Below are positions 1-64,000 of a stretch of 64,000 nucleotides of DNA, piece by piece. Location of the stretch: positions 421,154 through 485,153 of the forward strand of contig MQVO02000024.1 of the NCBI GenBank assembly GCA_001986395.2, given 5' to 3'. The notes beneath the pieces are model-generated. The model did no database searches, was not told the DNA's origin, and saw only the letters and a list, made by a program, of their open reading frames with translations. Every line of letters begins with the position of its first letter. The first letter of the stretch is position 1. A program made the translations under genes and the position numbers. The stretch is from Irpex lacteus. Lineage: Eukaryota; Basidiomycota; Agaricomycetes; Polyporales; Irpicaceae.

Positions 1-601
1 GACTCTGTCCGCAATGTGTGGCAACTTGCAACGGTAGTACTACTCGTGCTTTCAAAGGCTCGAGAAGGGAACCTTTGTCATCAAGAGATGAACTTAAAGC
101 CTTCCATATAGTTTGAAGTGGGTAAGCACAAATTTCATTCGTGCACTGCTCATCTGACTGCGCTGCGTGTTCCTTTTCCTGATCTATCACTTACAGTAAC
201 TCCCACAACCTGCGCAATGAATAGCTTGGCGTCTGTCTCTGTTTCTGTCGGCTGTGAAACTTCCAATCACACTGACTTACGACGATTCCACGGGTACGAT
301 CTCTAACATTGTGGTCCTCCTTGATTCAGAGAGAGCCTCGAGGTTAAGGCAACGAACTTTGCGGCTTCTAGTGATGTACATGCTGCAAATGCAAGTAGGG
401 CATCATGCACAGCCTGGAACAGTAATTGACAAGTATTTCCATCGATTGGATATCTGACAATATAGAGCGCACATGAAGTCAGGTTCGAGGATAAAGTTGC
501 TTTTTCCCATCACTGGTCGCCCTCGCCCCCGCCCCCTCGCCCCTCGCCTCTCGTCCCTTTCCCTTCGCCTTTCCTTCGTGCTACCCACCAGTCTCACAAC
601 G
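1..601. other. Non-coding left edge and N1 upstream region
   Basis: I see no gene here. Open frames are short and none continues a recognisable protein. The last 90 bases before the ATG at 602 are strongly pyrimidine-rich on the plus strand (runs of CCCTCGCC type at 510-600), as expected for a fungal leader or promoter tract. The same tract appears in reverse orientation beside the dead N copy near 4390-4460, so it was duplicated with the gene. Confidence 0.5.
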
Positions 602-1714
602 ATGGGCGAAGAAGCTAGGGTCTTCGCTCGAGAGCTCGCCAAATTCAAATTTGGCCACGCACTGTGGTGGCCAGAACACACGAAGGATCCGAATGGCGAA
701 GACCACGATATCGAGATCGGCGATGTTGGTTTTATTGATAGCGACGGCGCTTTCCACGTATTCTTCAACGTTACGCATGAGCCAGATCACACCCTCAGTG
801 CGAGTCATGCTCTCACAAGCATGCACCCGCCTTTGAAGTATGACAGCAACTCCGTCGAGACGAAGGAACGGTTTCGCACCCCTGAATACCCTGTGTGCGG
901 TTCCACTATCACCGAACACAAGATTTCTGCACAACTTGCGGCGTGCGTATACCCATGTGCATGTCCTATTTAACCTCGTGGCTGACCCATCATTAGGGAC
1001 AGCCTCATGTACAACGTTGGAGGGAACTTGTCTTTCCAATTCAAGTGCCACAGTGAACAAGGCGCATTCCTGATGCTCTGGGATGACGCGACGAAAACAG
1101 TCGTTCAAAGGCAGGAGCTAAGATTTATCAGATACATGCGGCAACATCACTCGAGCTGGTATCTTTACGCGAGGGAGGTGCTGGGTATAGCCTGCAAACC
1201 TGAGGACATCATTCTCGTGCGCGGCTTTATCAAAACCTCGAGCTGGACGGTGGCTGCGTTCCTAGGAGGAGGCAGTCAGAGCCGCGAAATTACACTCCAC
1301 GGGCAGCTAGGACCCACGATAAACGTCGAGTGTGGATATGCTTCTCACGAAAACTCGACTAGCTCTCCGATGCACCAGCGCAGCGGTCCTGCATATCGCA
1401 TGATTCTAAGAACAGAGCCTAAAGTTCCGTTGGAACGTCTGGTATTATCGTCAGCCACTGAGACTGAGCCGACGCCAAAGGATCAGTGCGTCTTCTTGAA
1501 CTACTTTAAAGTTCTGTACCGCGCGAAATTTCTCAAGTCGATTGTCGCCGCCGCCGATCCACCGGATCTCGACAGAGACGGAACAGAGGACGAGAATTTA
1601 CCTGGGCTACAATCAGAATATGACGTGCAAGTTGAGAAAGAATGCAATGTACAAAGTGTGAGTTGCTACGCTGCCCTGGATGACGAAAGGACTAATCACT
1701 ACTCCAAACGTTAG
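602..1714 (+). CDS. N1: conserved basidiomycete-type protein of unknown function (352 aa)
   Basis: Two exons, 602-942 and 997-1714, with a 54-nt intron (GTGCGT...TTAG), give 352 codons and a TAG stop. The ATG is the first after the CT-rich leader and the protein begins MGEEARVF. Near residues 18-25 is a GHALWWPE motif, followed by EIGDVGFID and DGAFHVFFN. The second exon contains GAFLMLWDDATKT and a hydrophobic WTVAAFLGG segment. I know this pattern (G-ALW-P, then IGDVGYI-DGAF) from uncharacterised proteins of mushrooms, but no enzymatic role is visible: there is no signal peptide, membrane segment or catalytic motif. The 341-nt first exon and the intron position are identical in N2 (13565-14626, minus). 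The F-box gene F1 lies 347 bp downstream on the same strand, the same order as in the inverted copy. The function remains unknown. Confidence 0.8.
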
Positions 1715-2060
1715 CCCCACAGTCCGATTGATATTTTGCTGGAATATATTCTAGAGGTACGCTGTTTAGTAGTGTTTAAGCTCACGACTGCTACGGTAGC
1801 CTTCTGACCTGATAATTGTAGTTTTCGGGTGCAGATATAGCGATAGCGAGCTATGATGATCTGGAAAACTTCAGCCTAGTATGTAATTATTGTCACGCAC
1901 CGTATAGTAGTAGGCATCGTTGCTGATAATCATTAGGATGATCGGTGGCCTGTAACGTTTCGAGATGTATTACGGGTTGAATCTCCCAAAATCATCGTTG
2001 ACGACGAGTCAGGCGAGTTTCTTTCAATGATATTTATTGAATGGACTCTCACCGGTTAGT

Positions 2061-3639
2061 ATGATAACAGTTGGAAGGCTGGCTCCCACTCACGTTGAAC
2101 AGCCACATTCACAAGAGCTTGATCCTGTGTTATCCGATGCAGCTTGGCTGCCTCCAGAGATTTTTGCACTCATCATCACCGACCTCGCTCATGACTCCGC
2201 TACTCTGAAGACCTGCTCTCTCGTCTGCCATGCATTTCGCAGTCTATGCCAGCACTACCTGTACAATCTCCTCTGCATCCGTGACAGCCGAAGACAGTTC
2301 AGACAGCACCCTTATCCGATACTTCGGGGACAGCTCCAAGCGTTTGCCTCCTTCATCACCACCGTCGCATCTTCCGTCTTCTGCTTAAACGTCCACACAC
2401 TCTGTTTGCTGGGCAACGAAGAGCAACACCCGCTTCAGCCAGAAACCGCAAAGTCTCTGATTTCGGATACGATGCTCGCCTCGCTCCTCGTCCACCTTCC
2501 CAACGTCCGCATCCTCGAACTGAGTCGTGTTAGCTTTACAGCTTTCGCGCCGGGACAACATAGCCCGTACCCGTCACTCCCACTGGGCAATCTGAAGCTC
2601 TCCATGCTCACCATCAACCACGTCGACTTTGGCGATCAATCACCACACGCCTTGCTCTCCGTGCTCGGGCTGTTCTCTACCATTGACATACTTCGTATTG
2701 GCTACGTCGAGACTCCACGGGCGATTCCTACGTCCGACAAGCTCAGCCGGGTCCTCGACAACCTGCAAGTCCGCAGGTTCTCGATGAAAGAGCGTCCTTC
2801 GACGACGGTGCCTTCGCCGTCAAGGACGACGCCGTCCGTGTTCAAAATCTTGTTCGCCTCGAGCTCAGTTCACTCATTGCAGAGCATTGAAATCAAATGC
2901 TCGCTGATGGACCAAGTACAGGAGTTAGGGAGGTTCCTACGAAAGATGGGTCCGCAGCTGCGAAGCGTCGCGGTTGATGTGGTAGATATTGTAAGAATTA
3001 TGAACGGTACGTCATCGTGATTTTCACCAATTTCTCAGGCAAGTTTCGTAACCGTTGACGTTGCATTCATAGACTACAAAGCGCTTGTCGACGCACTCAG
3101 CTTGGAGGCGTGCACGGGGCTGCTCTCCCTCTGTATCCGAACTTCACCCCACAAAAAAGACCCAGAAGCACTCATATGGCCTCACGTCTCCGACCTGCTC
3201 GCCGCGCTACTCTCCAGCGCGTCGCCTTCTCTCACCACCCTCACCATCGTGATGCAATACCACGACATGTTGCTCAAGCACCCTAGCACGGCGGCTTGGA
3301 GGGCACTCCGGGACTCATTCTTTGTGGATGAAGAGAACACTCAGGTTGCATGGCATGGGCGACGGCTCGAGCGTTTGAAGGAGGTGGCATTTGTGCTGAT
3401 GCTGAGGTGCGAGGACCAGACGGTCGAGCATACGGCGAAGCGGCATATTGCGATGCAGTTGCCGGAGTTGGCGAAAGAGGGGGTGTTGAAGTTCGCTACG
3501 ACGGTGCGTGGAGCCGTGTTTGCTTTTGTGGGATGATTGGTCCAGTTTGGCTGATGATTGATCATAATTTATATTGCAGAGATTTGGGGAGGATTGGGAG
3601 AATGTTGTCACGGACTGCCGGACACGACAGTCTCTCTGA
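2061..3639 (+). CDS. F1: F-box protein (478 aa)
   Basis: Three exons (2061-3006, 3073-3503, 3580-3639) splice to 478 codons plus stop. The introns are 66 and 76 nt and lie at the same places as in F2. The N-terminal segment WLPPEIFALIITDLAHD (about residues 30-46), followed by TCSLVCHAFRSLCQHYLY, is an F-box, the Skp1-binding module of SCF ubiquitin ligases. The rest is a leucine-rich region with LRR-like spacing (LSMLTINHVDFG, ILRIGYVET) that would serve as the substrate-recognition part. The last exon encodes FGEDWENVVTDCR, a C-terminal end shared with F2. The start was set at the ATG at 2061; an in-frame upstream TTG at 2037 is not a credible fungal start. Its target is unknown. The 3' flank overlaps the antisense dead N copy. 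Large, diverse F-box families are usual in Agaricomycetes. Confidence 0.85.
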
Positions 3640-3689
3640 AGACGAACTGGAAGATGTGGGCCCCAGAAATCGATTCGACCAGACACTGC

Positions 3690-4368
3690 ATGACAAGAAT
3701 GACGTCCTCAGGTTTACAGGCTATGCCCAGTACTCCCTTTGCATAGAGTTACCAGATGGAGTGATATTGCCGCATGTATTTGATTAATCGCAGCTCTTGC
3801 TTTTGACGGCCGTTTTCGTTGCATCATCCCAGAGCATCAAATACGCGCCTTGTTCACTATGGCACTTGAACTGAAACGATAAGTCTCCCCCGACATCAGA
3901 TATGGGGCTATTACTAGCGATAGGTAAGTTACAGGAGAAGTTTTAATAAGGAAGCAAGATATGTACGCTGCAAGCTGAGCAGAAATTTTGTGTTCGGTGA
4001 TAATGGAACCGCAAACGGGATATTCTGGGGTGCGGAAGCGTTCCTTTGTCTCGACGGAGTTGCTGTCATACTTCAAGGGCGTGAATATGAAACCGTTCCA
4101 TTGTCTCGACGGAGTTGCTGTCATACTTCAAGGGCGTGAATAAGTTATTGAGAGCACGACTCGCACTGACTCGGAGAGCATGATCTGGGTCGTGAGTAAC
4201 ATTGAAGAATACGTGGAAGGCACCGTCGCTATCAATAAAACCAACATCGCCGATCTCGATATCGTGGTCTTCGCCATTCGGATCCTTCGTGTGTTCTGGC
4301 CACCACAGCGCGTGGCCAAATTTGAATTTGGCGAGCTCTTGAGCGAAGACCCTAGCTTCTTCGCCCAT
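3690..4368 (-). pseudogene. pN: decayed third copy of the N gene
   Basis: Read on the minus strand from the ATG at 4368, the sequence begins MGEEARVFAQ and follows N1 closely through GHALWWPEHTKD and EIGDVGFID. A direct duplication (4046-4088 and 4101-4143, offset 55 bp) then breaks the frame within the segment that reads PLKYDSNSVET in N1. Beyond the old intron position the second-exon homology continues (FQFKCHSEQGA, then DDATKTAV) but runs into a frameshift and stops. N-like homology can be followed into the 3' flank of F1, to about 3690, and then fades. It is therefore a dead gene, tail to tail with F1. The 3' boundary is approximate. Confidence 0.8.
4046..4143. repeat. Tandem duplication, 55-bp offset, inside pN
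   Basis: About 43 bases beginning TTGTCTCGACGGAG at 4046 are repeated at 4101 with almost no change. The offset of 55 is not a multiple of three, so the event itself shifts the pN reading frame. Confidence 0.85.
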
Positions 4369-4399
4369 CGTTGTGAGACTGGTGGGTAGCACGAAGGAA

Positions 4400-5890
4400 A
4401 GACGAGGAGCGAGGGGCGAGAGGCGAGGGGCGAGGGGGCGAGGGCGAGGGCGACCAGTGATGGCCACCACAGTGCGTGACCGAATTGGTTGTCGACGCCG
4501 GAGGGCGTCTGAAGCACGAGCGACGTTGAGACTGGCGGGCGAAGAGATTTGAATTATTCATGACGAGGGCCTTCCAATTGCAAGTCGACAACCAAGTCAA
4601 CTTGAAAGAGGCAAGAGGAGACGAGCGGCGTGAGGCCAGAAATCAACGGTGACTGGATATTCAGGTTCTTCGTGCGGGAGAATTTGAATCTCAAAATGCG
4701 AGACTTCATTGCTTCAGTACCAGTCCACTCCTCCTGGCACAATACGTCGTTGAGGATCCAAGTCGAGTTCATTTTACAGGTCTACAAACGACATCTCTAG
4801 CGAATGTCAATTACTATCAGCATATCTCGATATCTCGATAGGTGAACGGAAAGTCCTGCCAGTAATAACGTACTGTACATAGAGGCAACGTCTGCAAAAC
4901 CATCGCACTGCCGTCAATCTCCAAACTCTCTAAAGGCGGTCCTCACAAAGTGGTGACCGAGGAGGACGTTCAGCATGTACTATGAGGACGTAGACACCAT
5001 ATGCTCCGAGGTTGAGAACGTTGAGAGGTCGATACGGCCTAGTGGCGAGTATACGAGTAGTATAAGTACCTCTCGGACTCACCATCTGTTGTTCGCATGT
5101 GAGTGCATTGCAGGTCTATATTGTACCGTGATGCTGGAGAGTTATGTGTCCGTTCCGTGCTTGTGGGTTGTGTCCCAGGGGGATATGTATGATCGACGAC
5201 TCAGTAAGTAGTACGATCTCGGAAGTGTCGGTTATTAGTTCGACGATTGACCTTCAATGAGTACATGAGTGTGGTGATACAGCTTGAACAAAGATGTGGA
5301 TGGCTGAAGTAAATGTAAGCTTACCTTGTTCGCATATCTCCTTACTCGCCCGACTGCGCCCACCAACTCACCGACTCACCTTACAGGCCCAAACTGCGTC
5401 CCGAGTAGTATACGTAGCTCTCAGACGTCCGCATTAGTTGTTTGCATGCACGTACATTGCATTGGAATCTGTATGCCACTCGAGTCTAAACGATGTAGCG
5501 GATGGCAGAAGCGAACGAAGGAACACCGTGATGGGTGTGTGACACTGTGTGTCCGAGTGCGAGCGTACTGTCACACACGCGTACGGTCACGATTGCGACG
5601 CGATACCGGTCCGCCCTCCGAACTTGGGCGCCAATGCACGCATGCCATGATCTGATCCACGACAACCTCACCGTGACACAGTGTCGAGCATCCGTCTGCG
5701 TTCAGCTTCAACTCGAACGTCGATGTCCATCTCTCCCCTCTGCCAGTGACCGACTCCGTCTGTGACGCGTGACTCTTCGCGTCCCATCGGTCGAAGAGGC
5801 GCATTCATTAGCTCGTGTCGGTCACACTCACATCGCCGCAGGTAGCTCAGAACCAGGTCCGTCTATATTTCTGACCGCATACAACACGAA
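4400..5890. other. Intergenic, no supported gene
   Basis: A purine-rich low-complexity run (GAGGGGCGAG-like, 4390-4460) is the reverse image of the N1 leader. A 72-codon minus-strand frame beginning at the ATG at 4772 has no recognisable features or splice context. From 4800 to 5890 I find only short frames full of stops and no repeats or RNA genes. Confidence 0.4.
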
Positions 5891-5920
5891 ACCTTGTCGA
5901 TCCCGAGACTTAGACACGCG

Positions 5921-7440
5921 ATGGGCTTCTCCGACCTTCCACCCGAGCCGTTCGAGCAGATCCTCGTCCGTCTGCGACCTCCGCCACATCCTCCGCTGCA
6001 AAGCCATAAGCCGTCCCTCTTTCTCTCGCTCTCCCTGTCGCTCATTACTCCACTAACGCAGGTATCAAAGTCCTTCAACGCCTACATCCCTCACTCCCCT
6101 CTCTTCACCTAACGCATCGACCTTTTCATCTCCGGCTTCGAAGACGTCCACCTCAGCCCACGGCTCAACGCTCAACCTCCAAGACAGGCGAGCGATACTC
6201 TCCGCCGCGCAGAGCGTATGGCGCAGGGTAGACTCGATGAAGTTGCTCCACACGTTGCACGTGTCCAAACTCGAGTACTGGCTCATAAGCCATTCGATGC
6301 TGTTGAGGAAGTCGCAGTCAATGCGGATATGCCGATGGGGATAGGTGTGCCTACTTAAGGCCACGGTGCGCTGGTGAGCCTTGATATGTCGCAGATTAGT
6401 TCGCGGTTGCCTGTGAATATGGATGGTGGGGGTACGAGCACGGGCACGAACACGAGCACTACAGAGGAAGTCGACCCGGATGTGTTGATCCACTACGGAT
6501 CCAGAAAGGAATGTCGTACCTCGACACCGCCCAAGACCACCTCCTCGTCCGCTACCACACCTTCACCACCTCTTCTTCCTCTTCCCCAACTCACCATCTC
6601 CCCACTCCCTCAACACGCCACTGATAAAGCCTGTAGATGCACTCTCTCAAAATCGGCCCGCGTCATCCCCGTGCTTTCGGTACTGGACACGCGGAGTTTA
6701 CAATGAGTGTAGAGAGACGAAGGACTCCCGTTACACGCGTGTGCAGGTGTTCGACGTACTGGTTGTGCATATGGCGAGTGGGTTCTACCCGTTTCTGGAG
6801 GCTGTGGAAATAAAGGAGAAGGGGGAATTGAAGAGGTGCGTACCGTTGCAAACTGCACATCCCCATTCGATACGACGCAACTACGAAATGGATGGAATTG
6901 ATACTCCCGTCTAACTCCCTCTACGTCTACGTCTTCCAAGCACGCTGCACACGATGAGAGACCAGGATTTCCATGTCATCCCTCTTATCCAGGCTGCACC
7001 GCAACGTTTTACATAGGCCACTGAGTACTGTTCCCCGGTGGTCCTTCATGCTGTCACTGTCAAACGGCGGAGAGTGACGACAATGACAACGAAAGCGGTG
7101 TCTAGGGCTCACAAGAACTCTTCTGTGTGTCTTCGTTGTTGCACTGCCTTCGACGTCCTCTCCCTCAGGTCCGATAGAAAGGAGTACTGCATTTACGTGA
7201 GAAGACATAATATCTCCTCTCTCTTTACAGGTACATACTCCAACATATTCATCCACGTCACCCGTGTTAACATCATCCAGCCATAGAAAATGCTCGAACC
7301 TTCGTATCCCACCTGTACGAAGAAAGACAAGGGCTTTGGGTGCTATCTTCTGCCAGGACAGCTCATATTTCGAGTCACATGCATGCATGTCCGAGGCGGA
7401 TGTCCAGGCGGATGTGGGTTATCATAGACTCAGACTCGAA
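5921..7440 (+). pseudogene. Relic of a different F-box gene family
   Basis: The ATG at 5921 opens MGFSDLPPEPFEQILVRL, a typical F-box start. The frame then breaks and the match continues in other plus-strand frames: CDLRHILRCKAISR near 5970, QVSKSFNAYIPHS near 6060, RIDLFISGFED near 6117, AQSVWRRVDSMKLLH near 6210 and VQVFDVLVVHMASGFYPF near 6745. In order these match the layout of a large basidiomycete F-box family (F-box, then a YRIELF-type helix, then a W-rich beta region), but stops and frameshifts separate every piece. It is clearly unlike F1/F2. The 3' end cannot be fixed; homology fades near 7.4 kb. Confidence 0.65.
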
Positions 7441-7857
7441 CTCTGCTGATCATGATGTCGTGGACTCGGACAGGGTAAAGCTCAGCGAGATGAAAGGCAT
7501 GCACCACCACCACCACCACCATCCTGTCGCCGAACATCTCCGTCTAATATTCCAGATCCCTCGTATCAATCAAGCACTTCACCTCTCAGTACGTCCAAGC
7601 TCGTACGCGACACGGGTCGGAATGGATATTCACGATCACAACACCGTTTCTGCACCCGGCCAAGCACTCTGCACATAACAAGCAGCCAGGAACTCGGTGC
7701 AGTCTCTCTGAATGCACTGCGCCTCTACGTTCAACGTTCAACCCTAGTCGTGTTCCAGTGAACCCCGAGTCCGGGCTATCGTCTATCGTGTGGGCTGTCG
7801 TGTCCCTGTCAAATGGTGTCGGTGGTTGGTTCTCAGTCCAATATACATTATATATAT

Positions 7858-10800
7858 GCAAACCAGGGGTCATAACTACCCTGATTCATGTGTCAGCCGA
7901 CGCCACCCGAATAACATATAGATTATATACAAACCAACGTATGATTTGTAGCATACTTTATTTGTAAATCAATATTACAAGCTGTATATGATTTGATACA
8001 GTTCTGTCAGGTTATATACAAATCAATTGCAGTTAATGTGACTTCTTGGATCTGTCATGAAGATGACTCTTGTATTTGTATCTCAGCTCATAGTCCAGCA
8101 TTGTTTTTCCTAAACTCCATGAATTCTGGCCTGTTTATATGTGAACCGGATTATATTGTTTGCACACTACATATGTAAACCAAAGTATATTGTACTCACA
8201 CTATAAGTGTAGATTGAATCTATGAACAGTATATATATGTATATAGATAGTGTTACTGCAGTTGAAGATCTTTACCATCACGTTATATGATTAATTTACC
8301 TATATATAATGTATGATGGAGCTACATTCAAGAGTACACAAGTACTAATTCATCCTTGGCTTCTAATTACTGTGAACAGCAACAGAGCTGTTTTGCATAT
8401 AGTATGTGTGACGGACTTGCATATAATATATGTAACCGGTTTGCGTACAACTTAAGTCACTGGTTTATATACAACATGAGTGACTAATCTGCATATATCT
8501 GTAATTGGCATGAATAGAGTGTATAGAGCATGTTTGGGCAAATTTTGGAGCTTATCAGATGGTGGCTTGATATGGATCTTCATGGGGGTGCCTGAAAATG
8601 TGGCCAGGCTGATCTAGGGTGAAGGGTGGGTCCTAATAACAATCAGAGACATTTATCCTAGCCCTATGTAGTGTACTGACAAGGATCAAAAGGAATTTTG
8701 ATGATAGCTTCACTGGTGGGGGAGATATGACCCATGTGCTCCTCCTCCCCTCCCTCTCCCCAAAAAGCGCCTCCAGCAGCTTGCAGCTTTAATGAGGGGC
8801 TTTATCAAACATTCATAATTATATTTGAGTGTCTTTTACACATCCTGATGTAGTTTTCAGGCCTCAATCACGTGTCTAGATAGAGATCTGCAGGGCTGTG
8901 CCTGACACTGTGGCCAGGCTGATCAGGGAGGAATGGATGGTCCAAATAATGATCTGGAGCGTGTTTTCTAATTTCCCATACTATATCTAGAGTATACAAA
9001 AGGAACTGGGACGATATCTTTACTGGTGGGCGAGATCTGGACCATGTGCTCCTCCTCCCCTGGACCCCTCCCAAAAGTCGCGCTATTGTAGGCGGAGGAT
9101 TGATGGGGGGCCTTAGATATTTTAGGAAATTGTTCCAGAGTATATAAGACACGTCTGTGCCATTTTTTGAATTCCCCAGAGCGTGTCTTCATATAGCAAT
9201 CAACTGGTCACATGACACTGTGGCCAGCTCTCTACAGGCAGGATGGGGGACTCTGGCAATGAACTGAGCTTCGTATATACGTTCCCCATATTCCTCTAAT
9301 ATGATTCAGAAGGAATTTTGATGGTAGCTACTCTAGGGGTGGCTCAGTGAGGATGTCTTCCTCCTCCTCCCCTCCAAAAAGCGTCCTCCCATGGATCACA
9401 CACTCAGGGGAGGGCCCAAATAGCACTTGTACAATATGAACAAATATATGGACAATGTATATACCAAGTTTCAGGCTCCCCCTATCAATCCTTCCTCCCC
9501 CATGCATTATACAGTGCAGAACACAGGGTTAGGTTACATATGTCACAGTCATGTACTTGGATGCATTGTCTCACTTGTGTCTCTGCCAGTGTATATCAGT
9601 GCTGTGAATGCTCTAGGGTGGGTAATAATGATGGGGGAGGGCTGAAACCTGGCACACATATGCCCTATATGTCAGGTAACATTGTTCAAGTGTTATTTGG
9701 GCCCTCCCCTGAGTGTGTGATCCATGGGAGGACGCTTTTTGGAGGGGAGGAGGAGGAAGACATCCTCACTGAGCCACCCCTAGAGTAGCTACCATCAAAA
9801 TTCCTTCTGAATCATATTAGAGGAATATGGGGAACGTATATACGAAGCTCAGTTCATTGCCAGAGTCCCCCATCCTGCCTGTAGAGAGCTGGCCACAGTG
9901 TCATGTGACCAGTTGATTGCTATATGAAGACACGCTCTGGGGAATTCAAAAAATGGCACAGACGTGTCTTATATACTCTGGAACAATTTCCTAAAATATC
10001 TAAGGCCCCCCATCAATCCTCCGCCTACAATAGCGCGACTTTTGGGAGGGGTCCAGGGGAGGAGGAGCACATGGTCCAGATCTCGCCCACCAGTAAAGAT
10101 ATCGTCCCAGTTCCTTTTGTATACTCTAGATATAGTATGGGAAATTAGAAAACACGCTCCAGATCATTATTTGGACCATCCATTCCTCCCTGATCAGCCT
10201 GGCCACAGTGTCAGGCACAGCCCTGCAGATCTCTATCTAGACACGTGATTGAGGCCTGAAAACTACATCAGGATGTGTAAAAGACACTCAAATATAATTA
10301 TGAATGTTTGATAAAGCCCCTCATTAAAGCTGCAAGCTGCTGGAGGCGCTTTTTGGGGAGAGGGAGGGGAGGAGGAGCACATGGGTCATATCTCCCCCAC
10401 CAGTGAAGCTATCATCAAAATTCCTTTTGATCCTTGTCAGTACACTACATAGGGCTAGGATAAATGTCTCTGATTGTTATTAGGACCCACCCTTCACCCT
10501 AGATCAGCCTGGCCACATTTTCAGGCACCCCCATGAAGATCCATATCAAGCCACCATCTGATAAGCTCCAAAATTTGCCCAAACATGCTCTATACACTCT
10601 ATTCATGCCAATTACAGATATATGCAGATTAGTCACTCATGTTGTATATAAACCAGTGACTTAAGTTGTACGCAAACCGGTTACATATATTATATGCAAG
10701 TCCGTCACACATACTATATGCAAAACAGCTCTGTTGCTGTTCACAGTAATTAGAAGCCAAGGATGAATTAGTACTTGTGTACTCTTGAATGTAGCTCCAT

Positions 10801-11258
10801 CATACATTATATATAGGTAAATTAATCATATAACGTGATGGTAAAGATCTTCAACTGCAGTAACACTATCTATATACATATATATACTGTTCATAGATTC
10901 AATCTACACTTATAGTGTGAGTACAATATACTTTGGTTTACATATGTAGTGTGCAAACAATATAATCCGGTTCACATATAAACAGGCCAGAATTCATGGA
11001 GTTTAGGAAAAACAATGCTGGACTATGAGCTGAGATACAAATACAAGAGTCATCTTCATGACAGATCCAAGAAGTCACATTAACTGCAATTGATTTGTAT
11101 ATAACCTGACAGAACTGTATCAAATCATATACAGCTTGTAATATTGATTTACAAATAAAGTATGCTACAAATCATACGTTGGTTTGTATATAATCTATAT
11201 GTTATTCGGGTGGCGTCGGCTGACACATGAATCAGGGTAGTTATGACCCTTGGTTGGC
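7858..11258. repeat. Near-perfect 3.4 kb palindrome (large inverted repeat)
   Basis: The left arm (7858-9436) and right arm (9680-11258) are reverse complements about a centre at 9558. Conceptual translations of mirrored positions are identical over at least 94 codons (8868-9152 against 9964-10248) and 61 codons (7993-8178 against 10938-11123). The central 243 bp is only loosely palindromic. The outer ends carry CA(G/A)GGGTCATAACTACCCTG, and the symmetry extends a few bases further with mismatches. No transposase frame is present in either arm. Outside the arms a 12-bp string (ATATACATTATA) occurs at 7841-7852 and 11259-11270, but the left copy does not abut the arm and the flank is AT-rich, so a target-site duplication is not proven. 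It could be a foldback element, a local inverted duplication, or a chimeric-read artefact. Confidence 0.9.
8596..9430 (+). repeat. Three diverged ~300-bp tandem modules in the palindrome arm
   Basis: The left arm is built from three related modules starting near 8596, 8892 and 9206. Each has, in the same order, GTGGCCAG followed by a G-rich stretch, then AAAGGAATTTTGATGATAGC or a close variant, then a CCTCCTCCCCT tract and a CAAAA(A/G)(A/G)CG(C/T) motif. The spacing is about 300-315 bp and divergence is substantial. The right arm carries the mirror images. Confidence 0.7.
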
Positions 11259-11814
11259 ATATACATTATAGGATATTCGACTGATCCATAAGGTCGGTGG
11301 AGGGCCGTGTTAACTCTGTGTCTTTTCACGGCTGCCTTCCTGTCGGTTCAAACGCGAGGATAGTGTATACATACAAGTACATCTAAACGTCTGCCATATA
11401 ACCGCCATACGGATTACAACAGTCTCGTCGTATACATGGTCAAAAGTCAGTGTCTTCGTGTTGTTCAGTATATCTGTATGATGACGAGACGTTTACACGC
11501 TATGTATCGCTGTCTGTTTCTGTCTGCATACGGTTATCCCATCCTATAGCTACCATATGCATATCTCGAGCGTCACGAGTTCACGGTACGTTATGCGATG
11601 TAAATGGGCACTACAGTAATAGTTAAAGAGAGCTGGCAGGTGCGAGGACATGATATCTGATTTCGCTTGCGAGGTTGGTCAATCGGATGGTGAGTTGGTG
11701 TAGTATGGTGTATGCAAGCTCGTAAGTAAGCAAGCATGTGTGTGGGTTAGCATGTCGGCGAGGGTATTACTATGTGACCGTGCCCAATCCGTAGGGACCA
11801 CGCTGTTTTCTTCT
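11259..11814. other. Intergenic between the palindrome and pF
   Basis: No gene, repeat or RNA is recognised. Base composition returns from the AT-rich palindrome to the local average. Confidence 0.4.
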
Positions 11815-13130
11815 TCAGCCAAACCCTCGCCTCCGGCACTCTGCAATGGAAGTCTCCCAATCCTCCCAAAATCCCTACAAACCAATCAACTAATCGTCAG
11901 CTCAATCCCCACAACTACTCACCACCAGCAGACTTATCCATAGAGGACGAGACGAGACGTACCGTCGTACTAAACCACAACACCCCCGCCCTCTCTAACT
12001 CCTTCAACTGCCTCCCAACATACCTCCTCGCCTCACACTCAACACTCTCATCCACACACCGTGGCATCAACGCAAACGCCGCCTGCTCAAACCGTCTCCA
12101 CCCCGCACCCGCACCCCCTTCCCCTTCCCGCTTTCTTTCTCCTCTTCCCCTTCGCCGTCACCAGCATCACCAAAGCGCAATCCCCGGATCGCACCTCAAT
12201 CAGCCATACCACAATTCTTCAACAACACATCGTGGTACTGCAGCACGACAGTGAGAGAAATGAGCGTTGGTGTGCTAGTGAGTAGGGCGACGAGGAGGTG
12301 GAGGTGGGTCTAGAGGAAGAGTTGGATGCGGGGGTTTGTAGGGATGTGCATGTGGATAGGCTGAGTGCGCAGGTGACTGTTTGGTGGTCTATGATATACG
12401 GGCAACGTTCAGGATACTTGTCCGATGTATTAGTGAAAGCCTCGATGAGACGACGTACCATCCGTTACTTTAGCACTATCAACAGCAGCACTCCGCATCT
12501 GACATCCCACCTTCCTCAAAAACCTCCCAACTCGCGTACCTGCTCCATCACCGAGCACCTAATCTCCACACCTTGCAACAACTCCACCAAGCTCGAGCTT
12601 GAGCCAAGGCCTCTACACATCCACGTCATCGTCCCTAACGTCGACGGCAGCTCTTTCAACGAGAACGGTGCCCGAGGACCCGGTTGATCTCGTCAGATGT
12701 AGGGGAAGGTTCGACGTAGCTGATACGGAGTATGTGGATGGCGGACTCCGAGAACAGTCCGAGGATGGAGAGGAGGCTATAGGGATCTTGGTCGAGGAGG
12801 TCGACGTGGCTGATTGTGAGCGCGTCTAACTTCAACTCAGGCTTGGATGTTCCCTTGCCCTTCATCACCCACCAAACAAAGCGCATGGACGTTCGCGCAG
12901 AAGAACGGAGAGGCGTCGGTCGTGACGAACCGTGACAAATTTAATACTTGGAACTGGCCTCGGATTACTGGACGGGGGTTCTGGATTTGCTGTCGGGGAT
13001 GTGCTGTCGGGGATGCAGAGAGTGCGCAATGAGTGACTGACGAGGGTGCAGGTTTGAAGAGTGGTGTCGTGAGCGAGGTGGGTGATGATTAGTGTGAGGA
13101 TCTCGGGAGGGAGTCAAGCTGCACGGTCAG
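11815..13130 (-). pseudogene. pF: dead F-box copy related to F1
   Basis: Read on the minus strand from about 13130, the sequence begins with an F1-like F-box (LPPEILTLIITHLAHD). The tryptophan codon just before it has become TGA and a frameshift follows. A middle fragment resembles F1 (KLDALTISHVDL, then LLSILGLFS and ILRISYVE), but the segment before it is shortened relative to F1. The final exon is still legible as GFWEDWETSIAECRRR followed by a stop near 11815. It lies downstream of N2 on the same strand, reproducing the N1-F1 order in inverted orientation. Premature stop, deletion and frameshifts mark it as non-functional. Confidence 0.75.
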
Positions 13131-13564
13131 ATTCTTGTGCGTATGGTCGCCCAACCGACGTCGTCCGGACGGGAGCCAGCCTCCCAACTATTATCACACC
13201 ACCTGTAAGTATCTTTTTTTAAATAAATACTCATCCAAAAGTAAACACACCTAAGTCCTCATCAACTACAATCTTGGGACATTCGGCCCGTAACGCGTCT
13301 CGAAACGTCACAGGCCACCGATCATCCTGGGGTCAATCAGCAATCAGCCACGATGCATACTACTACTAAGTATACGATGCGTGAGGCTACATACCAGAGT
13401 AAAGTTTGACAGATCATCGTAGCTTGCTATCGCTATATCCGCGTGCGAGGACTACAATTTCTCAAGTCCAAAAGCAGACGTGAGTAGTAGTAAACATCAG
13501 AGCGTAGAGACAAATGACGTACCTCAAGGATATATTCCAGCAAAACATCGAGCGGACTGCGAGG

Positions 13565-14626
13565 CTAACGTTTGGTGTAGTGATAAGTCAGTCCCTCAGT
13601 CAGAACAGCGTAATCACTCACATTGCACACATCGCATTCTCTCTCGACTTCAACTTCGACATCGTATTCGGATTGTAGCTCAGATGAATCGTCGTCTCTG
13701 TCGAGATCCGCACGATACAGGACTTTGAAGTAATCCAGAAAGACGCACTGATCCTTCTGCGGCTGCTCAGAGCCAGAGATAGACGGGGATGTCAGACGGA
13801 CACCATTCTCTCTTCTTGAAAGCAGGCGATGCGTAGGGCCGCTCCGCTGGATTGGAGAGCTCGTCGAATACCGATGAGAAGTATACCCGCAGCCAACGCT
13901 TACCGTGGGTCCTACTAGTAGTTGCCCGTTCAGCGTAATTGCGCGACTCTGGTCGTTACCTCCGAGGAACGCAGCCACCGTCCAGGCCGACGTTTTGACG
14001 AAGCCGCGAACGAGTATGATGTCTTCCGGTTTGCAAGCTATACCTAGCACGTCCCGAGCGTATAGATACCAGCTCCAGTGATACTGAGACATGTATTTGG
14101 TGAAGTGCGGTTCTTGCCGTTGGACGGTGGTCTTTGTTGCGTCGTCCCTGAGGAGTAGGAACGCGTCTTGGTCGCTGTGACAATTGAACTGGAGGGACAA
14201 GTTCCCTTCGATATTGTACGAGAGACTATCTCTAATGAGAGTTCAGTTATCTGGTGAAATAGGACATATATATGGGTATACGTACGCCGCGAGTTGTGCA
14301 GAGACCTCGTGTTCAGAGACGGTAGATCCACAAATAGGATTCTCCGGGGTGAGAAAGCGTTCCGTCGTCTCAACAGAGTTACTATCATACTTCAGAGGCT
14401 CAAAGACACCATCGAGAAAGTGACCCGCACAGAGAGGATGGTCAGTGTCGTGAGTAACGTTGAACAAGACGTGGAAGGCGCCGTCGCCGTCAATGTAGCC
14501 AACGTCACCGATCTCGATGTCGTGATCGCGACCGTTCGCGTCCTTCGTGTGCTCTGGCCACCACAATGCGTGACCGAGGTTGAACTTGGCGAGCTCCTCA
14601 GCATAGATTCGCGCCGCTTCGCCCAT
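13565..14626 (-). CDS. N2: paralogue of N1, unknown function (335 aa)
   Basis: Minus-strand exons 14626-14286 (341 nt) and 14231-13565 splice with a 54-nt intron (GTACGT...TTAG) to 335 codons plus TAG. The protein starts MGEAARIYAEELAKF. It carries the same series as N1: GHALWWPEH, EIGDVGYIDGDGAF, PLKYDSNSVET, SAQLAA, then FNCHSDQDAFLLL and WTVAAFLGG. The C terminus (LTYHYTKR) is also shared with N1. Exon 1 length and intron phase are identical to N1, so the two arose by duplication. The open frame without lesions over 335 codons argues that it is still under selection, unlike pN. No catalytic or membrane features are visible. Confidence 0.8.
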
Positions 14627-14893
14627 GGACGTAGGAGGGCAATGGAAGGATGGATGCCTGATGCGACGACAGATACAAGTACTTATACCTATACTCTGAA
14701 GGTGAAGAAAGCGTTGGTGAGCTGTCACGCAGATGATGAGAGTCGAAAGTACCAACCGGCCGCCGCTGCGTACTCAACGTGCCAGTGCGATGCGACCTGA
14801 CCGGGACCAACTTTAGTAGGCCGCTACGCGTACGACATTCGTAGCGAGCGGGCCGGTGTCGCGTGGCCGCCCCGTGACCGTGCCCACTCGCAT

Positions 14894-15531
14894 GTCCATG
14901 CGTACGCTCATTCGCTACGACGGCACTGTACGACTCAATTGTACGCATTCGAACGCGAAGCTTAAGAGGGGTATACAATACTCGTACTGTTTCATTCTCC
15001 CGCTCCGTTCCGTTCTTTCAGCTAGCCGCTACAGCTACATCGTTTAGAGCATCACAGTACAATACAGATGTGCAATGCGCTTGCATACAAACAACAACAA
15101 GTCTGAGAGCTATGTATACTACTAGTAGACGCAGTTTTGGCTTGTGCCGGTGAATCAATAAGTCGGTGTAGTCGTGTGGTGTAGTGTGTAGGGGTAGGGG
15201 TACAAATGACGTGGTGTTGAGCCTGAGGTATCTTACACGTCCATGCGTACGCTCGTTCACTACGACGGCACTAGCACTGTACGCATTCGAACACGAACGC
15301 GAAGAGGGGTATACAACTCGTATTGTGGCATTTCACATTCCTTCCTAGCTGCTACAGCTACATCGTTTAGAGCATCACAGTACAATACAGATGTGCAATG
15401 CGCTTGCATACAAACAACAAGTCTGAGAGCGAGGTATACTACTGGACACAGTTTTGGCTTGTGAGGTAAGTCAATCAGGGAGTAGGTGTAGTCGTGTGGT
15501 GTAGTATGTAGGGGTACACATCCTGAGGTAT
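14894..15531. repeat. Direct tandem duplication, ~345-bp and ~293-bp units
   Basis: Copy 1 (14894-15238) and copy 2 (15239-15531) both begin GTCCATGCGTACGCTC. They share a block around TACATCGTTTAGAGCATC, a CTTGCATACAAACAAC block and a GTGTAGTCGTGTGGTGTAGT block. Copy 2 is shorter by small deletions. The duplication fills the space between N2 and F2. No gene is seen in it. Confidence 0.85.
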
Positions 15532-15666
15532 GCAAGAAGATGCGCGTAGGCGATGAGCAAGTGAGTAGATGAATGAGTATATGCGTGGAGGCCAGCAGTA
15601 AATCAGCGAGGGTATATGGCCGTGTCTCGGACGGTCCATTCGTAACTTGTAAGATCCACGTCTTCC

Positions 15667-17324
15667 TCAAATCAGCTTTCGTTTCCGACAGTCAGCGATG
15701 ACAGTCTCCCGGTCCTCCCAAAATCCCTACAAACCAACCACCAATCGTCAGCCAAATCCCCACAACTCCCCATCGCACCACCACCACCAACATAAGACGA
15801 GACGAAACGCACCGTAGTAGTAAACTTCAACACCCCCTCCCTCGCCAACTCCGGCAACTGCATCACAATATGATGCTTCGCCTCATACTCAACCGTCTGG
15901 TCCGAGCACCTCGGCATAAGCGCAAACACCACCGCCTCCAGATGCGGGAACCGTCGCCATCCCGTCCCTGCTCCTCCCACCGCTCCTCCCTTGCCTCCTC
16001 CCACTCCTCCTCCTACTCTTCCATTACTAGTACTTGCGTAGGTACTCGAGCTCCCCCCGATCGTCCCACTACTCCCCCCGCCAATCCCCCTCAACGCCTC
16101 CCAATCCGCCATACTACAATTCTTCAACAGCACATCATGGTACTGCAGCACGATCGTCAGCGTCCTCAGCGTAGGACTTGCACTGGCTAGTAACGCCACG
16201 AGGAAATGCGACGCGCGTAGCCAGAGATGCGAGGCGGGGTCTTCTTCGTTGGGGAAGACTTGGATGCGCAGGTGGCGCAGGCCGGTGCAGGTGCGTAGGC
16301 TTAGGCTGTCTACTACGCCTTGGAAGTCTAGCGATATGAGTGTAATGGGAGGATTAAAGGTGAGATAGAGAGAATGAGGTATGAGGACGCGAGACGCACC
16401 ATTCGACCCCTTGGCAATATCCGAAATATCCACCGCCACGCTCCCCAAACTCTCCCCCGTCTCCCTCACAAGCCGTCCAAGCGCAGCAATCTGGTCCATC
16501 GTACAACACTTGATCTCCACGCTCTCGAGCCCCCTCACCGAATTCGAATTCAACAACACATTCATCATATACGGCATCGTCCTCGACGGCGCAGGCATCA
16601 TCGACGAGTGTCCCTTCAGCGAGAACCGCTTCACTTGGAACCGTTCGAGGAAGCGTTGGAGTTCGGAGGGGGAGGGGAGCGTGCGGGGGGTTTCGAGGTA
16701 GGAGACGCGGAGCATGCCTAGTGTGGAGAAAAGCCCGAGGACGGAGAAGAGCCCGTCTGGGGTGTGTTCTTCGAGGCTGATTCGGCCTAGGGATAGGACG
16801 TCGAGCTTGATCTTGCCTAAGGGCAGCGAGATGGGAGAGGAGTGGTGTTCAGCGGCAAGAGGCGTAAAGCTCACGCGATTGAGTTCGAGAATTCGCACGC
16901 GAGGCAGCTGGCCCAGTATCGCAGCGAGCATATGCGCACTCACGAACGACTCTGGCGTTTGTCGTTCATGTCTCTCTTCGTTCCCCAGTAGACACAATGT
17001 ATGCACCTTCGCGCAGAATCCCGGACTCGCGACTGTCGTGATGAATGTGGAGAACGCCTGGAACCGGTCGGTGAAGACGGGGCGGGAGCGTAGGGACGTC
17101 TGCACTTGCGTGTCGCGCACGCGCAGGAGGCCGAACAGGTGGTGTCGGCACTGTTTGAGCCACGACCGACAGACGAAGGAGCACGAGCGCAGGGCGACGG
17201 CGTCCCGCGCGAGGTTGTCGAGGATGAGATCGATGAGCTCTTGCGGGAGCTTGGAGATGCCTGTTGGTTTCGTGAAGGGAGAGAGCGGGGACCATGGCAT
17301 TGACATCGAGTCGGGGTAGCCCAT
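15667..17324 (-). CDS. F2: F-box protein (499 aa)
   Basis: Minus-strand exons 17324-16400, 16327-15813 and 15726-15667 splice to 499 codons. The first intron is 72 nt without a stop, so the frame also reads through it unspliced, but the GTGCGT...CTAG borders and the matching intron in F1 show that it is removed. The F-box is ISKLPQELIDLILDNLARD (about residues 21-39), followed by CSFVCRSWLKQCRHHLF. Leucine-rich substrate-binding sequence follows (ILELNRVSFT, MLRVSYLET). A Gly/Ser-rich insertion near residues 400-430 is not in F1. The C terminus GFWEDRETVIADCRKRK is the same motif as in F1. The role inferred from the family is substrate adaptor of an SCF ubiquitin ligase; the substrate is unknown. 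Confidence 0.85.
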
Positions 17325-17754
17325 GAAGATGCTCCGCGGGCTGAGGTCAGAGTGCGGTGAGTGAGTGCGTAAGTGAGTGCGGTGTGTACAGGGCAGAGCA
17401 CGAGGGCTGGTGATGGGAAGCCTAGAACGTCCGAACGCACCGTGTCGAAAACAGCGACTGACTGTTCGTCCACACCACGCGACTCATGAGAGGAAGGTTA
17501 GGTAGACGGCGCACTGAGCAGTCGTGTCGAGGCGATCGTGTATGCAGGGGGGCAGCCTCGAGAATCTAGGGCCCTCGACTTTCAGGTCCCTTAAGTACAC
17601 CCATCTCACTTCATCGGTCCGGATCTACGGCGTCTGTACTCTAATAGATACCGTCCAGGGCCTGTCATGTCAGATTAGCTGCCTCGATTCCATCGAACTC
17701 ATGCATTCATTATACAACAACAACACTTATATTCTACACTAAGTTACTCGACAC
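17325..17754. other. Intergenic, upstream of F2
   Basis: No gene is supported. It lies between the F2 start and the stop of the BRCT gene, both on the minus strand, so it should hold the F2 promoter and the BRCT-gene terminator. I recognise no specific motif. Confidence 0.4.
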
Positions 17755-20700
17755 TCATCGACCGAACAACTGACTCTGTCGTCTCCGTGCACGCTCAAGC
17801 GGGGGTAAGCTGTCCAACGAGTGTTCCACCGACGACGCTAGATAAATGGCAAGGAGAGAAACGTCGTTAGCACCGGAGTCCCAATCGGACTAACACACAG
17901 AGACAGAAACACGCACGGGAAGAAGCCACCTCACCACCGACCGGTCCAGGCCCTTCTTCTGGTCCAACACCGGGAGGCCGACGCTCTGGCGAATCCAACA
18001 AGTGCTTCGGCAACATCGATCGTCGTCGCTGTATACACAAGTGACTCTCACGTGAGCAGACGCCTTCGAGTATAGATAGTTAGGAACGCACCTTGTTCGA
18101 CCCTGCGATACTCGCCAGTTCGATGTCGATCAGAAAGTTGGTCTCTTCCACTCGAGCTCGCTTCTCCACGCACTCGACGACCCACCCGATCCCTACGACC
18201 GCAGGTTTCGGGTTGTTGAGCATCCTGTCCAGGTAAATACCGATTATTAGCGTCTCCGTTTCTTGTGAATGATCGAGACACGTACCGGTACCGAGTCAAA
18301 GTGCTCATCAGCCCATTCTTGTACACAATATGCGTACACGACTGCCCAACCCGTCCCAGCACCTACAGTCCCATCTCAGCCACACCTCACACGCTCAAAC
18401 AAACAAACAGACACTCACCCTTGCACCCAACCCAGTCAACATCTCCACAAACAACGACCCCGCATCGTCCCCATCGTCCGTCCTCACATCCACAAACACA
18501 TTACAATGCCTCAATATCTTCAACGTCTTCGGTTTCGCTCCGCTTCCACTCCCGCTCGGCGTGCTCGACTTCCCCCTCTCTCGATCCTTCTCCTTTTCAC
18601 CTTTCTTCTGCGTGCTAGGAGGAGACGTTACGCCACCACCGCTACTAGCAGCCCTCCTCGCAGACACCCTCGCCCCAATCCCAAGTCCACCCATCTCCTT
18701 ACTTCGACTCTGAGAAGAAGAAGGCGAATCGCCATCCACTCCCGACGCGCGTTCCTTGCCTTTGCCCTTACCCTCCGTCCCAGGCTTCTTCCTCGGAGGC
18801 GTCTGCGGTAACGACAAGATCGACTGCGAGAGCAGCTGGTGCGCCTGCGACGCCCGTCTCGCATGGCTTCTCCATCCCCCTCCACCAGACGATGTCGCCT
18901 CCTTCTCCTTTTCACTGTTCGAAGGCGCGGTAGGAGTGGTGATATTGTCGTCTGTAGAGTCCCGAAGAGGTACGACACCGTCCATTGCGGTGTCTTGAGA
19001 GGTCGGCGTAGCAGGTCTTGACGTGGACGGTCCAGGAGCGAACGGGTTAGCCTCGTCAGTCTGCCCGACATTCCCATCATCCTCGTCGTCGTCTGCACCA
19101 CTCATCCTGACGTCCCCATCTCCATCCCGCTCGCCCTTAACAGGACTCCCCTCAACCACAGGCAAACTCGAGACCTTACTCGCCCTCTGCATGACTCTCC
19201 CTCCTCTCCCCATCCCGTTCGTGCTCGACGAAGCACCCCCAACTCTCGATGATGATGATTGCATGGAAGAAGGCAAGGCTGCGACGCCGAATATCCCTCG
19301 TGCACCGATCTTGCTCCCGAATACGGTCCCGCCTTGTCCCTTCCCAGCGACTATCCCGTTATGAGCCGTTATTGGCTTCTTCGTCTCGCCGTTGAACTTC
19401 GGGCTCGTCGAGTTCGAGTTGGAATGGGAGTTGGATAGTGAGTTCGAATGGGAGTTTGAGGTGGAAGTCGACGAGCCAGGTGCAGCTCTCGGCACAGGAG
19501 GCGGCAACATCAACGTCGACTGCCTCTTCTCCCCTCTCTCCCCTCCTCCCTGTCCTATACTCATAGGCCCAACGGTAGTCGCCCGCCTATACGAAGGCTC
19601 ACTCCCTCCACTCCCGTTGATAGCTTGCACCCTCTGCTTCACCTTCCCCATCCCCGTTCCTATCGAAGAATCGTCCTTCGTCCTCTTCCTCTTCTTGTCA
19701 CTCCTACCGTCAACGTCAACGTCCATCCTCTCAGACCCTCCCCCGTCATCACTGTCACTACCCCCCGCAGTCCCCTTCCCCTTCTCTGTGAATCCTAGAC
19801 TCGTACTCGGCCGACTTGGAGGTGGCATGTTCAGCTTCTCGAGTGCCAGAGATAACGTCGACAGCGCCCCGCCACCTCCTCCCCCGCTTCCTGAAGGCAC
19901 GCTGCTCGTGCTGTTCGATGGTCTGTTTGGTGTCGACAGTGGCAGAGAAGACGAGTGTGCGATGGAAGGTCGAGAAGTAGCCGTCGACGCCGGCGGACGC
20001 GGTTTGGACGAAGAACTTGTGAAGAAGTTGCTGATTTTGGATGTTGTGGAGGAGGAGTTGGACGTCGTGGATGTGTTGAGTGTAGTCGTAGGCCGGGTGT
20101 ATGTGTGTGAGATTGTAGACGACCGACCGCGCACGACGGGTGTCTTGGGTACAGCTGTCGATGAACTCGCTAGATGACCTTTGACAAATATTAGATCAAC
20201 GCGTAGAGATAGACTCGGATTAGAGACAGCTTATAGAATATAACGCACCATTAACACCCCCGCTCACACTTCCTGAAGCTTTCAACTTCTCCTCCCTCTC
20301 CTTGCCCTTCGACGTACCCTTCAGATCCATCTGCTTCTTCGTCTCCTGCTGCCTTAACGACGCAGAGCGCGTCATCCGCACGCCTCCAGGCCCTTCCGGC
20401 GCGACTGAGGCAGATCTCTTGCGAGATGGCGGCTTCTTCGTCTCGCTCTCCTTTCCCTCACTTGCTGACTCCTTAGCTTTCTCTTTCGCCTGCCCATCTT
20501 CTTTATCTTGGACATTGTCGTTAATAGTCGTAGGCGTAGCCGTAGACATAGATTGCGATTTCTCAGCTTCCTTCACGGAATCGTTGGCCTCAGGTGCGAG
20601 TGCGGGCAGTTGAGCATCGACTGTATCTTGTACATCATCAAGCAATGCATGCACTTAGCTCATACAACGACCTCAACAGAGACTTTACTCACCTGGAGCA

Positions 20701-22679
20701 GTACTCTGAGCTGCTTCTTCCATCCGATGCAAACCAGAACCAGAGCCATCCGTCTCCTCTACCACACGCTCCGCCTCAGAAACCCTAGGAGTCTTCGGCC
20801 TCGGGATCGAACTCGCACGAGGCGTTTTCGGCACTCCACCATTAACACTAGCCGTCCCACTCGCACTCTGCCCACCCTCACCCCTCTCACCTCGAGGCCT
20901 CGACTGCGACCTCGTAGAAGCAGAAGGAGTCTTAGGTCTCGGAACTCTAGACTGGGAAACCTCCGTGCGTCCTCTTCCTGGTGTCTTTAGGTTCGATCCT
21001 TGCACCGCGATTGAGACTGGGACTGGGATAGGGACTGGGACTGGGGCTTCAGAGCGGCCGCGGTGGTTTGGAGTCTTTGATCCGTCTGCTACTACCGCCT
21101 TTGTCGTCGTTGAGTTTGTGTTCGTACGGCCTGGAGTCTTCGCACTCGCGCTGGTGATAGGAACAAACACCTCAGACCGACCACGTTCACGTCCTGGTGT
21201 CCTCGCCTCTACCGCAGAAGTAGAGCGTCCGGGTGTCTTCCATCCCTCCTCTCGCTCCCGCTCCTTCCGTCCAGAGCCGTCCTCTCGTTCCTTCCGTCCA
21301 GGAGTCTTAGGACCCCTCGCATCTCCACTCGCACCCGGACCAGAGACAGTCCGTGCAGGAGTCTTCGACCTCGCCCTCCCAGCAGCAGTACTCGTAGACT
21401 CACTCCTCCCACGCACACCCACAGTCGAAGATGCTGCGGGGATCGCACCAGAAGAAGGGGTCTCACGAGAAGTTGAAGTTGAAGTCGGGGCTGAGCCGGA
21501 AGGGACTTTAGGTTTCATACGGTTTACGATCCCTCGTTTGGCTGTTACGGCTACTAGAGCCGTTGATGATCGGGATGGAGGTAGAGTTTGAGACTGAGGT
21601 TGTTGTTGTGGTTGAGATGGCGGTTGAGATGGCGGGCGAGATGGCGGTTGTGATTTGGAGTGGGGAATCCGAGATGTGCTTGCTCCGTTTGAACGGGAGT
21701 GTGAGGATGGAATGGAAGTTGGAGTAGGAGTCTTCGACTTAGAGCGGGGTGTACGAGCACCTGAAGACTCTCCATCTTCGTGATCTTGAGGACCATCGCC
21801 ATCGCGAGACTTCACCGCGACAAACATCTCCTCGTAAGAAGTACGGTCATGATGAATACTGGCACTGTTAGAGGCGAGTGTATGCGTATGGTGCGGGGGA
21901 GGCAGTGGTGTGGGAGGGAGAGGGGTGAGTGGGGACGTCGATAGCGGTTCTACGTCTTGTTGCGAGGGGAGGCGAGGGCGGGGAGTCATTGGGCTTTGAA
22001 TATTGATATTTAAAGGTGGGATACCATCCATAGCCATTCGGTCGTCCCCTCCATCTCCATCCTCCGAGCGCGATCTCGCCTGTACCTTCGCCTTCACCCT
22101 CGGAGTGCTAGTAGACCCAGAATCCTCAGGATCAAGAGACGTATACCTCAGCTTCTCCTTTCCCTTTCCTTTTGAAGGCGTGGGCGGGACGCGAGTCAAG
22201 TCCAAGATCGTCGAGTTCGAGCTTCCTACCTGGGCGCGAGGGAAGATATCCAACGGTCGTGCTTGGGTGTGGGTTGTAGGGGAGAGGGGCTCGGATAGGA
22301 TGGAGGAGTTAGTTGTAATAGATAGTATGGAGGAGGGAGGCTCGCTGGCGAAGGAAGAGTCCACTGAGTCTGAGACTGAAGAGGGGTGGGTGCTCTTGAG
22401 CCGTTTCGCCACTCGCTCGTCTGCATCCGAGACGGCCATATCGTCCTGGACCGGCGACGGCCGCTTTGGATGCTTCCCATTCCCTCCCTCAGCAGCCTCA
22501 CCACCCTCCACGCGCGTCCCCTCGTCTCCTACACCACTCACCCCGTCCTGCTCTCCGCCATTCCTCGACGCACGCGAGTTCTCAGACGCATCGGATACGC
22601 TATTGTTCTTGACAGACGATTTGGGGAGGAAGTTGAAGTGAGCGAGGGTAGCCTGCTGTGAGCGTGTTGCTCTGGACAT
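17755..22679 (-). CDS. BRCT-domain protein, microcephalin-like (1522 aa)
   Basis: Seven minus-strand exons (22679-20693, 20626-20249, 20178-18419, 18362-18286, 18224-18092, 18028-17930, 17889-17755) keep frame throughout and end in TGA, giving 1522 aa. The first 1350 residues are a disordered Ser/Pro/Arg-rich region with many repeats of a K-T-P-(G/R) type (SKTPGR, PKTPRA). These resemble proline-directed kinase sites. Near residues 1355-1445 a single BRCT fold is readable: KILRHCNVFVDVRTDD, then SCTHIVYKNGLMSTL, then VVGIGWVVECVEKRARV, with the conserved tryptophan. The C-terminal tail (SLLAIYLASSVEHSLD, then PPLERARRRQ) is conserved in basidiomycete homologues as I recall them. BRCT domains bind phosphopeptides in DNA-damage and cell-cycle complexes, so a nuclear role is inferred. 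The start was set at the ATG at 22679 (MSRATRSQQ); a longer frame upstream uses GTG. Confidence 0.88.
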
Positions 22680-23492
22680 CGATGTCGGTGGTGATGTCGA
22701 CGTCCGTCGTGAAAGGAAAGAAGAAGGCGGAAGGAGGGACCGACGCGAGGCGGGGCGCACGTTCTGTCCATCACGGCGCTAAACAAACGCGTGCGACACG
22801 TGATGCGCGTATTGCCCTTTTGGGAGAGCTAAGGGCGGCTAAATGAAGTGAGCTTCTTTACTTCCGTCCATGAGGGCGAGGATACTTGACTCGATTGAAC
22901 TGCTATAAACACCTCGTCGTTGATTGTGTTTTCGAGGTGGCGTACACTCTATACCGGTGAGTTGTCCTCCGGTCAGTATATATGCGCTTTATTCTACGAA
23001 AGTGTCAATCCAACTGCCTATCCGTTAATGAGCTAGACATGTCGAGGGTAAGTACGCGTTCTGCATGTACGTTGTCCTGATACTTTGGCTGCAGAGAATA
23101 TATGACCTGGTACGCTTGCACATCTCACTCTACTGTATGCTCATGCAGAGTCACCAAATCCCCAGGACAGACTTATCCCGCCTAACTCGGAATTAACAAT
23201 CGCTAGGTCCGCGAAGGTGAAGCAAGTCTACTACCGCTTTAGGACATGACGTGAGCCGAAGAACCATAGAGTTTGACAGTAAGCAAATTAATCGCGTGGA
23301 TTGAGTCTGATTGACATTCATTAACCGTTTTCAGAACACGATTCGCGAGCACCCAGCCAACTAGGCGTATGTTTGTTTTTCTGTGAGAGATGGTCACCGA
23401 GTCGACAACAGCGACCTTCCTCTCCTCTCTCATCGACGACCATCTTCGACCTTCTCGCCAACGTCCCCTCGACGTCTACCCGTTTTAATGTC
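22680..23492. other. Divergent promoter region
   Basis: About 810 bp separates the starts of the BRCT gene (minus) and the Ser/Pro-rich gene (plus). I find no coding frame of substance here, so it probably holds both promoters. No specific binding site can be named from the sequence. Confidence 0.5.
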
Positions 23493-26400
23493 ATGTCGCC
23501 GTACGCTGTCGACCATCGTACCTTCTCCCTCGACGACTTCCAACAGCTCGTAACCGACGCCTTCAACACCCCCGCCAACCCCCTCCACCTCGCATCTCCC
23601 GTAGCCAACCCCGACACCCTCGCTTCTACCGAGCCCTCGGACGATCTCTCCGACGACGAACACCACCCCCACCTCGACGGCGGCAGGGAGAAGACCCCTC
23701 CCTCCTCCTCAGACGAAGATGCCTCCAACTACCCCGACTCTCCCCAATCACGCTATACCCGACGAAGGACAGGCCACCTCCGCGAACGCAGCTCAGCGTC
23801 CTTCGCACCCACATCGACCATGCAATTCTCGGCGCCTTCTCCCTCGCCCACTCTCCTTATTCGCAGGCGCCTCGACAGCTTGCTTGACCCCGACTCTGTC
23901 CTCCCCTTGTCTCCTCCCACCACGACGAGTGGGTTTTCTGGTGCGACTGGAGCGATGAACGAGTCAAATGCGAAAGGAAGTGGTGGTGGGGGGTTCTTTA
24001 GGACTTTGAAGACGCGTGCGTCCCACTTACTGCTACGCGCCGCGCACCCTTCCTCCTCCAAACCTCGCAAAACCAGCCTCGAAACCGCGTCGTTCGACCC
24101 GACAAAGGACTCGACTCACCCACCCGCACACGTAAACGACAGCCAGCACCAAAGCCCCTTCGACGAAAACTACTCCTTCCCCCCACGCGTCGCCACTTCC
24201 ACTCTCACCGTCCCTCTTCCCCAAACGAAATCGACGCAGTCTTCTCCTCGCCCATCTCTCCCATCCACCCGCATGACTTCGCGCCGACGAACGCCTCGAC
24301 GACGTCGCTGTGCTTCCCCTGCCCGCCGCTTTTAACGCCGCTCACTCCCGTCTCGCCTCCGAGGAATATCAAACCCGGAAGGTACGCTACTTCGCCCAAG
24401 GGTGTTCCGCTTCCATCTACGTCCAAGGGTCCGGGTACGCGTACCCATACACATGGAGATGTGAGTGCGGATGTCCCGTCTGGAGATGCCGGTGAGAAAG
24501 AGCGAGAGAAAGAAAGAGAAAGAGAGTTGAGCAGGAGGCTGGTCCAAATGGGCCTCGCACAACACGTGCACGAGCGCGAGTGGAGTCGGGATTCGGGGCA
24601 CGGGCTGGGTATGGGGCAGGTTCTGGGCGAGATGAAGGGTCGACGTGGGGGTGGGGGTGGGTGGCAGGGTGTGCATGTATATGGACGTGGACATAGACAT
24701 GAATATGGGAGGATTGGGGATGAGAGGGGAGAGGGGGGAGAGAGGAAGAAGATGGGAGCGAGGAGGACGCATAGTGATAGTGTCCCGCTGGGTGTTTTGT
24801 TGAGTAAGGATCATGGACAGGAGGATGGGCAGGAACAGCAGGTGGAGAGGCAGGTGGAGGGGCGGGGGAGTGGGACTGGGATGGTGACGCCGCCGGAGTC
24901 GCCTGAACGTAAGCCGTTTTCTCTCTCGTTGTATACGACGAATATAATGCTTATGCGTGTATGCGTGTTATTTTGTAGACACGCGTGCAACGTTCGTAAA
25001 TGCGGAGTCCAGCACGATTGGAAAAGCGAGACGAGGAGCCATCGACGCGTCCGTCGCGTCCCTTGAACCGTCTTTCGTACCGAGAGTTTCATTTCCTCGG
25101 GTTCATGGTGAGTTTACCGCATACATGCACCTTATAAATATGACGTATTCACTTGTACGTTGGTAGGTGAACTCGTTGCTAGAGACTACGCGAATGGACG
25201 TGTCGGCGCGGAGGGTGCTCATGATCAGAGGCTCGTGGTGCGGGAAGTGAGGCGGAGAAGTGCGTCGGATGCGTCGATGGTGCATGAATCTCCGTCGTGT
25301 AAGTGATCTCAGTGCAATCTACCCTCTCCCCCGGCGAATATACGACGATGACTGACGTACTGCTCTGTCTCATACGCGTTGACAGCTACTTACTCTCAGT
25401 CCCCTCGCCACGAGACACCAACGGCCAGCACCATCCAAAGGACCGCCAGACGACGAAGAAGCACATCCGACGCCTCTATCACTCCCCTCCGATCCAGCTT
25501 CTCCCCGCCTTCTCCACATTCCCCGGATAATGCTGTCCCTCCTCTACCTAAGGAGATAGCGAGACGCCTCAAGTTCGCGAGAAGAGTGGATAGTCGCGAG
25601 GATGCAAGGGTGAAGGCTTTGATTAGGCCTGTGTTGGGAGAGGCAAATTCAGGAAGTCAGGCGAACGGTGGAGTGGGACCGTCGACACCTCCGCGCATCC
25701 GCATACACACGCGTCTTCCACCGCTGAACACGATCAGAGCGAACTACTTCTCGCATCAACATTCGTACGAGCCTCTCAACGGCCATACCCACGGACACGG
25801 ACACTCTGACATGGGGACGTACAAGTTCGGTGGTGGTGGTGACGCGTCGACAAACTTGCGAACTGCTGACGACGAACCCGAAGATGAGCGTGCGGGGGTG
25901 TACAGTCTCGGTCTAGGCATCGAGTTCTTGGAGGGCGAGTTGGGCGAGAGGTGTCCGAGTCCGTACGTCAACCCCAGACCTGCGCCTGTACCGCCGCCGA
26001 GGGGAGAGGAGAGGGAGGACTTGGTGGAGGAGGAGCTGCAGGTGCCGGGGTATGTGTTTGAGAGGAGGGGGAGCGCTGCTAGTGGGTGTACGACGGTACG
26101 TTCTCGTTTTGTTTCATTCGAAGGGTGATGTTGACGCTTTCGTTGTTGGGATTGGTAGTCTAGTGCACGTTCGACGAAAACGCTCAAGGAACGAATCTCG
26201 TCGTTCGTCCCGTCGGTGCCGCATATGCCCTCCTTGTGGTCGCTCAAGCAGAATTCGTTCTCGAAGAGTAAGCTGAACGTTACGTTGTCGGCTATGCCCC
26301 CTTCGCCTTCGTCGTCGTTTGAGCCTACGCCGACTGCGTCGCCTTTCGCTGGTTCGACGTCGACTTCGCCTTTTACTCCTTCTACGTCGGCCTCTCCCTT

Positions 26401-27561
26401 CACTCCTTCGACATCAACGTCTCCGCCCGTACACGTGAGGATTCATCCACCGCCGCTGTCGCCACATACGAGCCCTCATGCAAAGTCGATGAGAAGCTAC
26501 ACGAGCAACAATACGACGTTCACGCGGTCGACGAACGAGTCGAGTGAGCTGTTGGCCACGCCTAGGACGCCTGGATCTGGGATGTACTCCCCGCACAGTT
26601 ACGGCTACCAGCAGCAGTCGTCCCCTTATCTCGCTCCTTCCTCGTATGCTGGCCCCAGTACTCAACCAGGTACACCGTTGAGCCCTGGGTCCCCACCTAG
26701 ACTGGGCAAACGCGCGAGCTACACCTCTCGTCTATACGCCTCCCGGAACCGGAGCGAACTCTCGCTCGCACTGGGGATGGGCCTGGGGCTTGGTGCATCG
26801 GGCAGGTCTAAGACGAGCTGTATGGACGAGGAAGGGGATGAAACGGAGCAGGATGCGAGGGAGATCGGGAGGGTGTTGACGCCTGAGGTGGACCCGTTTA
26901 TGCGGTTGCCTATCGAGAGAGCGGTGTCGGTCTTGCCTGGGAGGACTACGGTCAGGAGGAACAGGAACGGGGAGCGGGGGAGAGTTAACGAGGAGGGTCG
27001 GAGTAGGTTGGCTGAGAGCGAGGAGAGCCTGAGTGTGGTTGGCGAGGATGGTTCTGTGATGGTGGAGAGTGCAAGCGCAAGTGCCAGCGATATCAGTCAT
27101 TCGACCGCACTGCATGAGGGGAGTGTGAGTGCTGGTGTGTCACCGTCTGCTGGTAGCTCGTCGCCCTCGACTCGACGGACGAGGGGACGTGGTGCGTCTT
27201 TTTTGAGGAGTTCGCTCGAGGACTGCCGTAGTCCGCCTCCCCCGTACAGGTACGTCTCATGTTGACTGTTTCTTCTTTCTCATACTGAGCACCACAATGG
27301 TATACACATAGTCCTCCGCCGCCACCACCAGGACCATCACCTTACCTCCACTCCCAATTCGTGCAGTCGACGTTCTCGGAGTCGTCAAGCTCGAACTTGT
27401 CATTCGTGACGTCAGAGGATACTTGTCCACTGCCCGATTCACCCGTCTTACCCCCTCCTTCGCCGCTACCGCCTCATCAGCAGCCCTCGACGTCGTCTGC
27501 GCCGGTTTTATCACCTCTCTCACCTGTCTCTGAACTATCGTTCTCATTCCCGTTGCCCTAG
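23493..27561 (+). CDS. Large Ser/Pro-rich protein of unknown function (1211 aa)
   Basis: A seven-exon model (23493-24015, 24108-24908, 24979-25107, 25167-25298, 25386-26095, 26159-27249, 27312-27561) is in frame to the TAG and gives 1211 aa. The first intron is inferred: without it the frame closes at 24335. A 92-nt GTGCGT...AAAG intron shifts into the frame used by everything downstream (NEIDAVFSSPISPIHP). The other introns are clear. The protein is mostly disordered, with acidic, Ser-, Pro- and Arg-rich stretches. A charged helix (EKEREKERERELSRR) lies near residues 320-335. Repeated TSTSPFTPSTSASPF units are encoded near 26350-26420, and a polyproline run (SPPPPPPGPSPY) opens the last exon. 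No catalytic domain or transmembrane segment was recognised. Such proteins are often scaffolds or regulators, but that is a guess. Confidence 0.75.
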
Positions 27562-28441
27562 GATACTCGATTGGACTGTTGATATCGCTGCTTGAACCGT
27601 TTACGGACTTAATACGGACTTCTTCGCATTTGCTTACTTATTGCATCTTTATATCACTGTCGCCGTTGTTCTCGTCTCACGTTACGCTGTCTTGATCTTA
27701 GCTTACTCTCGTTACAATTCTCTAATTTGCTCTCGATACCAACTGTGCTTATACCCATCGTTGTAAATAGCCGTATCGCTGTCGTCTTGTTATACCCTGT
27801 ACTAATGCGTACTTTCTTGTAGCGATAATTATAATGTGTGTACTCATATGCGATTGTATTAGGCTACGCACTAAGAACAGAGATGGCCGGCTTAGCCGGT
27901 CACTTACACTGCGGCTCTGAATTCGAGCCACTCTCGTCTCAGGACAGAGGTGGCCGGCCTATCCGGCCATTTCCCTTGGTGGCTTTCCTGGCCTGCTAAC
28001 GGCACTTGTAAGGATAAGTATGGTCGCGGACCGCTGATAGATACTAGTACTGTTGACACAGTCGGCGTCGCTGCAAGCTTAGGGAATATTGTCTTGTGTT
28101 GAGTCCTCCAACCTCCGCATTCACAGACTCCGGTCGTCCGTGTCATGGACTCATGGTCAGAGCTGAAGTCGGTGTCGACTGTGTACATGTGCGAATCCCG
28201 GTTTGTATTTGACAGATCCTGTCGTATCAGCGTCACGGGGGTTGTAGCGGATGCTTCTGTGTCGTGTGCGTCGTGGGTGTTGACTGCTAGGTGTTTATGC
28301 ATCATGAGTGGATGTCAGCCTGGTGTGAGATGGGGAGCCGAGGGAGATGGAACGTTGAGAGGCCGTGTCTCCGTCTTCTGAGTAATCGTATTCGGGTTCG
28401 TCATCATCTTCATGATCGTCGTGGTCGGTGCGTTGTTGTTC
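27562..28441. other. Intergenic with two GGCC palindromes
   Basis: The 3' flank of the Ser/Pro-rich gene is T-rich to about 27850. Two palindromic 17-19-mers lie at 27885 and 27951. No supported gene follows until 28442. Confidence 0.4.
27885..27969. repeat. Two copies of the GGCCGGCTTAGCCGGCC palindrome
   Basis: The copies are at 27885-27901 (one arm base changed) and 27951-27969 (TGGCCGG...CCGGCCA with a different centre). Each can form a short GC-rich hairpin and each is preceded by AGAG or GAGG. Three more copies lie at 30.72-31.00 kb. Confidence 0.75.
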
Positions 28442-28879
28442 TTATGGTGGGTGGATGAGGAAATGAGAGTTGTGAGCGTCGAGAGGTTGAGCTTCTTTAG
28501 GGGAAGACATGATCGTCGTGGCGAGAAGGAGATTCTGCCTCGAAATGAGCGGTAAGTGCATAGTATACAGATCGGGCGAGGCGATCTCGTTCATTGACAA
28601 AACACGCTCAATGTTCTCGAGATCACTCGTTCTCGGGCACATCCATCCAACGCAACCACCCTCTGGAACCTTTGATCTCGTCGACGCTTTCTGGCCACAG
28701 CCTTCACCAACTCTTCGGGTTTGACGGTCTCTTGTTTCGCCAGTGCGGAAACCGGAAACGGTATGTCGTGACGACTTTGTTCTAACACGACCTTGCTCAT
28801 TGTTTGGAACTCAACTCACGCGCAGACGTTTTCTCGCTCTCACAATACGATGTGCATATGGATTAAGGTCAAAACTCAT
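28442..28879 (-). CDS. Possible small two-exon gene (130 aa), unknown
   Basis: Exon 28879-28820 (MSFDLNPYAHR...) and exon 28774-28442 join across a 45-nt GTGAGT...AAAG intron in one frame of 130 codons ending in TAA. The second exon is open over all 110 codons. The protein is Arg-rich at first, then includes SDLENIERVLSMNEIA and a hydrophobic LLATTI stretch. No family is recognised, and a competing frame in the same strand is also open for about 70 codons. The intron is at the short end for this genome, so the model is weak. Confidence 0.35.
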
Positions 28880-29155
28880 GGTCGTCGGATCGAGCAACAG
28901 AAACAAGACGAACAACGACGACGGCGTGCACGAACGCTTCAAAAACGTCGTCCGTGCCTCATCGCCGTCGTTGTCGTCGCATTCACTCTTCTCCACCATC
29001 CTCCGTCGATCGACCTCTACTATGAAGTTACAGAGTCTGCGAGCTTAGGCTGTCTGTACTCTACTCTGAACGAGACGTACTAGACGGGCACCACGCATCT
29101 CAACACAACACGACGCTACCGCTTCCTTTGTTGTTTTCCCGATAGCTCGTCTCGA

Positions 29156-30451
29156 ATGCAAGACAGCTCGCACACAACTACGACGGCGACTACGACGAAA
29201 CGATTATCTTTTCTTCCCCGCTACCTTACCTTACATGAACTCACTTCCTCGTTCGACACCGTGCTCTCCATGCCTGGCGACCTGGCTGGATCCCTCGATG
29301 TAACTCCAGCCTCAGTGGACTTGAATGCGACGCAGGAGACGGAAGGAGACGGACGGTCAGTAATTTGAAGTCGAAGGTATGTGTCGTATGTATCTTAGCT
29401 AATGCGACTACTTTCCCTGTGCATGTTTAGGACGAACGAGCGAGCATCTTCACCACCCACCACGACGAAGAACTCGATCTCATTCACTGTCATCTTCTTC
29501 CAGCCGCGGACTGTTTTATCCACTACCGCCATGACCGCGTCCACCTTCCTCTCGACTTCAACCCTTCCATACGATGCCCTCTTCGTCCCTCTGAAGGCAC
29601 GCAGCAGCAACGCGAAACGATACGATATACCGTCGCCACCATTGGACATACACATCCACGTCGACGTTCCCCTAAACTCTCGCTCGATATCGTCTCGCCC
29701 CTACAGCCCCGGAACGCTCTCAATCATCCTGTGTCTCGTCTCTCAGAAGAATCCTTCGACTGGTCTGAGTTCGCTGTCATCCAACTCTGCATCGATGGGC
29801 TTGTAGGCAGGACGGGGAAGGCACAGGTGTCGGGTCGCATAGAGGAGAGATTCTCCTTGAAGCCCAGTAAGTACCTCCTTTCCGTTCATGCCATCGTATT
29901 CTTTCCCCACCGCTCTACCCTTCTGCGCTCTCCGTGTTCCATCCTTCTGTCTTCTTCGTCCCCTTCACACTCTGGTATTCACTCCCATCTCGATCGTCTC
30001 CGTTCCCTCTCCGCACTCCTTCATTCCCCCGTTCCGTCCTCTTGCATACCCTCACGGCGGCGCGTTATACTACGGTCGCGTTCGCTGGCACCCTGGTGTT
30101 ATCCTATGCCGTTCTGCGGATCCGCCTTGCCGTCTCGCCGTCGTCGCCCTTACTCTCGCCGTCGCCGCACTCTCGCACGTTGTCTTATTCACTCTCTTGC
30201 ACTCCCTCATGTATCTCCCTTCTTGTATTCTTTGTTCTTTCTCTCTCCTTTCGCGCTCTTCCAGACAAAAACCGAGCTGACACGGGCTCCCATCCTTCTT
30301 CCACAGAGCTCCGTTCATCCGCGCTCGCTACGCCAAGATGCTCAGCGCGCAACGCCTGCGTGTCCGCTTCGGACGTCTCTCCCTGAGCCGAATTAACCAG
30401 CCGTCGCCACTTGCGCTCCGAGTCGCTGTTGCTCCGCCCAAAGTCGAGTAG
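29156..30451 (+). CDS. Possible gene of unknown function; 3' part unresolved
   Basis: Exon 29156-29359 starts with ATG and joins in frame, across a 71-nt intron (GTAATT...TTTAG), to exon 29431-29866. That exon is open for 145 codons and reads DERASIFTTHHDEELDL and then SFDWSEFAVIQLCIDG. The 3' end is unclear. A long pyrimidine-rich stretch (29867 to about 30308) looks like an unusually large intron. One acceptor leads to a basic terminal exon (RYAKMLSAQRLRVRFGRL) ending with TAG at 30449-30451, while other acceptors end near 30386. No domain was recognised. Confidence is low for the whole and fair for exon 2. Confidence 0.4.
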
Positions 30452-30723
30452 GCGGAATTCGCAACTCATGCGTGTCTCATTTACTCGACTAAGGGTGAGG
30501 ATAAGCAAGTGCGCGCATCGCGCGTATACAGGGGATGCGTTGAACGTGTGTCGTTCGATGAGGCGAGGGAACGTGGCCGTTTGACGTGGCATACGCTTCG
30601 TTCATACGGCATCTTCGTACTAGTACGTCGTTACATTAATATACACTTGCTGATTCTGATACGCACTACTAGCTCGCGCAGACCACAATTGTCTCTTGGC
30701 ACTGGACGAGACGAGAGACAGAG

Positions 30724-30997
30724 CTGGCCGGCTTAGCCGGCGAGATGCAACTTGCGAGTTGGCGCGAACTTCCAGGCTCGCTCGCTCGCCCAGTGGTCGC
30801 GCTGCCGGAAATTCCGCCAATCTCGTGCGCAACTGCTGGAGTTGGGAGATGGCCGGCTCAGCCAGCCATACTGTACCTTGGAGCTGATCTCTCGAGTGCA
30901 CCGGGCGCTCGGGTTTCCTCTGAGGTCTCGAGCAGAGCCAAGTCAGAATTCTTGTCTGCTCAAGTGCAGCTGCTCGAGATGGCCGGCTTAGCCGGCC
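30724..30997. repeat. Three copies of the GGCCGGCTTAGCCGGCC palindrome
   Basis: The copies are at 30724-30741, 30850-30868 (two substitutions that keep part of the pairing) and 30981-30997 (perfect). They are spaced about 125-130 bp apart. Each follows GAG or GAGAT. The surrounding sequence has no supported gene. Confidence 0.8.
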
Positions 30998-31249
30998 GTG
31001 GTGTACTTGTGTGGTGATTTCTCTAGTGCCGGGACCCTGGTGTATGGCAGCACGTAGATGGAAATTCCGACAGTTTAGGAGAAAAAGATATTAAGTTGAA
31101 TTGACAAAATTGTAAGTTATTGCAAGCTAACATCACTGTCTCTGCGGTTGTTAACCAAAATCATTCTACCTAGTGCGTGAACCTAGATTTACTATAAACT
31201 TCAGTTACTGAACATTATGCAGGGTAATAGCTGAAGCATTTACCTTGAT

Positions 31250-31513
31250 CTAATTATTGGCTGTATTGTCTGTCATCTCTACATCTTCAGGCTCTGGCTC
31301 AGCCATAATGATGTCAACAGACTTGTTCACATGAACCTGCAGCCCAGTCTCTGTGTCTGCAATGTTTACGTTGATTGTGACATTGATGTCGCCGTGAGTG
31401 ATACACAGACAAACTGGAGCAGGTTTGTTAAGCTTCAGATGAAATGATGTTAGTGGTGTGCTTTTGCTGTTCTGTCAAAAACTCACTGGTATATTGACAT
31501 TGACTTCTGTCAT
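31250..31513 (-). CDS. Small spliced gene (69 aa), unknown
   Basis: On the minus strand a short exon starting at the ATG at 31513 (MTEVNVNIP) joins exon 31432-31250 through a 54-nt intron. The intron has a GTGAGT donor, a CTAAC branch-site-like motif about 18 nt from the end, and an AAG acceptor, the best-formed intron in this AT-rich stretch. The product alternates hydrophobic and polar residues (INVTINVNIADTETGLQV, then VNKSVDIIM) and ends in an acidic tail (EPEPEDVEM). The alternating pattern suggests a small beta protein. No family is recognised. The frame remains open upstream of the ATG, so a longer first exon is possible. It lies just proximal to the repeat-rich zone. Confidence 0.45.
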
Positions 31514-32802
31514 ATTCACTTGCTCAGAGATAGTCACAGAGATAGGAACTTTGAATAGAGATAGAGATGTGAGCAGAAAGACTTCAAAATAGATAGCAAC
31601 TAACCTTAGTTGGTGAATGATGTGAAAATAAGAACTTCAGAGCAAATGATAGGTGAAGGATAGAGGAAGACTGTAAATGACTAAGGAGATTTATGTGGTG
31701 TATAAGCTTAATCACAACTGAGGGATGCAGATGAGAGATGAGAACATGTTCAGTGAGAGCTTATATAGAGTTTCAGAAGTGTGCACAGACCACCTAGTTT
31801 AGGGCAGGTAAGCTGAAAATAATGGTGCCACATTTTGCTTATTATCTGTGAGCTGGCACTATTTCCCACAGAATGATTATGTAATATTTTAGATGTTGAG
31901 ATGTCATTCAATCAGAATTCTTATCTGAACTGTAAGACAGATAAGATAAGCAATATAGATAAGATTGCATGCTATAGAAAAGAGTATATATGATTCAAGT
32001 AGGCAATCAGTGCTCAAACACATATATTGACTATACTGCCTATTTCATTAGAAACTTGTGGGTAGCAGGACCGTTCAGCAGCAGATCACAATTCATAATG
32101 TTCCCATTCCTAGTTACTTTCCAATGAGTGATTCAATGAATCATTCATTGGATCATTCATTGGGTGATTCACTAGATCATGCTATAGAACTTGTCTCAAG
32201 CAGGTCAACAAGCGGCAAGTACAATTCCTGAAATAAATTGATTGATACAATAATATGGATTCAATATGTACCAAGTATGTGAGCTGAGCGGGGAGTTTCA
32301 GTTGCGTTAGATGTATAGATTCTAACACTCTCTTGTCCTGATGTGTGAGTGAGTGTTTGATGTGTAGTATAAAGGTGGGCATTTGAATAAGTGTAAAAGC
32401 AAGTAAGAGTGTGATTGAATGTAACAAGGTGTAATAGAGTGGATGTGTGCTTCCTCTACACTTACAACACTTTGTCCACTCATTCCACACAAGTAAAATT
32501 GAGTAAAATCATATAAGTGTAAGTCAAAGTAAGCAAATGCTATAGAAAAGAGTACATAGGATTCAGTTAGGGGGAGCGAACACCGAGCGAAGCGAGGTGT
32601 GAACAAGCAGAGTCAGAGGCGGCAGCGAAGACACTTGGCTATCGTAGACAAGTGCGCTTTCGTCGATTGACTCATCAGCGCTGCTAGTACCTGTTATATA
32701 TACCCGGACGTGGAGCATGACAAAGCATGACAAACCACGATTACTGTGCTTACCAACACAGCTAATAATAGATTAGAAGCCGCCAAGGCGGCAACTTCGG
32801 CC
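31514..32802. other. AT-rich non-coding region with repeat fragments
   Basis: No supported gene. It contains two fragments of the R repeat: a diverged copy from 31971 (GCTATAGAAAAGAG, then the GCTCAAACAC block) and a 5' fragment from 32539. A short run of ATTCATTGGATC-type repeats lies at 32125-32170. Confidence 0.55.
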
Positions 32803-33359
32803 ATTCTATAAAGAAAGAAGCAAGGGGTTGGGTTTCCAGGGCGGTTATGACAGGGTTCCGGGTCAACTTTTCTCAGAAAGTGTCTCATCGCCGATAGTTT
32901 CACGCTTTCGGGACAAAACGATACCCCAAGCGATGTCACGAAAGTCGACAAGAAAGCCATCAGCCCACAGGATAGATCTATTGGGCACAACATTATCCGA
33001 TAATTTCTCAACATGTATCGGCGATTGGTAAAGTCGGGCGCTTGGTAAAGAGCAAAACACCGATAGATGACAGTGCAGCTATGAGCGAAATGAATGTCTG
33101 TGATCGAGCAACAGGGACAGTGTGAACAAAGCGATTGTTATTAACGTAATGTGTGATTAAATGCAATATTGGTGGCTTGAGATGACTAGTCTCCATGCAT
33201 GAAAATAACTAATTTAAAATGTACTTAACAATCCCTTTTGGTATTGGCCTTAAAGGCCGTTCGAACAGGTGCGGTAGTTGTTTAGATCGACTGACACAAC
33301 TGATTGAACAGCTTTCAAAGCCAATGACCAAAGAGGAAACATCAGGACAAGTTGCAATC

Positions 33360-33425
33360 GCCGGAATCGAACTTGCGATTTCGAGTCACAAGGTCATGCA
33401 GACGTGCCACTACACCACGGAGGTG
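33360..33425 (-). repeat. tRNA-like module, minus strand, in DR1
   Basis: Read on the minus strand, a B-box-like GTTCGATTCC (33372-33363) follows an A-box-like TGGTGTAGTGGCA (from 33418) at tRNA spacing. The cloverleaf does not close well, so this looks like a tRNA-derived, SINE-like part and not a working tRNA gene. The copy in DR2 is at 41987-42052. Confidence 0.5.
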
Positions 33426-33669
33426 ACATGTAGAGAGTGATTGATTGGGTTCCAATCTTACTTACTGAAGTATCGGCACTGCGCGGTGCTATAGGAGATA
33501 GCTTCCACATTGGAAAGGGACACACATTTACTGCATGTACGCTTGAACACACATGCAGCAGCCTTTCGAATTGGATTGGATGTGTGAGTGGATGGTTGAC
33601 TTACGCTTATTGAGAGGGTCATTTGTCCGCAACCAAAGGCTTGAGTCGAGCGATGACAATTTCAATGTC

Positions 33670-33746
33670 GCCTCTGTGGTGTGGTGGTTAAAATCAAGAG
33701 ACATGCTCATGATGAGGATGTCGCTGGTTCGACTCCTGACGTGGGC
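33670..33746 (+). repeat. tRNA-like module, plus strand, in DR1
   Basis: GTGGTGTGGTGGTTAAAAT (A-box-like) is followed about 40 nt later by GGTTCGACTCC (B-box consensus) at 33726. A CTCATGA loop resembling a CAU anticodon lies between them. Acceptor, anticodon and T stems each have mismatches, which argues for a tRNA-derived repeat. The copy in DR2 is at 42297-42373. Confidence 0.55.
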
Positions 33747-34077
33747 AAGTGACTACTGAAGTCAGATGTGCCACATCCATCAGTCATGGGTAATAACCGA
33801 TGGATGTAGCACATAAGACAGCAGTCATTGTTTTACTGTTTCATCAAGCCAGAAATAAGATCGTCGGTCTGAGAGGTAGATCACATTTGAAATTTGTGGG
33901 TCTAAACCTCTACAAGGTTGTGTCGTCGATAGCTTCATTAAGGATATCGGGAAGAAGTCAACATTGCGCTAGTCCTTTACAGGACGGAAATACAACATAC
34001 AAATTTCAGGTCACGCGGTTCTATGTTTGTGCATGAACAACAGAAACAGGGAAAAAGTGTTCAGGCCTGTGCAAACC

Positions 34078-34191
34078 GCCGATAAGTTTGCTGAAACTAC
34101 CGGCGAAACGTCTGAAAGCAGGAGGGCTGTCCTATCACCGCCCAGTGGGTGTATCTCGTGATTGCCGATAGTTACACCGAAAATATCGGCG
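34078..34191. repeat. Pair of CGCCGATA hairpins in DR1
   Basis: Two inverted repeats: 34078-34106 (CGCCGATAAG ... CTACCGGCG) and 34162-34191 (TGCCGATAG ... ATATCGGCG). Both occur again in DR2. A further hairpin with the same arms lies at 32994-33025. Confidence 0.75.
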
Positions 34192-35400
34192 TTGACGGTG
34201 CATGGTAAGAAGCGGACGACAAGTAAGACATATCGAGTTGTTTATCCCTTGATCGACCCCACAAGATGTTAGCAAGTATTTTCGACTCTTGTCGGAACAA
34301 TCGTCAAATCAACGGCTGCTTGAATCAACTTTATTTGTTGCGTCTGGGAGATCTACTCGATGTGTATGCCTTTCGTGTCTGATATCATCCAGTCCACGAC
34401 TGGCAGACTGCTGGATAAACACCTCTGTTTGTACGGTGATCTAGAATGGTGGGAAAGTGAGCACGTGACCATCTTCTTCGAATTGTATCTATATTGCACT
34501 GAGTCGGGAAGTGACTTGCTTTACTTCATCGATGAAGCCCCGCAACCTCTCATAAGACCAATGTAAGCGGTGCCCGTCATGAATGCTATAGAAAAGAGTA
34601 CATAGGATTCAGTTGGGCTTGGGGTTCAGGTGGCCTTGGGCTTGTAATTAGCGCCCAAACACACGTGTCGACGGAGGTTCCTATAACGTTCTACACAGTT
34701 GTTGGGAATGTGAGTGTCAATCAACAACACAAAATCAGACAACACCTATTGAAACCCCGATATGTGTGTAGAATGTTATCGGAATGTAGTAAGCGAGCTA
34801 TCCTTATTGTGTAGAAGCGTGGGATGTGGCAGTTTGCCATCTCAGCATGCTATCCCTTTATGCCAGAAGCAGTCATCATCTTGCATTGTTGAATTCTACC
34901 GATATCGAATGGAGTATATATTACCGAAGTACGCAGAGTCTGAATACAAAGACATTGACGAAAGGTGCTTAATGTCGGCCATTTGGCTAAGATTATACTC
35001 ATGCGCATGCTATAGAAAAGAGTACATAGGATTCAGTTGGGCTTGGGGTTCAGGTGGCCTTGGGCTTGTAATTAGCGCCCAAACACACGTGTCGACCGAG
35101 GTTCCTATAACGTTCTACACAGTTGTTGGGAATGTGAGTGTCAATCAACAACGCAAAATCAGAAAACACCTATTGAAACCCCGATATGTGTGTAGAATGT
35201 TATCGGAATGTAGTACGCGAGCTATCCTTATTGTGTAGAAGCGTGGGATGTGGCAGTTTGCCATCTCAGCATGCTATCCCTTTATGCCAGAAGCAGTCAT
35301 CATCTTGCATCGTTGAATTCTACCGATATCGAATGGAGTATATATTACCGAAGTACGCAGAGTCTGAATACAAAGACATTGACGAAAGGTGCTCAATGTC

Positions 35401-35463
35401 GGCCATTTGGCACAGGGGTATGATCACGACATGAGGTCGCTGGTTCAATCCCCGATTGGGGCA
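35401..35463 (+). repeat. tRNA-like module at the end of R copy 2
   Basis: TTTGGCACAGGGGTATGAT (A-box-like) is followed by GGTCGCTGGTTCAATCCCC (B-box-like) at tRNA spacing. A perfect-armed hairpin of about 60 bp follows at 35493-35552 (TATTTGGATGGCT ... AGCCATCCAAATA). Confidence 0.6.
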
Positions 35464-35806
35464 GCTATGAACGGTGCTGGCATCGCATGCCTTATTTGGA
35501 TGGCTCGTACGCGGTGCTGCACCACATGCACCACGTACTAGCCATCCAAATAGGATCATGTTTCAGACCCCATTCTGTCTTTTGTTTTATGCCGACGAAA
35601 AGACAGGAGAAATTGGTAGAATGTTACCACAATGTAGTCCATGAGCTATCGTTGTTGCGTAGAAGCGGAAGTCGTGGCAGTTGGCCATCCCAGCATGTTG
35701 GCTCTTTATGCCAGAAGCAGCCATCGTTTTGCATCATTAAATTCTGCCGATATCGAATGGAGTATATATCGAAGGGATGAGCACCTCACAGTAATAAGTC
35801 GAGGGG

Positions 35807-35841
35807 TGCGCCGATAAGATGCTGAGGTATTATCGGCGCAC
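35807..35841. repeat. CGCCGATA hairpin with perfect arms
   Basis: TGCGCCGATAA and TTATCGGCGCA form uninterrupted 11-bp arms around a 12-nt loop. Confidence 0.8.
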
Positions 35842-36255
35842 GTCAGGAAAAACTTAGTTCCATTGCTATATAAAGAAGTACATAGGATTCAGTTGGGTTT
35901 GTGTTCAGGTGGCCTTGGAGTGTCAGTTAGCACCCAAACACACGTATTGACTGAGGTTCCTGTAACGTTCAGGACAATTGTTGGGAATGTGAGTGTAAAT
36001 CACCAACGCAAAGTCAGACAACGCCTATTGAAACCCCGATACGTGTGCAGAATGTTATCGGAATGTAGTACGCGTGCTATCCTTATTGTGTAGAAGCGTG
36101 GGATGTGGCAGTTTGCCATCTCAGCATGCTATCCCTTTATGCCAGAAGCAGTCATCATCTTGCATCGTTGAATTCTACCGATATCGAATGGAGTATATAT
36201 TACCGAAGTACGCAGAGTCTGAATACAAAGACATTGACGAAAGGTGCTCAATGTC

Positions 36256-36319
36256 GGCCATTTGGCACAGGGGTATGATCACGACACAGGGTCGCTGGTT
36301 CGACTCCCATTTGAGGCAA
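36256..36319 (+). repeat. tRNA-like module at the end of R copy 3
   Basis: Nearly identical to the module at 35401 but with a canonical GGTTCGACTCC B box. A GGACCTCC ... GGAGGTCC hairpin follows near 36351-36375 and then a T run (near 36410) that could stop RNA polymerase III. Confidence 0.6.
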
Positions 36320-36853
36320 TTATGGGCGGTGCTGGTGTATGCCTCGTCTGGTGGACCTCCTTCACCAAAGGAGGTCCAGCTGATGGGATCATGTTCCAGG
36401 CCCCGTCCGTTTTTTTGTTGTGTTATTCTAACAACAAGACACTCACTTCGGGAAAAAGCAGATCAGAGCGTACCCAAAATGCGTGAAAAAGGGATCAAGA
36501 TACACACCTAATGTGTTTCAGATAAAGCACCTTATAATTAGATGTTCGGAAAGATCACAGAACATTGTAATTCGAGAGAACATGTAGTCTTTTTTCCACA
36601 CGAAAACCGAGCAAAAAACCGTCGAAAAGTGAACCCTGTCAGTAAGCATAAAGGGAACGCCACGCCGACCGACCGAGATTGGTCGCACTAGAGCACTCCC
36701 GATTGCTATTCAGCCGATTGTATACCTTTGTTCGTAGCGGAGATGATCATTTTTGAACAGTGTTTCGACGCTCTCATAGTCTTACCTTCAACCCGGAGAA
36801 TACTGCCGAGCACAAAGAAGTGAACTTTTTACCGCAGGGAAAGAACCGGTTCG

Positions 36854-36953
36854 AACTGTGCGATTACTTGACTAACTGTGCGATTACTTGACTAACTGTG
36901 TGATTACTTGACTAACTGTGCGATTACTTGACTAACTGTGCGATTACTTCACT
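36854..36953 (+). repeat. Minisatellite, 20-bp unit x 5
   Basis: The unit AACTGTGCGATTACTTGACT is repeated five times without gaps. Unit 3 has one substitution (GTG for GCG context) and unit 5 ends TTCACT. It sits in non-coding sequence between the R repeats and palindrome 2. Confidence 0.95.
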
Positions 36954-37050
36954 CAATCGATTGCTCTTGTGCGCCTTTCCGAAGCCTCTGATCGACATTT
37001 GCTCGTGGTGAAGAAATATTGGAAGAACACGCCGTATAGTTTTACGACAT

Positions 37051-37081
37051 CGGCCGATATTGTGCTGGAGCTTTATCGGCG
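37051..37081. repeat. CGCCGATA-family hairpin
   Basis: CGGCCGATAT ... CTTTATCGGCG. A weaker relative lies near 37795-37825 (GTCCGATAT ... ATATCGGC). Confidence 0.6.
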
Positions 37082-37560
37082 TGAACTCGAGGCATCGTAT
37101 GCCTCAGCGTCCAGTAGACCAATAACAATCTGCAACATGTGTGGGGACCTTACGCAGCTCATTCTCAATATGAAAAAGGGAGGCAGAGCCAATGCTACCT
37201 TAGGACCGTAGCTAGGTTGGTGTTGCTAGTAGTCTGCAGTAGACAACTTGTCATAGTCGCAAGTTGGTCTGTTGATGATTCAAATGCCGACACATGTCAT
37301 GGTGCTGCAATCTCAATGCATAGCTGTATTGCTGTATTCCCGAAGATGACTATCAGCCGGGTGCATAAGTTAATCCGAGCGACCCGTCTGCAGACTCGAG
37401 TGAGTGCCCTCGCGTGCTGCTGAGGAGGCTACTCGGCACTTGAGCAGTTGCCTGCGTGAAGTGTACCCCCATGTATAGGATGTTTTGCGTGTGAGGGCAG
37501 TGAACTGATGTACTGCTGTTCAACTTGACGCAGAGGCTTATACGCACGGCTGTGAATGTC

Positions 37561-37622
37561 GGCCGTTTGGCGTAGGAGTAGAATCGCGACTTGAAGTCGC
37601 CGGTTCGACTCCTGCTCAGGGC
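37561..37622 (+). repeat. tRNA-like module, third copy
   Basis: TTTGGCGTAGGAGTAGAAT (A-box-like), a good 4-bp stem around the loop CTTGAAG, then CCGGTTCGACTCC (B box). The loop would place UGA as anticodon, but there is no serine-type long variable arm and the T stem has a mismatch. A tRNA-derived repeat is the better reading; a degenerate tRNA gene cannot be excluded. Confidence 0.5.
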
Positions 37623-38153
37623 AATTGTGGACAGCCCTGACACGTGCCCCACCTGTCTCACGTGCCCCGTTGCATACGTGCCCCGTTGCATGTCAGAACG
37701 AGGGGGCTCATCCAGCTGCCGACACACTTTTTGGTCAACTCCAATAAAGACACAGGGAAGGATTGGAGAACGTGTCGTATATTCTCGTGACGTCGTCCGA
37801 TATTTTTCTATGATCATATCGGCAGGAGCTGCCAGATTTGTGCCCGCATGACAAGCGTCTCATCGATAAATCTGCGTTCAAATATCGGGCGCATAAAACA
37901 GAATTGGTGCGTGATTCTACATCGGAATGTAAGTAGGTCGAGATAAGATTTGAATAAGACGTACGCTCAGACAACTTATGGCACAGGTTTGAAACATCAT
38001 CCTTTGGATTTATGTTAAGGGGGAGATACATCATCCATAAGGTAACTAGAGGGCCAGCCTTAACAAGCCAAATGGATAGCTGATGTATCACTCCTGAAGC
38101 CTCAGTAGCAGTCAAATACGTTATAAATGATACATCATCTATGTTGCCTTTCC

Positions 38154-40530
38154 TAAAGGGGTAGGTGGCATGGGCTCCTAATTTAATAAAAGCTGTAAAA
38201 GTGGCCACATCAAAAAAATAATAGTTTCTGGCCCATCAAATGGCTAATAGACACCTGCTTCCGCTTGAAATTGCCTAAAAGGGTAATGGTGTGCTCTCAC
38301 CGCCTTCCTGGGCGCTTGGGCGCTTATTTTGTCGTTTTACTCCTTTGGGATGGTGTCACATGATACAAACATATGCTGATGTCAGAAATAAAAAATATGT
38401 TTCTGAACCGGATTTTCCCCAGGATTCCGAATCTAATCTCAGAATTTCGATAGCTGCCCTGGTTCAGGAGTTATTTGAGGAACATTGAATATATTTCGCA
38501 TTTTTGAATTTTCCCAGGCTTTGATCAGCTTGGTATAGGGGTAGCAGTAGGGTTATGAATTAGTAACTTTAGGATCATGATTCTATAATGTATGGCCTGT
38601 GTCTATTAACTTTCTAGGTCACCAGAACATCATGTCACCTGGGAAAACATATAAATCAGACATATAATAATTTGCTTCCCTATTCCTGACATGGGGTATT
38701 ATGAGGGGTTTAGGGTTTCAGGTATCTTCATTCATACTACTATGATATGTATGGGAGGGGGTTTTATGATTGCATCAATGTGCATTACTGTGTAAGGGAT
38801 GTTCTCCTTCTCCCCTTGGTACCAAAAAATGCGCCCTATATAGGCCTCTATTCTCATCCCTTTGCATAAGCATTGCTTGGAACATCTACCATATAGTATG
38901 CACATATATTCTGAACACTTCCATGGCTCAAAAACACGTCCTGAACCTTCTCAGGATGCTCCCAAGCGAAATTCATCGGAAAATACAATTATATTCACTT
39001 TACCCTCTCCTATAGGTCTCCTAACGTGTTTCCTTTCAGGTACAGCGCGTCAGGACGTGTCATTGTACTCTATACACACCCATAAATATTTGTAGGCTCT
39101 TCCCTACATCTCCCACCCTCCCATAAGCTCAGAAGTGCTGAAAAATGCGCTCTGTACAGGTTTTTGAACATATATTTGACATTTGACATGCTGTGACACA
39201 TCATGAGGGCTATAAAATAATGATATAATACTCTATTATAGTTCTAAAACATATCTAGGACAGTAGTTGGGCTCCTAAGCAATAGCTTGAGACACTATAA
39301 TATGGAAACAGGCTAAGAAGCATAGATGAAGGTATGTGCATGTACAATGCAATGACTTCACTTCTCACTTATGCTGTATTCCTTCTATATCATACCTGTA
39401 TGTCATGCTACTGAAGAGATCTTTCTTGTATCATGTAAGGACAGTGTATAGGTATCTATTAGCACTTTCTGTGATATTTATAAGCTATGTAGCAGGCAGT
39501 ATATGCCTAACCTATGTCAGATTTGGCTGTTTTGCGCATTTTTCAACATTTCTGAGCTTATGGGAGGGTGGGAGGTGTAGGGAAGAGCCTACAAATATTT
39601 ATGGGTGTGTATAGAGTACAATGACACGTCCTGACGCGCTGTACCTGAAAGGAAACACGTTAGGAGACCTATAGGAGAGGGTAAAGTGAATATAATTGTA
39701 TTTTCCGATGAATTTCGCTTGGGAGCATCCTGAGAAGGTTCAGGACGTGTTTTTGAGCCATGGAAGTGTTCAGAATATATGTGCATACTATATGGTAGAT
39801 GTTCCAAGCAATGCTTATGCAAAGGGATGAGAATAGAGGCCTATATAGGGCGCATTTTTTGGTACCAAGGGGAGAAGGAGAACATCCCTTACACAGTAAT
39901 GCACATTGATGCAATCATAAAACCCCCTCCCATACATATCATAGTAGTATGAATGAAGATACCTGAAACCCTAAACCCCTCATAATACCCCATGTCAGGA
40001 ATAGGGAAGCAAATTATTATATGTCTGATTTATATGTTTTCCCAGGTGACATGATGTTCTGGTGACCTAGAAAGTTAATAGACACAGGCCATACATTATA
40101 GAATCATGATCCTAAAGTTACTAATTCATAACCCTACTGCTACCCCTATACCAAGCTGATCAAAGCCTGGGAAAATTCAAAAATGCGAAATATATTCAAT
40201 GTTCCTCAAATAACTCCTGAACCAGGGCAGCTATCGAAATTCTGAGATTAGATTCGGAATCCTGGGGAAAATCCGGTTCAGAAACATATTTTTTATTTCT
40301 GACATCAGCATATGTTTGTATCATGTGACACCATCCCAAAGGAGTAAAACGACAAAATAAGCGCCCAAGCGCCCAGGAAGGCGGTGAGAGCACACCATTA
40401 CCCTTTTAGGCAATTTCAAGCGGAAGCAGGTGTCTATTAGCCATTTGATGGGCCAGAAACTATTATTTTTTTGATGTGGCCACTTTTACAGCTTTTATTA
40501 AATTAGGAGCCCATGCCACCTACCCCTTTA
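38154..40530. repeat. Second large palindrome (2.4 kb)
   Basis: Arms 38154-39150 and 39534-40530 mirror each other about 39342. Mirrored translations are identical over at least 81 codons (38770-39015 against 39669-39914). The central 383 bp is unique. Beyond the arms a weaker inverted match continues to about 37970 and 40680 (for example CAGGTTTGAAACATCATC on the left against GAAGCATCACC on the right, reversed). So a diverged older palindrome encloses a nearly identical younger one, or gene conversion has kept the inner part homogeneous. No transposase frame is present. Confidence 0.9.
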
Positions 40531-40709
40531 GGCATTGCATCAGTCTGCCAAACTCCCTGCCTGCCCCATAACGTAGCCTTGCCAGATACCTTATTGATGA
40601 TGTATCGCACTGTTAACGTAAATGGCTGGGGTGATGCTTCAAACCTGGCACCACAGCTCGCTCAGAGAGCGAATTCATCACGCTGTCATTGCAGCTTTAT
40701 TCTCATGCG

Positions 40710-40740
40710 TTACCGATAGCTGACTATCTACTTATCGGCG
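40710..40740. repeat. CGCCGATA-family hairpin
   Basis: TTACCGATAG ... CTTATCGGCG, just distal to palindrome 2. Confidence 0.55.
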
Positions 40741-41036
40741 GACCCCTCCATCGTGTCAAAGGTGCATAAGCTGTACCCACCACTTTCAAATGAATACCGC
40801 CTTTCCCAGTGGTGCATCGCTGGATGGTACTGCTTTGTCGGAAGCAGTGTCTTTCACGACCACGTGACATAAGCAATCCAACACATATCCATCGCGGCAA
40901 CAAGTTTTCGGTAATGCCTACACGTAAATGACGCGTAACTATGAGACTACCGAACTCGAAGACGATGTTTCTTAATACTGTGAACGATGTGCGCTGCATG
41001 CACGTTACTTCTGCCTCTCTACCTCCATCTACGACA

Positions 41037-41438
41037 ATGTCAGAGTCTCCGCCGCCACCGTTTCTGCTTTTCGTTATGATTGATGAGCTCTGTTGGGAGC
41101 TCGTGAAGTACCTCCGGGTGCCTGATTTGTTTCGCCTTCGCTGCCTCACGCATTTCATGAAACTACTCGTCGACGCCGTGCTTCCACGCAGATTCTCAAT
41201 CAATCGTAGTCTCAGGGATTATTTCAATCATCCGGACGCCTTCCGCTTGCTGCAAGCACGAACCGGGGCAGTAATCTCTGGGTCCTTCGCACGCAACTTC
41301 TTCACGGTGGATTTCAGAACACGCCCTGCTCTCGACCTGTACGTGTCCTACGAAGCTGCTCCCGCAGTTGGGACCTGGTTGGAGGTTAACGGGTACCAGT
41401 TCAGCCCGTTCGGAGCTCGACTTCATTCTATTCTATAA
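41037..41438 (+). pseudogene. 5' part of a gene truncated by DR2
   Basis: The ATG at 41037 opens a protein beginning MSESPPPPFLLFVMIDELCW; an in-frame ATG also exists at 40941. It has an F-box-like first segment (ELVKYLRVPDLFRLRCLTHF), then INRSLRDYF, DAFRLLQARTGAVISGSFA and LDLYVSYEAA. The series LQARTGA-ISGS-A then LDLYV is familiar to me from uncharacterised mushroom proteins; its GS ... DLD/DLY spacing recalls nucleotidyltransferase folds, but that is inference. The frame ends with four codons taken from the start of the 1.78 kb repeat (boundary at 41431), so the rest of the gene is missing. The surviving frame has no lesions, which suggests a recent truncation. Confidence 0.7.
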
Positions 41439-43213
41439 AGAAAGAAGCAAGGGGTTGGGTTCCCAGGGCGGTTATGGCAGGGTTCCGGGTCAACTTTTCT
41501 CAGAAAGTGTCTCATCGCCGATAGTTTCACGCTTTCGGGACAAAACGATACCCCAAGCGATGTCACGAAAGTCGACAAGAAAGCCATCAGCCCACAGGAT
41601 AGATCTATTGGGCACAACATTATCCGATAATTTCTCGACACGTATCGGCGATTGGTAAAGTCGGGCGCTTGGTAAAGAGCAAAACGCCGATAGATGACAG
41701 TGCAGCTATGGGCGAAATGAACGTCTGTGATCGAGCAACAGGGACAGTGTGAACAAAGCGATTCTTATTAACGTGATGTGTGATTAAATGCAATATTGGT
41801 GGCTTGAGATGACTAGTCTCAATGAATGAAAATAACTAATTTAAAATGTACTTAACAATCCCTTTTGGTATTGGCCTTGAAGGCCGTTCGAACAGGTGCG
41901 GTAGTCGTTTAGATCGACTGACACAACTAATTGAACAGCTTTCAAAGCCAATGACCAAAGGGGAAACATTAGGACAAGTTGCAATCGCCGGAATCGAACT
42001 CGCGATTTCAAGTCACAAGGTCATGCAGACGTGCCACTACACCGCGGAGGTGACATGTAGAGAGTGATTGATTGGGTGCCAATCTTACTTACTGAAGTAT
42101 CGGCACTGCGCGGTGCTATAGGAGATAGCTTCCACATTGGAAAGGGGCACGCATTCACTGCATGTACGCCTGAACACACATGCAGCAGCCTTTCGAATTG
42201 GATTGGATGTGTGAGTGGATGGTTGACTTACGCTTATTGAGAGGGTCATTTGTCCGCAACCAAAGGCTTGAGTCGAGCGATGACAATTTCAATGTCGCCT
42301 CTGTGGTGTGGTGGTTAAAATCAAGAGACATGCTCATGATGAGGATGTCGCTGGTTCGACTCCTGACGTGGGCAAGTGACTACTGAAGTCCGATGTGCCA
42401 CATCCATCAGTCATGGGTAATGACCGATGGATGTAGCACATAAGACAGCAGTCCATTGTTTTGCCGTTTCATCAAGCCAGGAATAAGATCGTCGGTCTGA
42501 GAGGTAGATCACATTTGAAATTTGTGGGTCTAAACCTCTACAAGGTTGTGTCGTCGATAGCTTCATTAAGGATATCGGGAAGAAGTCAACATTGCGCTAG
42601 TCCTTTACAGGACGGAAATACAACATACAAATTTCAGGTCACGCGGTTCCATGTGTGTGCATGAACGACAGAAACGAAGAAAAAGTGTTCAGGCCTGTGC
42701 AAACCGCCGATAAGTTTGCTGAAACTACCGGCGAAACGTCTGAAAGCAGGAGGGCTGTCCTATCACCGCCCAGTGGGTGTATATCGTGATTGCCGATAGT
42801 TACACCGAAAATATCGGCGTTGACGGTGCATGGTAAGAAGCGGCCGACGAGTAAGACATATCGAGTTGTTTATCCCTTGATCGACCCCACAAGATGTTAG
42901 CAAGTATTTTCGACTCTTGTCGGAACAATCGTCAAATCAACAGCTGATTGGATCAACTTTATTTGTTGCGTCTGGAAGATCTACTCGATGTGTATGCCTT
43001 TCGTGTCTGATATCATCCAGTCCACGACTGGCAGACTGCTGGATAAACGCCTCTGTTTGTACGGTGATCTAGAATGGTGGGAAAGTGAGCACGTGACCAT
43101 CTTCTTCGAATCGTATCTATATTGCACTGAGTCGGGAAGTGACTTGCTTTACTTCATCGATGAAGCCCCGCAACCTCTCATAAGGCCAATGTAAGCGGTG
43201 CCCGTCATGAATG
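41431..43213 (+). repeat. DR2: 1.78 kb direct repeat, second copy
   Basis: Same sequence as DR1 with scattered substitutions, including both tRNA-like modules (41987-42052 minus, 42297-42373 plus) and the hairpins (for example 41685-41714). Its left border cuts a gene. Its right border (GTCATGAATG at 43213) supplies the first ATG of the next gene. Nothing at the two borders looks like a clean target-site duplication. Confidence 0.9.
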
Positions 43214-44088
43214 GAGTAATCTCATGTATCTTTTGTACTACGATTAGGGATCAGACAAAGGCAAAGCATGAAATGTCGTCGAAGTCTTCGAAGATAGATA
43301 ACATGGCGCAGATCAGAGATCAGTATGAGTTCAAGGATTACATTCCGCGCAGGGAAGCCCGAGGTGTCATTAAATGGGAAAAGGTGACAACGAACCAGTC
43401 AAGTGCAGCGGCAATAGAGCATAGGAAGCGTGAGCGATCATTGAAGGCTGGACAGTCCGAGGCTGGCGCACAGTTACAGACCATCACATCCACCTCCCGT
43501 CACACGACTGTCGCGGGGAAAGGAAAGGCCCAAGACGTCGGCAGGGACTCGGATGTTGCTGTGCGTGTGACGGCTTCTTCGCTAACGAGCAAATTCGTGA
43601 CTTGCAATAACGCTCAGGACTTGTCCATGTACAAGGTCGAGGATATCCAAAGCCGAGGAGAGTCACTTCGCGAACAATGGAAGTTTTGGGCAACTGAGTA
43701 CGCCCACAGAACACCACAATACGAAGCCCTGCCGGAGGTGGAGCGACAGCTGACGAGCGAGGTGATGGCAGATATCCTGGATGGGTGGGGATTAGGTACC
43801 GAGTTCATTGCATGTGAGTCGCATTCATTTCGGGAGCCATGTCATTGTCGTCTTACGGTAAATACAGCGGAGGTGAAGGAGACTAGTGAGATTGCAGGGC
43901 TTCCGATTGATTTAAGCGATGTGTCGGAGGCAGAGGCGTTGCGCGTCCGGGCAGCTGTCTTTCGGGCGTTGCTCGATCGGGCAAACTCGCGCATTCTCGA
44001 TCTCACCATTGTCGCGAGAGCGTACGAGCGGGAAGTTGAATTGGTGGAACGTAGGGCATTCATGATGCTTCCGAGGGATGCGAAGTGA
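43207..44088 (+). CDS. Unknown protein, helix-rich (275 aa)
   Basis: Exons 43207-43813 and 43868-44088, with a 54-nt intron (GTGAGT...ACAG), give 275 aa and a TGA. The first in-frame ATG (43207) lies within the end of DR2. A second one (MSSKSSKIDNMAQIRDQ, about 24 codons in) may be the original start, the repeat having replaced the native leader. The first half is charged and low in hydrophobics (ARGVIKWEKVTT). The second half is helical, with a leucine- and alanine-rich stretch (EALRVRAAVFRALLDRANS) and a Glu/Arg-rich end. No family was recognised. It is the first of five genes on the plus strand leading to the telomere. Confidence 0.6.
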   Translation: MNGVISCIFCTTIRDQTKAKHEMSSKSSKIDNMAQIRDQYEFKDYIPRREARGVIKWEKVTTNQSSAAAIEHRKRERSLKAGQSEAGAQLQTITSTSRHTTVAGKGKAQDVGRDSDVAVRVTASSLTSKFVTCNNAQDLSMYKVEDIQSRGESLREQWKFWATEYAHRTPQYEALPEVERQLTSEVMADILDGWGLGTEFIACESHSFREPCHCRLTVNTAEVKETSEIAGLPIDLSDVSEAEALRVRAAVFRALLDRANSRILDLTIVARAYEREVELVERRAFMMLPRDAK

Positions 44089-44172
44089 TATGCATGTTTG
44101 TAAATCGTCGTTGACACACACATGATCAAACAAAGTGTAAACAATGCATGTACCCTGATAGTGAGGTCAGAA

Positions 44173-44321
44173 CGCCGATACATACACGTACGGCTATCGG
44201 CGAAATGAACGACATGCTATTTAGGTTGACCAAAACTCTGCCCTCCTCGTTTGGGTCACTAATTGCACATGACCTATGGAGTCCTCAATTTGCCGATACA
44301 AGTACGCACATCCATCGGCAA
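44173..44321. repeat. Pair of CGCCGATA hairpins between two genes
   Basis: 44173-44202 (CGCCGATAC ... GCTATCGGCG) and 44290-44321 (TTGCCGATAC ... CCATCGGCAA), about 117 bp apart, in the spacer between the 275-aa gene and the cysteine-cluster gene. Confidence 0.8.
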
Positions 44322-44617
44322 CAGATGTTTTTGTTGTGGATTGAAGTCTTGGACTTCTCAGACAAGATGACCTCGTTCTTATTGGACATGCGTTCATACA
44401 TTTCCACGACGATTTCTCTCACGTGATCGTGGAACCTGACCAATATTCCACATGGCAATGTGGCGTTCGATGAAGTCGCCGTCTCCGTCTGAGTCTTTCC
44501 TCGCCTCCATCCTCGTTCTCCTTCTCTTACTCGTCTTGCCTCTTCATTTCCCCATATCGCATATGCAGGTCAGTAGGTGCATGCCTCTAGGTTGCAAGAC
44601 TGATCGAAATCCACAGA

Positions 44618-46055
44618 ATGATTGCATCGAACGCGCAAAACTCTGTCGAGAGGAGCCCGTCCACCAAATCGAACGCTGAACGCTCAGGCCCAGTGAGTCC
44701 TCTTCTCAACTGCATTTCTCTCTCTCACATCGTTTGACTTGTGTTTGAAGTCTACGCCGACTGAAAAGGTTGAGAATTCAGTTCTCGCTGGTGAGCGGCA
44801 CTTGTCTTGCAACTGAAACGACCAAAGCATCGTCGGTTTGACCTTCCCGTCTAGATTCTGCTAGCCAGCACGACGTTGGTTCACAGACGTCTGAGACGGG
44901 GTCTGCCGACAGCGAAGGAAGCTCAAGCGACGATCCGGAATCTCGAGCCGACGATGAAGACAGTGGAAGCGAATACATCGACAAGGCTCCCAAAGCCGTA
45001 ACTCGTGGGAAGCGAGCTCTTCGGGGTCGCAATGCTTCTTCTCAAGACATGGAGGAATCTTCGGATGAAGAAAAGGACGAGGAGGAGAAAGACGAACTGG
45101 AGGAAGACGAGCTTGAGAGCAACGACTCACCCACCCCTGTGGGTAAGAATGGCAAGAAATCCGCGAAGATGCACCAGCCTAAAGGCGACTATGGCACGCC
45201 ATGGAAGGTCGGACGAATGGCTGTGGTGTTGCGAGACGATCAGAGGGTGAGCACAGTTCCACAATGTAAAAGGTCCGCAGCAGCTCAAGTTGTGTATGAA
45301 GTGTGCCGCATGCATCGCGCTTCAACGCCCGACATGTGTTGTTCCGCTGCGCGCTCCCGCCAATCTTGTGATTCAGCGATGCGTACTGTGCAACCATGAG
45401 CACGACTACTGCACTGTGTACGACGAGCGATCACCTAAAGAACGGTATCGGACTGAGGCCGTCGTCGACCTATTCGCTGCGATTCAAGGCTTCCCGGAGT
45501 ACCCGCAAGTCGAGCCACCTCCTCCCGCGCCTGCCAAACGGGACCACACCCCTGCAGATCCAGACGAAGGCGTCGACCCCTCGTCGCCAACGAAGCAAAG
45601 ACGAATGATCAGGCAGCGACGAGCGAAGAAGAATAAACTCAGGGGTGGTAAGTGAATTCAGCTTCAGCCTCACCTGACACGAATCCATCTCACAGTGTTG
45701 TTGACGAAGCTGCTGCCACGTCGTCGACAACCTCAGCCCTACCTTCGCGAACCCCCGGACATGGCGATAACGTCGCGGGGCCGAGCAGGCTGAGCGCCGC
45801 GTCAGGTAAGTTCATCCTTATTCGTGACTGTTCGAAAACGTCTCACGCCCTTGTCGTACTGTAGTCGGAGTGCCTGCGGGGACTGGCAATGTCGTCGCTG
45901 GGCGCTCTGCCAACGACATTGCACGCGCGACTCTCACCACACTTCGTGATCAATACCGCTACCTCCGTGCGAAGGAGTTAGATGCTGGCGAGCAGGCGGA
46001 CAGGATCATGGATCAAATCCGAGAGTTTGAAGCAGTGATGCGCAGCCTCGACTAG
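44618..46055 (+). CDS. Acidic protein with a cysteine cluster and C-terminal coiled coil (379 aa)
   Basis: Six exons (44618-44692, 44751-44790, 44855-45246, 45302-45647, 45710-45805, 45865-46055) stay in frame for 379 codons. The order is a Ser-rich start, a strongly acidic region (SSDEEKDEEEKDELEEDE near residues 105-122), the basic strip GKNGKKSAKM, then a cysteine cluster near residues 170-210 (CAACIALQRPTC ... CVLCNHEHDYC, that is C-x2-C-x7-C and C-x2-C-x6-C). A Pro-rich linker with a basic patch (RRMIRQRRAKKNKLR) and a C-terminal helix with heptad character (LTTLRDQYRYLRAKELDAG) follow. The cluster probably binds zinc, and the layout (acidic tail, zinc cluster, basic patch, coiled coil) suggests a nuclear DNA- or chromatin-associated dimer. 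The exact acceptor before CAAC is ambiguous (several in-frame AGs). Confidence 0.65.
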
Positions 46056-46150
46056 ATCATCACATGTATCATTAGCTACGATCCCGATTTTCGCGTGCTA
46101 TGACAAATGTTTAGTTATCCCGACCAATGACGTCCCTTTCAGTCGTGGAT

Positions 46151-46179
46151 CGCCGATACCTTCATTGAAGGTATCGGCG
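46151..46179. repeat. Perfect CGCCGATA hairpin, 13-bp arms
   Basis: CGCCGATACCTTC and GAAGGTATCGGCG surround a 3-nt loop: the longest uninterrupted stem of the family in this window. Confidence 0.85.
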
Positions 46180-46245
46180 GAGGAACATCATATGATGATA
46201 GTTATTGGCCATCATTTGAGACACTCGTTTTCTGCGGAGAGCAAA

Positions 46246-46375
46246 ACGCCGATGGCTGTCGTGCATTCTATCAGCAAACACGCCATTTCCTCAACACTGT
46301 ATAACGCGATCTTGAGCAATGGTTTACAGGAATGAGGCAAAACGCCGATGGCCGTCGTGCATGCTATCAGCAAAC
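46246..46375. repeat. Short direct duplication around a half-decayed hairpin
   Basis: A 36-nt block containing CGCCGATGGC and CTATCAGCAAAC occurs at 46246-46282 and again at 46336-46375. In both copies the right arm is changed (TATCAGC in place of TATCGGC). Confidence 0.75.
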
Positions 46376-47463
46376 AGACTGCGTTTGATGTACTCTTGTC
46401 GACACCATAAGCGCCGGCCCCGCCGTCGGCAACGCATGATTTTCTCATTCCAGCGCCTATTTGATTCCGGCCTCGTGTCTATGTGTCTGCCAACCCTTCC
46501 ATTATTCCGTGCTCATGTGGTTTTTCCTTTCCAGACGATTTAGCTTTTCAATGTGCCTGGCTGCACCTGTTCTATCAACCAATCAAAGGCAAAAGTTACA
46601 CATTAAGTCTTCCAATAGGAGCACACTTGCCAAGCGACACTGTTCGTAACTTCCAGCTGACCTTCAGTCTTTCGTGCTCAGCAGAGTCGTCCGTCTACCT
46701 CCCTTCGTCTGGTTCTATATTTCTCTTTCACCTCCTCCAGTAGATTTACAATGATAGCTTTCCTGCCGCAGATGCACATTGTCATATGTCCCTGAAACAT
46801 TTGCCTGGCCAACTTTTAACACTCTCAAGGAAAACAGAGCAAGCTTGTTGTCCGGGTTGTTTCATCCACACCCTCTCCTCTGTATCTACACCGGTGAGCT
46901 GTCCTAACCATGGGGGTGCAGTTTTTTCCATGTACAACCTACTGTTTTGAATCGGGCTGTACAGCATAGTAGGTGCCTGTTGTAAATGCACTTTGCTCAA
47001 AACAACCGTCGTGACGCCTGCTTTTGTCACGTTAGCTGCTTGATCCCATTTCCGTGATGTTATTTACTCTTAGCTGCGCTCTTACGCCTTCAAAAAATCT
47101 CTGCTGACGCTGGTTGTTTCGGTCTAAATCGCACAGCTTGTAGTCGTAAGTGCTTACAACTGCCCCTCTTATTGAGAAGTTCCTTATTTCACCACTTCAA
47201 ACTGACTACTTGCTTTCCTGCTCACTTGTTCTCGTTTTCACCGATACACTTTGCCGTATCTCAGAGATGTAGCGACAGTTAAAGTCCACTGAAGACTGCC
47301 CATATTGTCTGGTGCAAACGTAGGTGATAGTAGCCTTTGGCCACTCTGAGTGTCACTGCACTTGTCAGCCCAGTATTTCTGTAACAAAGCGCAAATGTAG
47401 TTTGTAAGTGCAAAGTAGTACAGTATAACGTAACATAGTTAAGCATAATTGTACAGCTTCCTA

Positions 47464-47736
47464 GGCCCCGTTCGATGACACCGCTATGGTCCAGTCACGC
47501 TACGTCATCGCACCTAATGAGGCTGAAACTCAGTGTCATTCTGGTATACTCTGTTACAGCGTTATTAGATTCTTCCTCTAATTTCCTACGCAAGTCACGT
47601 CTCGTCATGTCTCCTTATACTCTATCTGCTTTCATGGGCTTCTCGTTGTGACATAACGTGACCTGAGCTGACTAACTATAACGTAGCGGAAGATAACATA
47701 ACGTAGCGGGATATAGCGGTGTTGTCGAACAGGGCC
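47464..47736. mobile_element. MITE with ~26-bp terminal inverted repeats
   Basis: The left end GGCCCCGTTCGATGACACC and the right end, reversed, GGCCCTGTTCGACAACACC match over about 26 bp including CGCTAT. The element is 273 bp with no coding capacity. The flanking triplets are CTA and TTA, compatible with a mutated TWA duplication of the PIF/Harbinger type. The GGSCCTGTTCG start also recalls that superfamily. The interior has AACGTAGCGG-type short repeats. Confidence 0.75.
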
Positions 47737-48680
47737 TTAGTTACGTGGGAAATCTATTTTCGACTGGACTGGTCAGAGTTGCCAGGGCTTCTCTTTGTCT
47801 TCAACACCGGAAATCATGCATAGGATTCAGGTCTACCGCGCAGGTTCAAAGCAAGTTTTGACTCTCCCTCAAGTGTGCGGGGTGCATCCGCAAACATGCA
47901 AAGTCATCTAATTTTTGCACAAATAGCTGGCTCCAGGTTCTTACTATAGTGTGCCTTGATCATAGACCACTGCTACATATTAGCTGAAATTCGAACATGA
48001 GTGTATACATGGGCGTATAGTTTTGGATTCAGCTAGGTATTGGTGTGCACATCAACTGATGAAAATGTGTCATGCTAACGTTCATTTGATGAGCCCATAA
48101 CAGCGGTTATGAGCTCGCTGCGACAGGCAAAGCTGATGGTCAGTGAAGTTTGTGCATTATGCTTCCTTTCGCATACCAAAGTAATGATGGTGACTCGATC
48201 CACAGGATCCACCAGAGTCGAACACGCATCTTGAGGTAAAATAAAAAAGGGCGTGTGAGAGGGTCTGGAGTAAGTAGGCAGTAGGTGCCGTTATTCAAGA
48301 AACTGGATTGTGCCTCCGTTCTAGATCAAAGCTCCAGCATCTATTTTTGATAAGTAGAGTCAATGGAAAGTGTATTTGGGTCGCTAGTGAACAGGGGGCA
48401 ATGAAATGGGAAGGAAATGAAACAAAAGCTGTTGCATGATAGTTTGACAATGAGGGAGACATGGGTGGAGAAGGGGAGACAACTTCTGGTTGAGATCAGT
48501 AAAGCGGACGTGCAAGGGAAGTCGAAGGAACAGGGATGTTCGGTTGCGGGAATGTGACAGAGAATAAATGGAAGAGATGCGAGAGAATAAGCGCCCATGA
48601 CATATCATTAGGTAACAATTGGTGTGTGATCAGGGACATGCGCCGCCCGCGTCTCTAGTTCTTGAACTCGAACCACCATC

Positions 48681-49453
48681 ATGCCAGGTAGCACGGAAGG
48701 TGCATTGCAGGATAACTTCGCGGAAGAGGACGGGTACAGCAGTGATGGAAGTGGTGAGCAGTGGTGACGAGTCTTTTCGACGTTGTGCTGACTTACAAAA
48801 CAGATGCCACAATTAGAGCTAGTGCGCTGGCAAATGTACAACACTGGCGAGAGGAACCTGGCAAGGCCACAGATGATGCCAGGAATGCAAGCCCTGTGCG
48901 AGCAGCGCCTCGCAATGCTCCACGTCGCGACCTGAGCTGTGTTGTCCGCGATACAGTGGATCGTTCAGCAGCGTATAACGAGGCCTGCTTTCGTATGCAG
49001 GTGGAAGGAGACGATGAAAACGGGAGCGAGACGTCGATTTACACGGAGGAGGAGATTGCTGAGGTATTCCTTGTTGATGTGGATGTGCCGGCGGAGGAAT
49101 GGGACAATTTGGTGAAGGTTTTAGGACGCATGCAGCCCAGACGATTGCGGCTTGGGTGTTGCAGTGAGCATGGGGGCCATGACCTGCTTCCGCTTGGATG
49201 GATGAGAATGCAGGAACGAGCAATAGTGGCATGCTATGCCTCGCTGGACACGGAAGCCGTGGTTGTGGGAGTGTATGGATACGTGGAGGGCGAGGGTGAG
49301 TTGCACTCGATGCGTGCAATTGCAGGGGGAGCGACGAAGGGTGCACACATCGAGGAGATGATACGCAAATGGTGCCTGGCTAGGTCATTCACGTTTAGAG
49401 ACGAGCTTCGGCGACAGCGCCTTCCTACGTTCAAAGTTGAGTATTATGATTGA
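48681..49453 (+). CDS. Unknown protein (240 aa)
   Basis: Exons 48681-48753 and 48804-49453, with a 50-nt intron (GTGAGC...ACAG), give 240 aa ending in TGA. The N terminus is acidic (NFAEEDGYSSDGS). The middle is mixed, including SETSIYTEEEIAEVFLVDVD. The C-terminal half is a compact-looking alpha/beta region: LGCCSEHGGHDLLPLGWM, then VACYASLDTEAVVVGVYGYV and AHIEEMIRKWCLARSF. The CC ... H pattern (CCSEHGGH) might hold a metal or be structural; this is not established. No family is recognised. It lies about 460 bp upstream of the 1686-aa gene on the same strand, with three hairpins of the CGCCGATA family in the gap. Confidence 0.65.
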
Positions 49454-49540
49454 GCGTAATGTTTGTCGAACAACGGACAATGATCTGTGTGAGAGCGATT
49501 TCAATACTGCCGGACATATTTGATTGCAGACCGGGGAGAT

Positions 49541-49757
49541 CGCCGATGGTGGGGAGACGTATATCGGCAAAATGTTCTGAATCGACGTGTGAGCCTCACA
49601 ATCGAGTGGCAGGTTGCTGCAGCCATGGAAGGCGACCGGTGGGCTGCAGAACTGCCGATAGGTGACGTGTCAGTATCGGCTATCGGACGATAATTTAAAA
49701 TGAACGCAAAGGGACAAGGGAGTGAGAACGCCGATACCGGTAACACATCTATCGGCG
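49541..49757. repeat. Three CGCCGATA hairpins upstream of the ParB-like gene
   Basis: 49541-49568 (CGCCGATGG ... TATATCGGC), 49653-49680 (TGCCGATAG ... AGTATCGGC) and 49729-49757 (CGCCGATAC ... CTATCGGCG). All lie between the stop of the 240-aa gene and the ATG at 49918, so they may be in the promoter of the large gene. Confidence 0.85.
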
Positions 49758-49917
49758 AAAAGAACACATCATGGCGTGATATCAGTTGTGACGTGATGTA
49801 CACGTGGCGCGTGACATAACGCGTGACTGTTTCATCGATGGAAAGAGTTCACCGCCGTTCTTCAGTTCTGACAACCATCTTTCGAACGCACCCTCACCTG
49901 CATATACAAACTCGACA

Positions 49918-52900
49918 ATGTCTCTTGATACCGGTGCGATCGACAGCGACCAAATGGTTATTGATAACCATGAGAACGAGGTGTGTGACCAATGCATGGA
50001 TTCTTAGCGACTAATTTTGATTCAGTTGGCTCAGGAGAAGGTGCGTTGCTGTGCGACGAAGAAATTACATTGCGAATTGATAAAGTATGTAGAACGAAGA
50101 CTTGGAACAGGTCGGTCAGCGCGAAGGCGACGTTGATGCGGACGACGAAAACGGCGGCAGCCAAAGAAGCGGCGACGAAAAGGCAGAGGGAGACGACGAC
50201 GACGACGACGGTGGCGAGGTACGTCTTGCGAGTTGTGTCCTCAGTACGAATGGAGCGGGCTCATGAGGCTTGGGCAGGCTGAGAGTCCAATCACGGGTGA
50301 GGATGGTGAGGCCCTGTTTGGATCTACGGGGGACCCCGAGGAGGAGAAAGAAGAGGAGAGCGAGGAAGAGAAGGTTGAAGTGGTGAAGAAGAAGCCGAAG
50401 GGCCAAGGGAGGAAAAAGAGGAGGACGAAGAAAGAACAGGAGGATTTGGATATCATGGATGTTGAAGAGGACGAGGTACGCGTTCTGAACGAATGTTGAC
50501 ATACATTGCTGACTTGGTATCTCGTTGGTGTACACAGGAAGCGCGACAGGAAGCACTGCGGGAGGCCCGGGAAGAGGCTGAGAAACGCTTCGCCGCGATT
50601 GAGGCCGAAGAGCTCGACGGTGAGGGCAAGTTCGAGGTTGCGAAGAGAGAGGTTCAAGCGGGCTTCTGGGGCTATGCGCGATGGGACATCACGTCGACCA
50701 GTGAGCCTCGTCTGCGCTTCGGACTCGTCAATAATCGACCGCTCGTGCGAACGCAAGCTGCGACTCTTGCGGCGTCCATGATGGAGGAAGGAGTTCGTCG
50801 GTGTGACGAACGCACCGCCATCCCGATCGTGGTGCCGAAAGCGGATCTGGTCAAGGACAAGCAGGACGTAGTCTTCAAAGACAAGCTTACCGATTACCAG
50901 TCGCTGGATACCGTGGTACGCAAAGGACTGGCTTCCGTGAACGCGTTGGGTGGGCAGCATCGTGTTGCTGCGATGACTATGAACGTGGCCAAGGCGGGAC
51001 GTTACATGGAGAGCCGCGGGGGCAAGGCAGAGATGATAAAGAGTAGCCAGCAGGTCATGAAGTATCGAAAGCAGCTTGAGCATTTGAAGATGGGCACTAG
51101 GGCGTACGAGGAGACGTTGGCGAACCTGCGCGAAGCCGAGAGTCAACTACTAAACGCGGAGTTGGAAGTCGGTCGGATGGCGTCGCTGGATAAGCACAAA
51201 GGGCAGTGGCTTATCGCGATCTATATGCATGGTGCGTGGTAGACGTTTTGAAACTATCGGAGTGGGCGCTGATTGTATCCCAGAGAACCTTTCGGCGCTG
51301 GGTCGGCGTGAGCTTTCGAGCAACAAGCGCGACACGCGGTTTGCGGAGAATGAGGAGGAGACGACATACGGCTGGATGCGCGGGTGGATGCAGGACGACT
51401 TTCGTCAGGCTGAGCTTGCGAAGGGGGAGCTCGCGGAGCTTGTTGCTGAGAGGGACGCGATGGAGGTGGCGCTGAACACGCTGAACACCACGATAGCGGC
51501 CGTGCAGGTCAAGGCAAAGCAAATCGAGGAGTACGAAGGCGCGCTGGAGGCGGAAGATGCGCCGGTGATGGATGTCGAGATTCCAGCGAACATCGAGTAC
51601 GACGAGAAGGAACACGAGGACAAGTCAGCGGGAGAGAAAGCGGAGCTTCTCCTTGAGGCACTCCTCGAACGACGGAAGTCTCTCGAGGCTCGGAGAGTGG
51701 AACTCCCCGGCCTTATCGCAGCCAAGGAGGAAGATGCCCAGAACATGGATCTCATGCGCCGGGAGGGATGGAATATGAACGTCGTCGCGAAGAGGCCGAA
51801 GGGCGCCGCCAAGACATCGCTGTCTGTGCTCCTGCAGTCGAACCACGTTCGACACTGGGTTCAAAACTTTGTCCAGTTCGACGTTTACTATCGCACGCTG
51901 AAGGAGACGAAGGTGAGGTGGATGAACCAGAACATGTGCAATGTTTGGGGCGGGGTGAGTCGTCATAGCAAATATATGTGATTGATCTGACGACGACGGG
52001 GGTGTTGTTAGCTCTTTTCAAGGGCTGTGGGCAAGATGTTCGACGTCTTCCTCGATATCCTGCGCCCAGAGGACGGTGAGCGGCGGAAGCTGGACGCCGT
52101 CTACGAGGAATGGCTCGTGACTGCGGCGCAACTGGACAAGATACTCGACGCGAAGAAGGACAACGCTGTTTTCCCTGGCAAGGAGGCAGAGTTTGAAGCG
52201 GTTATTGCCAAGCGTACGGAGCTGAAGCGACGTTGCCGTGGAAAGGCGCACTCGATCCCAGATGTCGGGTGCATGACCATGGAGTTCTTCAACACCCTCG
52301 ACATGACTTTCTTCGCTCGATTCGGCCAAATCGCCAACTCGATTGGCATTCCGGACATGAAGAAGCTCTGGCAGGCACGCGAACGCTATGCCACTGACGT
52401 CCGCGATCAATTCCTCAAGCTCTCCCCGATCGTCACGAATGTGGACGACCCCGCCCGACGTGTCTGGGTTGTTCGAGCGTTCCGTGCGGAGATTCTCCTG
52501 TCACCGAACGGGCCGTCCGAAGGCATTTGGCCCTTGCCTACCGCCGAGAGCATCAAGCGTACCCACACAATGCTCGAGTCGCACGAAGATGCCATTCTGG
52601 AGGTACGTTTTCAATTTGTTCAGTTCGCCGATGGCTGCATGTGCTACCATCGGCGAAAAGTCATTCGCACTGGCAGGACGTGACCCACCACATCAGGTGG
52701 TGAAGGTCATTCCGTTATCGAGTGGATGTGAACTTTGCCGATATAAGTCACGTATATATCGGCTTTCTGCAACGCTCGTCTGTGCCAGTGCCAGTGCTGC
52801 TCATGAAACCACCACGTCCATTTCGCCGACGGACGTCACGTTGATATCGGCGAAACGTTCACACTTATTTTATAGATGTCCATGTGGTTTGCACCTATGG

Positions 52901-55900
52901 CACCATATTGTCTGGAGGGCGCGCGAGGGTCCTCTTACAAGGACGCGTCGGAGATGATGTTCGAGTCCTTGAGGCACCCGGATGCGAAGATCGACGAGAG
53001 CAAGATCGACGCCGCACAGGACGCTCTTTTCACCGAGATATGGCAGAACCAGTCGACATATTTCTTGACGCTCGGTCGCAATATCTCAGCTGGTGGCAGC
53101 TATTGTCCCGTCACGCGCTGGGTTAACCGACGCAGTCTTCAAAGCGCTTTTCTCGGTGATGTCATCGACTCTTACGCCCTGGCTCTCGTCAACGATAACG
53201 GTGCCGTCTCTCGAACATCCGCTCTCCTCGACACAGCGGAAGCCGAAGGGACCAAAGGAAAGCAGGCCGCAGGGAAGGAGAAGAAGATGTCCCCGAAAGC
53301 GAAGGAGGAGGCACTGGCGGCCCTGCCACCCATTGTTTTTGGAGATCGGGCGTACCGCTGGAACGAAGGACTGGAGCTCGGGTTGCAATACGAGAAATAC
53401 GCGAAGGAGCAGGCGAAGCGCGGCGGCTCGAAAAAAAAGCAGCAGAATACGGCGAAATCGCTTACGCAGTCGGCAGATACGACCAAGAAGCTCTTCAAGC
53501 CTCAGCGTACGATAACCCCGATCAACCTTGCAGCTTACGCCGAGGTGCTCGACATCTTGCCCAAGCCCCTAACAGCCATTCACGCTGATGAGCTGAATGT
53601 CAGTCGTCAGTTCGAGGCACTGCTAAAGACAGCGAGGAAATACGGGCAAAACGTACTCACGACGGACGACCCTTCACCTTACTTGCGCGTGCTTATTCGC
53701 ACCCCGATGCGATGGGGTAGTCTTACAGGGCACGGCTTCAAGGACATCCTTAACTACTGGATCCCGTCTGCGCTCATGGAAGTTCACGTCGTCAACAACT
53801 ATCGCGTCGGCCTCATCGAGGACGACGAAGGCGGTTACTTGCGACAAAGGCTCGAAAAAGTTCTGCAAGCTTTCCTCGTCGCCGACTCCAAAGACTTCAA
53901 TTGGCCAGACGGCTTGCGAAACGTCAAGGATCTGAAAGGTGTCATCGATCCCCAGTCAACGTTGGCGAAAATGGAGAGCATCGTCGCGAGATACCGTCAG
54001 CGCGGCAATGACGACCTGAAACGGGTCTTGAACACTCTATCGTCGTCAATTTCGACGACTCTCCCGCCTTCGTTTACCTCACTGCCGACGAGTGTTGCTG
54101 AGCACTCAATTACGACGCCTGAGATGCAAACAGCAATCCGCGCGGTGCATGCGGTATGTCAGCATAATCTACCCTAACAGCACCAACTGACCAGGTTTAC
54201 ATCAGGCGGCGACGACCATTATCGATCAAACCATCTTCTTGTTCCAGCGTGAAACTTTGAAGGAGGCTCTCGCTGACACAGCAGATGAGCGGATGCGGGC
54301 AGACGCGGCGCTAATTTTGGAGAAATATCCACATCTGAGCTCGCCGATCTATCAAATCCGCCCCGTCGACTTCGATGACAATCTCCTGCGTCGTCGCGTC
54401 ATGGATCCATGTCCGGTAATAGGTCTCCTCGGTTTCGCGACCCTTGGCGAAAAATACCGCAAGTTCCGCGCTGCCGAAACGCAGAGGGTGAAGGCGGAGG
54501 CGTCGTCGTCGACCGGTTCGTCATCGAAGGCATTGCAAGACGCAACAGGTGCGTGTTTCATTAAATATTGATCCATGGAACTTCGACGAGATGAGCTTAG
54601 GCACGACTCGAACTCCTACACCGCGTCCCATCGCTACTCGCCGAGACACCGTCGTGGCGAGGCCTGTGAGACTTGCCGACGTTGGCGCGGATGTTGCGAT
54701 GGACAAGGGGAAAGGGAAGGGCAAAGCTGTCGCTGGTCGCTCGGCAACGGCATTGTCCAACGTGGCCGAAGTACCTCAGGTCGAACCGACGATAAACGTC
54801 CCGCAAATCGAAGACCACCCGAGGCGACCTCGCAAACGCAGTCACTCTCAGTCGGAGTCTACGTCGTCGGCAGCAGACGGTGATCAGGAGACAGATGACG
54901 ACGCTGCCAGCTCTACCAAGCGTCGGCGCAACACACTTACTCCTCGCGACGTTTCGGGTGTTAGAGGCACAGGTGTCGGCCAACTCACCTCAGCTACTCC
55001 GCGAGAGGCGGGTGTCCCTGGGAGCGCTGCAAGCACCATCGTCGATCAGTCATCGCTTGCTGCCCAGTCGTCGCCTGACATCGCTTCACTGGCGATAAGT
55101 GGCACTCCGGAGCAGTCTGAAATGGTTGCAATCCAGCAAGCATTGGAGGCGAGTCGCGAGGCTGCAAGATTGGAAGCATCTCGTCAGGTCGCATTGATGG
55201 CGCCCGGTGCTGGAAGCAGCTCGACCGCTGCTAATGTGGAGGATCAGCACTCGACTCCTTTGATTGACGAGACCCGGTCCAAGGACGTTGTGATGCGCTC
55301 CCCGGCTGCATCGCCTGAACCAAGTGATCGAACTGGGGCACCTGTCGTCGCCAATGAAGAGCCAGGTAGTCGTCGTGATGATGCGTCGCCCCACTCTCCC
55401 GCTCACAGCACTACATCGGATATGCAGTTGTCGTCGCCGCTGAGTGGACCAGGTGAGTGCTTCTCATATGAAAGCGCAGAGTATACTCTCGTTCGCCGAT
55501 AGATGTCGCGACAGCCGTCGGCGTTTTGGACATTTTCGCAGGTCCATCCGTCGATCCGAAAGGCATCAGACATGTCTCACCGCCGATAGTTGTCGCGCAT
55601 TTACCGGCGATCCTGCTCTTCAACGTATGCACATACTAACTTCTATTTTCATCCGCTCGCACCTCATTCCTGGTCCATGCTGCGATCGCCACTCAACGTA
55701 CGTAAACTACCCTAACCCTGGAACGCAACAATAATGCTGATGGTTGTCTTCATGAATTGATTGATTAATCCCAGTATCCTTCTCACCGTCAAAGACGATG
55801 AGACCATTGATCAGTCGCCAAGAAGATCTTTGCGTCCGAGCACGCTCGCTTCTCAGACCCGACCACCACGCTCAGGCCAACCTCGTAAGTCGTCGCTCCT

Positions 55901-56100
55901 CTCAAGTAAATGCGAAGCAATCATATTTATAAATTTATTTCAACGCCATCCTCAATGCAGGTCGTGGACGAGCTGGGGGAAACAATGCACCTGGTCGCCG
56001 CGAATCCTCGGCTGACCACGAGCCATCGCCGAGGCCTCCCCAGTCGCGGAGTACGGGCAAACGGCGTCAGCTCACGCCGCGCCCGCACGAGCGACCCTAG
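49918..56100 (+). CDS. Large protein with a ParB/sulfiredoxin-like motif (1686 aa)
   Basis: Twelve exons (49918-49980, 50026-50040, 50093-50218, 50278-50475, 50538-51231, 51284-51954, 52012-52602, 52876-54153, 54206-54548, 54601-55452, 55795-55884, 55961-56100) keep one frame to the TAG. Residues 1-135 are acidic, then Lys-rich. Residues about 185-285 read RLRFGLVNNRPLVRTQ, then AIPIVV, then LGGQHRVAA. A basic/hydrophobic lead, a PI-V strand and a G-x-H-R helix start are the hallmarks of the ParB/Srx fold, whose members bind or hydrolyse nucleotides and, in bacteria, bind palindromic DNA. Two coiled-coil stretches follow (about 405-515). Residues 590-1320 are globular and unassigned. The last 350 residues are Ser/Pro-rich with nuclear-localisation-like patches (RRPRKRSHS, STKRRRN). 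Introns 7 and 10 are long and contain hairpins. Function unknown; the ParB assignment is a motif-level inference. Confidence 0.75.
52624..52855. repeat. Three CGCCGATA hairpins inside intron 7 of the ParB-like gene
   Basis: 52624-52657 (TTCGCCGATGG ... CCATCGGCGAA, perfect arms), 52735-52764 (TTGCCGATAT ... ATATCGGC) and 52821-52855 (TTTCGCCGA ... TCGGCGAAA). They make up much of a 273-nt intron in a gene whose hairpin-free introns are 45-76 nt. Confidence 0.9.
55494..55608. repeat. Two CGCCGATA hairpins inside intron 10
   Basis: 55494-55523 (CGCCGATAG ... CCGTCGGCG) and 55581-55608 (CGCCGATAG ... TTACCGGCG), 87 bp apart, within a 342-nt intron. Confidence 0.85.
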
Positions 56101-56772
56101 GTCGCGTATCTCGTCGGTGTCCAGACAATAACCCGAACGTCGCCATCGTCGTCTCTGCAGTGCCTAGTGTATCCTCCTTCCCAACCGGCTGCGCTCTTTC
56201 ATCCGCTTTCCCCTCGACGCCTATCCATTCGCTATCGCCACGATCTCCCGCCTCATTTGTATTTGTATCACTCCCTTCCCGCCATCCATTCCGCATATCC
56301 TCCTCTGCCCCCTCACTCTCCATAGCTGTATAACTTTTGTACTATGTTTATCCATTACGTTCTCATGCTTACACACGTTCAATGCGATGAGTCCCCCTCG
56401 GATCACAAACACTTTTGACCGACACCAAATGCAAATTGAACAAATTTCAGTGAGCCTTATTTGAAACTGCAAATGTTCTTCCGAAAAACCTAAATTTATT
56501 TGCCCGATCAAGGGACAGGGGACGCCGCCGTCGCTATGTCTTATCTTCGTGTTTAGCATGTTTCAGGTGGTCGGACCACTCCGGATACCTCACGAGCACC
56601 CCGCCAAGGTCCGACGACATAGTTCTCGATTTGTTAAATCTGGGGAGGGATCTGTAGCCCGAGATATAAGTGCCAAACGGGCTAACCCAACCATCGTCTG
56701 ATTTGCACCCTGCTCTTCCTACGTGTACATCCTGAACTACGCCCCGAACTGAATAATAGCTTCCAAGCAAAA
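56101..56772. other. Intergenic between the two large genes
   Basis: About 670 bp without a supported gene or hairpin. Minus-strand frames up to 112 codons exist but have no recognisable content. Confidence 0.4.
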
Positions 56773-59700
56773 ATGGACATGGATTCGTATCGTCATCGGC
56801 TTGCTGCCGTTAGGTAACGTGCAGTCCTACCAGGAAGCTAGAGCAAATCTCATTGTTGTTATGTCCTTACTTATTCGCAGTGCGTTTCTGGACCGCCGAG
56901 CTGAGGTCGAGCCTGAGGAGGACGAAGACGTGGTGGATATTGACGAGTCCAACGCAGTCGACCTGGCGGATGTTGCCGCACCCCTTCAGTCCGAAGCCCC
57001 GCTGAAGCAGGGTGAAGTCAGCATCGGTGTGTCCCAAGCAACTTTGGACCGTGATTTCGCCTTGGAGACGATGCGCAAAATACCCACTCACCGGATCACC
57101 CTGGCACGACTCGAGCGACTTTACGAAGCTCGCCGGCCAGGACGCCTGGCGCAATCTGAGGCCATTCGCATCATGCAAAAGCCGCAAAAAGTGACCATCG
57201 ATCAAGAGTACCTCCGTCGTCCTTCCGACCCAGATCTCTCGTACTTCTCGATTACCTCTCACATCGACGCGTTAATGATCGTCCCCAGCAACATCGGACT
57301 CGCAGCAATCCTACCCGCCCGCCGACCTAATCAAAGCTTCAGTCTCCAGCTTTCTCTCACACGCCTCTCGCGTCCTTTCACCGCCAAAGATGGATATTTT
57401 GGCTTCGACCCTCACAAGGCGCTTATGTGGGTCGGACGATATGCATGCGACGCAGTGTGGGTGGCACTCGCAGATAATGTGCCGGAGGACGCGCCGCCCG
57501 ATACCCAGCCATATCGAGGCCGCGTGAAAGAGGCGATTGTCGACCGCCCCGTCGCCCACATGATTCTGATGTTTTTCGCATATTCCCTCTCCGTTGCCGC
57601 CGTCGCCGACATCCATATTTCCGGTGTTCGCTACCCACGGAACGTTGAAACGATCGACTGTGTAAAGAACAACACTAATTTACTGTGAGTCCTTCTCGCG
57701 TCCATTATCACCTGTCCGCCGATAGTCGTCGCTACGTCTATCAGCGTTTGTCCACTCCTCGTATTTGTCTGCCTCACTCAACTTCGCCGATATTTATCGA
57801 ACTTCTATCGGCTTTTTGTCCAAGACCATTCGCTAACCCCTCTCAAGTGCGATTAACAGAAACGGAATCAATCTCGACCTCAACTTTGATCAGGCTACTG
57901 CTTGGGACCACGCAATCCGGGCCACTTGGGTTGACTGGCTTGAAAATGCGCCGCCCGAGTATCAAGACGCGATTGGGTCCCGAGTCCCGATCTTCCTGAC
58001 CGTATCTTACGGGCAAGATTGGTCCTTTTTCCCCGGCCGCCCCGAAGAAGCAGATCCAATCGATTGGTGCAGCAATCGCGACCTTCGTCAAATCCGTTTC
58101 ATCTCTTTTGCAGTTGCGAGTGACATACAGTAAGTGTCACGCAATTGATTCATGTCACCTGTCCCTCATTGTCGCAAACCTCATTCGAACAGGGCTCGCG
58201 AGTATCACAACTTCGTCGACCTTCCGCCTGACCAAATCCGCGAGGATTATCCAGATACGGAGTTCTTTGATCATTGGGACCCGACGGTTCGAAATCCAGT
58301 CAATATCCACACCTATCCCGTCTTGACTGACGATGATCCCCCTGTCGAGAACCAAGTATTCACTGGCGACGGCGTGCGCGTACGGCGTCGGGAGGGCACG
58401 CCTTTGAGTTGGGGAGAGGACTGTGGGATGATGCTCAACCTTCGTACACTTCCTGTCCTTTTCGATCGGGCCGTCGCCGTTCCCACGGCCGCGAATGGAC
58501 AGGGACCGGAAGAGTACTCCGCACCTCGCGGCCTGGACTTGTATCCGCAGGCGTTTCTTGGCGACGTCGGTCATTATCAGTCTCAGGAGCTTCCTACCGT
58601 TTTCCGCGATGTTCTTCACCGCGTTAACTCGCGTGTTGGTGACCCGGAGATCGTCGACAGCCCGGAACTCGGTCCAGTCATCGGGGGGAGCTGTCAAGGA
58701 TATAACTCGGCCTTCCATCGCATTCGATACAATGTCAGCTCACACGATGTTCAGCTGGCGGAACAGACTGCCGACGCCGCAAGAATTTTCGCTCACAGTA
58801 CCTCAGAGAAAGCGAAAGCCTCCTCATTGTCCCAAAAGCTGCACGCTCATAAGCGGGCCTTTCATCGTTTGGAGCGTAAGCTTAGCTCGCCCAATGTGAA
58901 CACATCTTTGCGGCTGGAAAATGTGTATCATCTCGACCTCGGCGCAGTTGATGATGAGATGCGAAACGCAACGTCCGTATATTCCCATGACTGTCTCAGC
59001 ATCTATCCTCTGACACAAAGTGGCTTTTCTCAGGGACATCTTCCGCCATGTCATCTGTCCCCTCGCCTCTGCCTGGGTCTCGCAGCCGGTATTTTCGGTA
59101 TTGAGGGATCATCTGGTCATATTCCGTCCAAGGGTTAGCCGTCCACTCTTTCCTTCCACTCATGCCTGTAGCTAACGAACCACCAGGCTTATCCGTCCCT
59201 TTATCTCTGGACTTCGTATCCTCTCTCCTGCGCCTTGGAGGTTCTGTACGAGCAAACCAATCGCGCCTCGCAGCACATTATCCGCCAGTCTGAGGAAGAT
59301 GGTCGGCTGAATCTCAACGTCCTCCATCTACAACACTTTCATCAAATCGAACTCACTGCCATGCTCGAACGTACGGCCAACTTTGGACAGACGGGCAATG
59401 CTCGTGTGTTCAATGTAACACTCATGGATCAGCTCCTGCTATCCACTGTTGCGCGCCGGGGCACCCTCCCATACCTGGGCCCAATGATCCAGCTCAATGA
59501 ATGTGACGGGCCCTTGGCTTTTGTCGTCGACATCGATCGGTGGCCGCTGGATCCGTTTACTTCGGAACCCCTCTCCTCTGCTCTCGCCTCATTGGTTTTC
59601 CATTACGGCACACCGTTGGCGGCGGTGAGTACTCTTATCATATTGTTGACGATTCGCCGATGGGGACACGACGGCCATCGGCTTTGCGATCGAGCTGTAC

Positions 59701-61560
59701 CGTACCCGTTCTGTACGATTCGCCGATACTTGCTCGATTACCCATCGGCGTTTGTACCCCTGCACACGCCTGCGCAATCACTGACATCCTCTTCTCAGTT
59801 CTATCATGCGATGTTCAGCATGCTGCACATTTACAGGCACAGTGCTTCATGCCCTGGTTACCAGCCCTACCGGGCGAACAAACCATTCTTTCCCGTGATA
59901 GCAATGTTTCACGCTTGCTTCACCCACTATGTCCGGGAGACAACCGACTTCATCGAGGAGAGTGTCAAGCAAAGAACGATGTCAATCGTCCAGGCTAACA
60001 ACGGTCGCCAAACATCTTTCACGAAAAACTGTCTCAAGTATCTCAAGGACTGGGTCTCACTTCCCCGGCCGTTCGCCAATACACCCGAGAGCCTTGGCCC
60101 GCTCCTCCTCGCTCTTCGCACCAATGGCAACGTTCCGGATCGTCTCCCTGGCTCTGAAAACTTTCCTCCTCTCACCCTGAAAGAGTTCGCCAACGCGACA
60201 CTTCAGGTCGCTCGCTCCAGCCGCACCGCCTCACTTCATGCGCCCTTCCTCTCTAAGTCCCTCACTGTGGGCCTTCTCCGCGTCGCACTTATGCTCGCCG
60301 AAGTTCAGTTAGGTGATCTCGAGGCAGCTCTACGCGAAAAGCTCATGTGTCAGGCTATCAGCATTGTCGTCGAGCATCACAAGATCCACAACGTCCCTTG
60401 GGCCCCGGCACCCGTTCCCGGCGATCGTCGATCTCGATCTCGCACCTATCGCCCGTCTATAGCCTCATGGCGCGTACTTGACACCACTATCACTGACCAG
60501 GCATCCATCACGCGAAACCTCATCATGCAATCCAGTGACCCGCTCGCCATAACGCGTCTTAACATAGATGCTGCCAACAGCATCAGTGCCGCCGGGGAAT
60601 GGAGAATCGCTGCGGTCCCATTGGCTGACCTCCGCCGCTATTCGAACAAGACAGTTAACCCAGTCGACTTCGTTCTCAAGCACGCCTCGGTGGAGAGCCG
60701 CTCTTTTCTTGATCCAAATAGCCCCAAGCACTACATTTACAGACATTACATGTGGGTCACTCAGAATCTCAACGTCAAGAAGCCTCCCCACCGCCTCATT
60801 CTCTACTGCGCACGAATCTTCGCGGCCACCGCCCCCTACCTCGCCATCGAGCCAAACTTTGTCGCTCCTCCGAACACAGCAACAAATGAGGAGTTCGTTC
60901 GAGTGTTCCAGTCCATACCACTCATCACTCCCCCTCGCAAAGGTGTCACACAAGCGCTACCTTTAATCGTTTTATTCACTGGGATGGCCCTCGGATTACT
61001 TCATTCAGACTCTCCGCTTTCTCAAAGGCTGGGGGATCCGAACGGGCGCGGAAGTTTGGGCGCGGAATGGACAGAAAAACATGGTACGCCTCGCTCACGC
61101 ACAACATACATCGCCCTACCTGATCTCGTTTACTAACTTCGGACAACCCCCGCACGTAGGCGCAAAAGAGATTTTAGGGACTGCATTCGTTCGTCTCGGT
61201 CTCGCTTGGACGAAGAAGCTGTTGCGAAGCTCGGAGAAACCTGGGGACCTGTGGGGAATCTACGACTACGGCGCGTTGACGATCAAATGTGCCGACTTTG
61301 AAAGCATGCTGCACAAGAATCATGCTCACGGCGCGTATTACGCAATTCTCAATCTGTGTGGACCCGTCATCGCTCGCCGCCTCGTTGACAACGGTGCACT
61401 CGCCGAACCGACTCCTGCCCCCCACAATGCTCTGCAACCGGCCAGTTCACGGAAGCGGCATCGCAACGATAGCGACGACGAGGCAGATGGGTATATGCGC
61501 GCTCCTCCTGTAGGCTCCCGTCGATCCCGTCTCCTCGACGATGTTATTGTGCTCGATTAA
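56773..61560 (+). CDS. Large protein of no recognised family (1372 aa)
   Basis: Eight exons (56773-56813, 56881-57684, 57860-58129, 58193-58972, 59034-59133, 59187-59624, 59799-61083, 61160-61560) are in frame to the TAA. The start is the ATG at 56773 (MDMDSYRHRLAA), whose 41-nt exon ends with a clean AG|GT; a later ATG at 56861 lies inside that intron. After an acidic stretch (VEPEEDEDVVDIDE) the protein looks folded throughout: RITLARLERLYEARRPGR, GRYACDAVWVALAD, VSYGQDWSFFPGRP, AYPSLYLWTSYPLSCA, FYHAMFSMLHIYRH. The C terminus has a basic nuclear-localisation-like patch and acidic run (SRKRHRNDSDDEADG). No catalytic motif or transmembrane region is convincing. Introns 2 and 6 (175 and 174 nt) each hold two hairpins; the other five are 53-76 nt. 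It follows the ParB-like gene on the same strand and is the last gene before the telomere. Confidence 0.75.
57717..57812. repeat. Two CGCCGATA hairpins inside intron 2 of the 1372-aa gene
   Basis: 57717-57746 (CCGCCGATAG ... CTATCAGCG) and 57783-57812 (TTCGCCGATA ... CTATCGGC), 66 bp apart. Confidence 0.85.
59653..59750. repeat. Two CGCCGATA hairpins inside intron 6 of the 1372-aa gene
   Basis: 59653-59682 (TTCGCCGATGG ... CCATCGGC) and 59721-59750 (CGCCGATAC ... CCATCGGCG), 68 bp apart. Confidence 0.85.
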
Positions 61561-63414
61561 AGACTCGCTTGATATTAACTAGAGACGTGATCGTTTACTC
61601 CACTTTCAATATATCGCCTAATACCATTTCTCATCCTTCACGCATTTGTGTCCGACATCCTCCGTACCAGACATATCACATCCATAGAACACGTCTTCGT
61701 GTGGTTGCGTCAATACACACACTCGCTTTAGAAAGGCTCATTTCGCCGATAGACGTTCAACATCTATCGGATTTCTGACATTTCCAACAATGACCGTTTT
61801 GTAGCATATTTCCGGATTGCTGATAGTCGAATATCTCCAAGTTTCTGATGATCGCTTCGTCGACGAATCCAGTATCTCTCAGTAATAAGACTCGATCTTA
61901 CTCACCTACTACCACCTGCCCCGACGATTATGATACCCCGATTGCCGTTCACACGACTGTCGAATTCGTTACACAACATTGCTCTCAATTGTCACATTCC
62001 TCAAAATATCAGCACCATCATTCGTGCTAGTTGCTATCAACGCCGGCATTGGCGATGGTTTCTATCTAACTCAAACTCTCGACCCGCCGATAGATGCACA
62101 GACATATATCGGCGTTTCGACAGTTCCACACACTCGCGTTGTCCCACGATCCCACCCTTCTAGGGCTCGGACCTCGTCGGCTATGTCGTCTTTGTTCAAG
62201 CGTCGATTACATTATCCCGTACCATCAGGCCTCGATCTCATGTCACTAATCTAACTCTACTTGCCCCGTCGATGGCGATTACTCGATAGCCGTGCAGACG
62301 ACTATCAGATTCTCTGCTCGACGTGGAACGCGACAGACACCTTCGCTAGGGCATCAACACCGGCATGAATTCGTACCAGCTTCTACCAGAGTTCTCAGTC
62401 GCCATTTTATTGTTGCTACGGTCAAATAGTTACGCGAGCTATCCGTTTTGGCTTCGTCTCCCAAGTACTGTTGGCTTAGAACTTTGTGAATTCAGGTCGA
62501 TCTTCCTATTTCCTCGGTGCTGTTGTTAAAAATATCATTTGTGTAATTTCTCTTTGAGAAACTGTACACCAGATTTCATGAGAGAATACGCAACATGGCG
62601 CTGACCAAAAGACAAAGAGCTCTGATTTGAAAGCTTTATCAAACACACATCACTTTCTCAGCTTGATATAGCTTTCGTTTGCGCATAGTATATAATGACA
62701 ACCCGACGACCTGGTGTGCAAGTTCAACATGCAACATATGCTCCGCAAGGTACTCGGTGTGGCCTCACCTTGCCCAGAGAGTCAAGCGCCCACAAGCGAA
62801 ATGCACCGTAGCATTGCGTAACATAAATGTGGATTCAGCGGGCGGAAAGTTACCTTTGTGCGGCCTTTCCTGTGAAATTGTTCCTCATCCAAAAATCATA
62901 TATTACAGTATGATTTGGGCAAGATGTACCTGTAACATTGTCCATAAACTCGGAAAGCTGAGGGCGGACATAGCAGCCGCGGCGCGAGAAGCGAAGCACC
63001 ATCTTCACTTCCCATGGCAGCATAGTATCCTAGATGTGACAGTTGGTATCACCAGGGACAATTCGCCGCGACTTGAACCTTTTGAAGAGCTGCATCAAAA
63101 AACCCGTAAAGCAATTAAGGCAGGTCTTCTTTAGACCTACACAGCTGCAAAGTTAGCTCACGTGCTCTATACTCAAACATACAGCAAGCATCAACCAGGT
63201 TCTTCTTTTCACTTGCGACGGGCCCAGGTTACTTCAGCTTCTAATTAAGTCAATTGACATATAACTTGTTTGATCACGTGTTCTAAAGAATTGTTTCAAA
63301 GTGCGCCTTCGACACACCACGTGTTTCAGCTTTAGTCGTCAATTCAATACAAGAATATTGTGTTCATTATTTAATTATTGATCACATCGAACACTAACTC
63401 TTCAGTGGTTTTCT
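61561..63414. other. Distal non-coding region
   Basis: No supported gene. Hairpins of the CGCCGATA family lie at 61741-61771 and 62084-62114, with decayed relatives near 61815 and 62267. A 151-codon plus-strand frame ending at 63134 begins with TTG and its first ATG is deep inside; it shows no splice or domain evidence, so it is not called a gene. Confidence 0.45.
61741..62114. repeat. CGCCGATA hairpins in the distal non-coding region
   Basis: 61741-61771 (TTTCGCCGATAG ... CTATCGG) and 62084-62114 (CCGCCGATAG ... TATATCGGCG), with a decayed copy between them near 61815. Confidence 0.75.
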
Positions 63415-63445
63415 TAACCTAACCTAACCTCACCTAACCTAACCC
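63415..63445 (-). repeat. Interstitial telomere-like tract in reverse orientation
   Basis: Six CCTAA-type units (one CCTCA variant), the reverse complement of the terminal TTAGG array, lie about 430 bp inside the end. Confidence 0.85.
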
Positions 63446-63653
63446 ATATTTTACCCTTCCCCGATGTTGCACCGACTTATCCCAAAATGGTAAAAAACCA
63501 TGAAAAATTGAGGACGTCTTGCTGTGGCTTTGGAAGAGCAATGCCGTCTTGAGTTGTCTTGTGTAATTTCAACACCAAGAGGCTGACACAGAATTCTGCA
63601 GAGTATGTAGACCAACTGCCATACAGGTTAAGCGCAAGGTTGCCAACGTCTTG

Positions 63654-63873
63654 GACAAGTTCGCAAACTCTATGCATCACAGTATGTCACACAAGTTTGC
63701 AAACTCTATGTATCATACTACATGCATCACAGTATGTCGGACAAGTTCGCGAATTCTATGTATCATACTAAATGTATCATGGACAAGTTTGCAAACTCTA
63801 TGCATCATAGTATATGCATCACAGTATCTCGGACAAGTTTGCAAACTCTATGCATCACAGTATGTCAGACAAG
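63654..63873 (+). repeat. Diverged subtelomeric tandem repeat
   Basis: Units begin ACAAGTTTGCAAACTCTATG or a variant near 63655, 63692, 63739, 63781 and 63832, with a truncated sixth at 63869. Between these starts lie variable numbers of ATGCATCACAGTATGTC(G)G and TATCATACTA blocks, giving spacings of about 37-51 bp. The sixth unit (GACAAG) runs directly into TTAGG. Confidence 0.8.
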
Positions 63874-64000
63874 TTAGGTTAGGGTTAGGTTAGGTTAGGT
63901 TAGGTTAGTTAGGTTAGGTTAGGTTAGGTTAGGTTAGGTTAGGTTAGGTTAGGTTAGGTTAGGTTAGTTAGGTTAGGTTAGGTTAGGTTAGGTTAGGTTA
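63874..64000 (+). repeat. Telomere: (TTAGG)n array
   Basis: From 63874 to the end of the window the plus strand is almost purely the pentamer TTAGG. There is one TTAGGG near the start and occasional TTAG units. The G-rich strand runs 5' to 3' outward, as at a right-hand chromosome end. The window cuts the array, so its full length is unknown. The unit is one G shorter than the common fungal TTAGGG. Confidence 0.9.

What the first reader, a model, noticed from the sequence alone, without database searches (positions are those of the whole stretch)
43207..61560. Candidate undescribed subtelomeric gene system: five co-oriented genes wired with hairpins
Five genes (275, 379, 240, 1686 and 1372 aa) run in the same direction toward the telomere. 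None has a housekeeping domain, at least three look nuclear (basic patches, a cysteine cluster, a ParB-like motif), and the hairpin family lies between and within them. This could be a large mobile or selfish element, or a chromosome-end maintenance module in which the ParB-like protein recognises the hairpins. No integrase, transposase or helicase was recognised, so mobility is not shown.
Basis: inference. Interest (0 to 1): 0.8.

Follow-up and report, generated by a model that had tools for sequence, protein, structure and literature searches.

The report
Five-gene element added at chromosome ends
A fungal chromosome ends in a 22-kb unit of five unknown genes, one of a family of units that appear to have been joined again and again, by the same left end and, where it could be checked, at the letters AT, onto cut chromosome ends, each lineage carrying its own palindromic DNA signature.

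Summary
The five genes form one unit (window 41430-63872) of a multi-copy family in this 44.3-Mb genome. On 12 of 12 contigs of at least 100 kb, every g1, g2, g4 or g5 match found points to the near contig end. The "hairpins" are palindromes of fixed spacing, with a different sequence in each of three lineages. They lie in spacers and long introns: 0 of 21 touch exons. All 30 strict sites in the genome lie on contigs with unit starts or unit genes.

Units begin with a constant motif, AT[G/T]CTATA...: 36 places, control 0; 31 lie within 32.1 kb of the contig end they point to. Upstream, the motif is joined to cut older sequence; in 15 of 15 distinct, well-matched joints the uncut version continues with AT. 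This looks like repeated one-ended addition of units at chromosome ends.

No gene reaches a curated family cut-off, and no reverse transcriptase, transposase or helicase was recognised in the units. ParB kinship failed its profile tests; a GGQHR motif remains. The joining mechanism and the palindromes' role are inferred.

The parts
41430..63872 (+). Complete A-type unit, from its constant left end to the telomere
   Evidence: Unit-start motif at 41430 with the uncut predecessor known from C170, C179, C180 and C185; telomere follows at 63873
41430..41447 (+). Unit start of A type, ATTCTATAAAGAAAGAAG; same start at window 32803, C14:115019 and C58:7735
43207..44088 (+). g1, 275 aa, 2 exons (43207-43814, 43869-44088)
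   Evidence: 99% copy on C14, diverged copies elsewhere
44618..46055 (+). g2, about 369 aa, 6 exons; cysteine cluster and acidic stretch (seen by eye)
   Evidence: paralogues
48681..49453 (+). g3, 240 aa, 2 exons; also in the C-type unit on C67 (48% identity); no match in B-type C113
49918..56100 (+). g4, about 1701 aa, 12 exons; long acidic N-terminus, conserved core
50949..50963 (+). codons of the invariant GGQHR motif in g4 (the 'ParB-like' motif)
   Evidence: alignment A3
56773..61560 (+). g5, 1372 aa, 8 exons
   Evidence: paralogues 47-51% identical over the 428-aa exon
42706..42818 (.). palindrome pair upstream of g1
44174..44319 (.). palindrome pair between g1 and g2
46152..46371 (.). 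palindrome triplet after g2
49542..49756 (.). palindrome triplet between g3 and g4
52627..52851 (.). palindrome triplet inside g4 intron 52603-52875; the matching gap of g4 holds palindromes in B and C units
55495..55608 (.). palindrome pair inside g4 intron 55457-55774
57718..57812 (.). palindrome pair inside g5 intron 57685-57859; the matching gap holds palindromes in B and C
59656..59749 (.). palindrome pair inside g5 intron 59625-59798; matching gap in B holds two, in C only two-mismatch sites
61745..62113 (.). palindrome pair after g5
34583..41429 (+). Truncated leader of a B-type unit (start motif at 34583 and again at 35007), cut at 41430 before its g1; strict palindromes all with gap 14 (7 of 7)
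   Evidence: start-to-g1 distance 5.06-5.14 kb on C170, C185, C180 from positions
32803..34582 (+). Truncated A-type leader, 97% identical to 41430-43213, cut at the ATG of g1
32537..32802 (+). Short unit with the B-type start; 143 bases of its body recur directly before the telomere of C67
31969..32536 (+). Innermost unit start seen in the window; to its left no strict CCGATA palindrome in 31,968 bases
63873..64000 (+). Telomere repeat (TTAGG)n, end of contig C32

Best explanation
The region is the outermost member of a family of large, multi-gene, chromosome-end mobile units. Each unit has a defined left end, AT[G/T]CTATA[G/A]A.., and no defined right end: its right side runs out to the telomere or is cut. 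Shown: copies of at least three long-diverged lineages sit near contig ends, pointing outward; left ends are joined to older sequence cut at an AT; right sides are cut at different points, by the next unit or by telomere repeats. Inferred: an exposed or broken chromosome end (or a subtelomeric AT site) receives the left end of a unit in a one-ended reaction, the unit is copied outward to a telomere, and whatever lay beyond is replaced. The strict AT, with no clear surplus of longer matches (ATG in 5 of 16; chance would give about 4), fits enzymatic joining at an AT target better than loose annealing, but reverse transcription primed by the chromosome end is not excluded. Further inferred: the palindromes are lineage-specific binding sites for a protein encoded by the unit (g4 is the first candidate), used to mark the unit's own DNA for joining, expression or protection from silencing. 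Which gene does the joining is unknown; g4 and g5, the two largest, are the candidates.
For: Copies: 23 matching pieces for one g4 exon, 15 for one g5 exon in the own genome (pieces, not copies; lower bounds). On 12 of 12 contigs of at least 100 kb (C14, C20, C32, C51, C54, C66, C67, C75, C170, C185, C267, C307) every g1/g2/g4/g5 match points at the near contig end, at most 38 kb away (lengths). C67 repeats g1-g2-g3-g4-g5 then telomere. Start motif: 36 places, control 0; 31 within 32.1 kb of the end pointed to, 27 of them on contigs over 70 kb; of the other 5, three have unrelated downstream sequence and two are internal copies. Joints: of 33 starts examined, 19 have a candidate uncut predecessor in hand; 16 match it with at most 2 mismatches in 24 (15 distinct joints) and all 16 continue with AT; shifted positions give 0-3 of 15. 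Telomere repeats cut units at different points: in g2 on C307, in g5 on C117, just after g5 on C118. Palindromes: A gap 15 or 16 (12 and 9 of 23), B gap 14 (13 of 13), C gap 17 (12 of 12), at most one mismatch; spacing class switches at unit joints; 0 of 21 in exons that cover 60%; all 30 strict A-pattern sites on contigs with unit starts or genes. Selection: dN/dS 0.11-0.35 in the 4 of 6 between-lineage comparisons where it could be computed, dS 1.6-4.2.
Against: No polymerase, integrase, transposase or helicase domain in g1-g5. None of 146 reverse-transcriptase matches (150 of 177 candidates scored) lies on C67, C113, C118, C184, C179, C117, C149, C112, C68, C180, C131 or C317. A contig end is not always a chromosome end: telomere repeats were seen at the relevant end of C32, C67, C307 (for C67 and C307, for C32) and C33, C53, C58, but C14, C20, C51, C54 and C66 are absent from the ordered telomere list that reaches C67. 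The joint search required the unit to start with AT, so units with another start would be missed; 14 of 33 starts have no predecessor in hand; of three weak rows (3-4 mismatches) two show AT and one (C14:115019, repetitive) does not. Two true starts lie far from contig ends (C187, C308). No movement was observed; this is one assembly. Near-identical B-type copies could come from recombination; the g5 exon of C113 and C118 differs by 3 non-synonymous and 0 synonymous changes, which does not show constraint. Both structure models are low confidence. Exon avoidance is about 0.003 by circular shifts (16 of 5000) because sites are clustered.
Confidence: 0.66

Rival explanations
1. Passive subtelomeric duplication: the genes are ordinary lineage-specific subtelomeric genes spread from end to end by homologous recombination or break-induced replication, as Y' elements are (recalled), with no element-specific joining.
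For: Uniform outward orientation is what exchange between ends gives anyway; B-type copies are nearly identical (g5 exon C113 vs C118: 3 changes in 431 codons); some contigs hold mosaics, e.g. C14 with A-type g1-g2 then another unit start and a different g1-like gene.
Against: Recombination does not explain one constant left end joined to 15 different predecessors, each exactly at AT, nor palindromes that differ by lineage yet recur in the same gene gaps.
Confidence: 0.17
2. Telomeric retroelement read in the unusual direction: an antisense RNA ending in ..CUAUAGCAU-3' is annealed by two bases to the chromosome's 3' end and reverse transcribed by an enzyme acting in trans (telomerase or an unlinked reverse transcriptase), so the genes end up pointing outward. 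This is a mechanistic alternative inside the same end-addition picture.
For: Constant proximal end and variable distal end are the pattern of telomere-attached retroelements, described for Terminons as attachment by the 3' end with most copies 5'-truncated by telomeric repeats (PMC6431247 passages). Reverse transcriptases exist elsewhere in the genome (146 matches).
Against: No reverse transcriptase found in any unit examined; matches longer than AT are not clearly enriched (5 of 16) as annealing would predict; in FoTeRs and MoTeR1 the 5' end faces the terminus, the opposite of here; no Rfam family at E<=1 in 30000-64000.
Confidence: 0.25
3. The palindromes are not protein sites but RNA hairpins (splicing, export or termination signals) or leftovers of small inserted elements.
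For: Their arms are complementary and they lie in introns and spacers.
Against: Spacing is rigid within a lineage while the enclosed bases vary; random flipping of sites gives equal or larger asymmetry in 370 to 1942 of 2000 flips in the four sets tested, so no strand preference is seen; recurrence in the same gene gaps of three lineages argues against recent insertion.
Confidence: 0.2

Closest known systems
Terminons (giant Penelope-like retroelements at bdelloid rotifer telomeres)
   Same: Multi-gene units up to 40 kb at chromosome ends, head-to-tail or interspersed arrays, copies truncated on the outer side by telomeric repeats (PMC6431247, passages read)
   Different: Terminons encode a reverse transcriptase and attach through reverse-complement telomeric repeats next to a hammerhead ribozyme; here no reverse transcriptase, no Rfam match and a non-telomeric left end joined at AT
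Fungal telomeric retrotransposons MoTeR and FoTeR
   Same: End-dwellers of fungi with fixed orientation and many truncated copies (PMC12857005, passages read; PMC8381367, passages read)
   Different: FoTeRs are 4.3-7.3 kb, encode a reverse transcriptase, carry telomeric repeats at their ends and have the 5' end to the terminus; here 22 kb, five genes, genes pointing outward, no telomere repeats in the joint flanks read
VANDAL transposons with VANC anti-silencing proteins (Arabidopsis)
   Same: Short motifs in introns, intergenic and terminal non-coding parts of the element, different between families, bound by the element's own protein (PMC5735166, passages read)
   Different: Here the motif is a spaced palindrome; no binding or demethylation tested; VANC was not used as a query; VANDALs are not end units (recalled)
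ParB-like accessory proteins of giant algal transposons (e.g. Ectocarpus Sola1)
   Same: A large element carrying a protein with a ParB-like domain; the authors suggest such proteins bind and modify their own transposon (PMC12477816, one passage read)
   Different: ParB kinship of g4 rests on a GGQHR motif only; no methyltransferase domain recognised
Yeast Y' elements and fungal telomere-linked helicases (recalled)
   Same: Multi-copy subtelomeric gene blocks in one orientation
   Different: Those encode helicases; none recognised here

Membership tests
Telomere-attached retroelements (Terminon, MoTeR, FoTeR, HeT-A type) | Element-encoded reverse transcriptase | tested here: not met
   No Pfam family in g1-g5; none of 146 PF00078 matches on the twelve unit contigs named above (150 of 177 candidates scored)
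Telomere-attached retroelements (Terminon, MoTeR, FoTeR, HeT-A type) | Confined to chromosome ends with constant proximal and variable distal boundary | tested here: met
   31 of 36 start motifs within 32.1 kb of the contig end pointed at, two true copies internal; distal cuts vary
Telomere-attached retroelements (Terminon, MoTeR, FoTeR, HeT-A type) | Coding direction away from the terminus | tested here: not met
   On 12 of 12 contigs of at least 100 kb the matches point to the near end; contrast FoTeR
ParB/partition systems | ParB_N domain by profile | tested here: not met
   PF02195: 0 matches in own genome at E<=10, while the control rings in 11 of 14 genomes; no ParB family listed in Pfam or NCBIfam for the 3 members scanned; PHROGs gave one unnamed family, phrog_4773, for one member at E 0.0036, not followed; no tblastn match in plasmids or phages
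ParB/partition systems | ParB fold | tested here: inconclusive
   Model of the 231-aa exon has mean pLDDT 56, most of the core 30-45; no fold search was run on it
ParB/partition systems | Binding of a palindromic site | not testable with these tools
   Palindromes exist; binding needs an experiment
VANDAL/VANC-like anti-silencing | Family-specific motifs in non-coding parts of the element | tested here: met
VANDAL/VANC-like anti-silencing | VANC protein homologue | not tested
   VANC was not used as a query
Helitron-type rolling-circle elements | Joining at AT dinucleotide (the Helitron preference is recalled) | tested here: met
   15 of 15 distinct joints
Helitron-type rolling-circle elements | Rep/helicase protein | tested here: not met
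   No Pfam family in g1-g5
Y' / telomere-linked helicase elements | Helicase gene | tested here: not met
   No Pfam family in g1-g5

The most novel reading that the evidence does not exclude
A class of eukaryotic mobile element with its own, undescribed enzyme: a five-gene chromosome-end unit that propagates by one-ended joining of a defined left terminus to an AT dinucleotide and becomes the new chromosome end, and that recognises its own DNA by lineage-specific spaced palindromes kept in its introns and spacers. At least three lineages, with synonymous sites saturated or nearly so between them, coexist in one genome, each with its own palindrome code.
Probability: 0.4. Interest if true: 0.93.

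Novelty: new variant of a known kind. Interest (0 to 1): 0.83.

Why it matters
The end-attaching elements I could compare (Terminons, MoTeR, FoTeR) encode a reverse transcriptase, and FoTeR and MoTeR1 sit with the 5' end to the terminus. A family that caps ends with a defined non-telomeric terminus, faces outward and encodes no recognisable polymerase would be another route by which chromosome ends are captured by selfish DNA, in an organism that still ends its chromosomes with telomere repeats. The lineage-specific palindromes in matching gaps of the genes give a natural experiment on how a protein and its sites change together. Both parts can be tested with ordinary sequencing and binding assays.

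Tried and rejected
Homologue searches: g4 core, 0 of 7996 scored; g5 exon profile, 4 hits of 7996, one of them the window itself; ParB-exon profile, 4 hits of 7998, each 94-100% identical to a copy already in this genome. P0004 (38% to the window; 38-39% in the six best rows shown against pieces in hand) is the only distant relative. Profile searches in the PDB gave nothing better than E 0.05, to a designed protein. Viral contigs with the g5 profile: 111 stretches matched a pattern, none confirmed. Bacterial and archaeal genomes with the ParB-exon profile: 13 stretches, none confirmed. Structure models were too poor for a fold search, so none was run. Rfam: nothing in 30000-64000 at E<=1. One reverse transcriptase near a contig start (C187) reads as a Ty3/gypsy-like polyprotein by eye and was set aside. 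The idea that the 424-bp repeat at 34583 was a separate small element was dropped: it lies in the leader of the B-type unit. A wider ParB alignment was begun and given up because the relatives found were not expected to help. Papers: no description of such a fungal element was seen in these listings: 20 of 88 listed; 15 of 21; 1 of 1; 3 of 3; most subscription papers are not held. The button-mushroom paper on polymorphic chromosome ends (PMC7473861) was seen as abstract and outline only, the fungal TET/JBP transposon paper (PMC12730594) as passages. The species was not identified; 'basidiomycete-like' is my impression from gene structure and is not tested.


Full report
What was checked. The window is the last 64 kb of contig C32 (485,153 bases) of a 44,346,346-base genome in 317 contigs, and its right end is (TTAGG)n telomere. 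No gene reaches a Pfam cut-off.

The genes form a repeated block. One g4 exon has 23 matching pieces in the genome and one g5 exon 15; g2 has 38 and g1 28; g3 was not searched genome-wide (one search failed). These are pieces, several per copy, and lower bounds. On C67 the order g1-g2-g3-g4-g5 is repeated and is followed by telomere. C113 has g1-g2-g4-g5 and telomere, without a g3 match. On the 12 contigs of at least 100 kb with matches, every match lies within about 38 kb of a contig end and points at it. C131 (37.5 kb) is too short to judge. Telomere repeats were seen at that end for C32 and C67 and C307; for C14, C20, C51, C54 and C66 the ordered telomere list, which reaches C67, shows none, so those contigs probably stop short of the telomere. 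Three lineages can be told apart: A (window, part of C14), B (C113, C118, C184, C185 and others) and C (C67, C68 and others). Between lineages the proteins are 41-51% identical to the window over the g4 and g5 exons aligned. Of six between-lineage comparisons, dN/dS could be computed for four, 0.11-0.35 with dS 1.6-4.2; the other two are saturated. So the proteins have been kept by selection over a long time. Within lineages the numbers are too small to say: C67 against C68 gave 0.46 and 0.24 on 5 changes each, and C113 against C118 3 non-synonymous and 0 synonymous changes.

Where units begin. Comparing the window with other ends showed that 32803-34585 repeats 41430-43213 and that both start with ATTCTATAAAGAAAG, while 34583 and 35007 start with ATGCTATAGAAAAGAG. 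A pattern covering both finds 36 places in the genome and 0 for the reversed control. I read the flanks of 34 of the 36 (28 fetched in the window) and had the other two. Thirty-one lie within 32.1 kb of the contig end they point to; 27 of these are on 12 contigs over 70 kb and all point to the near end; 4 are on short contigs and uninformative. Telomere runs are listed at that end for C32, C33, C53 and C58. Of the remaining five, C229:286516, C32:212052 and C308:1705833 have unrelated sequence downstream and are taken as chance. C187:742452 and C308:1835427 have the true downstream sequence far from a contig end and are unexplained. The ATGCTATAG start is taken as the left end of the B-type unit: it lies 5.06-5.14 kb before g1 on C170, C185 and C180 (positions). 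The window therefore reads, from the inner side: a unit start at 31969, a short unit at 32537, an A leader cut at 34583, B leader starts at 34583 and 35007 cut at 41430, and the complete A unit to the telomere.

How units are joined. For 33 starts (the 36 less the three chance ones) I looked in the sequence in hand for the uncut version of what precedes the joint. Nineteen have a candidate; 14 do not. Sixteen match with at most 2 mismatches in 24 bases, representing 15 distinct joints. In all 16 the uncut version continues with AT, the same two letters with which the unit begins; in 5 it continues with ATG. Of the three weaker rows (3-4 mismatches) two show AT and one (C14:115019, repetitive) does not. 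At shifted positions AT occurs in 0-3 of 15; with AT at 6.1% of dinucleotides in the sequence in hand, 15 of 15 has probability 6.6e-19. The unit's own AT is there by construction of the search pattern; the predecessor's AT is not. The predecessors include A leaders, the middle of g5 of a C-type unit (C131), the end of a B leader and others, so the cut point in the old sequence is variable while the left end of the new unit is constant. Telomere repeats likewise follow units at different points: inside g2 on C307, inside g5 on C117, just past g5 on C118.

The palindromes. The 'hairpins' are two inverted 6-7-base arms at a fixed distance. With at most one mismatch, A has 12 sites at gap 15, 9 at gap 16 and 2 at 22-23 (these share an arm with, or overlap, a regular site); B has 13 of 13 at gap 14 (arms CCGATA/TATCGG); C has 12 of 12 at gap 17 (arms GCCGAC/GTCGGC). 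The bases between the arms vary. In the window none of the 21 A sites touches an exon although exons are 60% of the stretch; 16 of 5000 circular shifts do as well. Pairs or triplets sit upstream of g1, between g1 and g2, g2 and g3, g3 and g4, after g5, and in two long introns each of g4 and g5; there is none between g4 and g5. The gaps at g4 residue ~788 and g5 residue ~282 hold palindromes in A, B and C alike. Genome-wide, the strict A pattern occurs at 30 places against a control of 1, all on ten contigs that carry unit starts or unit genes. The B pattern occurs at 148 places against a control of 3; the 50 sites listed, the first in contig order, are on C14, C32, C54, C58, C68 and C112, all with unit starts or genes, and the rest were not shown. 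A strict C pattern occurs at 4 places on C67, C68 and C317. Within the window the spacing of strict CCGATA palindromes changes at the unit joints: gap 13 for 2 of 2 in 32803-34582, gap 14 for 7 of 7 in 34583-41429, and 13 (8), 14 (2) and 20 (1, sharing an arm) in the A unit; none in the first 31,968 bases. No strand preference was found.

What it is and how it may work. The evidence fits a family of large chromosome-end units that spread by adding their constant left end to cut or cuttable chromosome ends and then running out to a telomere. Joining at AT without clear surplus of longer matches points to an enzyme with an AT target more than to annealing; a two-base priming of reverse transcription on an antisense RNA remains possible. 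No enzyme could be named: there is no recognisable domain, and both structure models are poor (mean pLDDT 56 and 47). The palindromes look like lineage-specific sites for a protein of the unit. The nearest working parallel is the VANDAL/VANC system, where each protein acts through short motifs in introns, intergenic and terminal non-coding regions of its own element family (PMC5735166, passages read). g4 is the first candidate because its GGQHR motif is invariant and because ParB-like proteins are reported in giant algal transposons (PMC12477816, one passage read); but ParB kinship itself failed the profile tests made. One unnamed phage family, phrog_4773, matched one member at E 0.0036 and was not followed.

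Comparison. It resembles Terminons in size, gene richness, position and outer truncation (PMC6431247, passages read), and MoTeR/FoTeR in being a fungal end-dweller (PMC8381367 and PMC12857005, passages read). It differs in lacking a recognised reverse transcriptase, in joining without telomere repeats and, from FoTeR and MoTeR1, in the outward direction of its genes. I therefore call it a new variant of the broad kind 'telomere-attached mobile element' and leave open that it is a class of its own.

Limits. One genome only. Public proteins from a source labelled only 'lgn' match the A, B and C copies closely (P0005 99.6% to A, P0002 and P0006 100% to B, P0001 95-96% to C), so the same or a very near organism seems to have been sequenced elsewhere, and one more distant relative exists (P0004). 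Eukaryotic genomes could not be searched as such. No movement, expression or binding has been observed.

Noticed in passing
window 38152-40532: A 2.4-kb insert with 999-base inverted arms, 99.7% identical, sits inside the B-type leader; looks like a recent DNA transposon or foldback element.
   Followed up: no
window 7833-11284: A 3.45-kb stretch matches its own reverse complement at 96.5%, a giant palindrome in the inner part of the window.
   Followed up: no
window 33360-33760, 35430, 36285, 37585, 42000-42370: Repeated tRNA-like pieces with a B-box-like GGTTCGACTCC (seen by eye; the B box is recalled), suggesting a SINE-like component in the leaders; ARAGORN calls no tRNA.
   Followed up: no
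window 34583-36267: About four copies of a 424-base tandem repeat (70% matches) with palindromes, at the start of the B-type leader.
   Followed up: partly
window 63415-63444: Six (TAACC) repeats in the orientation opposite to the terminal telomere, about 430 bases inside it.
   Followed up: no
C187:742452 and C308:1835427: True B-type unit starts far from any contig end; could be old fusions, misassembly or internal insertion.
   Followed up: no
window 507-5500 and 12639-15958: Diverged inverted duplications (66-83%); a 338-aa predicted protein at 2472-3536 and part of the model at 15672-22679 look like F-box/leucine-rich-repeat proteins by eye.
   Followed up: no
C66, C267, C20, C75: g1-like genes without g2, g4 or g5 matches on the same contig; solo remnants or independent genes.
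   Followed up: no
g4 exon 50538-51231, family phrog_4773: One of three members of the ParB-exon alignment matches an unnamed phage protein family at E 0.0036.
   Followed up: no
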